From: Owenia fusiformis
Taxonomy: Eukaryota > Annelida > Polychaeta > Sabellida > Oweniidae
DNA length: 64,000 bases
NCBI GenBank assembly: GCA_903813345.2
Contig: CAIIXF020000012.1
Location: 19,785,520-19,849,519, forward strand
Direction of reading: 5' to 3'
The position numbers were made by a program, and so were the translations under genes. The stretch's first letter is position 1. Every line of letters starts with the position of its first letter. The notes under the pieces were generated by a model that worked only from the letters and a program-made list of their open reading frames with translations, was not told the origin of the DNA and did not search any database. Below are positions 1 to 64,000 of the stretch, one piece after another.

Positions 1-530
1 CATACCCCATGCACATTTAAGTTGTAAAGTGACCTCTCATAATTAGTCATCCCCTGATATAATTTCTTGAGTTATTTATTGTTAATTGATACACTCCCTC
101 ACATTTTCAATTGTACTCAGTAGATACTGATCTAAGATATGGAACAGAAGGTGCAAGAATTGAAATTTAATGTGTCGAAGTCTTTGAACTTCAATAGACA
201 TATTTTAAAGAGGAATTGAATTTTGATGTTTGATCAAATCTTTAAAGTAATACCTTTGAATTTCACCATCCATGTAAAAATCAACCATACTTTTGAAATG
301 TACTAAAAGAAGACATATATTTTCATATTGCACTTTCTTGAACCGTGTAAATTAGTCTAGTCAGTATATCTGTATTTTAGCGTAATTATATGTTAAATCT
401 ATATATTATTAATGAGCCTTTCCAATAAATCAAGGCCTCTTTTATTGAATGAAAGAAAATATTGTAAAATGGCTAGATTTATGATGTCATACTTTGAAGG
501 CAGGAATGATTGTAAACAAAATCAAATTAT
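1..530. other. AT-rich DNA, no gene seen
   Basis: No reading frame of interest, splice pair or repeat family could be recognised here. A copy of the minisatellite core in inverse orientation (ATGATGTCAT at 481-490) lies just before the minisatellite. Confidence 0.6.
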
Positions 531-885
531 ATGACATCATTACCAATAGGTGGCACTGTGAGAATGACATCATAACCAATAGGTGGCACTGTGAGAATGA
601 CATCATAACCAATAGGTGGCACTGTGAGAATGACATCATAACTGATAGGTGGCACTGCTAGAATGACATCATAAGCAATAGGTGGCACTGTAAGAATGAC
701 ATCATAACGAATAGGTGGCACTGTAAGAATGACATCATAACCAATAGGTGGCACTGTAAGAATGACATCATAACCAATAGGTGGCACTGTAAGAATGGCA
801 TCATTACCAATAGGTGGCACTGTAAGAATGACATCATTACCAATAGGTGGCACTGTTAGAATGACATCATAACAAATAGATGGCA
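531..885 (+). repeat. 33-bp minisatellite, about 10.8 copies
   Basis: Copies begin with ATGACATCAT at 531, 564, 597, 630, 663, 696, 729, 762, 795, 828 and 861, an exact 33-bp spacing. Each unit contains AATAGGTGGCACTGT. Units differ by a few substitutions and no length changes. Since 33 is a multiple of three, the minus strand stays open as an 11-residue periodic frame. This is best read as a by-product of the period, because there is no splice or start context and no flanking coding sequence. Confidence 0.95.
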
Positions 886-1271
886 TGATTTACTGAATTG
901 GTCCATTAAGATTTCTCCATATAATATAAGTACTTTTAGTTTACTTTTACATTTACTAATTACTTATATTTCCATACTAATTTACTTATATTTACATGTA
1001 GGTAGTTGATTGATCACTAGTTGACTGTTTTGTGAAGTAATATTGTAAAATAATGTAATGATTATATATTTGGTTAAAACATATGTATATTTTGATGAGT
1101 TGGATGTTTAATGTTGAGAATATAATCATATTATATGTATTTATAATACGCACACATCAGAGTAAAGCCTTCATTTTGATTACAATTTTGTACAATGCAA
1201 ATCAAGTAATTCATTTTTAAGTGAATGGAGTAATTGCTTGAAAAATTAGTGAAATAAGTGAAAATACTGGA
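886..1271. other. AT-rich spacer, no gene seen
   Basis: Low-complexity A/T sequence rich in TTTACTTA and TATATT words. No coding or repeat signal could be supported. Confidence 0.5.
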
Positions 1272-1590
1272 GGTAGACTTAATTTGGCTCCACTTTTAAT
1301 TTGACGGATTGGTGGAATCAGAAAATCTGCTAAATTAAAAATCCGTCAAATTTCAGTTGGAATTTTTGTCCAATGCACTTCAGAAATTAAACTCCTGGGG
1401 CCCCTTTTACTGTCAACATGCATCAATTCTACATTATTTCAAAAGAAATACAGAAAATATCTTAGTAAATTCCTGTCCTAATGACATAAACAAAGACAAA
1501 AAATTAAACTTCGGTTCTGAATCCACCAAATTAAATAGCTGCCAATAATTGAAATTGAGCAAAACCGTCAAATAAAGTAGCATCAAAATA
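1272..1590 (+). repeat. Dispersed repeat, copy 1 (partner at 63.3 kb)
   Basis: This block shares with 63325-64000 the segments CTTAATTTGGCTCC, TTTTTGTCCAATGCACTTCA, TCAATTCTACATTATT, AGAAAATATCTTAGTAAA and a terminal GAGCAAA(A/T)CCGTCAAAT..AGTAGC. The two ends of the repeat are loosely inverted relative to each other (CTTAATTTG near the start; CAAAT(A/T)AAGTAG at the end), as in a degenerate foldback or MITE. This copy lacks the 380-bp insert found in the other. Family unknown. Confidence 0.75.
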
Positions 1591-1657
1591 AGTGTCTCTA
1601 CAGTAAGTTATAAAATATGTGAAAATAAGTGAAATATGTGACAATACATGAGAAATA

Positions 1658-1852
1658 CAGTAAAACCTGTCAAGTGGAACACCTCTGTAAGAGGAACACT
1701 TTTCAAAGTTTTGTTAACCCATTTACTTAATGTAACACACCTCCATAATGTAAACACTATTTAGTGGTAACAAAGGGATTCCACTAGACCCAGGGTTTAC
1801 TGAACTTTCAGATTTGAATACCTCATACCTTAACTTAAGACAGGTTTTACTG
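1658..1852. mobile_element. Pogo/Tigger-like MITE, 195 bp
   Basis: The termini CAGTAAAACCTGTC (1658-1671) and GACAGGTTTTACTG (1839-1852) are perfect 14-bp inverted repeats. Both are flanked by TA (1656-1657 and 1853-1854), the target of Tc1/mariner/pogo elements. CAGT at the ends recalls pogo/Tigger termini; that assignment is from memory of the family. The interior has no coding capacity and holds a subterminal GTGGAACACCTCTGTAAGAG with partly repeated pieces. Confidence 0.8.
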
Positions 1853-1854
1853 TA

Positions 1855-2403
1855 GCCTATATGTTATTGTAATCATTTTACAGAGCAGCCTCCATATGTT
1901 CATGTTTTTATAATTATTATAATATATATACTTACACAACATTCATTGATATTTACAAGCAATGTAGTAGATTATAGATTATTTAGTACATAGTTATCAA
2001 AATAAATGCTGATCAAAAGAACTTGCACATTTGTAATTATATTCCATAAAAATTACAATGCCCATTGAATTAAAAAAAATGTTTCAATGAATAACGCATG
2101 TGGTTTAGTCACACATGTACACGTTTTCTCGCTGTTTCACACTTGGGAGTTTATTTGCGAGAGACAGAATTCCCTCTTATTATTTTTATTTAAGTGCCTT
2201 TGTGTATGTGAAATAAATGAAAGGTTCATCAATGCATGCTATTGCTGGAAATTGAAATGAAGCAAAAACATTATTTGTAATTCCTACATATGACTATATA
2301 TTGCAACAAACAACAAGTGATTCTTCCTCAAGCATTTAGCACGTTTAGCTACATAAATGTTGAACCATAAGAATATACATGACAATACTCCTATTCCTAA
2401 GTC
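1855..2403. other. AT-rich spacer, no gene seen
   Basis: A/T-rich sequence with no open frame, splice pair or repeat copy recognised. It precedes the 3' end of the minus-strand zinc-finger gene. Confidence 0.5.
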
Positions 2404-2571
2404 TTAAACAGGTATATGGCAATAAGCTTGCCTTTCAGATTTAAAAATGCTAGGTGCATTTTTGTGTTGTTGAAGCGCCCTGCGGGTATTGCAAACTCTA
2501 TTGCAATGATATACCGGGCAATCATAACTTTCTGTGTCAGCCTCGGAATCATATACAAAATGACCCTTGGA
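2404..2571 (-). pseudogene. Continuation of the zinc-finger frame after the premature stop
   Basis: Directly downstream of the TAA the same frame stays open for 55 codons to a TAA at 2406-2404. It encodes the rest of finger 3 (SKGHFVYDSE) and a fourth unit with CPVYHC and ALQQH but no final His. The intact units have CAA-GAA (Gln-Glu) where this copy has CAA-TAA, so one G-to-T change explains the stop. This shows recent loss of the C-terminus, or an alternative shorter product. Confidence 0.75.
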
Positions 2572-3423
2572 TTATTGATGTTGCCGTAACGCTGTGGCAG
2601 TATTGCAAACTCTATCGCAATAATCTACTGGGGACTCGTAACCTTCCGTGTCAGACTCGGAATCCTTTACGAAATGACTCTTTGATTCTTGGTGTTGCCG
2701 TAACGCTGTGGCAGTATTGCAAACTCTATCGCAATAATCTACAGGGGACTCGTAACCTTCCGTGTCAGACTCGGAATCATATACGAAATGACCCTTTGAT
2801 TCTTGATGTTGTTGTAACGCTCTGGCGGTATCGCAAACTCTATCACAGTAATCTACAGGGCACTCGTATCCATCTGATTCGTCAGAACTGCATTCATCTG
2901 AATTAAAACCAGATTCAGAATTGTCCACATTACGACCCCTATGTCGAATTTTTACACTTTGGCCATGAGTTTGAGTTGTAAACTTTCGATCCCATTCCTC
3001 TTCCGGAATATCTTTCTTATCAATAAGTTGCACCTGTAACAATAACTTGCTTTTTAAGAAAACATTCAAAATGGCTGTCATTTCTATTTTGGCATTTCAA
3101 ATGAAGCAAAGCAAAATTGTCAAATGGCCATGCATTACTCGAGTCTCTCGAAATATAAAATGATTGAGGCCTTGGAAAAAGCCAGATTTTTGCAACTGCT
3201 TGCTCAAAAACAAACGTCGATTATCCAGGCTCCACCATTTTCCCAGTGTAAATACCACGTTCATCATTGGGAAGTCATCAAAAGATTTCCTACCATTTCG
3301 GATGTCACTGAGCGTATCGTTGATGTCAGTTTTGTCCTTGAATGTGGCTGCAATGGAGTCTTGCATGAAGAAAATGGAGGAGGGAGCCAGAAGGCAACAG
3401 TAGGCATCACAGCAGGCATCCAT
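2572..3423 (-). CDS. Two-exon DNRRL-motif / C2H2 zinc-finger protein, truncated
   Basis: Exon 1 (3423-3139, 95 codons) starts at an ATG with an in-frame TAA two codons upstream. Exon 2 runs 3033-2572. Joined product 248 aa. Exon 1 carries QDSIAATF, DDFP and WWSLDNRRL. From memory this resembles uncharacterised eukaryotic proteins with an LDNRRL core, possibly ParB/sulfiredoxin-like; the fold is inference. Exon 2 continues with DIPEEEWDRKFTTQT and an acidic Ser/Asp stretch. C2H2 fingers of form CX4CX12HX5H follow from about residue 151, in 38-residue repeats. Fingers 2 and 3 have lost the first Cys (ESPVDYC). A TAA at 2574-2572 stops the frame inside finger 3. The same exon-2 architecture recurs at 57.4-57.8 kb. 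Likely role: nucleic-acid binding; substrate unknown. Probably a decaying paralogue. Confidence 0.7.
3034..3138 (-). other. 105-bp intron of the zinc-finger gene
   Basis: On the minus strand the intron begins GTAATG after codon CGA and ends TTGTTACAG before GTGCAA. It is phase 0 and keeps the frame ..FRETR / VQLID.. open. The acceptor-proximal sequence (GCCATTTT..GTTTTC) is also found upstream of the paralogous exon at 57.84 kb. The acceptor is therefore conserved between paralogues. Confidence 0.75.
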
Positions 3424-3429
3424 GTCTTA

Positions 3430-4500
3430 AAATTGATGATTTTGAGCCAATAATGGAAAATAATTTTTTATGAACTCTAGATTTAAAAACATCAAAGTGC
3501 CAATATAAATCAATAGATAATCATTGTGAAAATTGATTGCATACTCATAGACTTATAGTCCTGAGGCCTCATCACCTGCTCGTCGCAACAAGTGCACCGC
3601 AACGCAACGCAAGTTTTAGCGAATCGCAATCAGGATTTGTATCATCCGCTCGGCGCAACGCAACGCAATCGCAAATGGGAAGATATTTCAATCGCAACTG
3701 ACCAAAAAGCTGCGACAGCTCTTTCCCTGCCGCAAATCAATCGCAAATATTTCCCATCTTTAAGACAATTGTTATCTATTTTAAATGTGTCAATCTAGGA
3801 GTTTCTTTATTGATTGCGTTAGTATGTTCTTTTCTTAAGGCGACTGTGTGATAAAAAATTAGATTATGTTTTTCGAAAGTGTTTAAATCAAAGGAATCGT
3901 TAATGGTATGAGGAGTGTTTAAAACCTTCGAATTTTATAATTAAATCCTAATTCTGATCGCAAATCCAAAAAAACGAAACGCAACATTCATTCCGGCATC
4001 GCTAGAAATGGGCACAACTTTGAGGTTCTTTGCAACAGGCAACTTAAAAATAGGGACTTATTTGGAATAACCCAAGCATCTGTCTCGAGGTGGTGGGAGA
4101 GGTGTCAACTATTATGTGAAGGTACAGTATATTGTAATTTTCGATATGCACCGACTTCAGTGAATCAAGGTATTTATATTTCAAGGCATTAAAAGAAACT
4201 AGTATAAAGTAGAGTAAATACTAGTGTAGATAACATCCAGGAGTTTCACTTCACGTTGCGTTTGCGTATCGACAATTTGCGCAAGCGCAACTTCTGAGTT
4301 GCGTCTAATCTTATGTCAGGATTTAGGGACAGAAAATATTGACATTTCAAAAGTAACGCATTTTTAGTCTCTTTTACAAGTAACAATTCGAAGACAATTT
4401 ATGTGAGGAAGACTTGTTAAACAATGGTCAGATAATATTTTCGAAAAAGCGCTACTTGGACTATGTCATTTTTCATGAAGAGTAATCTACTTTTATACGT
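3430..4500. repeat. CGCAA-rich cluster with inverted TTGCG cluster
   Basis: Between 3583 and 3745 the pentamer CGCAA occurs about twelve times (for example CGCAACGCAACGCAA at 3598-3612). Two more copies lie near 3958 and 3980. At 4254-4302 the inverse TTGCG recurs with GCGCAAGCGCAA. AACGCAACATTCA at 3980 is repeated at 6311. This looks like the subterminal motif clusters of a degraded DNA transposon, but no clean ends were found. No gene is supported in the rest of the block. Confidence 0.45.
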
Positions 4501-4504
4501 TTGC

Positions 4505-4745
4505 ATTTTTAAATCACGTTACTTTGCATTTAACGCGTTATTTTATTGGACTTTGACTTGTCTCCACTAAGAATGAATGCTTTTTATGTATGCATATTCA
4601 AAACGCGTACTACTTTGCCATTAAAACGTAACTTTATTGGACTTTAACTTTTCTCCACGAAGAATGAATGAATTTTATGTAGGTATTTTAAAAAACGTGA
4701 CTTTGCCATAAAAGCGTAACTTTATTGGACTTTACTTTTCTACTT
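4505..4745 (+). repeat. ~90-bp satellite, first block
   Basis: Two to three diverged units contain GTAACTTTATTGGACTTTAA, TTTCTCCAC(G/T)AAGAATGAATG and TTTTATGTA(G/T)G, the same unit that forms the array at 5570-6250. The following 400 bp (4746-5160) show no feature. Confidence 0.8.
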
Positions 4746-5168
4746 GAGATTTGTTTTGTTCATGGTATAGGAAAAGTAGTACTTAAAACACTAGTTTGCT
4801 ACTTTGTAGATGTATGGCACGTATATGTGTACATGTCTTGACAATTAATGTTTGGTAATAGCTAGTAGGAGTGTCAGGGATATGAATGGATGCGAGGATT
4901 CGATGGGCTGGGATTTGAGAAATTATGATTTGAACTTTGTAAATTTTACATGTATTCCAATGGGTGAAAAAGTAAGTTGCTTTCTACCTTATTAGGCCAA
5001 CAAATGCAAGAACTGTTGACGACAATGAGATCCTACCAATTGAAGTTGAAAAAGCCATTCAAGAATATTCAAATAAATGCCCTAAACGTGGGAAATACAC
5101 ACACATTATTAGGATTCTGAACGGCTAAAATAGCCAGATACGCATGCGCATTGATTCACGGTAATCGG

Positions 5169-5473
5169 CAAGGAGGATTGGCTCCCAGGATCGAAACTCG
5201 ATATTTTCCAACAATGAAAACGTCGAAATGTCGTTATTTTCTGAAATTAAAACCGACTATAAATTCAAAATAAACAGTTCAAAAGATTCGAACCAATATC
5301 TCGATCATTTCTTGTGAGTTTTGGAATTTTTCGTTTGGAAATAAGACCAAAATTCACGATTTAAATGTTGAAGTGAACAAAATGGCGGCTGTTTGAATTC
5401 GAATTTTGTATTACGACATACCCATATATGGGACAGAATATCGGTGGTGCACTCTGGGAGCCAATCCTCCTTG
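5169..5473. mobile_element. hAT-like MITE, 305 bp, with 8-bp TSD
   Basis: The ends CAAGGAGGATTGGCTCCCAG (5169-5188) and its inverse (ending TCCTCCTTG at 5473) are perfect 20-bp inverted repeats. Both sides carry the 8-bp direct repeat GTAATCGG (5161-5168; 5474-5481). CA..TG ends with an 8-bp duplication fit the hAT superfamily. The interior has no transposase. The element contains AAAATGGCGGC near 5383, a YY1-like word often seen near promoters. Confidence 0.85.
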
Positions 5474-5569
5474 GTAATCGGAAGGTGTCTAAGAAATTCC
5501 TTTGTCATCAACTCAAATCCGCGAAATTAAATAGCCGCGAAATTGCAATTTTGAAAAATCGCGTAATTT

Positions 5570-6250
5570 TATTTCAAAACACGTTACATTGTCATAAAAA
5601 CGTAACTTTATTTGACTTTAACTTTTCTCCACGAAAAGTGAATGAATTTGTATGTAGGTACTTCCATGGGCTTTCAATTAGAGTTGAATTAGTTGAAAGC
5701 CCATGGTTTCCAAAACACGTAACTTTTTCATAAAAATGTAACTTTATTGGACTTTAACTTTTCTCCACGAAGAATCGATGAATTTTTATGTAGGCATTTT
5801 CAAAAAACGTTACTTTGCTTTAAAAACGTAACTTTATTAGACTTTATCTTTATCCACGAAGAATGGATGAGTTCCTTTGTAGGCATTTTTAAAACACGTC
5901 ACTTTGCCTTAAAAACGTAACTTTGTTGGACTTTAACTTTCTCCAAGAAAAATGGATGAATTTTTATGTAGACATTTTCGAAACACGTTACTTTGTCATA
6001 AAAATGTAACTTTATTGGACTTTAACTTTTCTCCGCGAAGAATGGATGAATTAATATGTAAGCATTTTCAAAACACGTTACCTTGTCATAAAAACGTAAC
6101 TTTATTGGACTTTAACTTTTCTCCACGAAGAAGAATAAATGCATTTTTATGTACGCATTTTCAAAACATGTTACTTTGCTTAAAAACGTAACTTTATTGG
6201 ACTTTCACATTATCCACAAAGAATGGATGAGTTTTTATGTAAGCATTTTC
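5570..6250 (+). repeat. ~90-bp satellite array, about 7 units
   Basis: Units start with AAAACACGTTACTTTG near 5572, 5710, 5810, 5890, 5979, 6068 and 6161. Each carries AAAAACGTAACTTTATTGGA, CTCCACGAAGAATGGATGAA and TTTTATGTAGGCATTTT. Spacing is 80-93 bp except the first interval, which is longer because of the 41-bp hairpin insert. The array is AT-rich and its open frames are periodic artefacts. Confidence 0.9.
5665..5705. mobile_element. 41-bp palindromic hairpin insert, copy 1
   Basis: CATGGGCTTTCAA at the left end and TTGAAAGCCCATG at the right end are perfect inverted repeats around a 15-nt loop. The insert interrupts a satellite unit: other units read GTAGGCATTTTCAAAACAC here, so the insertion is visible against its own array. 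No clean target duplication is left (GTACTTC versus GTTTCC). Related copies lie at 34318, 53994 and 57298. Confidence 0.8.
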
Positions 6251-7380
6251 AATAAAGTTTATGTTCATGTTATTTTAATGTTTATGTAATTGAAACGTAG
6301 TATAAATAGAACGCAACATTCACACGAGCATGCATTTAATGTCTAGCGTCGCGAAATTCGAACGTGATTAGGGACCATTTGGGAAATAAGATATACATGT
6401 ATTTGGAACTGATACCAGACGCTTAAAACTGATGCTTACTAGCATTCGATTACAGCGATTTCTCGCGATGTTCATTGGTCAATCTCAACAGACCACCTTA
6501 CGTCTGATCATGTGGTTAGATCCTATGAGCATTCATTATACAAATAAGAACAAAGGAATTTTCGAAGTTGAAAAATGTCGATACGTAAAAACGAAAATAA
6601 CACAGTATATCATAAAAATTGCTATTATTTGCCGTTGTTGTAGACAAAATGAATAAGCAGAGCCCGGATTATTATGCCAGCATATGCTCGATCTGGATGA
6701 TGTGGAGCTAATGTGACCAGGGCATAACAAGTGTCTAAAAGCATGCAGTGGTTCCAGACGAGGAAAACTAAGGAATAGGTAAAAAATACAAAATATAAAA
6801 AGTACGAATGATGGTGTCATGCAGCACAACGACAATGTCTTTTTAGTTAACCTAATAGCAGGTAATTGGCAACTTCATGAAAAGCTGAAATCTAAGAAAA
6901 ATCAATCAAAATGGCCACCTTTTCAATTTTTCCAAATTTCTCAATAACATTGGATTTTCATTGACCACTTACTAGGTTTGCTTAGAGAAGACAATGTAAT
7001 GATACTTTCCTGAAATAAGCAAGAAAATACACACATGTCTTCATACTTTATTTTGTTCCAGAAAAAAGCACGGGCAGAAATGTTGTTTGGAAAAAATAAC
7101 CTTATTTGTATGGTTATCAGAAAGTCTTTTATAGGTACATGTATCTGGGTAGAAAATTATCCCCAACAGGAAATAAAAAACATGTGGATTTAAGAAGTTT
7201 TTGAGATAACAAGAGTTCTGCTTTGAACTTCAGTCAGTTTTCCTACTCCCATATAACATTTACCAATGTCAGGATCACAATGGTCATGGTCAAATGACCC
7301 CTACCATGCTGAAATATCTCGGAAAAGGTTAAACGTTTTAATAGGTTAAAAAGTTTTAAACTCCGTTCTTCCTACAGTCA
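6251..7380. other. Intergenic DNA, no gene seen
   Basis: Includes a second AACGCAACATTCA word at 6311 related to the 3.5-4.3 kb cluster. Otherwise it is AT-rich sequence without recognisable coding, RNA or repeat structure. Short open frames here have no family resemblance. Confidence 0.5.
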
Positions 7381-10300
7381 GAGTTACATCTGCCCAAGCA
7401 GTTAGAAAAAACAAAAATCTAGTTGACTTGATGATATAAATCTTGAACCGAGAGGGGTACAAGGCTATAACATATTTACTACAGTGCTGGTATATATTAA
7501 TTGATCAGTCGTTTAATTGGCATATTTTCTTGAATTTTAACATTTAATGTCCCAAACTCCCACAAACTGCAGAAAAGTATACCCCATAAATCATATTTAC
7601 CAAAATGAGTGTCTCCAAGGCTTCACACCAGCGTATGCATAATGCATTTGTCACGAGTTTGAGCTGAAATTTCGCCAAAATGAAGTAGGCTAAGGGTAGT
7701 CTCTGCCAGGTTTGTTTATTGTGGTAAGCTTGTAAGTGCTCAGAAGCAAATAATTCACGTGCGCAAAATAATCAAATAATCTAATTGGTCCAAGGAATTG
7801 GTCTAAACTTTGCTGCACATGCGCACAATGTGTGCCATGTTTTTTCTAGTGATTTCGTTTCGTTTCATGGAGTTTGCGTTTCAGTGTAACTTCCGCAAAA
7901 ATGGCGGACCATGGACAGAATTAACAGGTAAAATCACTTCGAAATTTCAAGAGAACTTTTTACCTATAATAGCAAAACTTTTGTTTTATTTGTGCATTCT
8001 ATCTATCAGATAAGAGTTTCAGGGGTATGTAGGCAAATTCATTTTAGTAGGAACACTCTGTTTAGTTTGAAAACGCACCCTATATTATTATATATCAGCA
8101 CTGTAGAGTCAATGAAAGGAATGTCTTGGCATCCCCTCCCCCGCTTGTATTGGAAGTGACTCGATCAAGTTGCATCCTTGTATTTTTCATTTTCTTATCT
8201 TGTATCTTTCAGGTACAACTATGAGAGAGATGCAGCAAACACACCAACTTAGGGCGACAGCTGGTTTAGTCTTTCGACAACTTTGAGCCATCAGGTCCAG
8301 TCCACGTAAACAGTATCATGGGCGAGAGGTGTTCGTGTTCCTGTCACCAAAGCACCGAAGTAAGTACTTTTTTTTCTATTCAATTATTACATCAGTCTAG
8401 TTCCTCTGTTTTCAGGTTCCCTTTCAGCTTGGAGATGAGGAGCCCGATGACCAACAACACAACGGAGACAACAGCTACGTCCCTGCTACCTAAGTTAAGT
8501 ATTCCTTCCTGGTTTTGCATAGGGATAGGGGGGCGCCTCCCAGTTTGATATTTACTCGTGGACTTTTGTTGGCCGACCCATATTTCTGTTGGAGAAACTT
8601 GGACTCTAAGGTAAAGTGGGAGGGTGGGTGGTTGGGTTTCCCGGGGGATAGAGTTCATGTTTCAAAATCAGAAATATGGAAGTCTACTGGTTTATATCAA
8701 ATTGGGAGAAATAAATTTTAACTTTTGTAATATTCTGTAAATTTTTAGTGTAGTGTAAAGTATAATGTAAAGTTTTATTTAAAGTTTTTATGTAAAGTTT
8801 TATGTAAAATAACAACTACTACAACATGTTTTTATCTATTTGTAGCACAGATGGTGAATCCCTGCGAAAAGACGGTCCTGTTGAAATCACATTTTTCTCC
8901 ACGAGGGTCGAGTTTCCAGGACTTACTGTAGATGTTGCATTTTGACCAGTTTTATCTCTTGCAATCAGTTGCATCCCATTAGCAGGGGGCTACTCCCAGT
9001 ACTATTTCAGTTCTACTTTTAATGGGGGAGGCCTCAAGTCACTTCACTTTTTTATTAGTTTGAGCTGTGGTCTTATAGATTTTAGCTTGGGTTGCTTAAT
9101 TCAAGTTTTTGGGAAGGTATTCACTCCATAGTCTGTGTGTGGTGGGGGGCTACTTCCAGTACCGTTCCAGTTTAATTTCATGGGGGGGGGGTCTCAAGTC
9201 ACCTTTTTATTGAGTTGGATTTGATGGAGCGATGTGGGTCTTTTGATTGTGGACGTGGTTGTTTATATCAAGTTTTTGGGAAGTCATCACTCCAGTTATT
9301 TTTTTCTTGGGGGGGGGGGTGTCAAACAACCAGACAACCAACCAACCTACCTGACATCCAACCGACCAACCAATGACCCAATAGGCTTAATCTAATCAAC
9401 CAACTTACTTACTAACCAACCAACTAACCAACCAGACAACCACCAGACCACCCAATAGGTTAAAACTAACCAACCAATAAACTAATTAATCAACCAACTA
9501 ACCAACACTCCACCCGACGAACCAAACAACCAACGAACCAGATGACCAAGATCATGGATCCAGTGCTTAGTATTGTATTGTATTGAATTGTATTGTATAG
9601 TTTTGTATTGTATTGTTTTGTATTGTATTGTATTTCATTGACCAATACTTACTCAGTAATGATTTAATTTTAAAGTTGACTTCAAATACTACTCCAGATC
9701 TAAATTTTGAAGGTCTGAAGTCTTGTGTTCATTTTAGCTACAGTTGTAGATTGAAGGGTCTTTTCTTTTGGGTTTTCATGCTAAAATTGTGGGCTTAGTT
9801 TCGGGGTTTTCTTTCTTTTTAATTGAACCATCGCTGATCTTTTCCTTAAATGTACTTTCAGGTGCAGTCTTTTTGCCTTGGAGAGAACAAAAAGAACCAC
9901 AAATGGAAAACCACAGAGAATCTACAATTGGTGGTACCTACATGTACATGTATCTGCAGCATTTGTATCTACATACCTCTTGCCTTGGAGAGAACAAAAA
10001 AGAAACACGAAAGGAAAACCACAGAGAATCTACAATTTGTGCTACCTATCTGCAGCATTTATATCTACATACCATCTTGTTAAAGGTACTGTACACATAA
10101 TCAGTTCTATCATTTGATGATTTTGCTCTCTGGTTCAGTACGGTTATTCAACAACGACACATTTTTCACGTGTTGGGATTCTAATCCCATTGCTGGCACA
10201 TGTATGTTTGGCAAATATTCTAAGAAATACACTAAATGATGACTGCCTTGATTTCACTTAATGTACAAATGTACCATGAAGCCATGTTTCATTATTTTCA

Positions 10301-10444
10301 CATGTGGTCTGTGATAGTTTCCTGAATCATTCCTACTTCACATTGGGCCAAATCAAGATGGCAACTGCTTTGAAAAACGAAACACCACATTTCAATTTAT
10401 TCTTAAAGAATTTACATATACTCCACTATTCCATTCTTCCTTCA
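7381..10444 (+). repeat. Array unit 1 (type A, with TIR insert)
   Basis: Block A 8213-8359 (147 bp, ends before GTAAGT). Block B starts 8416, with candidate donor after 8610. Block C starts 8846. ACCA-rich tract about 9333-9545. TATTG tract about 9571-9635. Block D starts 9862 and contains two ~105-bp sub-repeats with CCTTGGAGAGAACAAAAAG and CAGAGAATCTACAA. Removing the 622-bp insert gives a unit of about 2440 bp, close to units 2 and 3. Block A contains the open segment MGERCSCSCHQSTE, which joins in phase to VPFQLGDEEPDDQ of block B and stops soon after. Confidence 0.85.
7482..8103 (+). mobile_element. 622-bp TA-flanked TIR element inside unit 1
   Basis: The ends CAGTGCTGGTATATA (7482) and TATATCAGCACTG (to 8103) are inverted repeats flanked by TA (7480-7481; 8104-8105). 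The other five units read TTTACTAGAGTC across this point, giving five empty sites and proving insertion. The interior has CCAAT-like ATTGG words, a GCGC-rich patch and AAAAATGGCGGACCATGG at 7896-7913, followed by a strong donor (ACAG/GTAAAA after 7927). The ATG at 7911 runs MDRIN and would splice in phase to block A (RYNYERDAANTPT then stop). Tc1/mariner/pogo type is inferred from the TA duplication. Confidence 0.85.
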
Positions 10445-12970
10445 GAGTTACATCTGCCCAAGCAGTTAGTACTAGTTGACTTGATGATGTAAATCTTGAG
10501 CCGGGGGGAGGGGGGGGGGGTACAAGGCTATGACAGATTTACTAGAGTCAATGAGAGGAATGTCTTGGTATTCCCTCCTCCGCTTGTATTGTAAGTGACT
10601 CAACCAAGTTGAATCCTTGTATTTTTCATTTTCTTATCTTGTATCTTTCAGGTACAACTATGAGAGAGATGCAGCGAACACACCAAGTTAGGGCGACAGC
10701 TGGATCAGTCTTTCGACAACTTTGAGCCATCAGGTCCAGTCCACGTAAACAGTATCATGGGCGAGAGGTGTTCGTGTTCCTGTCACCAAAGCACCATTAA
10801 AGTAAGTACATTTTTTTTATTCAATTATTACATCAGTTTAGTTCCTCTGTTTTCAGGTTCACTTTCAGCTTGGCGATGAGGAGCCCGATGAACAAGACAC
10901 AACGGAGACAACAGCTGCGTGCCAACTAGGACTACAACCGACGTTCCTGCTACCTAAGTTAAGTATTCCTTCCTGGTTTTGCATAGGGATAGGGGGGTGC
11001 CTCCCAGTTTGATATTTACTCGTGGACTTTTGTTGGCCGACCCATATTTCTGGTGGAGAAACTTGGACTCTAAGGTAAAGTGGGAGGGTGGGTGGTTGGG
11101 TTTCCGGGGGGATAGAGTTCATGTTTCAAAATCAGAAATATGGAAGTCTACTGGTTTATATCAAATTGGGAGAAATAAATTTTAACTTTTGTAATATTCT
11201 GTAAATTTTTAGTGTAGTGTAAAGTATAATGTAAAGTTTTATTTAAAGTTTTTATGTAAAGTTTTATGTAAAATAACAACTACATGTACTACAACATGTT
11301 TTTATCTATTTGTAGCATAGATGGTGAATCCCTGCGAAAAGACGGTCCTGTTGAAATCACATTTTTCTCCAAGAGGGTCGAGTTTCCAGGACTTACATGT
11401 ACCGTAGATGTTGCATTTTGACCAGTTTTATCTCTTGCAATCAGTTGCATCCCATTAGCAGGGGGCTACTCCCAGTACTATTTCAGTTCTACTTTTAATG
11501 GGGGAGGCCTCAAGTCACTTCACTTTTTTATTAGTTTGAGCTGTGGTCTTATAGATTTTAGCTTGGGTTGCTTAATTCAAGTTTTTGGGAAGGTATTCAC
11601 TCCATAGTCTGTGTGTGGTGGGGGGCTACTTCCAGTACCGTTCCAGTTTAATTTCATGGGGGGGGTCTCAAGTCACCTTTTTATTGAGTTGGATTTGATG
11701 GAGCGATGTGGGTCTTTTGATTGTGGACGTGGTTGTTTATATCAAGTTTTTGGGAAGTCATCACTCCAGTTATTTTTTTCTTGGGGGGGGGGGTGTCAAA
11801 CAGCCAGACAACCAACCAACCTACCTGACATCCAACCGACCAACCTACCTGACATCCAACCGACCAACCAATGACCCAATAGGCTTAATCTAATCAACCA
11901 ACTTACTTACTAACCAACCAACTAACCAAGCAGACAACAACCAGACCACGCAATAGGTTAAAACTAACCAACCAATTAACTAATTAATCAACCAACTAAC
12001 CAACACTCCACCCAACGAACCAAACAACCAACGAACCAGACAACCAACGAACCAGATGACCAAGATCATGGATCTAGTGCTTAGTATTGTATTGTATTGA
12101 ATTGTATTGTATTGTATAGTTTTGTATTGTATTGTTTTGTATTGTATTGTATTTCATTGACCAATACTTACTCAGTAATGATTCAATTTTAAAGTTGACT
12201 TCAAGTACTACTCCAGATCTAAATTTTGAAGGTCTGAAGTCTTGTGTTCATTTTAGCTACAGTTGTAGATTGAAGGGTCTTTTCTTTTGGGTTTTCATGC
12301 TAAAATTGTGGGCTTAGTTTCGGGGTTTTCTTTCTTTTTAATTGAACCATCGCTGATCTTTTCCTTAAATGTACTTTCAGGTGCAGTCTTTTTGCCTTGG
12401 AGAGAACAAAAAGAACCACAAATGGAAAACCACAGAGAATCTACAATTGGTGGTACCTACATGTATCTGCAGCATTTGTATCTACATACCTCTTGCCTTG
12501 GAGAGAACAAAAAGAAACACGAAAGGAAACCCACAGAGAATCTACAATTTGTGCTACCTATCTGCAGCATTTATATCTACATACATGTACCATCTTGTTA
12601 ATGGTACTGTACACATAATCAGTTCTATCATTTGATGATTTTGCTCTCTGGTTAAGTACGGTTATTCAACAACGACACATTTTCCCTTGTTGGGATTCTA
12701 ATCCCATTGCTGGCACATGTATGTTTGGCAAATATTTTTTCTAAGAAATACACTAAATGATGACTGCCTTGATTTCACTTAATGTACAAATGTACCATGA
12801 AGCCATGTTTCATTATTTTCACATGTAACTGGTCTGTGATAGTTGCCTGAATTATTCCTACTTCACATTGGGCCAAATCAAGATGGCAACTGCTTTGAAA
12901 AATGAAACACCACATTTCAATTTATTCTTAAAGAATATACATATACTCCACTATTCCATTCTTCCTACAG
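10445..12970 (+). repeat. Array unit 2 (type A)
   Basis: Block A 10652-10801 (150 bp, one extra codon). Block B from 10857, candidate donor after 11074. Block C from 11316. ACCA-rich tract about 11804-12060 with a duplicated CTACCTGACATCCAACCGAC segment. TATTG tract about 12086-12155. Block D from 12381. Near the start a run of more than ten G follows GAGCCG. Block B reads VHFQLGDEEPDEQ and continues to a longer tail than in unit 1 owing to a 23-bp length difference, which breaks frame conservation between units. Confidence 0.85.
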
Positions 12971-15354
12971 GAGTTACATCTGCCCAAGCAGTTAGTTGAC
13001 TTGATGATGTAAATCTTGAGCCGGGGGGGGAGGGGGGTACAAGGCTATGACAGATTTACTAGAGTCAATGAGAGGAATGTCTTGGTATTCCCTCCTCCGC
13101 TTGTATTGTAAGTGACTCGACCAAGTTGCATCCTTGTATTTTTCATTTTCTTATCTTGTATCTTTCAGGTACAACTATGAGAGAGATGCAGCGAACACAC
13201 CAAGTTAGGGCGACAGCTGGATCAGTCTTTCCACAACTTTGAGCCATCAGGTCCAGTCCACGTAAACAGTATCATGGGCGAGAGGTGTTCGTGTTCCTGT
13301 CACCAAAGCACCAAAGTAAGTACATTTTTTTATTCAATTATTACATCAGTTTAGTTCCTCTGTTTTCAGGTTCACTTTCAGCTTGGAGATGAGGAGCCCG
13401 ATGAACAAGACACAACGGAGACAACAGCTGCGTGCCAACTAGGACTACAACCGACGTTCCTGCTACCTAAGTTAAGTATTCCTTCCTGGTTTTGCATAGG
13501 GATAGGGGGGCGCCTCCCAGTTTGATATTTACTCGTGGACTTTTGTTGGCCGACCCATATTTCTGGTGGAGAAACTTGGACTCTAAGGTAAAGTGGGAGG
13601 GTGGGTGGTTGGGTTTCCCGGGGGATAGAGTTCATGTTTCAAAATCAGAAATATGGAAGTCTACTGGTTTATATCAAATTGGGAGAAATAAATTTTAACT
13701 TTTGTAATATTCTGTAAATTTTTAGTGTAGTGTAAAGTATAATGTAAAGTTTTATTTAAAGTTTTTATGTAAAGTTTTATGTAAAATAACAACTACTACA
13801 ACATGTTTTTATCTATTTGTAGCACAGATGGTGAATCCCTGCGAAAAGACGGTCCTGTTGAAATCACATTTTTCTCCACGAGGGTCGAGTTTCCAGGACT
13901 TACCGTAGATGTTGCATTTTGACCAGTTTTATCTCTTGCAATCAGTTGCATCCCATTAGCAGGGGGCTACTCCCAGTACTATTTCAGTTCTACTTTTAAT
14001 GGGGGAGGCCTCAAGTCACTTCACTTTTTTATTAGTTTGAGCTGTGGTCTTATAGATTTTAGCTTGGGTTGCTTAATTCAAGTTTTTGGGAAGGTATTCA
14101 CTCCATAGTCTGTGTGTGGTGGGGGGCTACTTCCAGTACCGTTCCAGTTTAATTTCATTTTATTGAGTTGGATTTGATGGAGCAATGTGGGTCTTTTGAT
14201 TGTGGACGTGGTTGTTTAATTCAAGTTTTTGGGAAGTCATCACTCCAGTTAATTTTTCTTGGGGGGGGGGGGGGTGTCAAACAACCAGACATCCAACCAA
14301 CCTACCTGACATCCAACCGACCAACCAATGACCCAATAGGCTTAATCTAATCAACCAACTTACTTACTAACCAACCAACTAACCAACCAGACAACCACCA
14401 GACCACGCAATAGGTTAAAACTAACCAACCAATTAACTAATTAATCAACCAACTAACCAACACTCCACCCAACGAACCAAACAACCAACGAACCAGACAA
14501 CCAACGAACCAGATGACCAAGATCATGGATCTAGTGCTTAGTATTGTATTGTATTGAATTGTATTGTATTGTATAGTTTTGTATTGTATTGTATTGTTTT
14601 GTATTGTATTGTATTGTATTGTATTTCATTGACCAATACTTACTCAGTAATGATTCAATTTTAAAGTTCACTTCAAGTACTACTCCAGATCTAAATTTTG
14701 AAGGTCTGAAGTCTGTGTTCATTTTAGCTACAGTTGTAGATTGAAGGGTCTTTTCTTTTGGGTTTTCATGTTAAAATTGTGGGCTTAGTTTCGGGGTTTC
14801 TTTCTTTTTAATTGAACCATCGCTTATCTTTTCCTTAAATGTACTTTCAGGTGCAGTCCTCTTGCCTTGGAGAGAACAGAAAGAACCACAAAGGGAAAAC
14901 CACAAAGGGAAAACCACAGAGAATCTACAATTTGTGCTACCTACCTGCAGCATTTGTGATCTACATACCTCTTGCCTTGGAGAGAACAAAAAGAAACACA
15001 AAAGGAAAACCACAGAGAATCTGCAATTTGTGCTACCTATCTGCAGCATTTATATCTACATACCATCTTGTTAAAGGTACTGTAACACATAATCAGTTCT
15101 ATCATTTGATGATTTTGCTCTCTGGTTCAGTACAGTTATTCCACAACGACACATTTTTCAATTGTTGGTATTCTAATCCGATTGTTGGCACATGTATGTT
15201 TGGCAAACATTTTTTCTAAGAAATACACTAAAAGAGGACTGCCTTGATTTCACTTAATGTACAGATGTACCATGAAGCCATGTTTCATTATTTTCACATG
15301 TGGTCTGTGTTCTTAAAGAATATACATATGCTCAACTATTCCATTCTTCCTACA
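12971..15354 (+). repeat. Array unit 3 (type A)
   Basis: Block A 13169-13315. Block B from 13370, candidate donor after 13587. Block C from 13823. ACCA-rich tract about 14280-14515. TATTG tract about 14541-14626. Block D from 14851, where AAGGGAAAACCACA is duplicated. The segment that carries the G-run before CTCAAGTCACC in units 1, 2 and 6 is deleted near 14157. Block D already resembles type B units (GCAGTCCTCTTGCC), so the transition from type A to type B lies within this unit. Confidence 0.85.
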
Positions 15355-18300
15355 GAGTTACATCTGCCCAAGCAGTTAGTTGACTTGATGATATAAATCT
15401 TGAGCCAGGAGGGGTATAAGGCTATGACAGATTTACTAGAGTCAATGAAAGGAATGTCTTTGCATTCCCTCCTCCGCTTGTATTGGAAGTGACTCGACCA
15501 AGTTGCATCCTTGTATTTTTCATTTTCTTATCTTGTATCTTTCAGGTACAACTATGAGAGAGATGCAGCAAACACACCAAGTTAGGGCGATAGCTGGATC
15601 AGTCTTTCGACAACTTTGAGCCATCATGTCCGGTCCACGTAAACAGTATCATGGGCGAGAGGTGTTCGTGTTCCTGTCACCAAAGCACCAAAGTAAGTAC
15701 ATTTTTTTTTCTATTCAATTATTACAACAGGTTAGTTCCTCTGTTTTCAGGTTCCCTTTCAGCTTGGAGATGAGGAGCCCGATGACCAACGACACAACCG
15801 AGACAACAGCTGCGTTCCTGCGTTCCTGCTACCTAAGTTAAGTATTCCTTCCTGGTTTTGCATAGGGATGGGGGGCGCCTCCCAGTTTGATATTTACTTG
15901 TGGACTTTTGTTGGCCGACCCATATTTTTGGTGGAGAAACTTGGACTCTAAGGTAAAGTGGGAGGGGGGTGGTTGGGTTTCCGGGGGGATAGAGTTCATG
16001 TTTCAAAATCAAAAATATGGAAGTCTACTGGTTTATATCAAATTGGGAGAAATAAATTTTATCTTTTGTAATATTCTGTAAATTTTTAGTAGTGTAGTGT
16101 AAAGTATAGTGTAAAGTTTTATTTAAAGTTTTTATGTAAAGTTTTATGTAAGATAACAACTACTCCTACAACATGTTTTATCTATTTGTAGCACAGATGG
16201 TGAAGTCCCTGCGAAAAGACGGTCCTGTTGAAATCACATTTTTTCCACGATGGGACTAGGTCAAGTTTCCAGGACTTACAGTAGATGTCGCATTTTCACC
16301 AGTTTTATCTCTTGCAATCAGTTGCATCCCATTAGAAGGGGGGGGGGAACTCCCAGTACTATTCCAGTTTTCCTGCGGAATGACAGTCCTGTTGAAATCA
16401 CATTTGTCTCCATTAGGGGACTAGGTTGAGTTTCAAGGACCTACCGTACATGTCGCTCTGACCAGTTTTTATCTCTTGCAATCAATTGCATCCCATTAGC
16501 AGGGGGGGGGACTCCCAGTACTCTACCAGTTTTCCTGCAGAAAGACAGTCCTGTTGAAATCACATTTGTCTCCATTAGGGGACTAGGTTGAGTTTCAAGG
16601 ACTTACCGTAGATGTCGCCTTTGACCAGTTTTCATCTCTTGCAATCAGTTGCATCCCATTAGCAGGGGGGGGGACTCCCAGTACTATTCCAGTTTTCGTG
16701 CGGAAGGACGGTCCTGTTGAAATCACATTTGTCTCCATTAGGGGACTAGGTTGAGTTTCAAGGACCTACCGTACATGTCGCTCTGACCAGTTTTTATCTC
16801 TTGCAATCAATTGCATCCCATTAGCAGGGGGGGGGGGACTCCCAGTACTCTTCCAGTTTTCCTGCGGAAAGACAGTCCTGTTGAAATCACATTTGTCTCC
16901 ATTAGGGGACTAGGTTGAGTTTCAAGGACTTACCGTAGATGTCGCTTTTGACCAGTTTTCATCTCTTGCAATCAGTTGCATCCCATTAGCAGGGGGGGGC
17001 GAACTCCCAGTACTATTCCAGTTTTCGTGCGGAAGGACGGTCCTGTTGAAATCACATTTGTCTCCATTAGGGGACTAGGTTGAGTTTCAAGGACCTACCG
17101 TACATGTCGCTCTGACCAGTTTTTATCTCTTGCAATCAATTGCATCCCATTAGCAGGGGGGGGGGGCTCCCAGTACTCTTCCAGTTTTCCTGCGGAAAGA
17201 CAGTCCTGTTGAAATCACATTTGTCTCCATTAGGGGACTAGGTTGAGTTTCAAGGACTTACAGTATATGTCGCATTTTGACCAGTATTATCTCTTGCAAT
17301 CAGTTGCATCCCATTAGCAGGGGGGGGGGAACTCCCAGTAGTTTTTCAGTTTTCCTGCAGAAAGACAGTCCTGTTGAAATCACATTTGTCTCCATTAGGA
17401 GACCAGGTTGAGTTTCAAGGACTTACTGTAGATGTCGCTTTTGACCAGTTTTTATCTCTTGCAATCAGTTGCATCCCATTAGCAGGGGGCTGCTCCCAGT
17501 ACTATTCTAGTTTTTCTTGGGGGGAAGTCAAACAACCAGACAACCAACCAGACAACCAACCAACCAACTTACCGAACATCCAACCGACCAACCAATGACC
17601 CAATAGGCTTAATCTATTAACTAACTTACTTACTAACCAACCAACTAACCAACCAGACAACCACCAGACCACCCAATAGGTTAAAACTAACCAACCAACT
17701 AACTAATTAATCAACAAACTAATCAACACTCCATCCAACGAACCAAACAACCAACGAACCAGACAAGCAACGAACCAGACAAGCAACGAACCAGATGACC
17801 AAGATCATGGATCTAGTGCTTAGTATTGTATTGTATTGTATTGTATTGTATTGTATAGTTTTGTATTGTTTTGTTTTGTATTGTATTGTATTTCGTTGAC
17901 CAGTACTTACTCAGTAATGATTCAATTTTAAAGTTGACTTCAAGTACTACTTCAGATCTAAATTTTGAAGGTCTGAAGTCTTGTGTTCATTTTAGCTACA
18001 GTTGTAGATTGAAGGGTCTTTTCTTTTGGGTTTTCATGTTAAAATTGTGGGCTTAGTTTCTTTCTTTTTAATTGAACCATCGCTGATCTTTTCCTTAAAT
18101 GTACTTTCAGGTGCAGTCCTCTTGCCTTGGAGAGAACAGAAAGAACCACAAAGGGAAAACCACAGAGAATCTACAATTTGTGCTACCTACCTGCAGCATT
18201 TGTGATCTACATACCTCTTGCCTTGGAGAGAACAAAAAGAAACACAAAAGGAAAACCACAGAGAATCTGCAATTTGTGCTACCTATCTGCAGCATTTATA

Positions 18301-18599
18301 TCTACATACCATCTTGTTAAGGTACTGTAACACATAATCAGTTCTATCATTTGATGATTTTGCTCTCTGGTTCAGTACAGTTATTCCACAACGACACATT
18401 TTTCAATTGTTGGGATTCTAATCCGATTGTTGGCACATGTATGTTTGGCAAACATTTTTTCTAAGAAATACACTAAAAGAGGACTGCCTTGATTTCACTT
18501 AATGTACAGATGTACCATGAAGCCATGTTTCATTATTTTCACATGTGGTCTGTGTTCTTAAAGAATATACATATGCTCAACTATTCCATTCTTCCTACA
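15355..18599 (+). repeat. Array unit 4 (type B, nested 164-bp repeats)
   Basis: Block A 15546-15692. Here CATCATGTCCGG replaces CATCAGGTCCAG, creating an ATG that opens MSGPRKQYHGREVFVF. Block B from 15751, candidate donor after 15952. Block C from 16192. ACCA-rich tract about 17530-17800. TATTG tract about 17824-17892. Block D from 18111. Between blocks C and D lies an eight-copy expansion of block C. This unit is nearly identical to unit 5 over long stretches, which points to a recent duplication. Confidence 0.85.
16224..17520 (+). repeat. Nested ~164-bp tandem repeats, 8 copies (unit 4)
   Basis: CCTGTTGAAATCACATTT recurs at 16224, 16388, 16550, 16713, 16877, 17042, 17205 and 17370, a spacing of 162-165 bp. 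Each copy is a version of block C (AAAGACAGTCCTGTTG, then GTTGAGTTTCAAGGAC, then TTGCATCCCATTAGCAGG with a G-run of 8-11). Alternate copies share ACCTACCGTACATGTCGC or ACTTACCGTAGATGTCGC, so the expansion also has a two-copy higher-order period. Confidence 0.92.
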
Positions 18600-21535
18600 G
18601 AGTTACATCTGCCCAAGCAGTTAGTTGACTTGATGATATAAATCTTGAGCCAGGAGGGGTATAAGGCTATGACAGATTTACTAGAGTCAATGAAAGGAAT
18701 GTCTTTGCATTCCCTCCTCCGCTTGTATTGGAAGTGACTCGACCAAGTTGCATCCTTGTATTTTTCATTTTCTTATCTTGTATCTTTCAGGTACAACTAT
18801 GAGAGAGATGCAGCAAACACACCAAGTTAGGGCGATAGCTGGATCAGTCTTTCGACAACTTTGAGCCATCATGTCCGGTCCACGTAAACAGTATCATGGG
18901 CGAGAGGTGTTCGTGTTCCTGTCACCAAAGCACCAAAGTAAGTACATTTTTTTTTCTATTCAATTATTACAACAGGTTAGTTCCTCTGTTTTCAGGTTCC
19001 CTTTCAGCTTGGAGATGAGGAGCCCGATGACCAACGACACAACCGAGACAACAGCTGCGTTCCTTCGTTCCTGCTACCTAAGTTAAGTATTCCTTCCTGG
19101 TTTTGCATAGGGATGGGGGGCGCCTCCCAGTTTGATATTTACTTGTGGACTTTTGTTGGCCGACCCATATTTTTGGTGGAGAAACTTGGACTCTAAGGTA
19201 AAGTGGGAGGGGGGTGGTTGGGTTTCCGGGCGGATAGAGTTCATGTTTCAAAATCAAAAATATGGAAGTCTACTGGTTTATATCAAATTGGGAGAAATAA
19301 ATTTTATCTTTTGTAATATTCTGTAAATTTTTAGTAGTGTAGTGTAAAGTATAGTGTAAAGTTTTATTTAAAGTTTTTATGTAAAGTTTTATGTAAGATA
19401 ACAACTACTCCAACAACATGTTTTATCTATTTGTAGCACAGATGGTGAAGTCCCTGCGAAAAGACGGTCCTGTTGGAATCACATTTTTTCCACGAGGGGA
19501 CTAGGTCAAGTTTCCAGGACTTACAGTAGATGTCGCATTTTCACCAGTTTTATCTCTTGCAATCAGTTGCATCCCATTAGAAGGGGGGGGGAACTCCCAG
19601 TACTATTCCAGTTTTCCTGCGGAATGACAGTCCTGTTGAAATCACATTTGTCTCCATTAGGGGACTAGGTTGAGTTTCAAGGACCTACCGTACATGTCGC
19701 TCTGACCAGTTTTTATCTCTTGCAATCAATTGCATCCCATTAGCAGGGGGGGGGGACTCCCAGTACTCTTCCAGTTTTCCTGCGGAAAGACAGTCCTGTT
19801 GAAATCACATTTGTCTCCATTAGGGGACTAGGTTGAGTTTCAAGGACTTACCGTAGATGTCGCTTTTGACCAGTTTTCATCTCTTGCAATCAGTTGCATC
19901 CCATTAGCAGGGGGGGGGAACTCCCAGTACTATTCCAGTTTTCGTGCGGAAGGGCGGTCCTGTTGAAATCACATTTGTCTCCATTAGGGGACTAGGTTGA
20001 GTTTCAAGGACCTACCATACATGTCGCTCTGACCAGTTTTTATCTCTTGCAATCAATTGCATCCCATTAGCAGGGGGGGGGGACTCCCAGTACTCTTCCA
20101 CTTTTCCTGCGGAAAGACAGTCCTGTTGAAATCACATTTGTCTCCATTAGGGGACTAGGTTGAGTTTCAAGGACTTACAGTATATGTCGCATTTTGACCA
20201 GTATTATCTCTTGCAATCAGTTGCATCCCATTAGCAGGGGGGGGGGGAACTCCCAGTAGTTTTTCAGTTTTCCTGCAGAAAGACAGTCCTGTTGAAATCA
20301 CATTTGTCTCCATTAGGAGACTAGGTTGAGTTTCAAGGACTTACTGTAGATGTCGCTTTTGACCAGTTTTTATCTCTTGCAATCAGTTGCATCCCATTAG
20401 CAGGGGGCTGCTCCCAGTACTATTCTAGTTTTTCTTGGGGAGAAGTCAAACAACCAGACAACCAACCAGACAACCAACCAACTTACCGAACATCCAACCG
20501 ACCAACCAATGACCCAATAGGCTTAATCTATTAACTAACTTACTTACTAACCAACCAACTAACCAACCAGACAACCACCAGACCACCCAATAGGTTAAAA
20601 CTAACCAACCAACTAACTAATTAATCAACAAACTAATCAACACTCCATCCAACGAACCAAACAACCAACGAACCAGACAAGCAACGAACCAGACAAGCAA
20701 CGAACCAGATGACCAAGATCATGGATCTAGTGCTTAGTATTGTATTGTATTGTATTGTATTGTATTGTATAGTTTTGTATTGTTTTGTTTTGTATTGTAT
20801 TGTATTTCGTTGACCAGTACTTACTCAGTAATGATTCAATTTTAAAGTTGACTTCAAGTACTACTCCAGATCTAAATTTTGAAGGTCTGAAATCTTGTGT
20901 TCATTTTAGCTACAGTTGTAGATTGAAGGGTCTTTTCTTTTGGGTTTTCATGTTAAAATTGTGGGCTTAGTTTCGGGGTTTCTTTCTTTTTAATTGAACC
21001 ATCGCTGATCTTTTCCTTAAATGTACTTTCAGGTGCAGTCCTCTTGCCTTGGAGAGAACAGAAAGAACCACAAAGGGAAAACCACAAAGGGAAAACCACA
21101 GAGAATCTACAATTTGTGCTACCTACCTGCAGCATTTGTGATCTACATACCTCTTGCCTTGGAGAGAACAAAAAGAAACACAAAAGGAAAACCACAGAGA
21201 ATCTGCAATTTGTGCTACCTATCTGCAGCATTTATATCTACATACCATCTTGTTAAGGTACTGTAACACATAATCAGTTCTATCATTTGATGATTTTGCT
21301 CTCTGGTTCAGTACAGTTATTCCACAACGACACATTTTTCAATTGTTGGGATTCTAATCCGATTGTTGGCACATGTATGTTTGGCAAACATTTTTTCTAA
21401 GAAATACACTAAAAGAGGACTGCCTTGATTTCACTTAATGTACAGATGTACCATGAAGCCATGTTTCATTATTTTCACATGTGGTCTGTGTTCTTAAAGA
21501 ATATACATATGCTCAACTATTCCATTCTTCCTACA
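18600..21535 (+). repeat. Array unit 5 (type B)
   Basis: Block A 18791-18937, identical in form to unit 4 including the ATG of MSGPRKQY. Block C from 19437. Six nested 164-bp copies. ACCA-rich tract about 20450-20715. TATTG tract about 20737-20805. Block D from 21033. Differs from unit 4 by few substitutions plus two fewer nested copies (one higher-order pair) and a 17-bp difference near GTTTCGGGG before block D. Confidence 0.85.
19468..20430 (+). repeat. Nested ~164-bp tandem repeats, 6 copies (unit 5)
   Basis: The same CCTGTTG(A/G)AATCACATTT repeat as in unit 4, with two fewer copies. Copies carry AGCAGGGGGGGG runs of varying length. The copy-number difference equals one higher-order pair, as expected from unequal exchange in register. 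Confidence 0.9.
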
Positions 21536-23700
21536 GAGTTACATCTGCCCAAGCAGTTAGTTGACTTGATGATATAAATCTTGAGCCAGGAGGGGTATAA
21601 GGCTATGACAGATTTACTAGAGTCAATGAAAGGAATGTCTTTGCATTCCCTCCTCCGCTTGTATTGGAAGTGACTCGACCAAGTTGCATCCTTGTATTTT
21701 TCATTTTCTTATCTTGTATCTTTCAGGTACAACTATGAGAGAGATGCAGCAAACACACCAAGTTAGGGCGATAGCTGGATCAGTCTTTCGACAACTTTGA
21801 GCCATCATGTCCGGTCCACGTAAACAGTATCATGGGCGAGAGGTGTTCGTGTTCCTGTCACCAAAGCACCAAAGTAAGTACATTTTTTTTATTCAATTAT
21901 TACATCAGTTTAGTTCCTCTGTTTTCAGGTTCACTTTCAGCTTGGAGATGAGGAGCCCGATGAACAAGACACAACGGAGACAACAGCTGCGTGCCAACTA
22001 GGACTACAACCGACGTTCCTGCTACCTAAGTTAAGTATTCCTTCCTGGTTTTGCATAGGGATAGGGGGGCGCCTCCCAGTTTGATATTTACTCGTGGACT
22101 TTTGTTGGCCGACCCATATTTCTGGTGGAGAAACTTGGACTCTAAGGTAAAGTGGGAGGGTGGGTGGTTGGGTTTCCGGGGGGATAGAGTTCATGTTTCA
22201 AAATCAGAAATATGGAAGTCTACTGGTTTATATCAAATTTGGAGAAATAAATTTTAACTTTTGTAATATTCTGTAAATTTTTAGTGTAGTGTAAAGTATA
22301 ATGTAAAGTTTTATTTAAAGTTTTTATGTAAAGTTTTATGTAAAATAACAACTACTACAACATGTTTTTATCTATTTGTAGCACAGATGGTGAATCCCTG
22401 CGAAAAGACGGTCCTGTTGAAATCACATTTTTCTCCACGAGGGTCGAGTTTCCAGGACTTACCGTAGATGTTGCATTTTGACCAGTTTTATCTCTTGCAA
22501 TCAGTTGCATCCAATTAGCAGGGGGCTACTCCCAGTACTATTTCAGTTCTACTTTTAATGGGGGAGGCCTCAAGTCACTTCACTTTTTTAGTTTGAGCTG
22601 TGGTCTTATAGATTTTAGCTTGGGTTGCTTAATTCAAGTTTTTGGGAAGGTATTCATTCCATAGTCTGTGTGTTGTGGGGGGCTACTTCCAGTACCGTTC
22701 CAGTTTAATTTCATGGGGGGGGGGGGGTCTCAAGTCACCTTTTTATTGAGTTGGATTTGATGGAGCGATGTGGGTCTTTTGATTGTGGACGTGGTTGTTT
22801 AATTCAAGTTTTTGGGAAGTCATCACTCCAGTTATTTTTTTCTTGGGGGGGGGGGTGTCAAACAACCAGACAACCAACCAACCTACCTGACATCCAACCG
22901 ACCAACCAATGACCCAATAGGCTTAATCTAATCAACCAACTTACTTACTAACCAACCAACTTACCAACCAGACAACCACCAGACCACCCAATAGGTTAAA
23001 ACTAACCAACCAATTAACTAATTAATCAACCAACTAACCAACACTCCACCCAACGAACCAAACAACCAACGAACCAGACAACCAACGAACCAGATGACCA
23101 AGATCATGGATCCAGTGCTTAGTATTGTATTGTATTGTATTGTACAGTTTTGTATTGTTTTGCATTGTTTTGTATTGTTTTGTTTTGTATTGTATTTCGT
23201 TGACCAATACTTACTCAGTAATGATTCAATTTTAAAGTTCCCTTCAAGTACTACTCCAGATCTAAGTTTTGAAGGTCTGAAGTCTTGTGTTCATTTTAGC
23301 TACAGTCGTAGATTGAAGGGTATTTTCTTTTTGGGGTTAAGTGTTAATTTAAAGGTATTCATGTTAAAATTGTGGGCTTAGTTTCGGGGTTTTCTTTCTT
23401 TTTGATTGAATCATCGCTGATCTTTTCCTTAAATGTACTTTCAGGTGCATTCCTCTTGCCTTGGAGAGAACAAAAAGAAACACAAAGGGAATATCAAAGA
23501 GAATCTACAATTTGTGCTACCTATCTGCAGCATTTGTATCTACATACGCCTTGCCTTTGAGAGAACAAAAAGAAACACAAAAGGAAAGCCACAGAGAATC
23601 TACAATTTGTGCTACCTATCTGCAGCATTTGTATCTACATACCATCTTGTTCAAGGTACTGTAACACATAATAAGTTCTATCATTTGATGATTTTGCTCT
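21536..23700 (+). repeat. Array unit 6 (chimeric type B to type A)
   Basis: Block A 21727-21873 is type B (CATCATGTCCGG, CCAGGAGGGGTATAAGG upstream). From about 21885 onward the unit is type A (TATTCAATTATTACATCAG, block B with GAACAAGACACAACGG, no nested 164-bp repeats). Block C from 22382. ACCA-rich tract about 22862-23090. TATTG tract about 23122-23190. Block D from 23445 with two sub-repeats. Similarity to the other units fades after about 23715. Confidence 0.85.
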
Positions 23701-24140
23701 CTGGTCCAGTACTGTGTCCACAGTGACACATTTTGATCAAGTTTAAACAAGTAGATTCACGTGGGAGAGAATTGCTAGAATCCACTTTCAATAGTAATAT
23801 GGGTTCTTAAACAGGACATTGGGCTTGCTTCTTTAGTTATGTTGGTGTAATAGGATAAATTAACCCTATACATATTATAAATCGCAAAACCATGATCTAT
23901 TTTGAAAAGAAATAATGTCTAACATCCCCTTCTCTCTCACCCCTTCAATCGAGAACCAACATCACAATCCAGTACCAAAACACCAAGGGCATTTCATGTT
24001 CATTTATACAAAAGTCATTTTACATATTGAATAACGAATTGAAAATATCTCATCAGATCAAAAACAGTTTACTAGTACTCATAAAAGATGGAGAATTCAA
24101 AAATTAAATCATTGCTGATTGTTTTCTTTTGTATTTTCAG

Positions 24141-24285
24141 GCTCACTCCACTTACCATGGACTTGAGAACATTTGTGTGTCTGCAGCATCTATATTATAG
24201 ACTATCCGTTATATCTTGCCATACACTGCTTCAATCGATAAAAGATGATCGAGTGCATGCAGACTATCTAGTCTATAGAATTTAA
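24141..24285 (+). other. Terminal exon-like block after the array
   Basis: An acceptor (TTTTCTTTTGTATTTTCAG before 24141) precedes a frame with MDLRTFVCLQHLYYRLSV that runs to TAA at 24283. CTGCAGCATCTATATTATAGAC resembles the end of block D (CTGCAGCATTTATATCTAC), so this may be the unduplicated ancestral last exon. It shares block D's reading phase (LQHLY). Function not recognised; it could be the non-coding 3' part of a transcript. Confidence 0.4.
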
Positions 24286-24655
24286 TTTAATCAATATTCG
24301 ACATGGTAAATCCAATCAATATATCCGGTCAATATATCTTACACATTGACCTCTGTAGCAGACGGCATAAATTTTCCATGTGGCTTGGTACATAGGACTT
24401 GATACATAGGACTTGTTACATCATCTTCATGCTTGTTTTGGAATTAAAATGTATAACTATACGTGTATTACTATGTCCATCAATTTTATTTAATGCTATA
24501 GCCTTCTTGTGTGCTGTTCTTCCTTAATCTGTTAATGTTTCGATGTGAATGTACAAATGCAAAAAAATATGAATATGTGCAAAATCTATATTGATTGAAT
24601 CAAAATGGACACTATATACACTATATATGTAGATGTATTCTTTAAATCATAGATG

Positions 24656-24661
24656 AATAAA
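24656..24661 (+). terminator. Candidate polyadenylation signal AATAAA
   Basis: AATAAA lies about 370 bp beyond the terminal exon-like block on the plus strand. It would close a transcription unit running through the six-unit array. The hexamer is common in AT-rich DNA, so this is suggestive only. Confidence 0.3.
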
Positions 24662-25424
24662 ATGAGTAATTTTAAATCTAACTTTTTTGTCGGTATGATG
24701 TCCAAATTATTCTTTAGCACCTAAAAACTTGGCTTCATGGAACAAAAAGTTTCAGATGACGAGTTCAATGTTGTGCACTTTTATGCACAAACGTCTATAC
24801 TCTTGAAATCAAGAGAGGAACATATTTATTTGACACCCTGTAGATGTAGCATCCTTGATAGAATATTAAAACTGGTTAATAAACCAAAGTTTGGCAATAT
24901 TACTTAAAAATAGTTTTTAACGCACTGGATGTAATGGGAGGGACAGAATATGACTTTTATTCCGAGGGAAAATAGGCTATCGGCCAAGGAAATTATCCTA
25001 TTGATCGAGGGCAATAGAACAACCCAAATACCAGAGGACGGATTTGGTTCAAATATTATAAATTAATACATAGGGACAAATATTACATGGAAAATTCAGT
25101 ACAAGAATTGTCCCTAAGATTTTGGATGGAACAGATCATGGATATCTTTTTGGCGAATTTGTGAAACCTTTAAAACATTTTTAACCCCCTGTAAGAAGTT
25201 CTAGAACTATTTTGGGTGAGAAGAAATCAATGGCAAGTTTAAAGCACAGGCAATATCAATTATATTTTGTACATAATTATCAGTATCATGGAATCCTCAT
25301 GTTCGACATTATCATTTTATCTTACGGATGACGGCTCAGGCTAGAAAATGCTGATTCAGCATATTTCCTTATTTCAGAGTCTGAATTTGAAGATTGTTCG
25401 AAACTATTCAATAGCTCACTTATA
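24662..25424. other. Spacer with one mariner-type end
   Basis: TTTGACACCCTGTAG near 24830 resembles the right end of the elements at 26424 and 48348, but no matching left end was found. The rest is AT-rich and featureless. Confidence 0.35.
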
Positions 25425-26424
25425 CAGTGCGTATCAAAAAAAAACGCAACAGATCGTTATCTTGGAAAAGCACAAAACCAGTGATAACAGCATTGATTTC
25501 ATTCAATGCACCATAAAGCCACGTGTCTCCTCTTTACAATGATATATCATTCATTGATATTTGGTCATGTTTGGGTGAGTAATCATTCCATTTGCAAAGT
25601 GGGCCAATATTAGCTTCGGGCCAAGTTATAAACATTGCAAAAGTCAGTGTACGGAGCCAGATGCAATATTGGACTAAAACATAAAATCAATGCTGACTGT
25701 ATCCTTTTAATTCAATGTACCAAAAAGCCAAATTACTCCTCTTTGCAATGGAATATCATTCATTCACAGGGGGTCATCTCTGGCCGAATAATCATTAATT
25801 TTGCAAAGTGGGGCAAAATTCAGCTCGGACCCAAGTTTAAAACATCGCAAAAGTCAGTACAAGGGGCATATGGGCTATTGGAAGAAGGTGTGACAGGTAT
25901 GGTATAGACAGTAAAGTGTTCATACTCCTACTCTTGCAAGAATACATCCTATAACCCTCCAAATTGCCACCACTTCCTTGCACATAAAGATGCGCTCATC
26001 TGTTCACATCATGCATGGTTCAGCCCTGAAGAATCATGTGTGGGTTAAAGCAAAGAAAAGCAGCCCATGGGCAAATCTTTCTCTAGGTTTTGCAATATCT
26101 GGTGGAGGAATTGTGAGCACAGATGCTCCTGAGATAGCTCCAAAAGAAAAAGTCACAACAATTCAAGTCAGGGGAACTTCCATTGGCACTTTGCCCTTGC
26201 ACTGATTTTTTTTCAATATCTAAAACTTGGCGCAGAGCCGATTTTGACCCACTGTGCAAACGGAAGGATTTCTCACCCAACCATTACCACATGTGAATGA
26301 ATGACATATCATTGCAAAGAGGAGAGACATGGCTTTACGGTACATTAAATGAAATTGATGTAGTCATCATTTGTTTTGTGATTTCACGAGATAACTACTT
26401 GTTGCGTTTTTTTTATACACCCTG
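25425..26424. mobile_element. Mariner/Tc1-like element, 1000 bp, long inverted arms
   Basis: The ends CAGTGCGTATCAAAAAAAAA (25425) and TTTTTATACACCCTG (to 26424) with TGTTGCG inside are inverted repeats flanked by TA. Subterminal blocks CATTCAATG, CTCTTT(A/G)CAATG, ATATCATTCATT and GCAAAAGTCAGTA appear twice in the left half (from about 25540 and 25735) and inverted in the right half (26180-26330). The arms are therefore about 250-300 bp with an internal direct duplication. No intact transposase; the 25978-26205 frame matches nothing I recognise. Confidence 0.8.
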
Positions 26425-26796
26425 TAGATGGACCAAACAATTAGCAATGTGTGAAAATAATTTATGTCCTAAGCTCCACCTGTCATTCAAGTTTCCATAC
26501 GTTGATCGTGGAATGCCACCCAGTGACCACCAACTGCCAAGCACCAACCACCAAACACAATCCACAAAAACTTGGATAATATAACAATATGTGGCGATCA
26601 TATTAAAACACTATATGAAGCGATATAATTCATTCTTTGAAAACCATCTACAAACTACACATATGATATTATAACAGTTTATTATTAGCCACTTTTAACT
26701 ATTTTAGATAACTTGTTGCTCTATATGAGATGGGAAAGGTGCTAAAGCTGATTGACATGGAATATTTGCCAAAAAATACTAAGTTACTAAATCCGC

Positions 26797-26960
26797 AGGG
26801 GGGGAGAGATTTGCAAAAGATGACATTTCGTATTAGCACGTTCGAAAACACATTTTATTAACAGGCCTTGAATTGGCATTGAAATGGATCTCCAAATGAT
26901 CGCTGTAGTTTTATGAGTATTCTCTACACGTATGGAGAGAGTAACTTCAATAGTATTACC
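26797..26960 (+). repeat. Dispersed repeat, copy 1
   Basis: Shares with 29885-30040 the words GGCACGTTCGAAAACA (here AGCACGTTCG), AACAGGCCT, TTTTATGAGTATTCTCTACA and GGATCTCC/GAATCTCC at the same spacing. Direct orientation. Family unknown. Confidence 0.8.
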
Positions 26961-26999
26961 GTAGGTTTGAAATGATGATGTTGAACTGATGATGGCGCC

Positions 27000-27430
27000 A
27001 TGAGATTTCAGCATTTGGTTCAGCCCTTGTCAGAGAAACATTTTGTGATTGGTCAAACATCAATAATATACCTAACCATATGCCGTATAGGATTTACCAT
27101 TCACCATAGCGCCGTTCCCACGATTTCAAATTTAGCTTTGCGCATGTGCAGCACTGAGAGAGCACGTGGTCATGATTGTTCACGTGATTACATCCTGCAA
27201 TTTGATTGGAGATGGTGCGGGAGATGACGTAATGGGGAATCCTCGAATACGATAGAATATGAAATAATTGTGGGAGCAACTCACTCCTTCTGCTAAGTCC
27301 GTGCAGATAATTATAGAAGTGAAAAAAGTGTAAATTGTTTTCCATGGTATCTTCGATTTCCAACTGGTTATAAAATCTGTTTTGAGACGACGTCGTCGCT
27401 GATTGGCCAAATCAACAGACAATTGCAAAT
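27000..27430. promoter_or_regulatory. Possible promoter-like patch (E-boxes, CRE-like, CCAAT)
   Basis: Contains GCGCATGTGC, GCACGTGGTCATG, TCACGTGATTAC, TGACGTAAT, GACGACGTCGTCGC and two ATTGG words within 400 bp, denser in CpG than the surroundings. No linked first exon was identified, so this is weak evidence. The adjacent 27431-28200 shows no feature. Confidence 0.2.
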
Positions 27431-28202
27431 AATGGAGGTTTCAAAATTTGCTAAACATCTTCGAATAATATCATGTTAATATCTGGCATGTTAATTAATA
27501 TCACGGCTTGTTATGTTACATGAAGATGTTTTACAAGAATATGCGAACATCGATTAAAACATGACAACGAATTGAACATTGTATTCGTAAACTTGAAAAT
27601 TCTAACAAACGAAGATGGCAAGTAAAAGACGTAATTAGGTCTGTCATCTCAAAGCGCTGAGGCATTCCTCCTCTTGGCATAGTTAGTCTATGTGTCAACC
27701 AAACACGTCATCTATTCATATAAAAGTACTGTAATTTAAAAACGCCTTAGGGATGGATAACACTACCAAATAATACATGACTGTATATTATGCGTTTTCC
27801 TTTACAAATGATCTGTCTTTAAGAGAAAATTAATGTAAGATTTGTGGCCATGTATATGTTTTACTATCATGCCATCATACCCAAGTATGTCATCTGTCAG
27901 TGAACAAAGATTGAATCAAAACTCCCCACGAAAAATCAAAATATCTCACATGTTGAATACGCCATCTGTAGAAAATGTCATTCTGATTTTGACAGTGGAG
28001 CGAGGACAAAAAGGTCAACCATTTTCATAGAAATTGCACCTTAATCATATCAAATCAAGTGTTAGAGTTGACCCATACATACTCCTTTTCTTCATTCATG
28101 GACTTACCTAAATCAAATCACTTGTGATGCTAGTATAATAACAATAAATTACCCTTTGCATTCGTTCGACTTCACTTCTTAAAAGAGAGCTTCGTCTTCG
28201 TA

Positions 28203-28262
28203 CTTTATTAACTAGACTCTGCACGCAGGGTAGTTTATTAACTAGACTCTGCATGCAGGGTA
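28203..28262 (+). repeat. 30-bp tandem duplication
   Basis: TTATTAACTAGACTCTGC followed by (A/G)(C/T)GCAGGGTA is present twice, with ACTAGACTCT at 28211 and 28241. One substitution separates the copies (CACGCAGGG versus CATGCAGGG). Confidence 0.9.
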
Positions 28263-28514
28263 ACAATAAATGGACTGCCGTAGCTTACATGTACAGGGTG
28301 GTCCAAAAAATGGGACACTCGTATTTCAAAAATAAATAATGATTTTCTTGATGAAAACATGTCATATTATATACCAGTGGATAGGGAATTTACTTATCCT
28401 TAATTTGGAATATCATAAGCTCAAATTTATTATAATGTCTGTCAGCCAGCGTCCATTATATAAATGACGTCATTCTAGATTCAAAACGGGTTTTCCAAAA
28501 CTTGCCAAAAACAA

Positions 28515-28745
28515 ATTTTTCGTCAATGTTTTTACACAAAGAGACGTTCAATATGTTCATCATTTTGATCAATTATAGCCCTCAATTTTGGCCTTAACTG
28601 GTCAAAAACATCATTGATATTCTGTTGAGACAATGAATTTCACTTCTCAACAAGTCTATCTTTAATAAGGGACTGAGTAAATGAAAGGGGTTCATGGTAA
28701 ACCAGTTCTGTTAGTTCTCCCAATACGTGGTAGTCGCAGACGTTT
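28515..28745 (-). pseudogene. Inverted copy of the transposase C-terminus
   Basis: Read on the minus strand this gives VCDYHVLGELTELVYHE, then after a stop INDVFDQLRPKLRAIID and HIERLFV. It is clearly homologous to the plus-strand C-terminus at 28970-29181, and in places has kept fewer frame changes. Confidence 0.8.
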
Positions 28746-28748
28746 ACA

Positions 28749-29181
28749 TTGCATTATCCAATTATGTTGTTTTTAGACCATCCTGGTATGACCTCATTCT
28801 CGAATCATTACATTTTCCAACAAGATGGGGCTCCAAGCAATAGATCTCCCAAGAGTGTCAAATGTTTAAAAGAAAATGTGCCTAGATTCATCCCTCTAAT
28901 CACTGCCTCCCCATACGATCAACCTGAGACTAACATAAAATTTTATGTTAGTCTCAGGATCAACCAACGTCTGCAACTACCATGTATGGGGAGAACTAAC
29001 AGAATTGGTGTACCATGAATCCTTTACATCTATTCAGTCTCTTGAGAACAGAATTGAATTAATGAGAAGTGAAATTCATTGTCTTTAACAGCATATCAAT
29101 GATGCTATTGGCCAGTTTAGGCCAAAATTGAGGGGTACAATTAATCAAAATGTTGGACATATTGAACGCCTGTTTATGTAA
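28749..29181 (+). pseudogene. Mariner-type transposase remnant
   Basis: Frame pieces include YIFQQDGAPSNR, the catalytic-region block of mariner/Tc1 transposases (FQQDGAP). Further on come NVCNYHVWGELTEL and INDAIGQFRPKLRG with HIERLFM before TAA at 29179-29181. The pieces lie in different frames: a 34-bp palindrome with its duplication at 28924 and a TAA at 29086-29088 break the gene. The N-terminal DNA-binding part is absent. Not functional. Confidence 0.85.
28924..28957. mobile_element. 34-bp perfect palindrome insert with 7-bp TSD
   Basis: CTGAGACTAACATAAAA is followed directly by its exact inverse TTTTATGTTAGTCTCAG, a perfect palindrome without loop. It is flanked on both sides by GATCAAC (28917-28923; 28958-28964) and interrupts the transposase remnant. 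Its sequence is unrelated to the CATGGGCTTT hairpins, but size and duplication length are alike. Confidence 0.8.
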
Positions 29182-29884
29182 ATAAAGTTGACAGTAAAAC
29201 TTGTTTTTGCAAGTTTTGGAAAACCCGTTTTGAAATGAAAATGACGTCATTTACATTATGGACGCTGGTTGACAGACATTATGATAAATTTGAACTTTTG
29301 ATATACCAAATTAAAGATAAGTAAATTCCCTATCTACTGGTATATAATATGACATGTTTTCATCCAGAAAATCAATATTTATTTTTGAAATATGATTGTC
29401 CAATTTTTTGGACCACCCTGTATTTTCTTGCTTTAAAAATGCCATATATTTGCCCACTCCATGCGAAAGGATCAATTGGTTTTGTGTCCCCATAATGAAA
29501 ACAGTTCACGCGCCGTTTGATGATCCACGGCAATGAAATATACAATGACATGCTAGAAATGGTTTACACAATACACCATGATCATTTCTTAAGGTCTGTG
29601 CGCCCTTTTCCATCCTTTAATTTGCATGACCTTGCTCCCCTAGTCTGCCCATCTGCAATGCAAAAAACGGTTGATAGTTGCTGATTTGTCGATATAAATC
29701 AGAGGAAACATCTGCATTTATGACAACTTGGCCATTTTATATCCAATTACACTTAGACCCTTCTCTAGCGACACGCTATTATTTTTTTTACAATCACGTT
29801 GAGATCATTGGCACATAGTTAAATTAGTGCAGCGGTTCAAAACATGCTATAGCTACCCGTTCTAGTTTCGCTTTCACGATTGCA

Positions 29885-30040
29885 CAAGGGGGAGATTTCC
29901 CAAAGATAACCTTTCATATTGGCACGTTCGAAAACAAATTTTATAAACAGGCCTCATTTGCCATTGAACTGAATCTCCTAATGTTCGCTGGAATTTTATG
30001 AGTATTCTCTACAAGTTTGGATCGATTAAGTAATAGTATT
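29885..30040 (+). repeat. Dispersed repeat, copy 2
   Basis: Partner of 26797-26960 (GGCACGTTCGAAAACAAATT, AACAGGCCT, TTTTATGAGTATTCTCTACA). The 30041-30870 stretch that follows has many ACG/CGTA words but no supported feature. Confidence 0.8.
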
Positions 30041-30883
30041 TACACGTCGCACGAAACTAGGGACGATTAGGGTAACATTATGGCGTCAAAATACCAAAAC
30101 AAAACAATGAGCAGTATAGGGCGCAAACAGAATCACAACGTCAATTTCAAGTTTTTTTCAAGTTTAGTCAACCTCAAAATAAAATACTTTATCGACGGAT
30201 CCGTAGCCGTAACGTATTTACCAGATTTATGCGTAGTCAGTTCAATTTATACGTGAAGCTATACGGAAAACACGAAAAATGAGGCCTTTCTACGTTGGTA
30301 ATTTACGTATCCCATGTTGTCCTTCGATTATATTGATTTTAGTTCTAAAGACATCACTATATGAACAAGCACAGTGTGTTGTGTATAATTTGACTTAAAT
30401 TTGGTGAATGGATTTGTTTATTGTTTGACATAAATCGAGTTTTTCAAATGGTATGTTCAATTCATTTTACACTGTATGGAATGGTATCGCAATAATTACA
30501 GTGTACATGTTTCGCACAACGTTTTAGCTACCCGTATCAAACTCCGTAACGTATCGATGGAGAAAAAGTGTACTCAATACGTTATTCTAACCGACAGCAA
30601 TAAACTAACGCTTTCTGTGCGTAGTTGTTTCCGTATCTATTTTGTCCTTCAAATCTTGATAAATTTTCCCCTAAATGTATAATTTTAGTAACCCACATAT
30701 GTTATCATGTATATCGTGCTAATGTTGATGAAGTTATAGGCTTATCTGTCGATGAATTTGATTATTAGTGGGTGGCCTGCAATTTTTACGAATAAAGCTT
30801 TAGTCATATTTGTTGGTAGGCAGCCGTACGGTCTATAATTTCTAGGATCAATAGTAATACCGAAGTCAATTTCTTATGCCTTG

Positions 30884-30935
30884 GTCACATTTGCTCCGAT
30901 TTTCACTACGGCCGATGGATCGGAGCAAATGTGAC
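30884..30935. repeat. 17-bp stem hairpin
   Basis: GTCACATTTGCTCCGAT (30884-30900) and ATCGGAGCAAATGTGAC (30919-30935) pair perfectly across an 18-nt loop. Flanking GCC and GGC extend the stem imperfectly. It may be a small palindromic insert or a MITE relic. No target duplication was recognised. The 30936-31565 sequence holds no supported feature. Confidence 0.75.
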
Positions 30936-31566
30936 ACAGGCATTAGGGACATCAAACCAGTTGTTAGCAACTAGGCCATCTGAATTTATATTTTCGCGCC
31001 CCAAGTCACGCTCTAAATTCATACACAGCAGGGTTTTGGACTTGTTTGAGTATGGCAGCTTGGTCCTGACCTCGACTATGAATGTGATATTGGGTCTAAA
31101 GGTGGCGTCCCGCATCCAGCTTTTGCCAAGGGGGAGCTCTTTTTGACAATTTTGGCTAAAAGAACTCCCGAAAAGTGCTCAGGATGATAATAACATTAAT
31201 TCTAGCCAGGGGAGCTTCTTCCCCTAGTTTGACTTGAACACGCATCAACTCATGCGATCTGTGTCAAATAGTAAGCGGCTATGTTTGGGGGACCAGGGAG
31301 ACAAGTGCCCTAAAGTTTAGTGCCCAAGCTTCTCCGAACCACCGTCAGTGATTATGTGACAGATAGAGTATATTTAATTGATCATAGGATGATGATAATG
31401 GCGTGTCATTTCCTGTTTTAATTTTTTTAAAGAAAAGCCTGATATCCCGATCCTAAAACGGGCCTTCTCCCTTACATATAAGTCATGGTAGGGGCCCCAG
31501 ATGCATCTAACCTTTGGGTGGTTGTCCATGATATGTTCTTCATCAGCAGCCTTGTGATGATAGGAA

Positions 31567-32120
31567 GGGGGGGGGGGGGGGTGCTTGTAATTCAGGTAGA
31601 TATCGGGTTGTTCCCGATTGTGTTTTGCGGTTGTCTCCAGTTGGAATATGTTAGTTGAGTATATCGGTATCAAAGTTTCGTTGTGGTTTATTGGTTGTGC
31701 CTGATTGTGTTTTGATTGATTGATTATTGGTAGATATTGCCGAATTGTGTTGTGTCAGTTTGAGAGTCGGTTGTCCTTTCATGGTGGTTAGTCTGGTGAT
31801 TTAGTATCGGGTTGTGCCCCATTGTATTATGTTTATTTTATGAAGGGTTGTGTTCTCTTGTGAATATGTTATGTTGGTTGGGTAGCTGGTTGTACCTAGT
31901 CGGGTAAGGTATCTGGTTTTGTCTGATTGTGTTGTGTGATTGGCGTTGCCTCCAATTGGAGTAAGTTAGTTGTGTATATTGGTATTACATTTTGATTGTG
32001 TTTTATTGCTTGTGCCTGATTTTGTTTTGATTGTTTGGTTTTGAGTTTTGGAAAATTGTGTTGTGTTACTTGAACAATGGGTTGTGTTTGCTTTTGTTGG
32101 TTTATCATTGGGTTGTGCCA
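31567..32120 (+). repeat. G-run and diverged TTGTG-rich repeat
   Basis: A run of 14 G starts at 31567. It is followed by about 540 bp rich in GGTTGTG, GATTGTGTT and ATTGTGTTG. A block around 31630-31725 (TCCAGTTGGAATATGTTAG ... GTGCCTGATTGTGTTTTGAT) recurs diverged at 31942-32040, about 310 bp later. This is a degenerate tandem array. The 32121-32790 stretch after it has no supported feature. Confidence 0.65.
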
Positions 32121-32797
32121 AATCTTAAAAAGATAATGAGGTCAAAAGAGATATGATGATGTTACGTCAAGCGTGCATGCTTTCATGTTAAGTCAAAACG
32201 CACTTGCTGTATTCTTGATATTCTCGGGAAAAAATAAGTAAACGCAAATGTACACACTAATTTCAAATATCAAATATTATCATTTCTACCGAAAACAGAA
32301 ATGTTTACGCATTTTCTAGCATAATGCAATCACTGCACTTCACTTAATGACCACTATTTCAGCCTATCTGAGTTCAAACCCTTAAATATTCCCCAAAGTA
32401 TAGTTTGACAAACAATTGGTCATTGTAAACCTAGAAATTATCTTTTCTGGCCTAAGGGATATTCTTCATTTTGAAATTGGATTCATGAAGTAAATCATGA
32501 ATGACCCCTTGGGGATGAAAGGGTTAATATGCATTTTTATATTCACCAATAATAATTATGGAGTTGTGATTCTGAAAGCTGACACTCTCAATGGTGTATT
32601 GAATCCTAGTGCAGATGAATTATTTTATTTGACCCTAGTTTTCACTACTATTAAACACGAATTAAGATGCGTTTATAATTACGTACTTCAAAAAACGAAC
32701 TGCGAAACGAAAATTATCGAAATACGTTTCCGTAAACGTAGCGAGATACGCATGCGGATATGTTTTAGCTAACCCGTTTTGCGAAACCTCTCTATTA

Positions 32798-33863
32798 TCA
32801 TACTATATATACCCCGCCTTGATGAAAGCCACGTTTTTCGTCAAATGTCTGTGATAAAATATTGCCAATTCGAACTACGCACTTATACGTTTTGTAGGAG
32901 TTGTACAAAATGCGCCATAATTTTGCGTCAACGCCGAGGATATACAGTTTGTAGAAGAGTCCTTCAATAAAAACGCCATCGAAGGCTTTACGTACGTCTA
33001 ACGTCGTTTCGTAAACGTCACGTCCTTTTTCAACGTTGTGTGAACAAGCAGTGACGTATGGATCGATGAACATGATTTTAACGATGCACCTTGAAGTTGC
33101 GGTATACGTTCAAGAAGAAACGTCTTGCTTCTATTCAGCATGACGTTATCCAACATTTTACTCAGTGACGTCATTAACGTTATGCACCGATGGTCGTCTT
33201 GTTCTAACGGGTCCCGTTTTCCAACTTTCAAAAGTGGAATTAGTATCCCAATTCGAAAGTTTTTAGGCGTATATTCATTGTTTATGATATGCTGAAAAAT
33301 CAGTATATGCTCCGCGGAAACATTGTCAATTCCGGAGGCCTTTTTTTAGGTTAAGCTGCTTGCTTGCGATTTCTATTTCCTCAAGTGTTATCGGATTGTC
33401 CATGAATATATTGCTATTATCGTTTGATCGTATTTCCATGAGACGTATCTGTTCATTAACGTGCATATAGAAGGCGTTGTCGTATTCATCGGATTGTGAT
33501 GGTGTTGCTAATTGCTGGAAATATTTTTTCCATTCGTTATATCGTCAATATCAGATAATACTTTCCCACTATGGTCCTTCATAAGAGATGTTTTCGAAGT
33601 AGCAGACTTCCTGCTTCTATTAAGTAGAACCCAGAACATATTTTGGGCCAATTCCTCAGTCTCGTATAATTTATTTAATTCTGCTGTTTCGAATTCATAT
33701 CTCGCGAAATTGTATGCTTTTTGAAAATTCCTTTTAGCGGTTTTATACCGTTCCCTAATGGGGTTAGATGAGTCCCTAGGGCGGCCTGCGCGTGTCCACT
33801 CACGCCAAGCAGCATTGCGTTCCTTAACAAGTCTTCCCAGAGAATCGTTCCAGAATAGGCCTA
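32798..33863 (-). pseudogene. LINE (non-LTR) reverse transcriptase remnant
   Basis: The minus strand, read from 33863, gives WNDSLGRLVKERNAAWREW, NPIRERYKTAKRNFQKAY and FWVLLNRSRKS, typical of the region between endonuclease and RT. After a frameshift comes KKYFQQL, and after more stops the RT core with DDHRCITLMTSLSKMLD. The last part has YETTLDVRKAFDGVF (catalytic block A Asp) and a GFHQGGV block. The YXDD block and everything downstream are missing. At least three frame changes make it non-functional. Clade not assigned. Confidence 0.85.
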
Positions 33864-34085
33864 CTTATATACGTGTTTACAATTATATGACTTATATGGA
33901 AATCCTTGTATGGAAATATTATATAGTTTCGAAAGAAAATATGACTCTTGCGTGGTGTGAGATCGGCAAAAATAGCTTCTATAATATTTTCTTTTTATAA
34001 CATTCCAATATATTAAGTATATATAAAGGAGAGAATAAGGGAAAGATCGAAAGTCAAAGTAGTAGTCATAGTAGATACATTTTCC

Positions 34086-34475
34086 AACATGTGATGACTC
34101 CTCAAAGCAATGTACTTTGTTTCCCAATATTCCATGCTATAACTGGGTGTGCCATTGCATCAGGATTTAATGGAGAGTCTAAGACATCAGTCTGGAACCA
34201 ATGGAGCACTTACCCTACAGCATTAACAGAACCGATTCCCTGCTGGATGTCATACCTATTTTCAAGCGTTTCATCATTCTGATCTGCAAGCCATGGATCA
34301 TCAATCAATGCTGCTATCATGGGCTTTGAACAGACTCTTGAAAGCCCATGCTGCTATGAAGGAGATGTTCACAAAGAGGATTTTGTTCATAGTACACATC
34401 CCTCCAACATCAGATGCCCCTTTACAACATATGAAGAGAGTTCTTTACCATGCTGATAGAAAAATACACATATAA
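34086..34475 (+). pseudogene. Fragment of multicopy 'GCDT' ORF family
   Basis: Starts VMTPQSNVLCFPIFHAITGC and SGFNGESKTSVWNQWSTYP, and ends with KEMFTKR..IPPTSDAPLQH. It matches the decayed gene on the minus strand at 50.3-52.4 kb (CFPIFHAMTGCDTTSGFNG; MFTKRTSIISHIPPTLDALL). It is cut off at the 5' end at about 34086, has an Ala-Ile for Asp-Thr change in GCDTT, and is interrupted by a hairpin insert at 34318. Family function unknown to me; from memory such proteins are common and uncharacterised in invertebrates. Confidence 0.75.
34318..34350. mobile_element. 33-bp palindromic hairpin insert, copy 2, with TSD
   Basis: CATGGGCTTTGAA ... CTTGAAAGCCCATG forms a 12-13 bp stem. Both sides carry CTGCTAT (34311-34317; 34351-34357), and ATGCTGCTAT is repeated if the element's last bases are counted. 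The homologous gene at 50.64 kb reads CAATCAATGCTGC straight into AGGAGATGTTC, giving an empty site. Insertion is therefore demonstrated by comparison. Confidence 0.88.
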
Positions 34476-34938
34476 TTCAAATATGCCATTAAATAGAAGA
34501 AAATGTTAGTCTTTAGAGATTTCAAAGCTATATGGAAAAGCCTCTATTGGGAACAATCAATTAAGGCATCTCATATCCCCGCGTCCCTTCCCTTCTGAAG
34601 ACATCAATTGGGCACCAATGTGTAGCTGCAAAAACCAACGAAACCCAACTTGATGAAAATGCGAACTATAATACAGCTTTAGATAAATGGATTATAAGTG
34701 CACTCGGAAAGCTAAAACCAAACCTCAAAAACCATTTATTCTGTATACTTACTAACTAAAAACGGGTGTGACTCAAAACAAGCCTTTAACAGTGAAAATG
34801 TGAGAAAAAGTACTCCTTTTTCTTTTTCTAATTTTACAATCACGTTTCGTCTATTTGATTAACTCATGGTACTGTCATATCATACTGAATATTCAAAACA
34901 AGAAAAATGGATGTCGCCCCTGACCACCCTTTAACATA
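34476..34938 (+). repeat. 3' tail shared with the 50-kb copy
   Basis: GTGTGACTCAAAACAAGCC, TTTAACAGTGAAAA and GGATGTCGCCCCTGACCACC with CTTTAACATA occur here. They recur inverted at 49890-50090 in the same order relative to the coding remnant. Similarity ends after CTTTAACATA in both. The ORF family is thus embedded in a longer repeated unit with a common 3' boundary. Confidence 0.65.
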
Positions 34939-35528
34939 TCATTACCCTGAGCCAACAAGAGAATTATATATACATGGCACAAAGATATTTTACACCTTGA
35001 TTGTTTCCCCTTAGAAAGGTCTACTACACTGTTCCTCATATAAATGGAATCATTTTACTTTTTTTAAGGTGGACAATAAAAACGTTTAAATTATAATGTT
35101 TTGAAAAGGTCGAAGAGAAAAAAAGTTGAACTCGAAATCGAAGTGATTTGTTGATAAAAATCTAGTTATTGCATTAACCAGTGAAAATGTACAGAATTTG
35201 TGTCATGCTAATCTTAAATGTACGAGGGGTATTTAAAATGTCGTTTCCTTTTGCTCTAATTTATTCATTTTTACAGAAACATTTATGAAACTTTCAGCAT
35301 ATGCTTTATATACATATATCTTTAGTATACATTAATATAATTACCTATATGAAAGTGAACTTTGGTTGCCATGGCAACAGCGAGACTTTGTTCCTTGGAG
35401 TACCTAAAAATTCAATGCGTGAAACATCCATTAAAAGAAAAAACTATGTTATTTGAAAATGACAATTATTTGTTCACAATATATTGCCATAGCAACAAGC
35501 TAGTGAATGAAAAATACAATTGTGTCAT
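34939..35528. other. Spacer with one isolated transposon-like end
   Basis: TACGAGGGGTATTTAAAATG near 35222 resembles a mariner-type terminus and TGGTTGCCATGGCAAC lies at 35365, but no opposite end was found. No gene seen. Confidence 0.35.
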
Positions 35529-35532
35529 TTAA

Positions 35533-36827
35533 CCAAGGTGTATAACCCAAACGCTCCTACATGCACGACGGAGCGTTACATTTACGCGGAAACGCTCCGG
35601 AGCGAAATAAAATGGCGGCTAATGAAGATTCTACTATGACCGTAAGTATTGTTTCTCTCGTTTCTCTTACATATCATATGTCATGGTGAAATATTATGTA
35701 CCATTCGATGAACAATACCGTGAGCAAAGATCTTATTTATTTAACTTCTGGTGGTAAACTGTTATTTGCTTGATCAAAGCTCCGTAGTGTAGATCGAACG
35801 AATCTGAAGATGACGATTTGACCACAAATTACGAATTAAACTAGTATTTCTATGAAAACGTTAATCTTTCTGTTTAAGAAGTAGATCACAAACTCGTATA
35901 TTCTCATTTCCTAAAATCCCAGTCCAAATCCATTACTTGTTCTCGAGAAATCGCTTGTTTTCCTCGAAACGCTCCGTCGATTTAGACCACAATTTTAGAA
36001 ACGCTCTTACCATTTTGTTTTGATCTCATTTTCAGATTATTAGAGAAGAGTTCCGAATCGAATCTATCTCTCAAAAACGTGTTGTACTTGTTAGGCAAAT
36101 TGAAACATCTGAACCTGGTGGTACTAAACGTGCAACTAGCTGATTAAAGTCTATACATTAGATGATGTCATGCCTACATATGTGCTAAATCATAAAACTA
36201 TAGAAAAAAACGAAAAGTTATATGTGAATTAATCTGTCTTCTATTGATCCCAAGGGGTATAATAGATCTTTTCTTTCTCTTCCTGAAAAGGAAAGGCAAG
36301 CTATATATTTCCTTAACTGATCTAGACTACCGGAGCGTTTCCAATTCACAGTGTTAACCAGATCGGAGCGTTTCTTGAATATGAGAATGTCATCATTTTT
36401 AAGACTGGATTTTCGGTCATCAAATCACTATTACGATAATGTATGGTGCGTCGAAGCATTGGAATTTGACTAAAATATACGTTGGTGCTCTAATCTTGGC
36501 TCAACTAATCACATGTATCGACAAAAGGGGTTTTGACCGGTAGAATGACAAATACGTTTTTGAATTTTGATATCTATACTGCTTCGTACAGCTCTTCCTA
36601 ATTGCTTCAAACGTCAACAGCCAGCCACGTACAACATGAATATCACACCCATCGAATGGTATACTCAAAATATGTAACTCATACCTCTTATTCCCATTAT
36701 TGGGGAAATTGTCAGACGGCTCGTCATTCCCGCCAGACAGTGTTCCTACTCCGGAGCGTTTCTTTGTCTAATTTCAGTAATGAAACGCTCCGTCGTGCAT
36801 GTAGGAGCGTTTGGGTTATACACCGTG
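35533..36827. mobile_element. TTAA-flanked element, 1295 bp, 41-bp perfect TIRs
   Basis: 35537-35577 and 36784-36824 are perfect 41-bp inverted repeats that include GGTGTATAACCCAAACGCTC and TGCACGACGGAGCGTT. Outside them short imperfect ends (CCAA / GTG) abut TTAA on both sides (35529-35532; 36828-36831), the target of piggyBac and Kolobok elements. The motif AAACGCTCC occurs about ten times, in both orientations, throughout the element. No transposase is present; the element instead holds a small spliced reading frame. Superfamily is inferred only from TTAA. Confidence 0.88.
35612..36143 (+). CDS. Two-exon 45-aa reading frame inside the TTAA element
   Basis: Exon 1 (35612-35641) starts AAAATGGCGGCT and reads MAANEDSTMT up to a strong donor (ACC/GTAAGT). 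The 394-bp intron ends CTCATTTTCAG. Exon 2 (36036-36143) continues in phase 0 with IIREEFRIESISQKRVVLVR and a basic, Gly/Thr-rich tail to TGA. The product would be 45 aa, acidic at the N-terminus and basic at the C-terminus. No family recognised. It could be a real microprotein or the 5' end of a longer captured gene. The clean splice pair, start context and open phase support a spliced transcript. Confidence 0.45.
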
Positions 36828-36835
36828 TTAACACT

Positions 36836-36912
36836 CCCTGGCAGTTTCGAACGAAGCGCATCGCGACCCAAGCATGTTCCTAAGATGACTTGGCCATCTT
36901 GAACAAGCCCTG
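36836..36912 (-). repeat. Single tRNA-like (Leu-type) module
   Basis: Inverse strand reads TTCAAGATGGCCAAGTCATC (A-box-like) and CGTTCGAAACTGCC (B-box-like). It is a more diverged member of the type-1 module and lies right beside the TTAA element. It is repeated at about 38678-38754 by the tandem duplication. Confidence 0.6.
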
Positions 36913-37060
36913 CTTGTTAAACAATGTATTCGGTATATTAATCATGTACACAATTGAAAAAGTAAAATATATCAAAATGAAAGTGATATCTCAATAAAAC
37001 TCATTAATCATGAGAATAAAAACACACAAAAATACAAATTTCGTGTAAAGTGTCATTTAG

Positions 37061-37440
37061 TACTCCCTGAACAGTTTCGAACCCAGCGTCTCGGGAACCT
37101 AAGCAAGTGCCTAATACCACTAGGCCATCTTGACCAAGCCCTTATTGTTAAAGAATCTATTCAATTTTTACATTTCCTAATAATCCTGTACAAAAATCAA
37201 AAAGTTATTCTATGCTAAAGGACCTGCCATGAATTGAACTCAGGACGATAACATTGTGATCGAGGAAGTTGCCACAAAGCTATCTTGAACAGACATATGT
37301 TACACAGAAATTTCTTGCATTTTGAAGTTTCATCGTAAAAATGTTACAAGAAAATAATTATAGATAGGGGACAGTAGGAATCGAACCCATGACATTGAGG
37401 GCTTTAAGCGATCAACATATCATTGCACCAACGGGCCAAT
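37061..37440 (-). repeat. tRNA-like triplet cluster, inverted, a
   Basis: Three modules on the minus strand. Type 1 (about 37061-37138) has GATGGCCTAGTGGTATTAGG and GGGTTCGAAACTG, resembling tRNA-Leu A and B boxes. Type 3 (37227-37296) has ATAGCTTTGTGGCAACTT and GAGTTCAATTCATGG. Type 2 (37371-37440) has GGCCCGTTGGTGCAATG and ATGGGTTCGATTCCTACTG. None folds as an intact tRNA by eye: the acceptor ends do not pair well. Read them as tRNA-derived pol III modules. Confidence 0.65.
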
Positions 37441-37740
37441 GATACATTGCTCAAAGATATTTTACATTTTGATATTTTCTCTAATAAAGGTCTATTACAC
37501 ACTTGCTCATATATATGGAATCAATATACTTTTTCAAAGAAGACAATTAAAACGTTAAAATATCACTGAGGTTTTGAACTCAACTTTTTCCTCTTTCACC
37601 TTTCGTAAATTTACCATATTTTAACGTTTTTGTTGTCTTCCTTGAAAAAGTGTATTGATTCCATATAAATGACCAAGTGTGTAATAGACCTTTATTAGAG
37701 AAAATATGATAATGTAAAATATCTTTGAGCAATGTATCAT

Positions 37741-38116
37741 TGGCCCGTTGGTGCAATGGTATGTAGATCGCTTAAAGTCCTCAATGTCATGGGTTCGATT
37801 CCTACTTTGTCCCCTATCTATAATTATTTTCTTGTAACATTTTTACGATGAAACTTCAAAATGCAAAACATTTATATGTCTCATATGTCTGTTCAAGATA
37901 GCTTTGTGGCAACTTACTCGCTCACAATGCTATCGTCCTGAGTTCAATTCATGGCAGGGCCTTTAGCATAGTGTATCTTTTTGATTTGTGTACAGGATTA
38001 TTAGGAAATGTAAAAATCGAATAGATTCTTTAACAATAAGGGCTAGGTCAAGATGGCCTACTGGTCTTAGGCACTTGCTAGGTTCCCGAGACTATGGGTT
38101 CGAAACTGTTCAGGGA
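37741..38116 (+). repeat. tRNA-like triplet cluster, forward, b
   Basis: Type 2 at about 37741-37812 (CCCGTTGGTGCAATGGTATG; GGGTTCGATTCCTAC). Type 3 at about 37894-37960 (TAGCTTTGTGGCAACTTACT; GAGTTCAATTCATGG). Type 1 at about 38045-38116 (GATGGCCTACTGGTCTTAGG; GGGTTCGAAACTG). Spacing is about 150 bp. Between types 2 and 3 lies TATCTATAATTATTTTCTTG in every cluster. Confidence 0.65.
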
Positions 38117-38902
38117 GTACTAAATAACACTTAACACGAAATTTATATTTTTATATTTTTTTCTCATGATTAATGAGTTCCATTTGGATATCACTTTCAT
38201 TTTGATATAAGTTGCTATTATATTTTACCAATTTTCATTGGTATAGTAGCTTAGATCCTTTCGAAATAGATGTGATGTGATAACATATAAATTCATTATT
38301 TTAGGCCACTTATTTGATATTTCGACAATTTCATCAAAATCAAGAAAAGTGAATTGAGAATAAGAAGGGAATTAATGACAAAAGAACAGCCCACATGAAT
38401 AGTGATAATCTAGGCTTTAATTGCTCGAATATTGGCCCTATCATAGTCACAAATGTTCAAGCTCGGGCAAAAATTTGTTGGAAATCACACCCATCGAATG
38501 GTATACTCGAAATATGTAACTCATACCTCTTATTCCCATTATTGGGGAAATTGTCAGACGGCTCGTCATTCCCGCCAAACAGTTTTCCTACTCCGGAGCG
38601 TTTCTTTGTCTAATTTCAGTAATGAAACGCTCCGTCGTGCATGTAGGAGCGTTTGGGTTATACACCGTGTTAACACTCCCTGGCAGTTTCGAACGAAGCG
38701 CATCGCGACCCAAGCATGTTCCTAAGATGACTTGGCCATCTTGAACAAGCCCTGCTTGTTAAACAATGTATTCGGTATATTAATCATGTACACAATTGAA
38801 AAAGTAAAATATATCAAAATGAAAGTGATATCTCAATAAAACTCATTAATCATGAGAATAAAAACACACAAAAATACAAATTTCGTGTAAAGTGTCATTT
38901 AG

Positions 38903-39282
38903 TACTCCCTGAACAGTTTCGAACCCAGCGTCTCTGGAACCTAGCAAGTGCCTAATACCACTAGGCCATCTTGACCAAGCCCTTATTGTTAAAGAATCTA
39001 TTCAATTTTTACATTTCCTAATAATCCTGTACAAAAATCAAAAAGTTATTCTATGCTAAAGGACCTGCCATGAATTGAACTCAGGACGATAACATTGTGA
39101 TCGAGGAAGTTGCCACAAAGCTATCTTGAACAGACATATGTTACACAGAAATTTCTTGCATTTTGAAGTTTCATCGTAAAAATGTTACAAGAAAATAATT
39201 ATAGATAGGGGACAGTAGGAATCGAACCCATGACATTGAGGGCTTTAAGCGATCAACATATCATTGCACCAACGGGCCAATG
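38903..39282 (-). repeat. tRNA-like triplet cluster, inverted, c
   Basis: Tandem-duplicated copy of the cluster at 37061-37440, with modules type 1, 3, 2 in the same places and a 2-bp change in the type-1 module (TCTCTGGAACCTAGC). Confidence 0.65.
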
Positions 39283-39582
39283 ATACATTGCTCAAAGATA
39301 TTTTACATTTTGATATTTTCTCTAATAAAGGTCTATTACACACTTGCTCATATATATGGAATCAATATACTTTTTCAAAGAAGACAATTAAAACGTTAAA
39401 ATATCACTGAGGTTTTGAACTCAACTTTTTCCTCTTTCACCTTTCGTAAATTTACCATATTTTAACGTTTTTGTTGTCTTCCTTGAAAAAGTGTATTGAT
39501 TCCATATAAATGACCAAGTGTGTAATAGACCTTTATTAGAGAAAATATGATAATGTAAAATATCTTTGAGCAATGTATCATT

Positions 39583-39957
39583 GGCCCATTGGTGCAATGG
39601 TATGTAGATCGCTTAAAGTCCTCAATGTCATGGGTTCGATTCCTACTTTGTCCCCTATCTATAATTATTTTCTTGTAACATTTTTACGATGAAACTTCAA
39701 AATGCAAAACATTTATATGTCTCATATGTCTGTTCAAGATAGCTTTGTGGCAACTTACTCGCTCACAATGCTATCGTCCTGAGTTCAATTCATGGCAGGG
39801 CCTTTAGCATAGTATATCTTTTTGATTTGTGTACAGGATTATTAGGAAATGTAAAAATCGAATAGATTCTTTAACAATAAGGGCTAGGCCAAGATGGCCT
39901 ACTGGTCTTAGGCACTTGCTAGGTTCCCGAGACTATGGGTTCGAAACTGTTCAGGGA
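39583..39957 (+). repeat. tRNA-like triplet cluster, forward, d
   Basis: Tandem-duplicated copy of the cluster at 37741-38116 with single-base differences (GGCCCATTGG for GGCCCGTTGG; GGGCTAGGCCAAGATGG for GGGCTAGGTCAAGATGG). Confidence 0.65.
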
Positions 39958-40766
39958 GTACTAAATAACACTTAACACGAAATTTATATTTTTATATTTT
40001 TTTCTCATGATTAATGAGTTCCATTTGGATATCACTTTCATTTTGATATAAGTTGCTATTATATTTTACCAATTTTCATTGGTATAGTAGCTTAGATCAT
40101 TTCGAAATAGATGTGATGTGATAACATATAAATTCATTATTTTAGGCCACTTATTTGATATTTCGACAATTTCATCAAAATCAAGAAAAGTGAATTGAGA
40201 ATTAGAAGGGAATTAATGACAAAAGAACAGCCCACATGAATAGTGATAATTTAGGCTTTAATTGCTCGAATATTGGCCCTATCATAGTCATAAATGTTCA
40301 AGCTCGGGCAAAAATTCGTTGGAAATCAGGCGTTTATTTTGCACAAAACGCAAATTATACTACATATATGATAGACAAAAAGGAAATTCAGTACCTTTTC
40401 AATGGTTTTTACACTCATACAACTTGTATTCCACCAACCATATATCACTGAGATTTAGAAAGGAATTTACGACGATTAAAAAGCAATCTACGTGATGAAT
40501 GACAATTTAGGCCTTAATTGCTCGAATATTGGCCCTATCATAGTCCTTATTGTTCAACCTGGAGCCAAACAAGTTGTTTTCCACCAACCACCAGTGAAAT
40601 TTTGAACTCAACTTTTTCCTCTTTCACCTTTCGTAAATTTACAATATTTTAACGTTTTTATTGTCTTCCTTGAAAAAGTATATTGATTCCATATAAATGA
40701 GCAAGTGTGTAATAGACCTTTATTAGAGAAAATATCAAAATGTAAAATATCTTTGCGCAATGTATC

Positions 40767-41140
40767 ATTGGCCCGTTGGTGCAATGGTATGTTGATCGCT
40801 TAAAGCCCTAAAAGTCATGGGTTCGAATCCTACTGTCCCCTATCTATAATTATTTTCTTGTAACATTTTTACGATGAAACTTCAAAATGCAAGACATTTC
40901 TGTGTCTCATATGTCTGTTCAAGATAGCTTTGTGGCAACTTACTCGCTCACAATGCTATCGTCCTGAGTTCAATTCATGACAGGCCCTTTAGCAAAGTAT
41001 ATCTTTTTGATTTGTGTACAGGATTATTAGGAAGTGTAAAAATCGAATAGATTCTTTAAGAATAAGGGCTAGGTCAAGATGGCCTACTGGTCTTAGGCAC
41101 TTGCTAGGTTCCCGAGACTATGGGTTCGAAACTGTTCGGG
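40767..41140 (+). repeat. tRNA-like triplet cluster, forward, e
   Basis: The same module order 2-3-1, but without an inverted partner. The type-2 B-box reads GGGTTCGAATCC, the canonical tRNA B-box form, in this copy. Flanked by GCAAATTATACTA / CACTCATACAACTTG sequence that also precedes clusters f and g. Confidence 0.65.
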
Positions 41141-41836
41141 AGTACTACATAACACTTAACACGAAATTTATATTTTTATATTTTTTTCTCATGATTAATG
41201 AGTTCCGTTTGGATATCACTCTCATTTTGATATAAGTTGCTATTATATTTTACCAATTTTCATTGGTATAGTAGCTTAGATCATTTCGAAATAGATGTGA
41301 TGTGATAACATATAAATTCATTATTTTAGGCCACTAATTTGATTTTTCGACAATTTCATCAAAATCAAGAAAAGTGAAATGAGAATTAGAAGGGAATTAA
41401 TGACAGAAGAACAGCCCACATGAATAGTGATAATCTAGGCTTTAATTGCTCGAATATTTGCCCTATCATAGTCATAAATGTTCAAGCTCGGGCAAAAATT
41501 TGTTGGAAATCAGGCGTTTATTTTGCACAAAACGCAAATTATACTAGTATACAATGATAGACAAAATGGAAATTCAGTACATTTTCAATGGTTTTTACAC
41601 TCATACAACTTGTTTTCCACCAACCATATATCACTGAGATTTAGAAAGGAAAGGAACCACCACTGAAATTTTGAACTCAACTTTTTCCTCTTTCACCTTT
41701 CGTAAATTTACAATATTTTAACGTTTTTATTGTCTTCCTTGAAAAAGTATATTGATTCCATATAAATGAGCAAGTGTGTAATAGACCTTAATTAGAGAAA
41801 ATATCAAAATGTAAAATATCTTCGCGGAATGTATCA

Positions 41837-42204
41837 TTGGCCCGTTGGTGCATTGGTATGTTGATCGCTTAAAGCCCTCAATGCCATGGGTTCGATTCCT
41901 ACTGTCCCCTATCTATAATTATTTTCTTGTAACATTTTTACGATGAAACTTCAAAATGCAAGAAATTTCTTTATCTCATATGTATGTTCAAGATGGCTTT
42001 GTGGCAACTTACTCGCTCACAATGCTATCGTCCTGAGTTCAATTCATGGCCAGCCCTTTAGCATAGTATATATTTTTGATTTGTGTACAGGATTATTAGG
42101 AAATGTAAAAATAGAATAGATTCTTTAACAATAAGGCCTTGGTCAAGATGGCCTACTGGTCTTAGGCACTTGCTAGGTTCCCGAGACTATGGGTTCGAAA
42201 CTGT
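41837..42204 (+). repeat. tRNA-like triplet cluster, forward, f
   Basis: Module order 2-3-1 with further drift (GGTGCATTGGTATG, ATGCCATGGGTTCGATTCC). It is followed by the same ATGATTAATGAGTTTC and GCTATTATATTTTAC tail and then by the hAT-like insertion. Confidence 0.65.
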
Positions 42205-42503
42205 TCAGGGAGTAATAAATAACGCTTTACACGAAATTTGTATTTTTATATTTTTATTCTCATGATTAATGAGTTTCATTTGGATATCACTTTCATTTTG
42301 ATATAAGTTGCTATTATATTTTACTTTATTTTCGAATTCCGCAAATTTTCGTTGGTATAATAGCTTAGATCATTGCGAAATAGATGTGATGTGATAACAT
42401 GTAAATTCATTATTGTTGGCCACTTATTTGATATTTCGACAATTTCATCAAAATCAAGAAAAGTGAATTGAGAACTAGAAGGGAATTAATGACAAAGAAC
42501 AGC

Positions 42504-43793
42504 CAGGCCCGTAGCCAGGGGGGGGGGCTCTGGGGGCTCGTACGAGCCTCCCCCTGATATCTCTTGAAAAATGTGGACCTACCTTTTTTGCTTCCTTGAA
42601 GAAAAACTTGCTCTTTCCCACATTCACTGGGCAAATAAGATTATAAAACTGGCATTACTGTGCGTTGTTTTTCGAATTTGGGCATTATTTTTCAAAATTT
42701 GGCCCAATTTTTTTCGCGGACTGTGCCCCTTTCCCTCTGTTTTTTAGGATCATCGTTGTGTTTTGTTAAAGATAGCCTTGTGACGCTTTCAGGGAGTGGG
42801 GGGAGCATGGGTCCGCCGCCCAATGATGGGCCCGGAAAAAAATGTTGGCTCAAAAATATTGAGGGCCTCTTAAATGGGCCTTTTTGCATTACTTGACCTT
42901 TTTGGGCGTTATTTTTTCAATTTCAGGCCAACATTTAAAAACGTGCTATATATTTTCAAAACTTTGGCCCCAATTTTTGTTTAAGGGCCCTAAAAGATTT
43001 TGCGCGCGGCCCTAGGATGGGCCTAGAAAAAAAATATTGTAAGGCCTCTTTAGTTGGCCTTTACTTGACCTTTTTACTTGACCTTTTTGCGCCTTATTTC
43101 TTTAAAATTTAGGCTAAATTTTCAAAAAAATGGGCCAACGATCTTCAAAATTTAGGCCCAAATTTTGGTTCTAAGGCCCTTAAAGATTTTCCGCGCGGCC
43201 ATAGGATGGGCCTAGAAAAATTTTAGGCCAAAAATATTATAGGACCCCTTTAGTTGGCCTTTACATGACCTCTTTGGGCCTTATTTTTTTTCAATTTTAG
43301 GCCAAATTTTCAAAAAATGGGGCCCAGAAAAAAATTTGGCCCATTAATATTGTAGGGCCTCTATAGTGGGCCTTTTTGGGCATTACATGACTTGTTTTTT
43401 TTTAAATTTTGGGTCAAATTTCGAAGAACGGGCCATAAATTTTCAGAATTCTGGCCCAAATTTTGGTTTTAGGGTTCTAAAATATTTTCTGCGCTGCCCT
43501 AGGATGGGCCCAGAAAAAAATGTTGGCCCAAAATATTGTAGGGCCTCTTAAGTGGGTCTTTTTGGGCATTACTTGACCTTTTTGGGCCTTCTTTTTTCAA
43601 TATTAGGCCAAAGTTTCAAAAAACCGTGCCATAGATTTTCTGAATTTTGGCCTAAATTTTGATTTTAGGGCCCTAAAAAGATTTTCCGTGCAAGAGCGGA
43701 TATTTTTTCCTGATACTTTTTTGGGGGGAGGGGGGGGGGTTCGAGCCCCCCCCCCCCCCCCCCCCCACTTACACAAAGCTGGCTACGGGCATG
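42504..43793. mobile_element. hAT-like element, 1290 bp, with GGGCC-rich repeats
   Basis: The ends CAGGCCCGTAGCCAGGGG (42504) and CTGGCTACGGGCATG (to 43793) are inverted repeats that recall hAT ends of the type CAGGGGCGTAGCCAG. Target words AACAGC and ACAGC flank it; other copies of the host repeat read GAACAGCCCACATGAATAG without the insert. The interior has four to five ~190-bp units (GATGGGCC(C/T)AGAAAAAAAT, TTGGCC, GTAGGGCCTCTT, TTGGGCATTACTTGACC) and ends in long G and C runs. No transposase frame. Confidence 0.8.
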
Positions 43794-44227
43794 ACAGCCC
43801 ACATGAATAGTGATAATTTAGGCTTTAATTGCTCGAATATTGGCCCTATCATAGTCATAAATGTTCAAGCTCGGGCAAAAATTCGTTGGAAATCAGGCGT
43901 TTATTTTGCACAAAACGCAAATTATACTAGATTTATAGTATATATATGATAGACAAAATGGAAATACAGTACATTTTCAATGGTTTTTGCACTCATACAA
44001 CTTGTTTTCCACCAACCATATATCACTGAGATTTAGAAAGGAAAGGAACCACCACTGAAATTTTGAACTCAACTTTTTCCTCTTTCACCTTTCGTAAATT
44101 TACCATATTTTAACGTTTTTGTTGTCTTACTTGAAAAAGTATATTGATTCCATATAAATGAGCAAGTGTGTAATAGACCTTTATTAGAGAAATATCAAAA
44201 TGTAAAATATCTTCGCGCAATGTATCA

Positions 44228-44604
44228 TTGACCCGTTGGTGCAATGTTATGTTGATCGCTTAAGGCCCTCAATGTCATGGGTTCGATTCCTACTTTGTCC
44301 CCTATCTATAATTATTTTCTTGTAACATTTTTACGATGAAACTTCAAATTGCAAGAAATTTCTGTGTCTCATATGTCTGTTCAAGATAGCTTTGTGGCAA
44401 CTTACTCGCACACAATGCCATTGTCCTGCGTTCAATTCATGGCAGGCCCTTTAGCATAGTATATCTTTTTGATTTGTGTACAGGATTATTAGGAAATGTA
44501 AAAATCGAATAGATTCTTTAACAATCGGGCTAGGTCAAGATGGCCTACTGGTCTTAGGCACTTGCTAGGTTCCCGAGACGATGGGTTCGAAACTGTTCAG
44601 GGAG
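44228..44604 (+). repeat. tRNA-like triplet cluster, forward, g
   Basis: The last and most 3' 2-3-1 cluster, after the hAT-like insert. Type 1 reads GATGGCCTACTGGTCTTAGG and GGGTTCGAAACTG unchanged, so this module is the best preserved of the three. Similarity to the other copies ends near 44940. Confidence 0.65.
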
Positions 44605-44944
44605 TACTAAATGACACTTTACACGAAATTTGTATTTTTATATTTTTATTCTAATGATTGATGAGTTTCATTTGGATATCACTTTCATTTTTATATGAGT
44701 TGCTATATTATATTTTACTTTATTGTCGAATTCTGCAAATTTTCGTTTGTATACTATAGTAGCTTAGATCATTGTGAAATAGATGTGATGTGATAACATG
44801 TAAATTCATTATTTTAGGCCACTTATTTGATATTTCGACAATTTCATCAAAATCAAGAAAAGTGAATTGAGAACTATAAGGGAATCAATGACAAAAGAAT
44901 AGTGATAATTTAGGCTTTAATTGCTCGAATATTGGTCCTGATGA

Positions 44945-45704
44945 AGTTTTTCTTCACTAGTTAGGTATTTGACAAGCCTTCCTTTCAAAATTGACGTGAA
45001 AAGTTTACCAAAACAACTTGTTAGGGTAATGCCTCTAAAAATATTGGTATCTTTTTTACTTTCTTTTTTTATGAATTAGAACAATGATACCTTTACTCCA
45101 TATGTTTAGGAAATAACAATTGTTCAAACATGTATTCAGTATTTTAATACATGGGACCATATAATATTTACCATATTTTATCATCTCATTTACACATGTA
45201 GCAATAAATCGGGCCATCTACTTTTACCATTCTTCATAGAGTTTATATTTTCATGTATCTCTTTGTGGCTTATGTTATAATCAAGTTTATTAATAGAGCT
45301 ATTATCATTTTCTAACTTTGCTATCTGTGACATTAAATTGTTGTCATCCGTTGATGAATTCAGTTTTTCGAAATATAAACAGATGACTTAGTTTGATATA
45401 ATCCTTATGACGCTTGTTTTCCTCAGCAAATGACTACATGGTCATTCCTCTTTGTAGGGCAACAATCTCTACCACACGTACATTGTGTACCTTTCCAACC
45501 CAGTTGTACGTCGTGTACTAAGTTCTAACACATGTACTTAGTACATGAGACGTACTTATTTCAAAACATTTTAATTATTCAATGCAATTGCTCTGGGAGA
45601 CTTACTAGCTCCGGAGACTTCCCAAGAAATAATTCTAAATATGTTTTAAAAATAAAACAAACGGAGAGGAACAAATTTAGCAAGTATTTTCAGCACTATT
45701 AAAA
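44945..45704. other. AT-rich spacer, no gene seen
   Basis: No reading frame, repeat copy or splice pair recognised. A few TACGT and ACATGTACTTAGTACATG palindromic words occur near 45530. Confidence 0.5.
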
Positions 45705-46566
45705 CGGGTTTGTAGAAAAAACCGGGTACCGGGTAGTAAATCTTCCATGCTGGGTTCAAACTAGGTACCCGGTCGAAAAAGCCGGGTACCCATACAACGA
45801 AAAATACGAATATATAGTACTAACATAATTAGATCATTAGAAAACGTGTAGGATTTGTTTTAAATTTACAAAAATGTATGTAACTTCCTTCAAAATTGAG
45901 CTAGAAGCTTCAAATAAAAATCATTTTAAGGCTCTTATTTCTTCCTCTATCATCATCGCACCATCTCACCCCCTCCCGGCTACGCCTATGGCATTGTAAG
46001 ACGTAGCAATTTACACTTCAGTGGACGTTTCGTCGAAAATTGGGATAACTTAAACAATGATAAATAATCAAAATCTTACACGTTGCATCATGTAAATTAA
46101 CACACGTCATCTCTCTGTTAAAGTAACGATAGCTATTTACAGATTTAAATCATAATCAAAACAATTCACGTACCAACATACGAACTATTGAAAATAGAGT
46201 AAGATTGATTTGTCATGTTTTTCAAATCGTCTTACAATGTCATAGGCATAGTAGCCAGAGGGGGTTCGATGGTGCGACCGCACCCCCCCCCCCTTCATTA
46301 CCAATGAGAATATGACCATGATGATAGAGGAAGAAAAGAGCCTTAAAATGCTTTTTATTCTAAGCTTCTAGCTCAATTTTGAAGGAAGTTACATACATTT
46401 TTGTAAATTCAAAACAAATCTTACACGTTTTATTTGATCTAATTATGTTGTATATTCGTATTTTTCGTTTTTTGGGTACCCTGTTTTTTCGACCGGGTAC
46501 CGGGTACCAAGTTTACACCCAGCATGGAGGATTTACTACCCGGTACCCGTTTTTTCTACAAACCCG
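45705..46566. mobile_element. Foldback element, 862 bp, GGGTACC-rich ends
   Basis: CGGGTTTGTAGAAAAAAC at the left end is mirrored by TTTTTTCTACAAACCCG at the right end. The inverted arms reach to about 46010 and from about 46235, including ACCGGGTACCGGGTA, CATGCTGGG and TGTATGTAACTTCCTTCAAA. A subterminal GGGTACC motif occurs six or more times. No clear target duplication or coding sequence. Confidence 0.8.
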
Positions 46567-47100
46567 TAAGCCTATTGAGACTATTCCAGATATTTTCAAA
46601 AAGTCTTCGTGTAATTATTTTTAAAAGTTACTGAAGAAAAACGATCTTTCGTAGTATGGAACATAAGCTCTTACAAAAGATTGATTGATTTAGTCAGGTG
46701 GGGTTTATATTGTCCGAGGAGAAGCAGCTCAAAAGATAAAATTACTTGCGATATTGTTGATATTGCCAAACCTTTTGAGAGAAGTGTTACTTTATATTTA
46801 CTACGGCTTTAACAAAATAGGTGTCTAAAACTAACGTTTATTTTCAAAGTGCGATAAAAAGCAGGGATGGAAGGGGTTGAAAATCAGGAAAACATTTCAG
46901 AAAACATGTGGATGGGTTGTTTGCATCTACCCTGTCTCAAGGTCGAAATTATTTTATCATCTCTTGAAGTGATTTTCCTAGAGGTAATGCATTCGCCTAA
47001 CATATGCACCTGTTTAAATCCCCAGGGAATGGCCAAAATAAAATAAAATATATGACTGTCCAAAATCTGTTTCCCTCCTCCTTTGAACATATGTTGGCTA
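46567..47100. other. Spacer, no gene seen
   Basis: AT-rich sequence without supported features. Confidence 0.5.
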
Positions 47101-47105
47101 GGTAT

Positions 47106-49019
47106 CGCCCTATGCAGACAGAGCCTGTGGGAAATATTGGGTGCGGAGCAAATGAGCGGAGGGTGCGGAGCTAACGGTCATTTTTGAATTTAAATTTGGG
47201 ATATTTCTGAAACTAAGCCGTTTTGGGACTTCAAATATACCAAGATATGTGTATTTGACACCAAATATCAATACAATTGTGAAAATACAGGGTATTCCAA
47301 AAGTAAAAGGACTGGTGCTGGCATTTTGTTAAATATGCACCAATCGTCTTTAAAATTTTACATAATGTACTTTCATGTATCGTTACTAAAATTGCAAATT
47401 TTCGACAAAGAATATGTAACTCAGGTAGAGTTATGGTTGCTATGGTAACATGACATCACAATACCCGGGGCAACATTCCACACAGAAAGTTACATTAAGA
47501 CAGAAAGATACATTAACCATTTTGTACATCCCATATCAAAGTTAAAATGCAAAAACTGGTGGGCATAACATTTGTTTTACATAATTTGATATTCCTATGT
47601 ATCCTATGTACTTTGAAAAATAGGCTCCTCTTTGGTCAGTAGAAGAGTAGCACTCTTTTTTCATGACTCAAACGCATGAGTGAACCCATTTGAGGACATG
47701 TCACGCATGGTCGATTGAACAACTTGGAGAAGCTCAATCTCATTTTTAAAGATCTTACAGCACTGATTAGCATTCCCTTCTCCATGTAAGTAAAAATTGG
47801 ATGTTGCATGATCAGAAGAGTATGGTGCATGGTTTTAGAACTCAAGACCTAGCTCCTTTACAGCTACATGGTCTTTAATGGTGACCTGCGGGCAGGCGCT
47901 TTATCCAGGTGGATGACTGGCTTCAAATTGGTTATTTTCAAAAACTCAACCATGAATTGTTCAGACAGTAATTCATAGTGATATTCCAAGAAATTGAATA
48001 AATATTATTATTATGAAATTATACTTGAATCTGAGTTTTATAGCAACACCTTTACAACAAAGACACTAATAAAATAAACAAGAAATGTTGTATTATAATA
48101 GGTGAATTAGATACTTTCTTTAGTAATACAAAAATGTTAGATATCACATTTTCAGAAAAAAGTTGCCCCGGGTATTGTGATGTCATGTTCCTATAGTAAC
48201 CATAACTCTACCCACATTTCATGATTTTTTCTGAAACTATACAATTTTAGTTGCAATACTACAAAGTACAATTTGTGAAAATTTGAAGACACTCGGTGCA
48301 AAATTGACAAAATGCCAGCACCAGTCCTGTTACTTTTGGAACACCCTGTAGTAGCGCAATTCATTCTATAGCGACGCAGTGTGCCTTAAACCTCTCCCAG
48401 ACCTATATCTTTTGAAATTATCCTTTTAATACTGAGTCCCCAGCATTCATAAAAAATGGTGTTCAAGGTACACTATCTATACAAATTATTTTTGCATCTT
48501 GGAAGCCAGGCAGTATCTGTGTGATTTTATAAAAATTCGGAAATGTTTATCAGATATGAGCCCCCTCTAAATATTGGGTGCGGAGCAGCTCCATAAACGT
48601 ACCTCCGCACCCAATATTTAGAGGGGGCTCATATCTGAAGAACATTTCCGAATCTTTATAAAATCACACAGATACTGCCTGGCTTCCAAGATGCAAAAAT
48701 AATTTGTATGGGTAGTGTATCTTGAACACCATTTTTTATGAATGCTGGGGACGCAGTATTAAAAGGATAGTCTCAAAATATATAGGTCTGGGAAATGTTT
48801 AAGGCATACTGCGTCGCTATAAAATGAATTGCACTACTATTTTCACAATTTTATTGATATTTGGTGTCAAATACACATATCTTGGTATATTTGAAGTCCC
48901 AAAACGGCTTAGTTTCAGAAATATCCCAATTGTAAATTCAAAAATGACCGTTAGCTCCGCACCCTCCGCTCATTTGCGCCGCACCCAATATTTCCCACAG
49001 GCTCTGTCTGCATAGGGTG
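47106..49019. mobile_element. CAC-family foldback element, copy A (1914 bp with nested insert)
   Basis: The ends C(G)CCCTATGCAGACAGAG (47106) and CTCTGTCTGCATAGGGTG (to 49019) are inverted. GGTAT flanks both sides (47101-47105; 49020-49024), a 5-bp duplication. The body is one long inverted repeat (GGTGCGGAGC, GGTCATTTTTGAAT, CCAAGATATGTGTATTTGAC mirrored), with a second palindrome at the centre near 48590. A mariner-type element is nested in its left arm. A CAC start and 5-bp duplication are what Transib/RAG-type elements show; this is inference without a transposase. Confidence 0.85.
47288..48348. mobile_element. Mariner-like element nested in copy A, 1061 bp
   Basis: The ends CAGGGTATTCCAAAAGTAAA (47288) and TTACTTTTGGAACACCCTG (to 48348) are inverted and flanked by TA. 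Copy B of the host element reads GAAAATAGTAGCG here, an empty site with one TA. The arms extend about 190 bp and include TGACATCACAATACCCGGGG / CCGGGTATTGTGATGTCATG. A minus-strand frame at 47636-47845 might be a transposase scrap but shows no diagnostic motif. Confidence 0.9.
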
Positions 49020-49024
49020 GGTAT

Positions 49025-49726
49025 ACTACTAGGTAGGCTCATCTGACATTTTCAGTACATTTTCAAAAAATGCCAGATCTTATAGGATATAGCTATAGTC
49101 TAGAGTCAATATGCATTTGATCAGATACTAGAATTATAGTAATATAATATATAATGTTATAATTAACACATCCTTTAGAGGGATACACTAGCGATCTGAC
49201 TGCATAGTGCTTTGTAAGCTGCAATGCGTGTGAGCTTTAGTCCCTACCTCTGAAGCCGACGCCTAGATTGGAGAATTATCTAAAAATCATCGTATTTAGA
49301 AACCAAACACGTATACCTTCTCAAAATATACTACAATTTTGTCGTTTCTACAATGGGTGTTGATAACTGCCGACACAGTACACATATCTTCAGTTTGCCT
49401 TTTGATTTGCTTTAAAAATTGAATACTTTTTGGTTGTCTAACAATCTTGAACGAACATTTAAAGACCTCAATGCAACACATTAAAATGTAAGCGGGCTTA
49501 TGATTGTTATTTACTTGCGCAGGGATCTTGGAGTTGCTCTTTTAGCAAGGATGCATTGAATCATTGTGTAAGTAAGGTTCTAGCGGGATAAATAGTGTAA
49601 AGTAATCGCCGTTTGCGGAACAAATCGTGAAACTTTCCTCAAATGATCACTGATTGCTACTCTTTAAATAAAGCAACTGTGCCAAAAAATCGCTCCATAG
49701 GAACTACCCTAATTTTACAATTCTTA
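49025..49726. other. Spacer, no gene seen
   Basis: AT-rich sequence without recognised coding, repeat or RNA structure. Confidence 0.5.
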
Positions 49727-49765
49727 CCCCCCCCCCCATGGTCACGGAGGGGGGGGGGGGGGGGG
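49727..49765. repeat. C11 / G17 hairpin-forming tract
   Basis: Eleven C (49727-49737) are separated by ATGGTCACGGA from seventeen G (49749-49765). The two runs can pair as a hairpin, and the G run alone could stack. Such tracts are prone to length errors in assembly. Confidence 0.85.
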
Positions 49766-49889
49766 CTAAAAAAAATTTGACACAATTTTTTTTACTAAAT
49801 TATGCTCATACTTCAAATTTAATATTACCTTATCATGTTAAGAAGTTAATGTTAAAGTAAAAATATGAAATACCATTGATTTCCAATTG

Positions 49890-50306
49890 CTATGTTAAAG
49901 GATGGTGATGGGCGACGCCCACTTTTCTTGTATTGAATATTTTGCACCATATCACAGTAGCAGGAGTAAATCGAATAAGTGATATATGATTTTAAAATTA
50001 CATCTATATCTAATGCTTCACATGACTATTATTTTTCACCTTTTTCACTGTTAAAGGCTTGTTTTGAGTCACACCCATCTTTTAGATATACAGAAAAAAT
50101 GGTAGATATACAGCTTGACTTGTGGTTTCCTGTGGCTTCTGAGTGCAGTTAGACTCCATATATCAACTATCTATACCTGTTTAATAGTTCCTTTAGTTTC
50201 ACTTTGCACACATTTTTAAATCATAGTTTTATTAATCTTATCCATAGAAGGATTTATACTAGTGTCTATCAGTATCATAGTTACTTTTTGGTATGTTGCA
50301 GTGTCC
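49890..50306 (-). repeat. 3' tail of the multicopy ORF unit
   Basis: Inverted counterpart of 34740-34938 (GTGTGACTCAAAACAAGCC, TTTAACAGTGAAAA, GTCGCCCATCACCATCC with TTTAACATAG). It lies directly 3' of the decayed gene on the minus strand. Confidence 0.6.
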
Positions 50307-52366
50307 TTATGAAGAACAATTGCCATCACCACATAATGCTGTACAAACAAGATTTCCTTTCAGGCTCTTGCATCATGTTGATATGCATTGGCATTTGCAG
50401 CTACACTTTATGAGAGCCTGGCAAGCGTTTGATGCTTGGGGTAAGGTTGTCCACCTTGGTATCCATTTGGTGTCTTCAAATATCCAGCCCCACTCAGCTG
50501 GGAAGGAACTTGAGGATTCGCTGTAAGTGGTTGCCCCCAAATAAATACAGCTTGGTTTATGACTCTCTTCCTATGCTGTAAAAGGGCATCTAATGTTGGA
50601 GGAATGTGTGATATTATTGAAGTCCTCTTTGTGAACATCTCCTTCCTCGCAGCATTGATTGATGTTTCATTGCTTGTTTTAAGTTGTAGACCAGAATAAT
50701 GAACTGCTCTAAAATAGGCATGGCATCAAGCAGGGTATTGGGTCGTATTGAGATTTCTGTTAATACTGTAGTCAATTCAGGGTAGGTACTCCATTGGTTC
50801 CAGGCTGATGTCTTAGACTTTCCATTAAAGCCTGATGTGGTGTCACACCCAGTCATAGCATGGAATATTGGGAAACACATGGCTTTCTGAGGAGTCATTA
50901 CATAGGCAATTTCGTGGGCTGGAAGGTATCTAAAGGACTTTCCTTTGCCAAAGGCGAGCCAGATTTGAATGTTAAGTTGTACTAACTGCCAGAACAACAG
51001 TGTCTCAATCAACTGTTCTAATCGTCATTTTAGTGAAGCCTTTTTTCATTGCATCATATATGTGCAGAAAGATTCGGGAATCTGCCTCTTCAAGGGATGA
51101 TGTTGAAATCTCAGAAACATGCTGCTTAGGATATGCCTCTGCAGAATTCCAAATTGTTGTAATCAGGATTTTATTCTCTGGTACTGGAATGACTGAGACA
51201 TTTGATGCAAGGAAGGTAAAGAGATCACTTTTCTTGTCATCCGAGCGTAGAAATTCTGGCCAATTCCCTGGCAATTTATTTTCTGGATAAACTATTTGAC
51301 GCTTTCCAGATCCACGCTTTTTTGTTGTTGAAGATTTGACACTTTTTGGTATATATTGATCCCATACATTATCAAGTCTTTGTACTCTATTAAGTTGATC
51401 TGCAGCATACTTATCAAATATGTCATTTGAGTATTGTAGGAAGGTTCTTGCTTCTTGAGTTTTCAGCAGGTGGACTATTACGGCACCATCAAGAAACAGG
51501 GCTTCAACATCTGGTGTATTGATCTCTCTATTTGGAACAAGGTCTTCCACTGGTTTTAAGATATTTGCTTTGAGGCCAGTCTTGATTGTGCCATCTTGTG
51601 AAAGGGATGGAGGGAATGCCTGGTTCTCATGTCAGAAAAGTTCATCTAAGTTGCTGTCTCTATTCTGGCACGCTATGTATAGTTGTGAAAATATGTATAG
51701 TTGTGAAAATAGGGCAGTGTCATTTTTCAAGCTTGCTAGCTTTGAAATTGAGTTAGATTTGTTTGAAGATCTTGAAATTGTTTCTCTTGATAGGGTCTGG
51801 TGATGGCTTTTGATCTTTCAATAATTCTCTCCTTTATATATACTTCACATAGACTTTTCCCCTTTTTCTCCATTGTGTTCAATGTGTCAACTGTACTGCT
51901 TGACATTACATCTTTAGTATCAAGTGTCCAAAGTTCCTTTGATGTTGCAATAAATGGGTTTCCTAAATCATTGATAACCTCAGTAAGGGAATTGACATAT
52001 TTGTTGAAACTGGTTTGATAACTAACACTGTGCTCATGGTTTGCAAGGACTTCATCATCATTATCCTTCATCTCATCCTCAAACTCAGTTAACATTCTTG
52101 CGATCTCTGGACCACCGACCATCCACTTCTGTAATGCGATTGAATTGGCGAACAACCCCACAGCTCCACCCTCACTTTTGATCACACTATTGTTTTGCTT
52201 ATGGGCTTGGTCTATTGACATGGAGGAGAAGGTTCTTCTTGACTTGCTGACAGTGAAATGCCCCTTCATGAAAGCATTGTGAACTTCAGGGTGGATTTCT
52301 TTGAGCTGATCCATATCACTTACATGGACAGGTGATAGTTTCTTTGTAGAGCTAGAAGTCACCAAG
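50307..52366 (-). pseudogene. Decayed 'EEADSRI / GCDTTSGF' ORF-family gene
   Basis: Minus-strand pieces in order. 52366-51736 (209 aa) has HPEVHNAFMKGHFTVSKSRR and SEGGAVGLFANSIALQKW. A shifted frame to 51550 has KLASLKNDTALFSQLY and, after a TGA, PPSLSQDGTIKTGLKANIL. 51550-51005 has LEEADSRIFLHIYDAMKKG up to IRTVD, then TGA. Next come IQIWLAFGKGKSFRYLP and CFPIFHAMTGCDTTSGFNG, then MFTKRTSIISHIPPTLDALL. A Cys-rich tail (LIKCSCKCQC..CTALCGDGNC) runs to TAA at 50309-50307. At least three stops and three frameshifts, plus an in-frame 18-bp duplication at 51678-51713. From memory this architecture is widespread and uncharacterised in invertebrates; biochemical role unknown. Confidence 0.8.
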
Positions 52367-53640
52367 TCTCACAGCTCTAGTTATTATCTGTTAGACACAG
52401 AACTTGTAATACTCCTATTCGAGATAAGAGTTCAGGTGGTAATTTACATAAATATCTCCCATGATGCATTGCTTTAGAAGGGACAAATTTGCATTGGCCC
52501 GCCGAACAAGTCGATTACTCTGAACGTTTCTCAGCTTCTGATCCTCCATCAGCCCTCAAGCATAGTTATATGATCCAATCTATTCAATAATCTGAAGGAT
52601 AATCGGAGATTCAAAGTAACATTATTTATATTTTTTCGATCTTCGATGGCGTCTGAGCAATTTCTGGGATATCAGTGACGTCACTGGAATTGGACGGCAT
52701 TTTCAACTACAGATTTCTTCGGATTTGGGGATTATAGTTCAAAAAGCTTTGTCATATATCTTAATTACATGCATACCTATCGTTTGTGCAAATGAAACTC
52801 TGCATAAATGTTAAATAGAGTCGCAGTGCGGCATTGAAAATAGCACCCCTGTGTAATCCAATGGGAAAGAACCCGGATGTAGACGAAGTTGTACCATACA
52901 TGAGAGCTCTTCAAACGGGAGGTAGCTAAACTGAACTAAATTAAACGTTATCGCGTATTGGTATATTGGAGTACCATGTACCAGAATTTGAATATAGGTG
53001 ACCCTGTTTCTTCACTCTGCTATCTGGTATCTATCCAAGATTCAAAATCAAGAGGCAAAATTGTATTGATTGGTAATCTACTTGAAATCTACCCAGGTAA
53101 CAAGACCCCCTCCCAATACACATAACACTCCTTCTTAATTTAAAACTGCCCTTATTAGAGCAACAATATCATATTTTAAAACATAACAGTTCATCAAAAT
53201 AAGCAGAACTACTTCTTGATTATTTTTATTAATCATGTAGGTCAAAATCATACTTACAAAAACTGATCTAGATCCTATCATAAACGTTGATGCTCATTGT
53301 CACTCAAGCATGACCTTGTCAAAAACAAGAAGTGATTTTGGTAGTTGTTTAAGAAAGATACACTTTTTGTTAGATTATTCTGTATTTGCATTCAAGTCAC
53401 TCATCAGATGTCACATAGTTTGTCAAACTTTATTTTCAATTAAAATTACATTATTTATGATGTCGAAGTATATGCCACTCTGGAGATAAAAGGAATTAAT
53501 TAAAGATAAGTAAATATTCATTTTGCTAAAAAATGACTGCAATCTCACTCATTATCATGTATATCATGGTAAAAGGTCCCAACATTGAAATTATGATACT
53601 ATTTAATGATAATCCTAAAAAGTTATGGATGGTCATTAAG
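52367..53640. other. Intergenic or intronic DNA, no gene seen
   Basis: Contains a perfect CRE-like palindrome (GTGACGTCAC at 52675-52684) but no linked exon. Otherwise AT-rich and featureless. It may belong to the upstream introns of the ABCC gene. Confidence 0.4.
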
Positions 53641-53854
53641 CCTACCCCTATAAATTTTAGGGGTAGGGGTAAAAATTGCGAAAAGTAGATAAAAAATGGA
53701 GGAAATTTTCGGCACAGTTGCTTTTTACACCCAGGAAGGTTGTCTGGTCATATATGGAAAGTTCCACGATTTGTTCCGTTTTCGGCGCTTTCGCCCTTTT
53801 TTATGTCACTATTTATCTCGCTATTCTGATTGGTTCATAATTTACGGCGCTAAA

Positions 53855-54115
53855 AATAAACTCGACGGGCGTGAAGATGTGTAAATAACCGTCTTAACGC
53901 CCGTTAATCATTTTAACGCCTTCAGTTTACGCCCGTAAATGTTGTTTGAACGCCCGTAGAACATACTTCTTCACGGGCGTAATTTACGCCTACCATGGGC
54001 TTTCAACTGGAAAAAGCCCATGCGCCTACACAGGCGTAATCTCACGTCTGCACGGGCGTAATTTTACATCTGCACGAGCGTAATTAACGCCTACACACCC
54101 GTAAACAACACGTGC
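53855..54115. repeat. Cluster of ~9 CGGGCGTAA motifs, both orientations
   Basis: ACGGGCGTAA-like words lie near 53856, 53897 (inverse), 53929 (inverse), 53950 (inverse), 53973, 54031, 54053, 54073 and 54103 (inverse), often in the pair CGTAATTTACGCC. CpG density is far above the neighbours. They could be subterminal repeats of a degraded element or a multi-site regulatory cluster. A hairpin insert lies in the middle of one motif pair. Confidence 0.7.
53994..54022. mobile_element. 29-bp palindromic hairpin insert, copy 3, with TSD
   Basis: CATGGGCTTTCAACTGG then AAAAAGCCCATG; the stem is CATGGGCTTT/AAAGCCCATG around a 9-nt loop. Direct repeats CGCCTAC flank it at 53987-53993 and 54023-54029. 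This is the shortest copy of the family. Confidence 0.85.
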
Positions 54116-54489
54116 ATACTTTGGGCGGGTAAGTCAACCATAAATATTGGCGGTAGTACTATTAATTTACTTTGAATGCGATAAAGAACATGAAAATGGG
54201 TGATGGTACAGTGTGCTGAAACAAACTTGTCTCTAAAACTAAATTATCTGGTGATGGTAATTTAAGATCATTAAATCGTCTGGCAGATGAGTAAATTTCA
54301 AGACAATTACAATTAAAGATTCATTCCATGTTTTTCTTGATACAATTCTTTGGGACACCCTATAGATTAAATATAGTAAGATTCGATGATCTGTAAAATG
54401 AAAACAAAATAATGGGGTATCTTGTTATAACAATATAATAGTGAACAATATATTTCAAAATATAAAACTAGATTACACACAAATAACTA
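54116..54489. other. AT-rich spacer, no gene seen
   Basis: TTTGGGACACCCTATAG near 54351 looks like an isolated mariner-type end; nothing else is supported. Confidence 0.4.
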
Positions 54490-55065
54490 TGAACTGTTTC
54501 ATTGTTATATATAAGGTACTATTGCTCTGATATAGTGCTATTATAGAATATTGATAGAGAACTCAACTGTTTCATTGTTATGTATATGGTACTATTGCTC
54601 TGATATACTAGTAGTGCTATTATAGAATATTTATATATGGTACCATTGCTCTGATATAGTGCTATTATAGAATATTGATAGAGAACTCAAATTTTTGCAA
54701 TTTCATAGTACTGCTATATTTCTATAACATTGCTAAAGTATTGCTAGATTGCTATAATAGGCCTACTGCTATATTCCTATAGTACTGCTATATTGCTATA
54801 GTTCTGTCATATAACTATTACAGTAGACTGCTATAGCACAGCTTTTTGCTATAATATTGCATTAGTAGGCTACTGCTACATTGCTAATACTGCAATATTT
54901 CATAGTACTGTTTTACTGTGTTATTGCATAAATACTGCATTTTATAGTACTGCTAAATTGCCATAATACTGTTATATTACTATAGTACTGATATATTGTT
55001 ATTATAATGTTACAATGGTACTGCTTTATTGCTATGGTACTGAGCTGCTAAAGTATAATGCTATT
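54490..55065 (+). repeat. TGCTAT-rich degenerate tandem array
   Basis: The first part has two to three copies of a ~76-90-bp unit (GGTACTATTGCTCTGATATA, GTGCTATTATAGAATATT, GATAGAGAACTCAA). The rest is a mesh of TGCTATA, ATTGCTATAG and AGTACTGC words to about 55060. No coding. Confidence 0.8.
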
Positions 55066-55110
55066 TTCTACCAAGTTAACATTCTATTTGGATAATTATC
55101 ACATCTTAAA

Positions 55111-55904
55111 CACCCTATGCAGACAGAGCCTGTGGGAAATATTGGGTGCGGAGCAAATGAGCGGAGGGTGCGGAGCTAACGGTCATTTTTGAATGTAAAT
55201 TTGGGATATTTCTGAAACTAAGCCGTTTTGGGACTTCAAATATACCAAGATATGTGTATTTGACACCAAATATCAATACAATTGTGAAAATAGTAGCGCA
55301 ATTCATTCTATAGCGACGCAGTGTGCCTTAAACCTTTCCCAGACCTATATATTTTGAAATTATCCTTTTAATACTGAGTCCCCAGCATTCACAAAAAATG
55401 GTGTTCAAGGTACACTATCTATACAAATTATTTTTGCATCTTGGAATATATCTAAATATTGGGTGCGGAGTAGCTCCATAAATGTAGCTCCGCACCCAAT
55501 ATTTAGACAGGGCTCATATCTGAAGAACATTTCCGAATTTTTATAAAATCACACAGATACTTCCTGGCTTCCAAGATGCCAAAATAATTTGCATGGGTAG
55601 TGTATCTTGAACACCATTTTTTATGAATGCTGGGGACGCAGTATTAAAAGGATAGTCTCAAAATATATAGGTCTGGGAAATGTTTAAGGCATACTGCGTC
55701 GCTATTAAATGAATTGCACTACTATTTTCACAATTTTATTGGTATTTGGTGTCAAATACACATATCTTGGTATATTTGAAGTCCCAAAACGGCTTAGTTT
55801 CAGAAATATCCCAAATTTAAATTCAAAAATGACCGTTAGCTCCGCACCCTCCGCTCATTTGCTCCACACCCAATATTTCCCACAGGCTCTGTCTGCATAG
55901 GGTG
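55111..55904. mobile_element. CAC-family foldback element, copy B (794 bp)
   Basis: The ends CACCCTATGCAGACAGAGCC (55111) and GGCTCTGTCTGCATAGGGTG (to 55904) are perfect 20-bp inverted repeats flanked by TTAAA on both sides (55106-55110; 55905-55909). The arms are inverted over most of the element, with a central palindrome near 55475. It gives the empty site for the mariner nested in copy A. Its right end is only 23 bp from the next exon. Confidence 0.9.
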
Positions 55905-55927
55905 TTAAAACTATATTCATGTTCCAG

Positions 55928-56008
55928 GGCATCAATATGTCTGGTGGCCAGAAGCAGAGAATCAGTGTGGCCAGGGCCATGTATTCCAAAGCTGATGTTG
56001 TTGTTCTT
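55928..56008 (+). CDS. ABCC (MRP-type) ABC transporter exon with signature motif
   Basis: An 81-bp exon between GTTCCAG and GTGAGT, phase 0 on both sides. It encodes [20 protein letters not shown] followed by KADVVVL. MSGGQ is the ABC signature (C-loop) that contacts ATP across the dimer. The run GxNxSGGQKQRxSxARAxYSxAD is typical of nucleotide-binding domain 1 of the ABCC/MRP subfamily, whose next exon should carry the Walker B DDPLSA block. That exon and the Walker A exon were not found within the window, so flanking introns are long. A membrane efflux pump is the family role; the member cannot be named from one exon. No stops or frameshifts, so it is likely functional. Confidence 0.9.
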
Positions 56009-57289
56009 GTGAGTATAGAAGTTTGTTATGATGTAATGTAAACTTCAAATCTAGAAATCCTCAAGATCTCATAACTAACCATTTGTCACTGCACCAAACA
56101 ATGCAAAATCTTTTGTAACTGGTGTAGAATCAAATGAAAAGTATTTCTGTTTTCTTGAATAAAAACTAATCTTATTCAGTGATAGTGGCATACGTATTTC
56201 TTGTTTGAGTTAGAATCCCTGCAATTATTGGTAATATGATTACTTCATATGCCACATTCTTGTTGAATCATAATTTTCTGCAATTTGCTTACATTATTGA
56301 TTCGTATATAATAGTTTGGAAACTAAAAGTTAACATTATTGACTATTTAAATGTTGTGGAACTAAAGTTTTTCAAGACATTGACATTGTACTATATCTAG
56401 GCCTTGACATTCCAAAACAGTAGAAAAATGATATAAAGGACGAGTGTCTTTAAGACCCTATATTAGCCCCGAAGATATTTAGAAAGAATTTTACAGGATA
56501 TCAAAGAAATATTGAATAGTGATATTTCTTTATACTTCATTGAGATCAATTGTCTTCAAAAAAGTCTGCAAAACTATGTCAGAAAAGAATATTGATTTTT
56601 TAAAATTTACATCACAATGAGAAAGAACAAGGGGCAACAATAAAAAACACATGAAGTAATTAACAAGTCAAAAATGCATATCAATCAATTATATATTGAT
56701 CTGCTTCCTTGAGATCAATTGCTCATATACAGTTTGTGGCAGTAAAATACTGAATTTATTATTTCACATCACAGTGAGGAAACACAAAGAGCAACATTTG
56801 AAAACTGAAATGATTGAAATGCTATTTACAGTGTATACACCCCTTAACACCTAAGTAACAAAGCTATTAAAAAATGATAGAACTCCGAATAGATTTACCC
56901 ATATCATGTACCTATTCATTTAGCGATTTATTTGTAAACCCAAGTGAAAAATAGATCTTACAGATTTGATTAATTTTCTAGAAGAAATCTGTTGCTCTCC
57001 CATCCGTTCATTTTTCCGAAACAGGGTGTGAAAGTATAACCAGAGATGCTACATGTTAAAAAGTAAATGCTTTTCATGATTCATGGAATGACACACTCCC
57101 ATAGATCATTTTCATATTACTTTGTAAATTACAAATAACATGGTGAACAAAAAGTTTAACACAAGTTTGAAGTTTAAGAAAAGTCTGTCATGACAGTTCT
57201 GCCATTCCAGAAGATTTTCACTTAAACCAATAGTTCTGCTTTATCAGAATTTTTGAATATTTACTGTGCATGTTCTGAATTTCTTCTTA
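56009..57289. other. Probable ABCC intron, no feature seen
   Basis: AT-rich sequence following the donor GTGAGT. No exon resembling the Walker B region or other ABC blocks was recognised, and no repeat family was identified. Confidence 0.45.
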
Positions 57290-57297
57290 GTTCTGAC

Positions 57298-57331
57298 CAT
57301 GGGCTTTCAACTCTAATATTGAAAGCCCATG
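57298..57331. mobile_element. 34-bp palindromic hairpin insert, copy 4, with 8-bp TSD
   Basis: CATGGGCTTTCAA and TTGAAAGCCCATG with an 8-nt loop (CTCTAATA). Flanked by exact 8-bp direct repeats GTTCTGAC at 57290-57297 and 57332-57339. The clearest target duplication of the family. It lies 27 bp beyond the stop codon of the zinc-finger exon, in its presumed 3' UTR. Confidence 0.9.
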
Positions 57332-57357
57332 GTTCTGACTGATTTTCAGATTCCTTC

Positions 57358-57843
57358 CTAATAATAATAATAATCATCATCTGAATCGTCATCTGATGAT
57401 GATTCATGGTGACCCAATGCATTTTGGTGCTGCCATAGAGCCTTAGGGGTGAAGAATGACCGGTCACAATTGTTCATGGGGCAAGAATAGGTGTCGCGAT
57501 CATCATACTCATCAATATCAGAGTCATCCACATGATGGCCTTTAGCGTCTTGATGTTGTTCGAGACATCGCATGGAAGTAAACACACGCTGGCAATAATG
57601 AACTGGGCACTGATATTCTTCGTCTCTGTCATGGCCTGTGTCACTCAGATGCTGATATAATGCCTTCAGGCTGGAGAACTCACGATAGCAGCGGTTACAA
57701 TCATACCTTGGGGGTGGAGGAGGGGGTGGGGGTGGAGGGGTAGGGGTTCTAGTGCGTATACCCACAGATTCTCCACCAGTTTGGGTTGTAAACTTCTGGT
57801 TCCAAATGTGTGGTGGAATATCATGTAAATCCAATACCTTCAC
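57358..57843 (-). CDS. C2H2 zinc-finger protein, last exon (paralogue of the 3-kb gene)
   Basis: The exon starts after the acceptor CATTTACAG (first base 57843) and reads 161 codons to TAG. Order: VKVLDLHDIPPHIWNQKFTT block shared with the 3-kb gene; a run of ten prolines; finger 1 CNRC..QHLSDTGH (CX2CX12HX5H); fingers 2 and 3 CPVHYC..QHQDAKGH and CPMNNC..QHQNALGH (CX4CX12HX5H); then an acidic tail ending YYYY. All Cys and His are present, so this copy looks intact. Exon 1, which should carry the DNRRL block, was not seen in the 6 kb upstream. Probable nucleic-acid binding; target unknown. Confidence 0.8.
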   Translation of the reverse strand: MKVLDLHDIPPHIWNQKFTTQTGGESVGIRTRTPTPPPPPPPPPPRYDCNRCYREFSSLKALYQHLSDTGHDRDEEYQCPVHYCQRVFTSMRCLEQHQDAKGHHVDDSDIDEYDDRDTYSCPMNNCDRSFFTPKALWQHQNALGHHESSSDDDSDDDYYYY

Positions 57844-58460
57844 CTGTAAATGCAAATACAGGGTGTAATTTGTTTCAATGAAAACTGTAAAAATGGCAGT
57901 GGTTTAATTTTGATGTAACTTCCATATGCATTGTACTTTTAACATGAAATAGGATAGAAAAAATGTTCTGCCATGTGTTGAATATACTAGATGCAAGTAG
58001 GAATAATCTTGATTTACATCATTAAATATTCAAAATTCAGTCAAAGTGATGTCATATTTTAAATCTACATTGTAAAAGTACATCTAGAAATTTGGTTTCG
58101 AAAATTGTTTATCAACTTTGAAAATTAAATTTTTTTTGAAAATGTGACTTCTAGTTCGGGTTGATTCTCCATAGTCCCCATGTTACAAAGTCACAAAAAT
58201 TGGAATATCTTTTCTTGTATTGGACAGATAAAGTTATTGAACAATTAAACTAATGTGATTTATTTTCTCATTGGTTGACTCAAAATGTTGAAGAGGATTA
58301 TATATATATTCAAATGAACACAAAGAAATTAAAATGTAATTATGCACTTCAATGGAAACAGGATATTCTTACTTTTCCTGTACTTAAAACTTAATATATA
58401 CAAGGCATTAACATGACAAAATGTCACCACCTAGTTGCTCACAATATTATGAGTTCAAAC
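57844..58460. other. Intron or upstream DNA of the zinc-finger exon
   Basis: The first 60 bp resemble the intron of the paralogue at 3.03-3.14 kb (ACTGCCATTTTTACAGTTTTC on the minus strand). The rest is AT-rich. ATGTCACCACC near 58419 mirrors GGTGGTGACAT at 62019-62029 and may mark the left end of a large element containing the satellite. Confidence 0.4.
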
Positions 58461-58469
58461 TTAATATAA

Positions 58470-58904
58470 GTCAGATTTGAATTTCTGAGAACTTGTAAAG
58501 TCAAATTTGAACTTCTGAAAAGATGTAGATGATTTTGAAAAAAAAATTTGGTCAATTTGAAGCAAGTTGAAAACAGACCTTTTTGACCTTTTTTTGACCT
58601 TGAGAAGGTCATTAAAGGTCAAATGTCAAATCTAAAGTCAGATTTGAATTTCTGAGAACATGTAGATGATTTTGAAAAAACAAATTAGTCAATTTGAAGC
58701 AAGTTGAAAAAAGACCTTTTTGACCTTTTTTGACCTTGAGAAGGTCAAATGTCAAATCTAAAGTCAAATCTAAAGTCATATTTGAATTTCTGAGAACATG
58801 TAGAATGTAGATGATTTTGAAAAAAAATTTAGTCAATTTGAAGCAAGATGAAAAAATACCTTTTTGACCTTTTTTGACATTGAGAAGGTCATTGAAGGTC
58901 AAAT
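58470..58904 (+). repeat. TCAAATCTAAAGTCAGA satellite, left part
   Basis: Three units of about 120-160 bp, each with CAGATTTGAATTTCTGAGAA, GTAGATGATTTTGAAAAAA, AGTCAATTTGAAGCAAG and GACCTTTTTTGACCTTGAGA. Continues at 60520 beyond the inserted element. The minus-strand open frames are periodic artefacts. Confidence 0.92.
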
Positions 58905-60514
58905 CACGCGGTAGTATCTCTTCGGGACGTATCGAAACCATTCCGTCCCGAAAAAACCGTTAATTTGAATTTAAAACCTACCCCAGTGTTTGAAAATCAA
59001 GGATTGTGAGTCTCACACTTCACCATTTTTCTTCAAACTTGTTCCGTACAAAGCTTCACAGAAATACCTTTCAGTCGATACATTGTTTTCGTGTACAAAG
59101 TACCTCGTTTTAGCGGCGGTTTGGTCCCCAGCTGCGAGATAAAGCAAATTTTCATAACTTTCAACTGTAAGTCAAGTTATCTCGCCAGTCTTTTACCCAT
59201 TCTCGCTCATAATTTCAGAATGGACTCCCATTAAAACATTCCATCGCTACGTTTTGATTTTTGGGCATCAATTGCAGCAGTTTCTAAATCATCCACACAT
59301 CTCTTAAAATTTGACTAATACGTCCCGTCACCTTCCACTACGCCCCACCGAGTCTATGACTACAAACGTGGAGTTGTATTCTAAAACATTTTGTTCATCG
59401 TTGTGTAATTTTACATAGGTTTGCCTTGGTCGATTCTTAACACCAGTCTTAAGTTTAGCATACATATGGAGTATAACTATAACTGATTGCATGAAATTGA
59501 TAATTTAAATGTTTGTGAAGATGTTGCTTTTTAACTTTAATTATATGTAATTGTCCTGTATTTGATTTTGTGAGGAAACCAAGAATGCATCATCATACAA
59601 CAGTAATTGGTATATAAACAACATCTACTGACTTGGTCTGATAATGTAATATAAAGATTTTAACTGTTGTGTGTCAACCATTCTTCTGTATGATTCCATT
59701 GGATTACATTATGAAACGTGTACCATATAAAATGATACATGTTTCTAACGTTATGCTGAAAATAATATAATTGACATCACCCATCCTTTCGCATTTTAAC
59801 ATTTTTTCAAGGATAGGGCACTTTAAACGTTTCTTAAAAATATTTTCAATTGTTCAGTAATTAAAATCTTTATATTGCAATATCGGGAAATCTAAATTTT
59901 AGGGAGATTTTGGACCACCCTATTATAGGTATATTGAAAATGGACAAGGATGGGTAAATCTTAAAACACAATCCGATTGGTATTTAGAATCGACAATGGC
60001 AACCTACAAACGGACACATTGATGGACAAATTGTTTTAGAATGCAACTCTACGTGTATAGTGATAGACTCGGCGGGGCGTAGTGGAGGATGACGGGACGT
60101 ATTGGTCAAATTTGAAGAGATGTGTGGATGATTTAGAAACTGCTGCGTTTGATGCCCAAAAATCAAGACGTAGCGATGGAAGGTTGTAATGGGAGTCCAT
60201 TCTGAAATTATGGGCGAGAATGGGTAAAAGACTGGCGAGATAACTTGACTTACAGTTGAAAGTTATGACAATTTGCTTTATCTCACAGCTGGGGACCAAA
60301 ACGCCGCTAAAACGAGGTACTTTGTACACGAAAACAATGTATCGACTGAAAGGTATTTCTGTGAAGCTTTGTACGGAACAAGTTTGAAGAAAAACGGTGA
60401 AGTGTGAGACTCACAATCCTTGATTTTCAAACACTGGGGTAGGTTTTAAATTCAAATTAATGGTTTTTCGGGACGGAGTGGTTTCGATACGTCCCGAAGA
60501 GATACTACCGCGTG
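58905..60514. mobile_element. CAC-terminal TIR element, 1610 bp, 5-bp TSD
   Basis: CACGCGGTAGTATCTCTTCG (58905) and its inverse CGAAGAGATACTACCGCGTG (to 60514) start inverted arms of about 480 bp. Mirrored inner words include GACGTATCGAAACC, CTTTCAGTCGATACATTG and CATCGCTACG. CAAAT flanks both sides (58900-58904; 60515-60519), and joining the satellite across it restores GGTCAAATGTCAAATC. The middle (about 59400-60025) is unique and has no transposase. CAC ends with a 5-bp duplication resemble Transib/RAG-type elements; this is inference. Confidence 0.88.
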
Positions 60515-61885
60515 CAAATGTCAAATCTAAAGTCAGATTTGAATTTCTGAGAACATGTAGATGATTTTGAAAAAATTTTTTAGTCAATTTGAAGCAAGTT
60601 GAAAACAGACCTTTTTTGACCTTGAGAAGGTCAAATGTCAAATCTAAAGTCAGATTTGAATTTCTGAGAACATGTAGATGATTTTGAAAAAAATTTTTAG
60701 TCAATTTGAAGCAAGTTGAAAAAAAACCTTTTTGACCTTTTTTGACTTTGAGAAGGTCATTGAAGGTCAAATGTCAAATCTTAAGTCAAATCTAAAGTCA
60801 GATTTGAATTTCTGAGAACACGAAGATGATTTTGAAAAATTTTTTTAGTCAATTTGAAGCAAGTTGAAAACAGACCTTTTTGACCTTGAGAAGGTCATTG
60901 AAGGTCAAATGTCAAATCTTAAGTCAAATCTTAAGTCAGATTTGAATTTCTGAGAACACATAGATGATTTTGAAAAAAAAATTTAGTCAATTTGAAGCAA
61001 GTTGAAAACAGACCTTTTTTGACCTTGAGAAGGTCATTGAAGGTCAAATGTCAAATCTAAAGTCAGATTTGAATTTCTGAGAACATGTAGATGATTTTGA
61101 AAAAAAATTTAGTCAATTTGAAGCAAGTTGAAAAAAGACCTTTTTGACCTTTTTTGACTTTGAGAAGGTCATTGAAGGTCAAATGTCAAATCTTAAGTCA
61201 AATCTAAAGTCAGATTTGAATTTCTGAGAACACGTAGATGATTTTGAAAATTTTTTTAGTCAATTTGAAGCAAGTTGAAAACAGACCTTTTTGACCTTTT
61301 TTGACCTTGAGAAGGTCAAATGTCAAATCTTAAGTCAAATCTTAAGTCAGATTTGAATTTCTGAGAACACGTAGATGATTTTGAAAAAAAAATTTAGTCA
61401 ATTTGAAGCAAGTTGAAAACAGACCTTTTTGACCTTTTTTGACCTTGAGAAGGTCATTGAAGGTCAAATGTCAAATCTAAAGTCAGATTTGAAGGTCAAA
61501 TGTCAAATCTAAAGTCAGATTTGAATTTCTGAGAACACGTAGATGATTTTGAAAAAAAAATTTAGTCAATTTGAAGCAAGTTGAAAACAGACCTTTTTGA
61601 CCTTTTTTGACCTTGAGAAGGTCATTGAAGGTCAAATGTCAAATCTAAAGTCAGATTTGAAGGTCAAATGTCAAATCTAAAGTCAGATTTGAATTTCTGA
61701 GAACATGTAGATGATTTTGAAAAAAAATTTAGTCAATGTGAAGCAAGTTGAAAAAAGACCTTTTTGACCTTGAGAAGGTCATTGAAGGTCAAATGTCAAA
61801 TCTAAAGTCAGATTTGAACTTCTGAGAACATGTAGATGATTTATAAAAAAATTGAAGTCAGTCTAAACAGTATTTGTTAAGTTAT
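60515..61885 (+). repeat. TCAAATCTAAAGTCAGA satellite, right part, ~10 units
   Basis: CAGATTTGAATTTCTGAGAA recurs near 60534, 60651, 60798, 60936, 61063, 61211, 61348, 61518, 61686 and (with AACTTC) 61808, spaced 117-171 bp. Length varies because the sub-blocks GTCAAATCTAAAGTCAGATT, TTTTTGACC and GGTCATTGAA are themselves duplicated or lost. Confidence 0.92.
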
Positions 61886-61907
61886 AGGAAGTTGTAAGAA
61901 ATTGTTA

Positions 61908-62031
61908 CAGACGCCGGACGCCAACCGCCGGACGCCAACCGCCAACCACCAACCGCCGGACGCCAACCGCCGTCGCAAAAAAAAACGGAGACCATAACAA
62001 TATGTCACCACTTTTGGTGGTGACATAAAAA
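61908..62031 (+). repeat. GC-rich CGCCGGACGCCAACC tract and terminal hairpin
   Basis: GACGCC GGACGCCAACCGCC is repeated about four times from 61910 to 61975, a sharp GC island in AT-rich DNA. It is followed by A10 and then GTCACCAC TTTTG GTGGTGAC, a perfect stem-loop near 62008-62028. With ATGTCACCACC at 58419 it could be the right end of a transposon whose body is the satellite. Confidence 0.6.
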
Positions 62032-62555
62032 TTCAAAAATACTTTCACCAATATGGCATTATTTTTGCTTCTTTATTCATTAAATTCAAATATATTCGAT
62101 ATATGAAATATTTATATTCGCTAAATCATTTTCCATTCGGTAAAAACGTTTATTTGTTTGTTAAAGCAAATTAAGTTTTCAAAATAGCCAATCACTTAAT
62201 ACTATGTGCATTAAATTACATATTTCATTCGTTAAATGATATTTTTTGCGTAAATTGTTATGGTATTCCTTAAGAGTAACACATTATATGCACAATATTG
62301 AATTTCTATTTGAACCCTACCGAAATAAGTTTGCCTATATTTACCAAATGGTTTATTTTTCTATGACATAGTTAATGCATTTTACCGAAAGCTAATTTGC
62401 TATTTACCGAATGCAATAAAGCAATATTCGATAACTTGCTTTGTTGTTCGATATTTTGTCACGTGACTTCGAGATTTGAAAAATGGCCGCAGCTATTCTA
62501 CATCGTACAAATATATCACGTGACTGAAAGTCTCGTAAATTATCGAAAAAATGAA
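62032..62555. other. AT-rich DNA with scattered TACCGAA words and E-boxes
   Basis: CTACCGAAAT, TTTACCGAAAGC and TTTACCGAATGC lie between 62318 and 62410. GTCACGTGACTTC (62458) and ATCACGTGACTG (62517) flank AAAAATGGCCGCAGC, a YY1-like word. No exon was recognised. Confidence 0.35.
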
Positions 62556-62559
62556 ATTT

Positions 62560-62690
62560 ATCGAATGTGGCATTCGGTATTTACCGAATGTGGCATTCGG
62601 TATTTACCGAATATAAATTCGGTATTTACCGAATATAAATTCGGTATTTACCGAATATAAATAATTTAAATACCGAATGTACAAATAATT
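62560..62690. repeat. Tandem palindromic ACCGAAT repeats (~22-23 bp units)
   Basis: GGCATTCGGTATTTACCGAATGT occurs twice, then ATAAATTCGGTATTTACCGA three times. Each unit is a palindrome with arms ATTCGGTA/TACCGAAT around TT, so the block can form multiple hairpins or cruciforms. It ends in TACCGAATGTAC. Confidence 0.9.
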
Positions 62691-63324
62691 AATTGGAATA
62701 TACGTGCGTTAAGGAAAACAAATTGATTCACTGCATCACACAAATACATGTATAAATATCAAATGTGAATGTCAATACAAAGAACAAGTGAAACTATTTA
62801 GCGAATATAAATTGTATAGATTATTACATTTGATAAAATAAAAAATATTCGATAGATTGGGTAAACGTTTGGTAAATTGTTTGTTTTATTTGGTATTTAT
62901 GGAATATTAATGTACCGAATAAAGAAGCAGTTTAAACACCATACACCAAAGAATCATATTTAAACATTCAAAATAAAAAGTATTGCATTAACATGGTTTA
63001 AGAGAAATGTGTGTTCAAAAAGTTCTCCATATCGATACCACTCCTTTGTATATTACTCTTTTAAAAATTTGGAAAATGATTAATATTATGTAAACATTTT
63101 TAAAAACACATGTATTATGGATACACCACACTGATATTCTGCTATCATACCCTGACATGTGAAACTGATGTAAATTAGTTTTGTAATATGTAGTTGTAGT
63201 TTGTAGTTGTTTGTACACTGTAGTGACTGATATGTCATTTACATGACATGGTTATTGAGTCAATAAAAAAGATATATAACATTTTCTTTTACTGGACATA
63301 TTTTAATTTGCATACTGTAGATAC
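62691..63324. other. AT-rich spacer, no gene seen
   Basis: No coding, RNA or repeat feature could be supported. Confidence 0.5.
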
Positions 63325-64000
63325 GCTTAATTTGGCTCCCGTTTGAATTTGACAGATTGGCAGATTCAAAAAATCCGCCAAATTAAAATATGTCAAAGGA
63401 CGATTCTCGGTTTGGAGAACGAAGTTCATCAATCTAAATGAGCATTATCCCTGCTTCAGACAAATTTGATTTTTTTCACACAATATAGATTTGAATGTCT
63501 TTCTTGAATAGTCATAATTTAATTTGGGTAATATTTCTAGATTTTTCGCAAAAATATATCAGCGCAGTACACTGATTAACTTCTTTCCCCAAATCGAGAC
63601 TTGTATTTTATTGAATTGGTCTAATTGAGCGTTACCCCTGCTTCAGACCAATTTGTTATTTTTACATCTTGTAGATTTAAATGTCCTCTTTTGAATATTC
63701 ATAGCTTAATTTTGGTAATATTTCTATATTTTTCATGAAAAAGCCCAGAAGACTGTTCTCCAAACCGAGAATCGTCCTTTCAGTTTTGAATTTTTGTCCA
63801 ATGCACTTCAAAAATTAAACTCCAGGGCCCCCTTTTCCTGTCACCATGTCATCAATTCTACATTATTCCACAAGATATACAGAAAATATCTTAGTAAACA
63901 CCTGTCCTACAAAAATTAAACTTCAGTCCTGAATCCGCCAAATTAAATAGCCACCAATATTTGAAATTGAGCAAATCCGTCAAATTAAGTAGCGTCAAAA
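63325..64000 (+). repeat. Dispersed repeat, copy 2 (with TIR insert), runs off the window
   Basis: Counterpart of 1272-1590: CTTAATTTGGCTCC, TTTTTGTCCAATGCACTTCA, TCAATTCTACATTATT, AGAAAATATCTTAGTAAA, GTCAAATTAAGTAGC. The two copies lie in the same orientation near the two ends of the window. The insert at 63395-63780 separates its left and right halves. Confidence 0.78.
63395..63780. mobile_element. ~380-bp TIR element inside the dispersed repeat
   Basis: AAAGGACGATTCTCGG with GTTTGGAGAAC (63395-63420) is mirrored exactly at 63755-63780, a 26-bp perfect inverted repeat. Copy 1 of the host repeat reads GTCAAATTTCAG where this copy has GTCAAA-insert-TTTCAG, so the insert is bounded by comparison, with no obvious direct duplication. 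The interior is a diverged direct duplication of ~187 bp (CCCTGCTTCAGAC(A/C)AATTTG at 63448 and 63635). At the junction CCCCAAATCGAGACTTG resembles the TIR. Confidence 0.85.

Follow-up and report, generated by a model that had tools for sequence, protein, structure and literature searches.

Tiny palindromes in the genome of Owenia fusiformis as probable excision footprints of P-superfamily MITEs

The short palindromes with CATGGGC ends in the genome of Owenia fusiformis are, judging from sequence, very probably (at a rough probability of 0.87) end-joined excision footprints of P-superfamily MITEs, termed scars below, which appear to number in the thousands in this genome. We observed the parent MITE, target repeats beside the scars, a sharp limit to the length of MITE end that is kept, one-sided and trimmed scars, and a like anatomy in the scars of a second element that carries a P-transposase exon.

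The window, the whole stretch of 64,000 nucleotides that was analysed, contains eight exact matches to CATGGGCTTT, which form four inverted pairs (mean 0.18 matches and maximum 2 in the shuffled window) at the positions where an earlier note on this DNA had placed four palindromes. The features in the window are:

5665-5705: two-ended scar, 41 bp, inside a satellite
34318-34350: two-ended scar, 33 bp, target repeats CTGCTAT (7 bp) at 34311-34317 and 34351-34357
53994-54022 (53987-54029 with repeats): two-ended scar, 29 bp, target repeats CGCCTAC (7 bp)
57298-57331 (57290-57339 with repeats): two-ended scar, 34 bp, target repeats GTTCTGAC (8 bp)
50548-50877, minus strand: paralogous stretch with no insert, the empty site for the scar at 34318
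28924-28957 (28917-28964 with repeats): probable scar of a third family, a perfect 34-bp palindrome with 7-bp repeats GATCAAC

The exact flanking repeats that had been claimed for three of the copies are all present, and so are both of the empty sites: the paralogue (72% over 360 columns) has a single target copy, CTGCGAG, and the satellite units beside the scar at 5665 are insert-free by eye. This last scar reads by eye as 18 bases of one MITE end, 7 bases of filler and 16 bases of the other end; its flanks (GTACTTC and GTTTCCA) hold no exact repeat.

In the 498-Mb host genome the 13-base end occurs 5440 times. A genome-wide pair search of the kind that the earlier note had proposed returned 1139 inverted pairs with loops of 5-30 bases and none in a backward control, compared with 21 pairs with loops of 30-60, several of which are two neighbouring scars. 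Loops differ between copies, as the note had said, and include filler; 17 loci have a 22-mer in common and 11 of them the same loop, CAACTAGAAATTG, a recurrence for which repeated repair or re-mobilised scars could each account. Forty-five copies were sampled, the four in the window and 41 others from the beginning of contig 1; exact direct repeats of 7 bp flank 33 of them and of 8 bp one, with neither in 11. Among 56 distinct two-ended CATGGGC copies that were read the corresponding figures are 43, one and 12. Homology extending further into the flanks came to notice in a single repeat family (L019, L028 and L034 in the 45-copy sample; L083, L100 and L136 elsewhere). The refuting conditions set in the note, direct repeats no more frequent than chance or longer flanking homology in all copies, do not hold. 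The dispersed family is real; the transposon behind it is of the cut-and-paste DNA type and duplicates 7-8 bp of its target.

The larger element with the same ends, which the earlier note had suggested looking for, was found. The source of the CATGGGC scars is a MITE of ~540 bp with the ends CATGGGCTTTCAAYTAGAAGGGTA, which start like the scars and then run on ...AAGGGTA. By eye, one such MITE is present at L065, L067, L069 and L070 and, with nested sequence, at L085-L090, its target duplication being 7 bp in L065, L069, L070 and L086-L090 and 8 bp in L067; L102, of which one end was read by eye, was also scored as a MITE locus. Genome-wide, 476 ends match the 20-base and 408 the 22-base NTAG form, counts that exclude intact CAAGAG-type ends; about ten copies were examined among the 408 intact ends. 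The loci L085-L090, candidates for larger elements (0.9-5.1 kb between intact ends), are the same 540-bp MITE with nested sequence, their longest frames reaching 83-122 aa where any were listed. L068, a candidate 643-bp relative, reads by eye as a scar into which a different MITE has inserted, one resembling Tc1/mariner elements in its TA repeats and CAGT tips; L066 reads by eye as two neighbouring scars. A deletion derivative at C5:7894534 keeps about 48 bases of the left MITE end. Among the loci read in this one assembly, no site was seen both MITE-filled and scarred.

Kept lengths were taken from an unselected set, all 100 ends listed for C1:1-7.76 Mb, the beginning of contig 1, as exact matches to the MITE end, which a point change also shortens. 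Six ends match over 22 bases or more (five in MITE copies and one in L102), none over 20-21 and 94 over 13-19. Nine of the 100 ends lie in five MITE loci, including three of the shorter-matching ones, which are altered ends of L067 and L070; in all 91 ends outside MITE loci the match stops at 13-19 bases and none reaches 20. These 91 scar ends merge to 80 scars, 11 of which hold two of them. Base 18 is kept in 24 of the 34 ends reaching 17 that belong to the commoner CAAYTAG type and in 4 of 12 of the CAAGAG type; CAAYTAG ends seem to be cut at 18 rather than 17, the limit being about 18 for this type as against 17 for CAAGAG.

At 45 of the 91 scar ends the flanking 7 bp recur exactly no more than 64 bases away (0.7 on average and at most 4 of 93 after shuffling; the count first used 93 scar ends, two of which were duplicates from overlapping loci). 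Twelve of the 91 have the 7-bp repeat only with one mismatch, for which the shuffled mean is 10, so chance matters, and 34 of the 91 have no such repeat within 64 bases even allowing one mismatch. At 22 scar ends of the unselected set an exact target repeat accompanies a partner match of less than 10 bases; by eye, five of these partners (L074, L094, L096, L124 and L133) are near-complete with point changes and the remaining 17 are shortened, hence at least 17 of the 91 unselected ends combine an exact repeat with a shortened partner. Trimmed partners with intact target repeats, one-sided losses and filler are common among the copies, and such copies have the look of repaired breaks.

We propose that a ~540-bp non-autonomous P-superfamily MITE would insert with duplication of 7 (sometimes 8) bp of target, and that a P-type transposase acting in trans would excise it by widely staggered cuts lying 17-18 bases in from each end, each flank keeping a single-stranded tail copied from the MITE tip. 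Host end joining would then seal the tails bluntly, by microhomology or with templated filler, often after trimming. The product would consist of two target repeats enclosing up to 17-18 bases of each MITE end, with 0 to about 20 bases of filler between the two ends; it would be a palindrome with a variable loop because both tails would be near-identical inverted repeats. In this scheme we infer the transposase that acts on the CATGGGC family, the end-joining pathway and, from the kept lengths, the stagger.

A second family provides an independent control. The element at L140:2790-8375 has CATGGACC ends (31 identical bases at both ends) with the 7-bp repeat ACCTAAG, and carries one C-terminal P-transposase exon only. 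This exon matches the L058 frame (tblastn E 2.7e-7) and, at 68-69%, the loci L061-L064; these loci match PF21788 at E 4e-5 to 7e-5, and L058 matches PF21787, PF21788, PF21789 and PDB 6p5a. The exon itself reaches E 0.0026 with PF21789, under that family's cut-off, and has no useful match of its own in PDB. Transposase homology, ~31-bp terminal inverted repeats and a target duplication place the element in the P superfamily. The two-ended scars of this family have exact 7-bp repeats in 14 of 14 cases and kept lengths of 12-17 (12 being the search floor), exactly 17 in 15 of 28 ends and never 18, so that the scar anatomy is repeated for an element with a P-transposase exon. The only exact CATGGGC pair in the L140 stretch is a scar with the repeat GGTCAAC. 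The third family comprises 104 pairs genome-wide; in a sample an exact repeat is present in 14 of 20 scars (13 of 19 sites, L172 and L184 having the same flanks) and absent in six.

The 7-bp targets of the CATGGGC family (43 sites, strand as read) have G at position 1 in 22, T at position 2 in 31, A at position 6 in 35 and C at position 7 in 19 cases, and T2 and A6 prevail in the other two families too (7 and 10 of 13; 10 and 8 of 14). A GT...AC preference in a palindromic target, as in Galileo, is thus found for the CATGGGC family, and the third family is alike; the second prefers A, not G, at position 1.

P-type transposase loci are present in the genome. In 21 stretches of 8.5-9.9 kb (L058-L064, L137-L144 and L159-L164), which some elements may exceed, none of the P-transposase matches is bounded by an inverted CATGGGC pair (up to two mismatches); the sequence shared by L061-L064 reaches the edges of its 9.9-kb stretches. 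Eight stretches of about 3.3 kb around a second exon likewise held no bounding pair, and no THAP domain was found in the two L058 frames. Neither the CATGGGC nor the CTGAGAC family was linked to a transposase, and only about ten copies behind the 408 intact ends were examined; both points would suit a reading of the scars as excision products of some superfamily other than P whose long stagger has gone unrecorded. We consider this unlikely, given that the P-exon element has an equal repeat length, a similar target preference, a CATGG tip and an equal scar anatomy, and that Galileo, a member of the P superfamily, is alike in the part of its description consulted, where 7-bp repeats predominate over a few of 8 bp and the target is GTANTAC (PMC4168063).

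A very improbable alternative is that the palindromes are themselves mobile, being ultra-short mini-MITEs of 25-47 bp that depend on a transposase acting in trans; the earlier note had in effect supposed this. Exact target repeats in most two-ended copies (43 + 1 of 56) and the recurrence of certain loop sequences at unrelated sites agree with it, but the 17 shortened-partner copies could not move as two-ended elements, the loops vary and hold filler, the kept pieces end at one place (19 bases at most) and a full parent exists. Moreover, known P-type elements require far longer ends according to the excerpts of PMC1562414, which give 138 and 216 bp in the fly and P parts of <100 bp in Anopheles P-MITEs. 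Mobile MITEs would have two complete ends in every copy; we reject self-mobility because one-sided and trimmed copies, with target repeats, exist. Replication slippage at the inverted ends, deleting the interior of resident MITEs with no cutting by transposase, has hardly any credit with us: it would likewise leave both ends and both target repeats, and the C5:7894534 derivative exists, but slippage would not account for a stop within 19 bases of the tip at every one of the 91 ends outside MITE loci, for scars that lack a complete end together with part of the adjoining flank, or for a 17-base limit in an unrelated sequence, and it is rejected because the kept-length limit is sharp. The hAT-type mobilisation proposed earlier also falls. 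Elements of the hAT type have 8-bp repeats and are not known to keep long end pieces at excision, such as the 17-base stretches of both ends that P-element excision leaves behind; hAT mini-elements are rejected because the kept end pieces (up to 17-19 bases of each end) and the 7-bp repeats (43 of 56 copies, as against 8 bp in one of 56) misfit. Of the earlier interpretation, the dispersed cut-and-paste family, the 7-8 bp duplications and the larger element stand, while self-mobility and hAT affinity do not.

Read as P-type excision footprints, the scars stand to surviving MITE loci at about 16 to 1 (80 scars and five loci in 7.76 Mb). Tentatively, and with odds that we put below even, the genome could preserve several thousand germline excisions by P-type transposase that have become fixed. 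If so, germline P-type breaks would be mostly end-joined and not refilled from the sister copy, or else the excision rate would be unusual, perhaps developmentally favoured, and purge the element at nearly the rate of its spread; a like scar anatomy in three families would then point to a host-wide repair habit. A sequence class easily mistaken for tiny transposable elements would become a countable record of transposon departures, in which each scar records the target site, the cut position to about one base and the repair outcome, and a single assembly would hold a great many natural events, all at breaks that are nearly identical. The conservation of the P-type stagger outside flies, the germline end-joining route and the rates at which cut-and-paste elements leave or stay could be read from such scars. 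For repeat annotators the scars carry a warning: a short palindrome between target repeats may be a footprint and not a MITE.

Among the literature matches listed, we recognised no account of the 10-mer or of natural genome-wide P-type scars. The coral MITEs of PMC2872659 are, from the part consulted, unrelated, and the rice excision footprints with filler, as excerpted from PMC4423477, are related in kind but belong to other superfamilies. Zebrafish Pdre2 / THAP9 is a non-insect P-type system with a CAT tip and internally deleted copies, as here, but differs in its 13-bp ends and 8-bp repeats, and the excerpts of PMC10983969 mention no excision scars. The P-MITEs of Anopheles gambiae are likewise short non-autonomous P relatives and differ, in the sections of PMC1562414 consulted, by 8-bp repeats; the word footprint does not occur in the main text of that paper, nor in that of PMC4168063, whose excerpts describe Galileo of Drosophila as having 7-bp repeats (a few of 8) and a GTANTAC target close to the G/T..A/C preference of the first and third families, but long inverted repeats. 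A close likeness is with the P element of Drosophila melanogaster, for which the excerpted sources give a stagger of 17 (PMC7776569) and scar-like excision junctions whose tails are 17 nt long (PMC2895639). The junctions have the target repeat and no more than 17 bases of either inverted end, joined through microhomology or templated filler; now and then one end is lost, and the ends start with CATG (PMC2895639, PMC7776569). Those junctions, as described in the same excerpts, are laboratory events from one reporter with 8-bp repeats, whereas the Owenia scars are natural, mostly with 7-bp repeats, numerous, and derived from a MITE.

The word CATGGGCTTT has eight exact matches in the window (shuffled mean 0.18), all in inverted pairs. 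The four palindromes that an earlier note had taken for hAT-type mobile mini-elements lie exactly where it placed them, and three are flanked on both sides by exact repeats (7, 7 and 8 bp). The palindrome at 5665, without an exact flanking repeat, is surrounded by a satellite-like diverged tandem repeat (about 4490-6260). The empty site claimed for 34318 was confirmed: the gene stretch 50548-50877, 72% identical to the 34318 region (360 aligned columns), carries the target once and lacks the insert, thus the 34318 site has gained it. We propose that the palindromes are scars, i.e. excision footprints in which two transposon-end remnants are joined between target repeats. The family described in the earlier note is real, while its mechanism is not retained: as read from one assembly, the palindromes would record departures, the opposite of the proposed arrivals.

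In the host genome (498 Mb, 525 contigs), CATGGGCTTT-N(5-30)-AAAGCCCATG pairs number 1139 (backward control 0); with loops of 30-60 the same words give only 21 pairs, several being two neighbouring scars. Flanks were read for 45 copies, the 4 of the window and 41 in the opening 12.3 Mb of contig 1 (three of the 45, L019, L028 and L034, are copies of one locus). Exact 7-bp repeats flank 33, an 8-bp repeat flanks 1 and neither is present at 11, a result favourable to the target repeats on which the earlier note relied. Several loci (L019, L028, L034, L083, L100 and L136) hold a CAATTG-loop scar or its remnant as part of a single dispersed repeat, therefore some scars were copied by other elements.

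Genome-wide, CATGGGCTTTCAA, the 13-base end, has 5440 matches (backward control 1), more than double what 1139 pairs could hold, and inverted pairs of it about 540 bp apart were seen among the positions listed. These led to a larger element with the same ends, of the sort that the earlier note suggested looking for:

L065, L067, L069 and L070: MITE of 537-542 bp, ends CATGGGCTTTCAAYTAGAAGGGTA

Its target repeats are 7 bp in L065, L069 and L070 and 8 bp in L067. Six wider pairs (L085-L090), considered as larger elements, were rejected, being the MITE of ~540 bp with nested sequence. By eye, the left MITE end in L067 (G000:C1:2708035-2708715) holds an extra CAGCGTA adjoining a TA, resembling a footprint of Tc1/mariner type in a P-type MITE end. 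Similarly by eye, the CATGGGC scar in L068 (G000:C1:6278076-6278860) is interrupted by a ~600-bp element that has TA repeats and CAGTGCTG tips, which reads as a Tc1/mariner-like MITE within a P-type scar.

All 100 listed CATGGGCTTTCAA ends on C1:1-7.758 Mb (contig 1) were read. The match to the MITE end extends over at least 22 bases in 6, over 20 or 21 bases in none and over 13 to 19 bases in 94. Five MITE loci (the four listed and L102, classed by eye from one end) hold 9 of the ends, 3 of them altered; the 91 others follow the MITE for 13 to 19 bases before diverging from it. Because sampling relied on a 13-base word, remnants shorter than this are not in the count, nor are MITEs in which both ends have changed. 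The genome-wide drop is parallel: 5440 ends match 13 bases, 476 the NTAG form at 20 bases and 408 the exact NTAG form at 22, counts that leave out intact CAAGAG-variant ends.

An exact 7-bp flank copy lies within 64 bases of 45 of the 91 ends (re-dealt flanks: mean 0.7, maximum 4; the test was run on 93 ends, two being duplicates). The partner end matches over at least 10 bases in 23 of these 45, over 1-9 bases in 20 and not at all in 2; the 22 ends with a match below 10 comprise, by eye, 17 shortened partner ends and 5 that are nearly complete but carry point changes. A repeat with one mismatch only was found at 12 of the 91 ends, for which chance is not negligible because the shuffled mean is 10 at that setting, and 34 of the 91 have no flank repeat within 64 bases with one mismatch allowed. 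Individual junctions are as follows:

L097: scar, 17 bases from one end, 8 from its partner, GTGTTGA repeats either side
L104: scar, second end absent or 2 bases left, repeat retained
L120: scar, repeated block of end plus flank

The L120 block is what templated filler would give, and the form of the junctions suggests an end-joining route. With two-ended scars merged, C1:1-7.758 Mb holds 80 scars (three, L083, L100 and L136, of one repeat family) versus 5 MITE loci; a rough extrapolation from this one 7.76-Mb stretch (0.8 per end x 5440) gives ~4,300 scars genome-wide.

CAAYTAG ends reaching base 17 keep base 18 in 24/34 cases (binomial P 5e-6 versus a local frequency of 0.32 for A), base 19 in 10/24 (P 0.22) and base 20 in 0/10; CAAGAG-variant ends keep base 18 in 4/12 (P 0.57). 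These figures are most simply read as a cut after base 18 in CAAYTAG ends and after base 17 in CAAGAG ends, to which chance or microhomology may add a base.

Among the 21 stretches examined around P-type matches, none yielded a transposase-bearing element with CATGGGC ends. One of the P-type loci, L058, has a 559-aa frame with PF21787, PF21788 and PF21789, the three domains for catalysis and GTP binding in P-type transposases; it also matches 6p5a, a structure of the Drosophila P transposase (E 2.3e-15). No THAP domain was found in this frame or in its neighbour. A search with the L058 frame reached another element:

L140:2790-8375: element of 5586 bp, 31-bp identical inverted ends CATGGACCTATATCCTCTGGACACCAATCAA, 7-bp repeats

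It retains a P-transposase exon from the C-terminal part (tblastn E 2.7e-7). Identity of this exon to L061-L064, which are P-type transposase loci, is 68-69%; it has a weak match to PF21789 (only E 0.0026) and no useful PDB match. This CATGGACC element also contains tandem copies of a ~203-bp unit, the exon being its single recognisable transposase exon. Genome-wide, 14 two-ended palindromes retain 12 bases or more of each of the element's ends, all 14 with exact 7-bp repeats; exactly 17 bases are kept in 15 of the 28 ends and more than 17 in none, and five 34-bp scars are 17+17 joined with nothing lost. Scars of this element, which can be tied to a P transposase, fit the 17-base P-element stagger (PMC7776569) and the P-element excision junction pattern (PMC2895639) published earlier. 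Intact ends of this type (exact 20-base) number five genome-wide, two of them about 11 kb apart on contig C5. L061, L062, L063 and L064 lie on four chromosomes; their longest shared blocks are 98-100% identical and homology runs to the stretch edges. L059:2920-8623 is a further candidate for a P-type element, 5704 bp long, with CACTTACCTSATTWG ends and the 8-bp repeat CTATTCAT.

Scanning the window for any 18-60 bp palindrome between exact 7- or 8-bp repeats gave four items (0 in each of five block-shuffled sequences), three of the four palindromes already known and a new one:

Window 28917-28964: perfect 34-bp palindrome, CTGAGACTAACATAAAA and complement, between GATCAAC repeats

When 22 longer loci (200 kb) were scanned in the same way, the CATGGGC scar in L140 was the sole hit. 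The new palindrome has 104 pairs genome-wide, with exact 7-bp repeats in 14 of 20 copies read (13 of 19 distinct sites), and is probably the scar of another P-like family.

In all three families, strand as read, positions 2 and 6 of the 7-bp target are preferentially T and A: in rejoined empty sites, 31 and 35 of 43 for the CATGGGC family, 7 and 10 of 13 for L140-type scars, and 10 and 8 of 14 for the third family. T at -2 and A at 10 are prominent in all three (strands pooled, hence symmetric by construction). The CATGGGC and third families favour G at 1 and C at 7; the L140-type is richer in A at 1.

Scars of this kind are already known from fly genetics; no natural genome with more of them than of surviving elements (80 versus 5 in the stretch read here) was found in the literature searched, and the finding is more interesting than a list of mini-MITEs. 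Galileo, of the P superfamily, has mostly 7-bp and a few 8-bp repeats and the target GTANTAC, according to PMC4168063. The CATGGGC MITE resembles it in both repeat length and target; this behaviour, together with the target preference common to the three families, links it to the P group.
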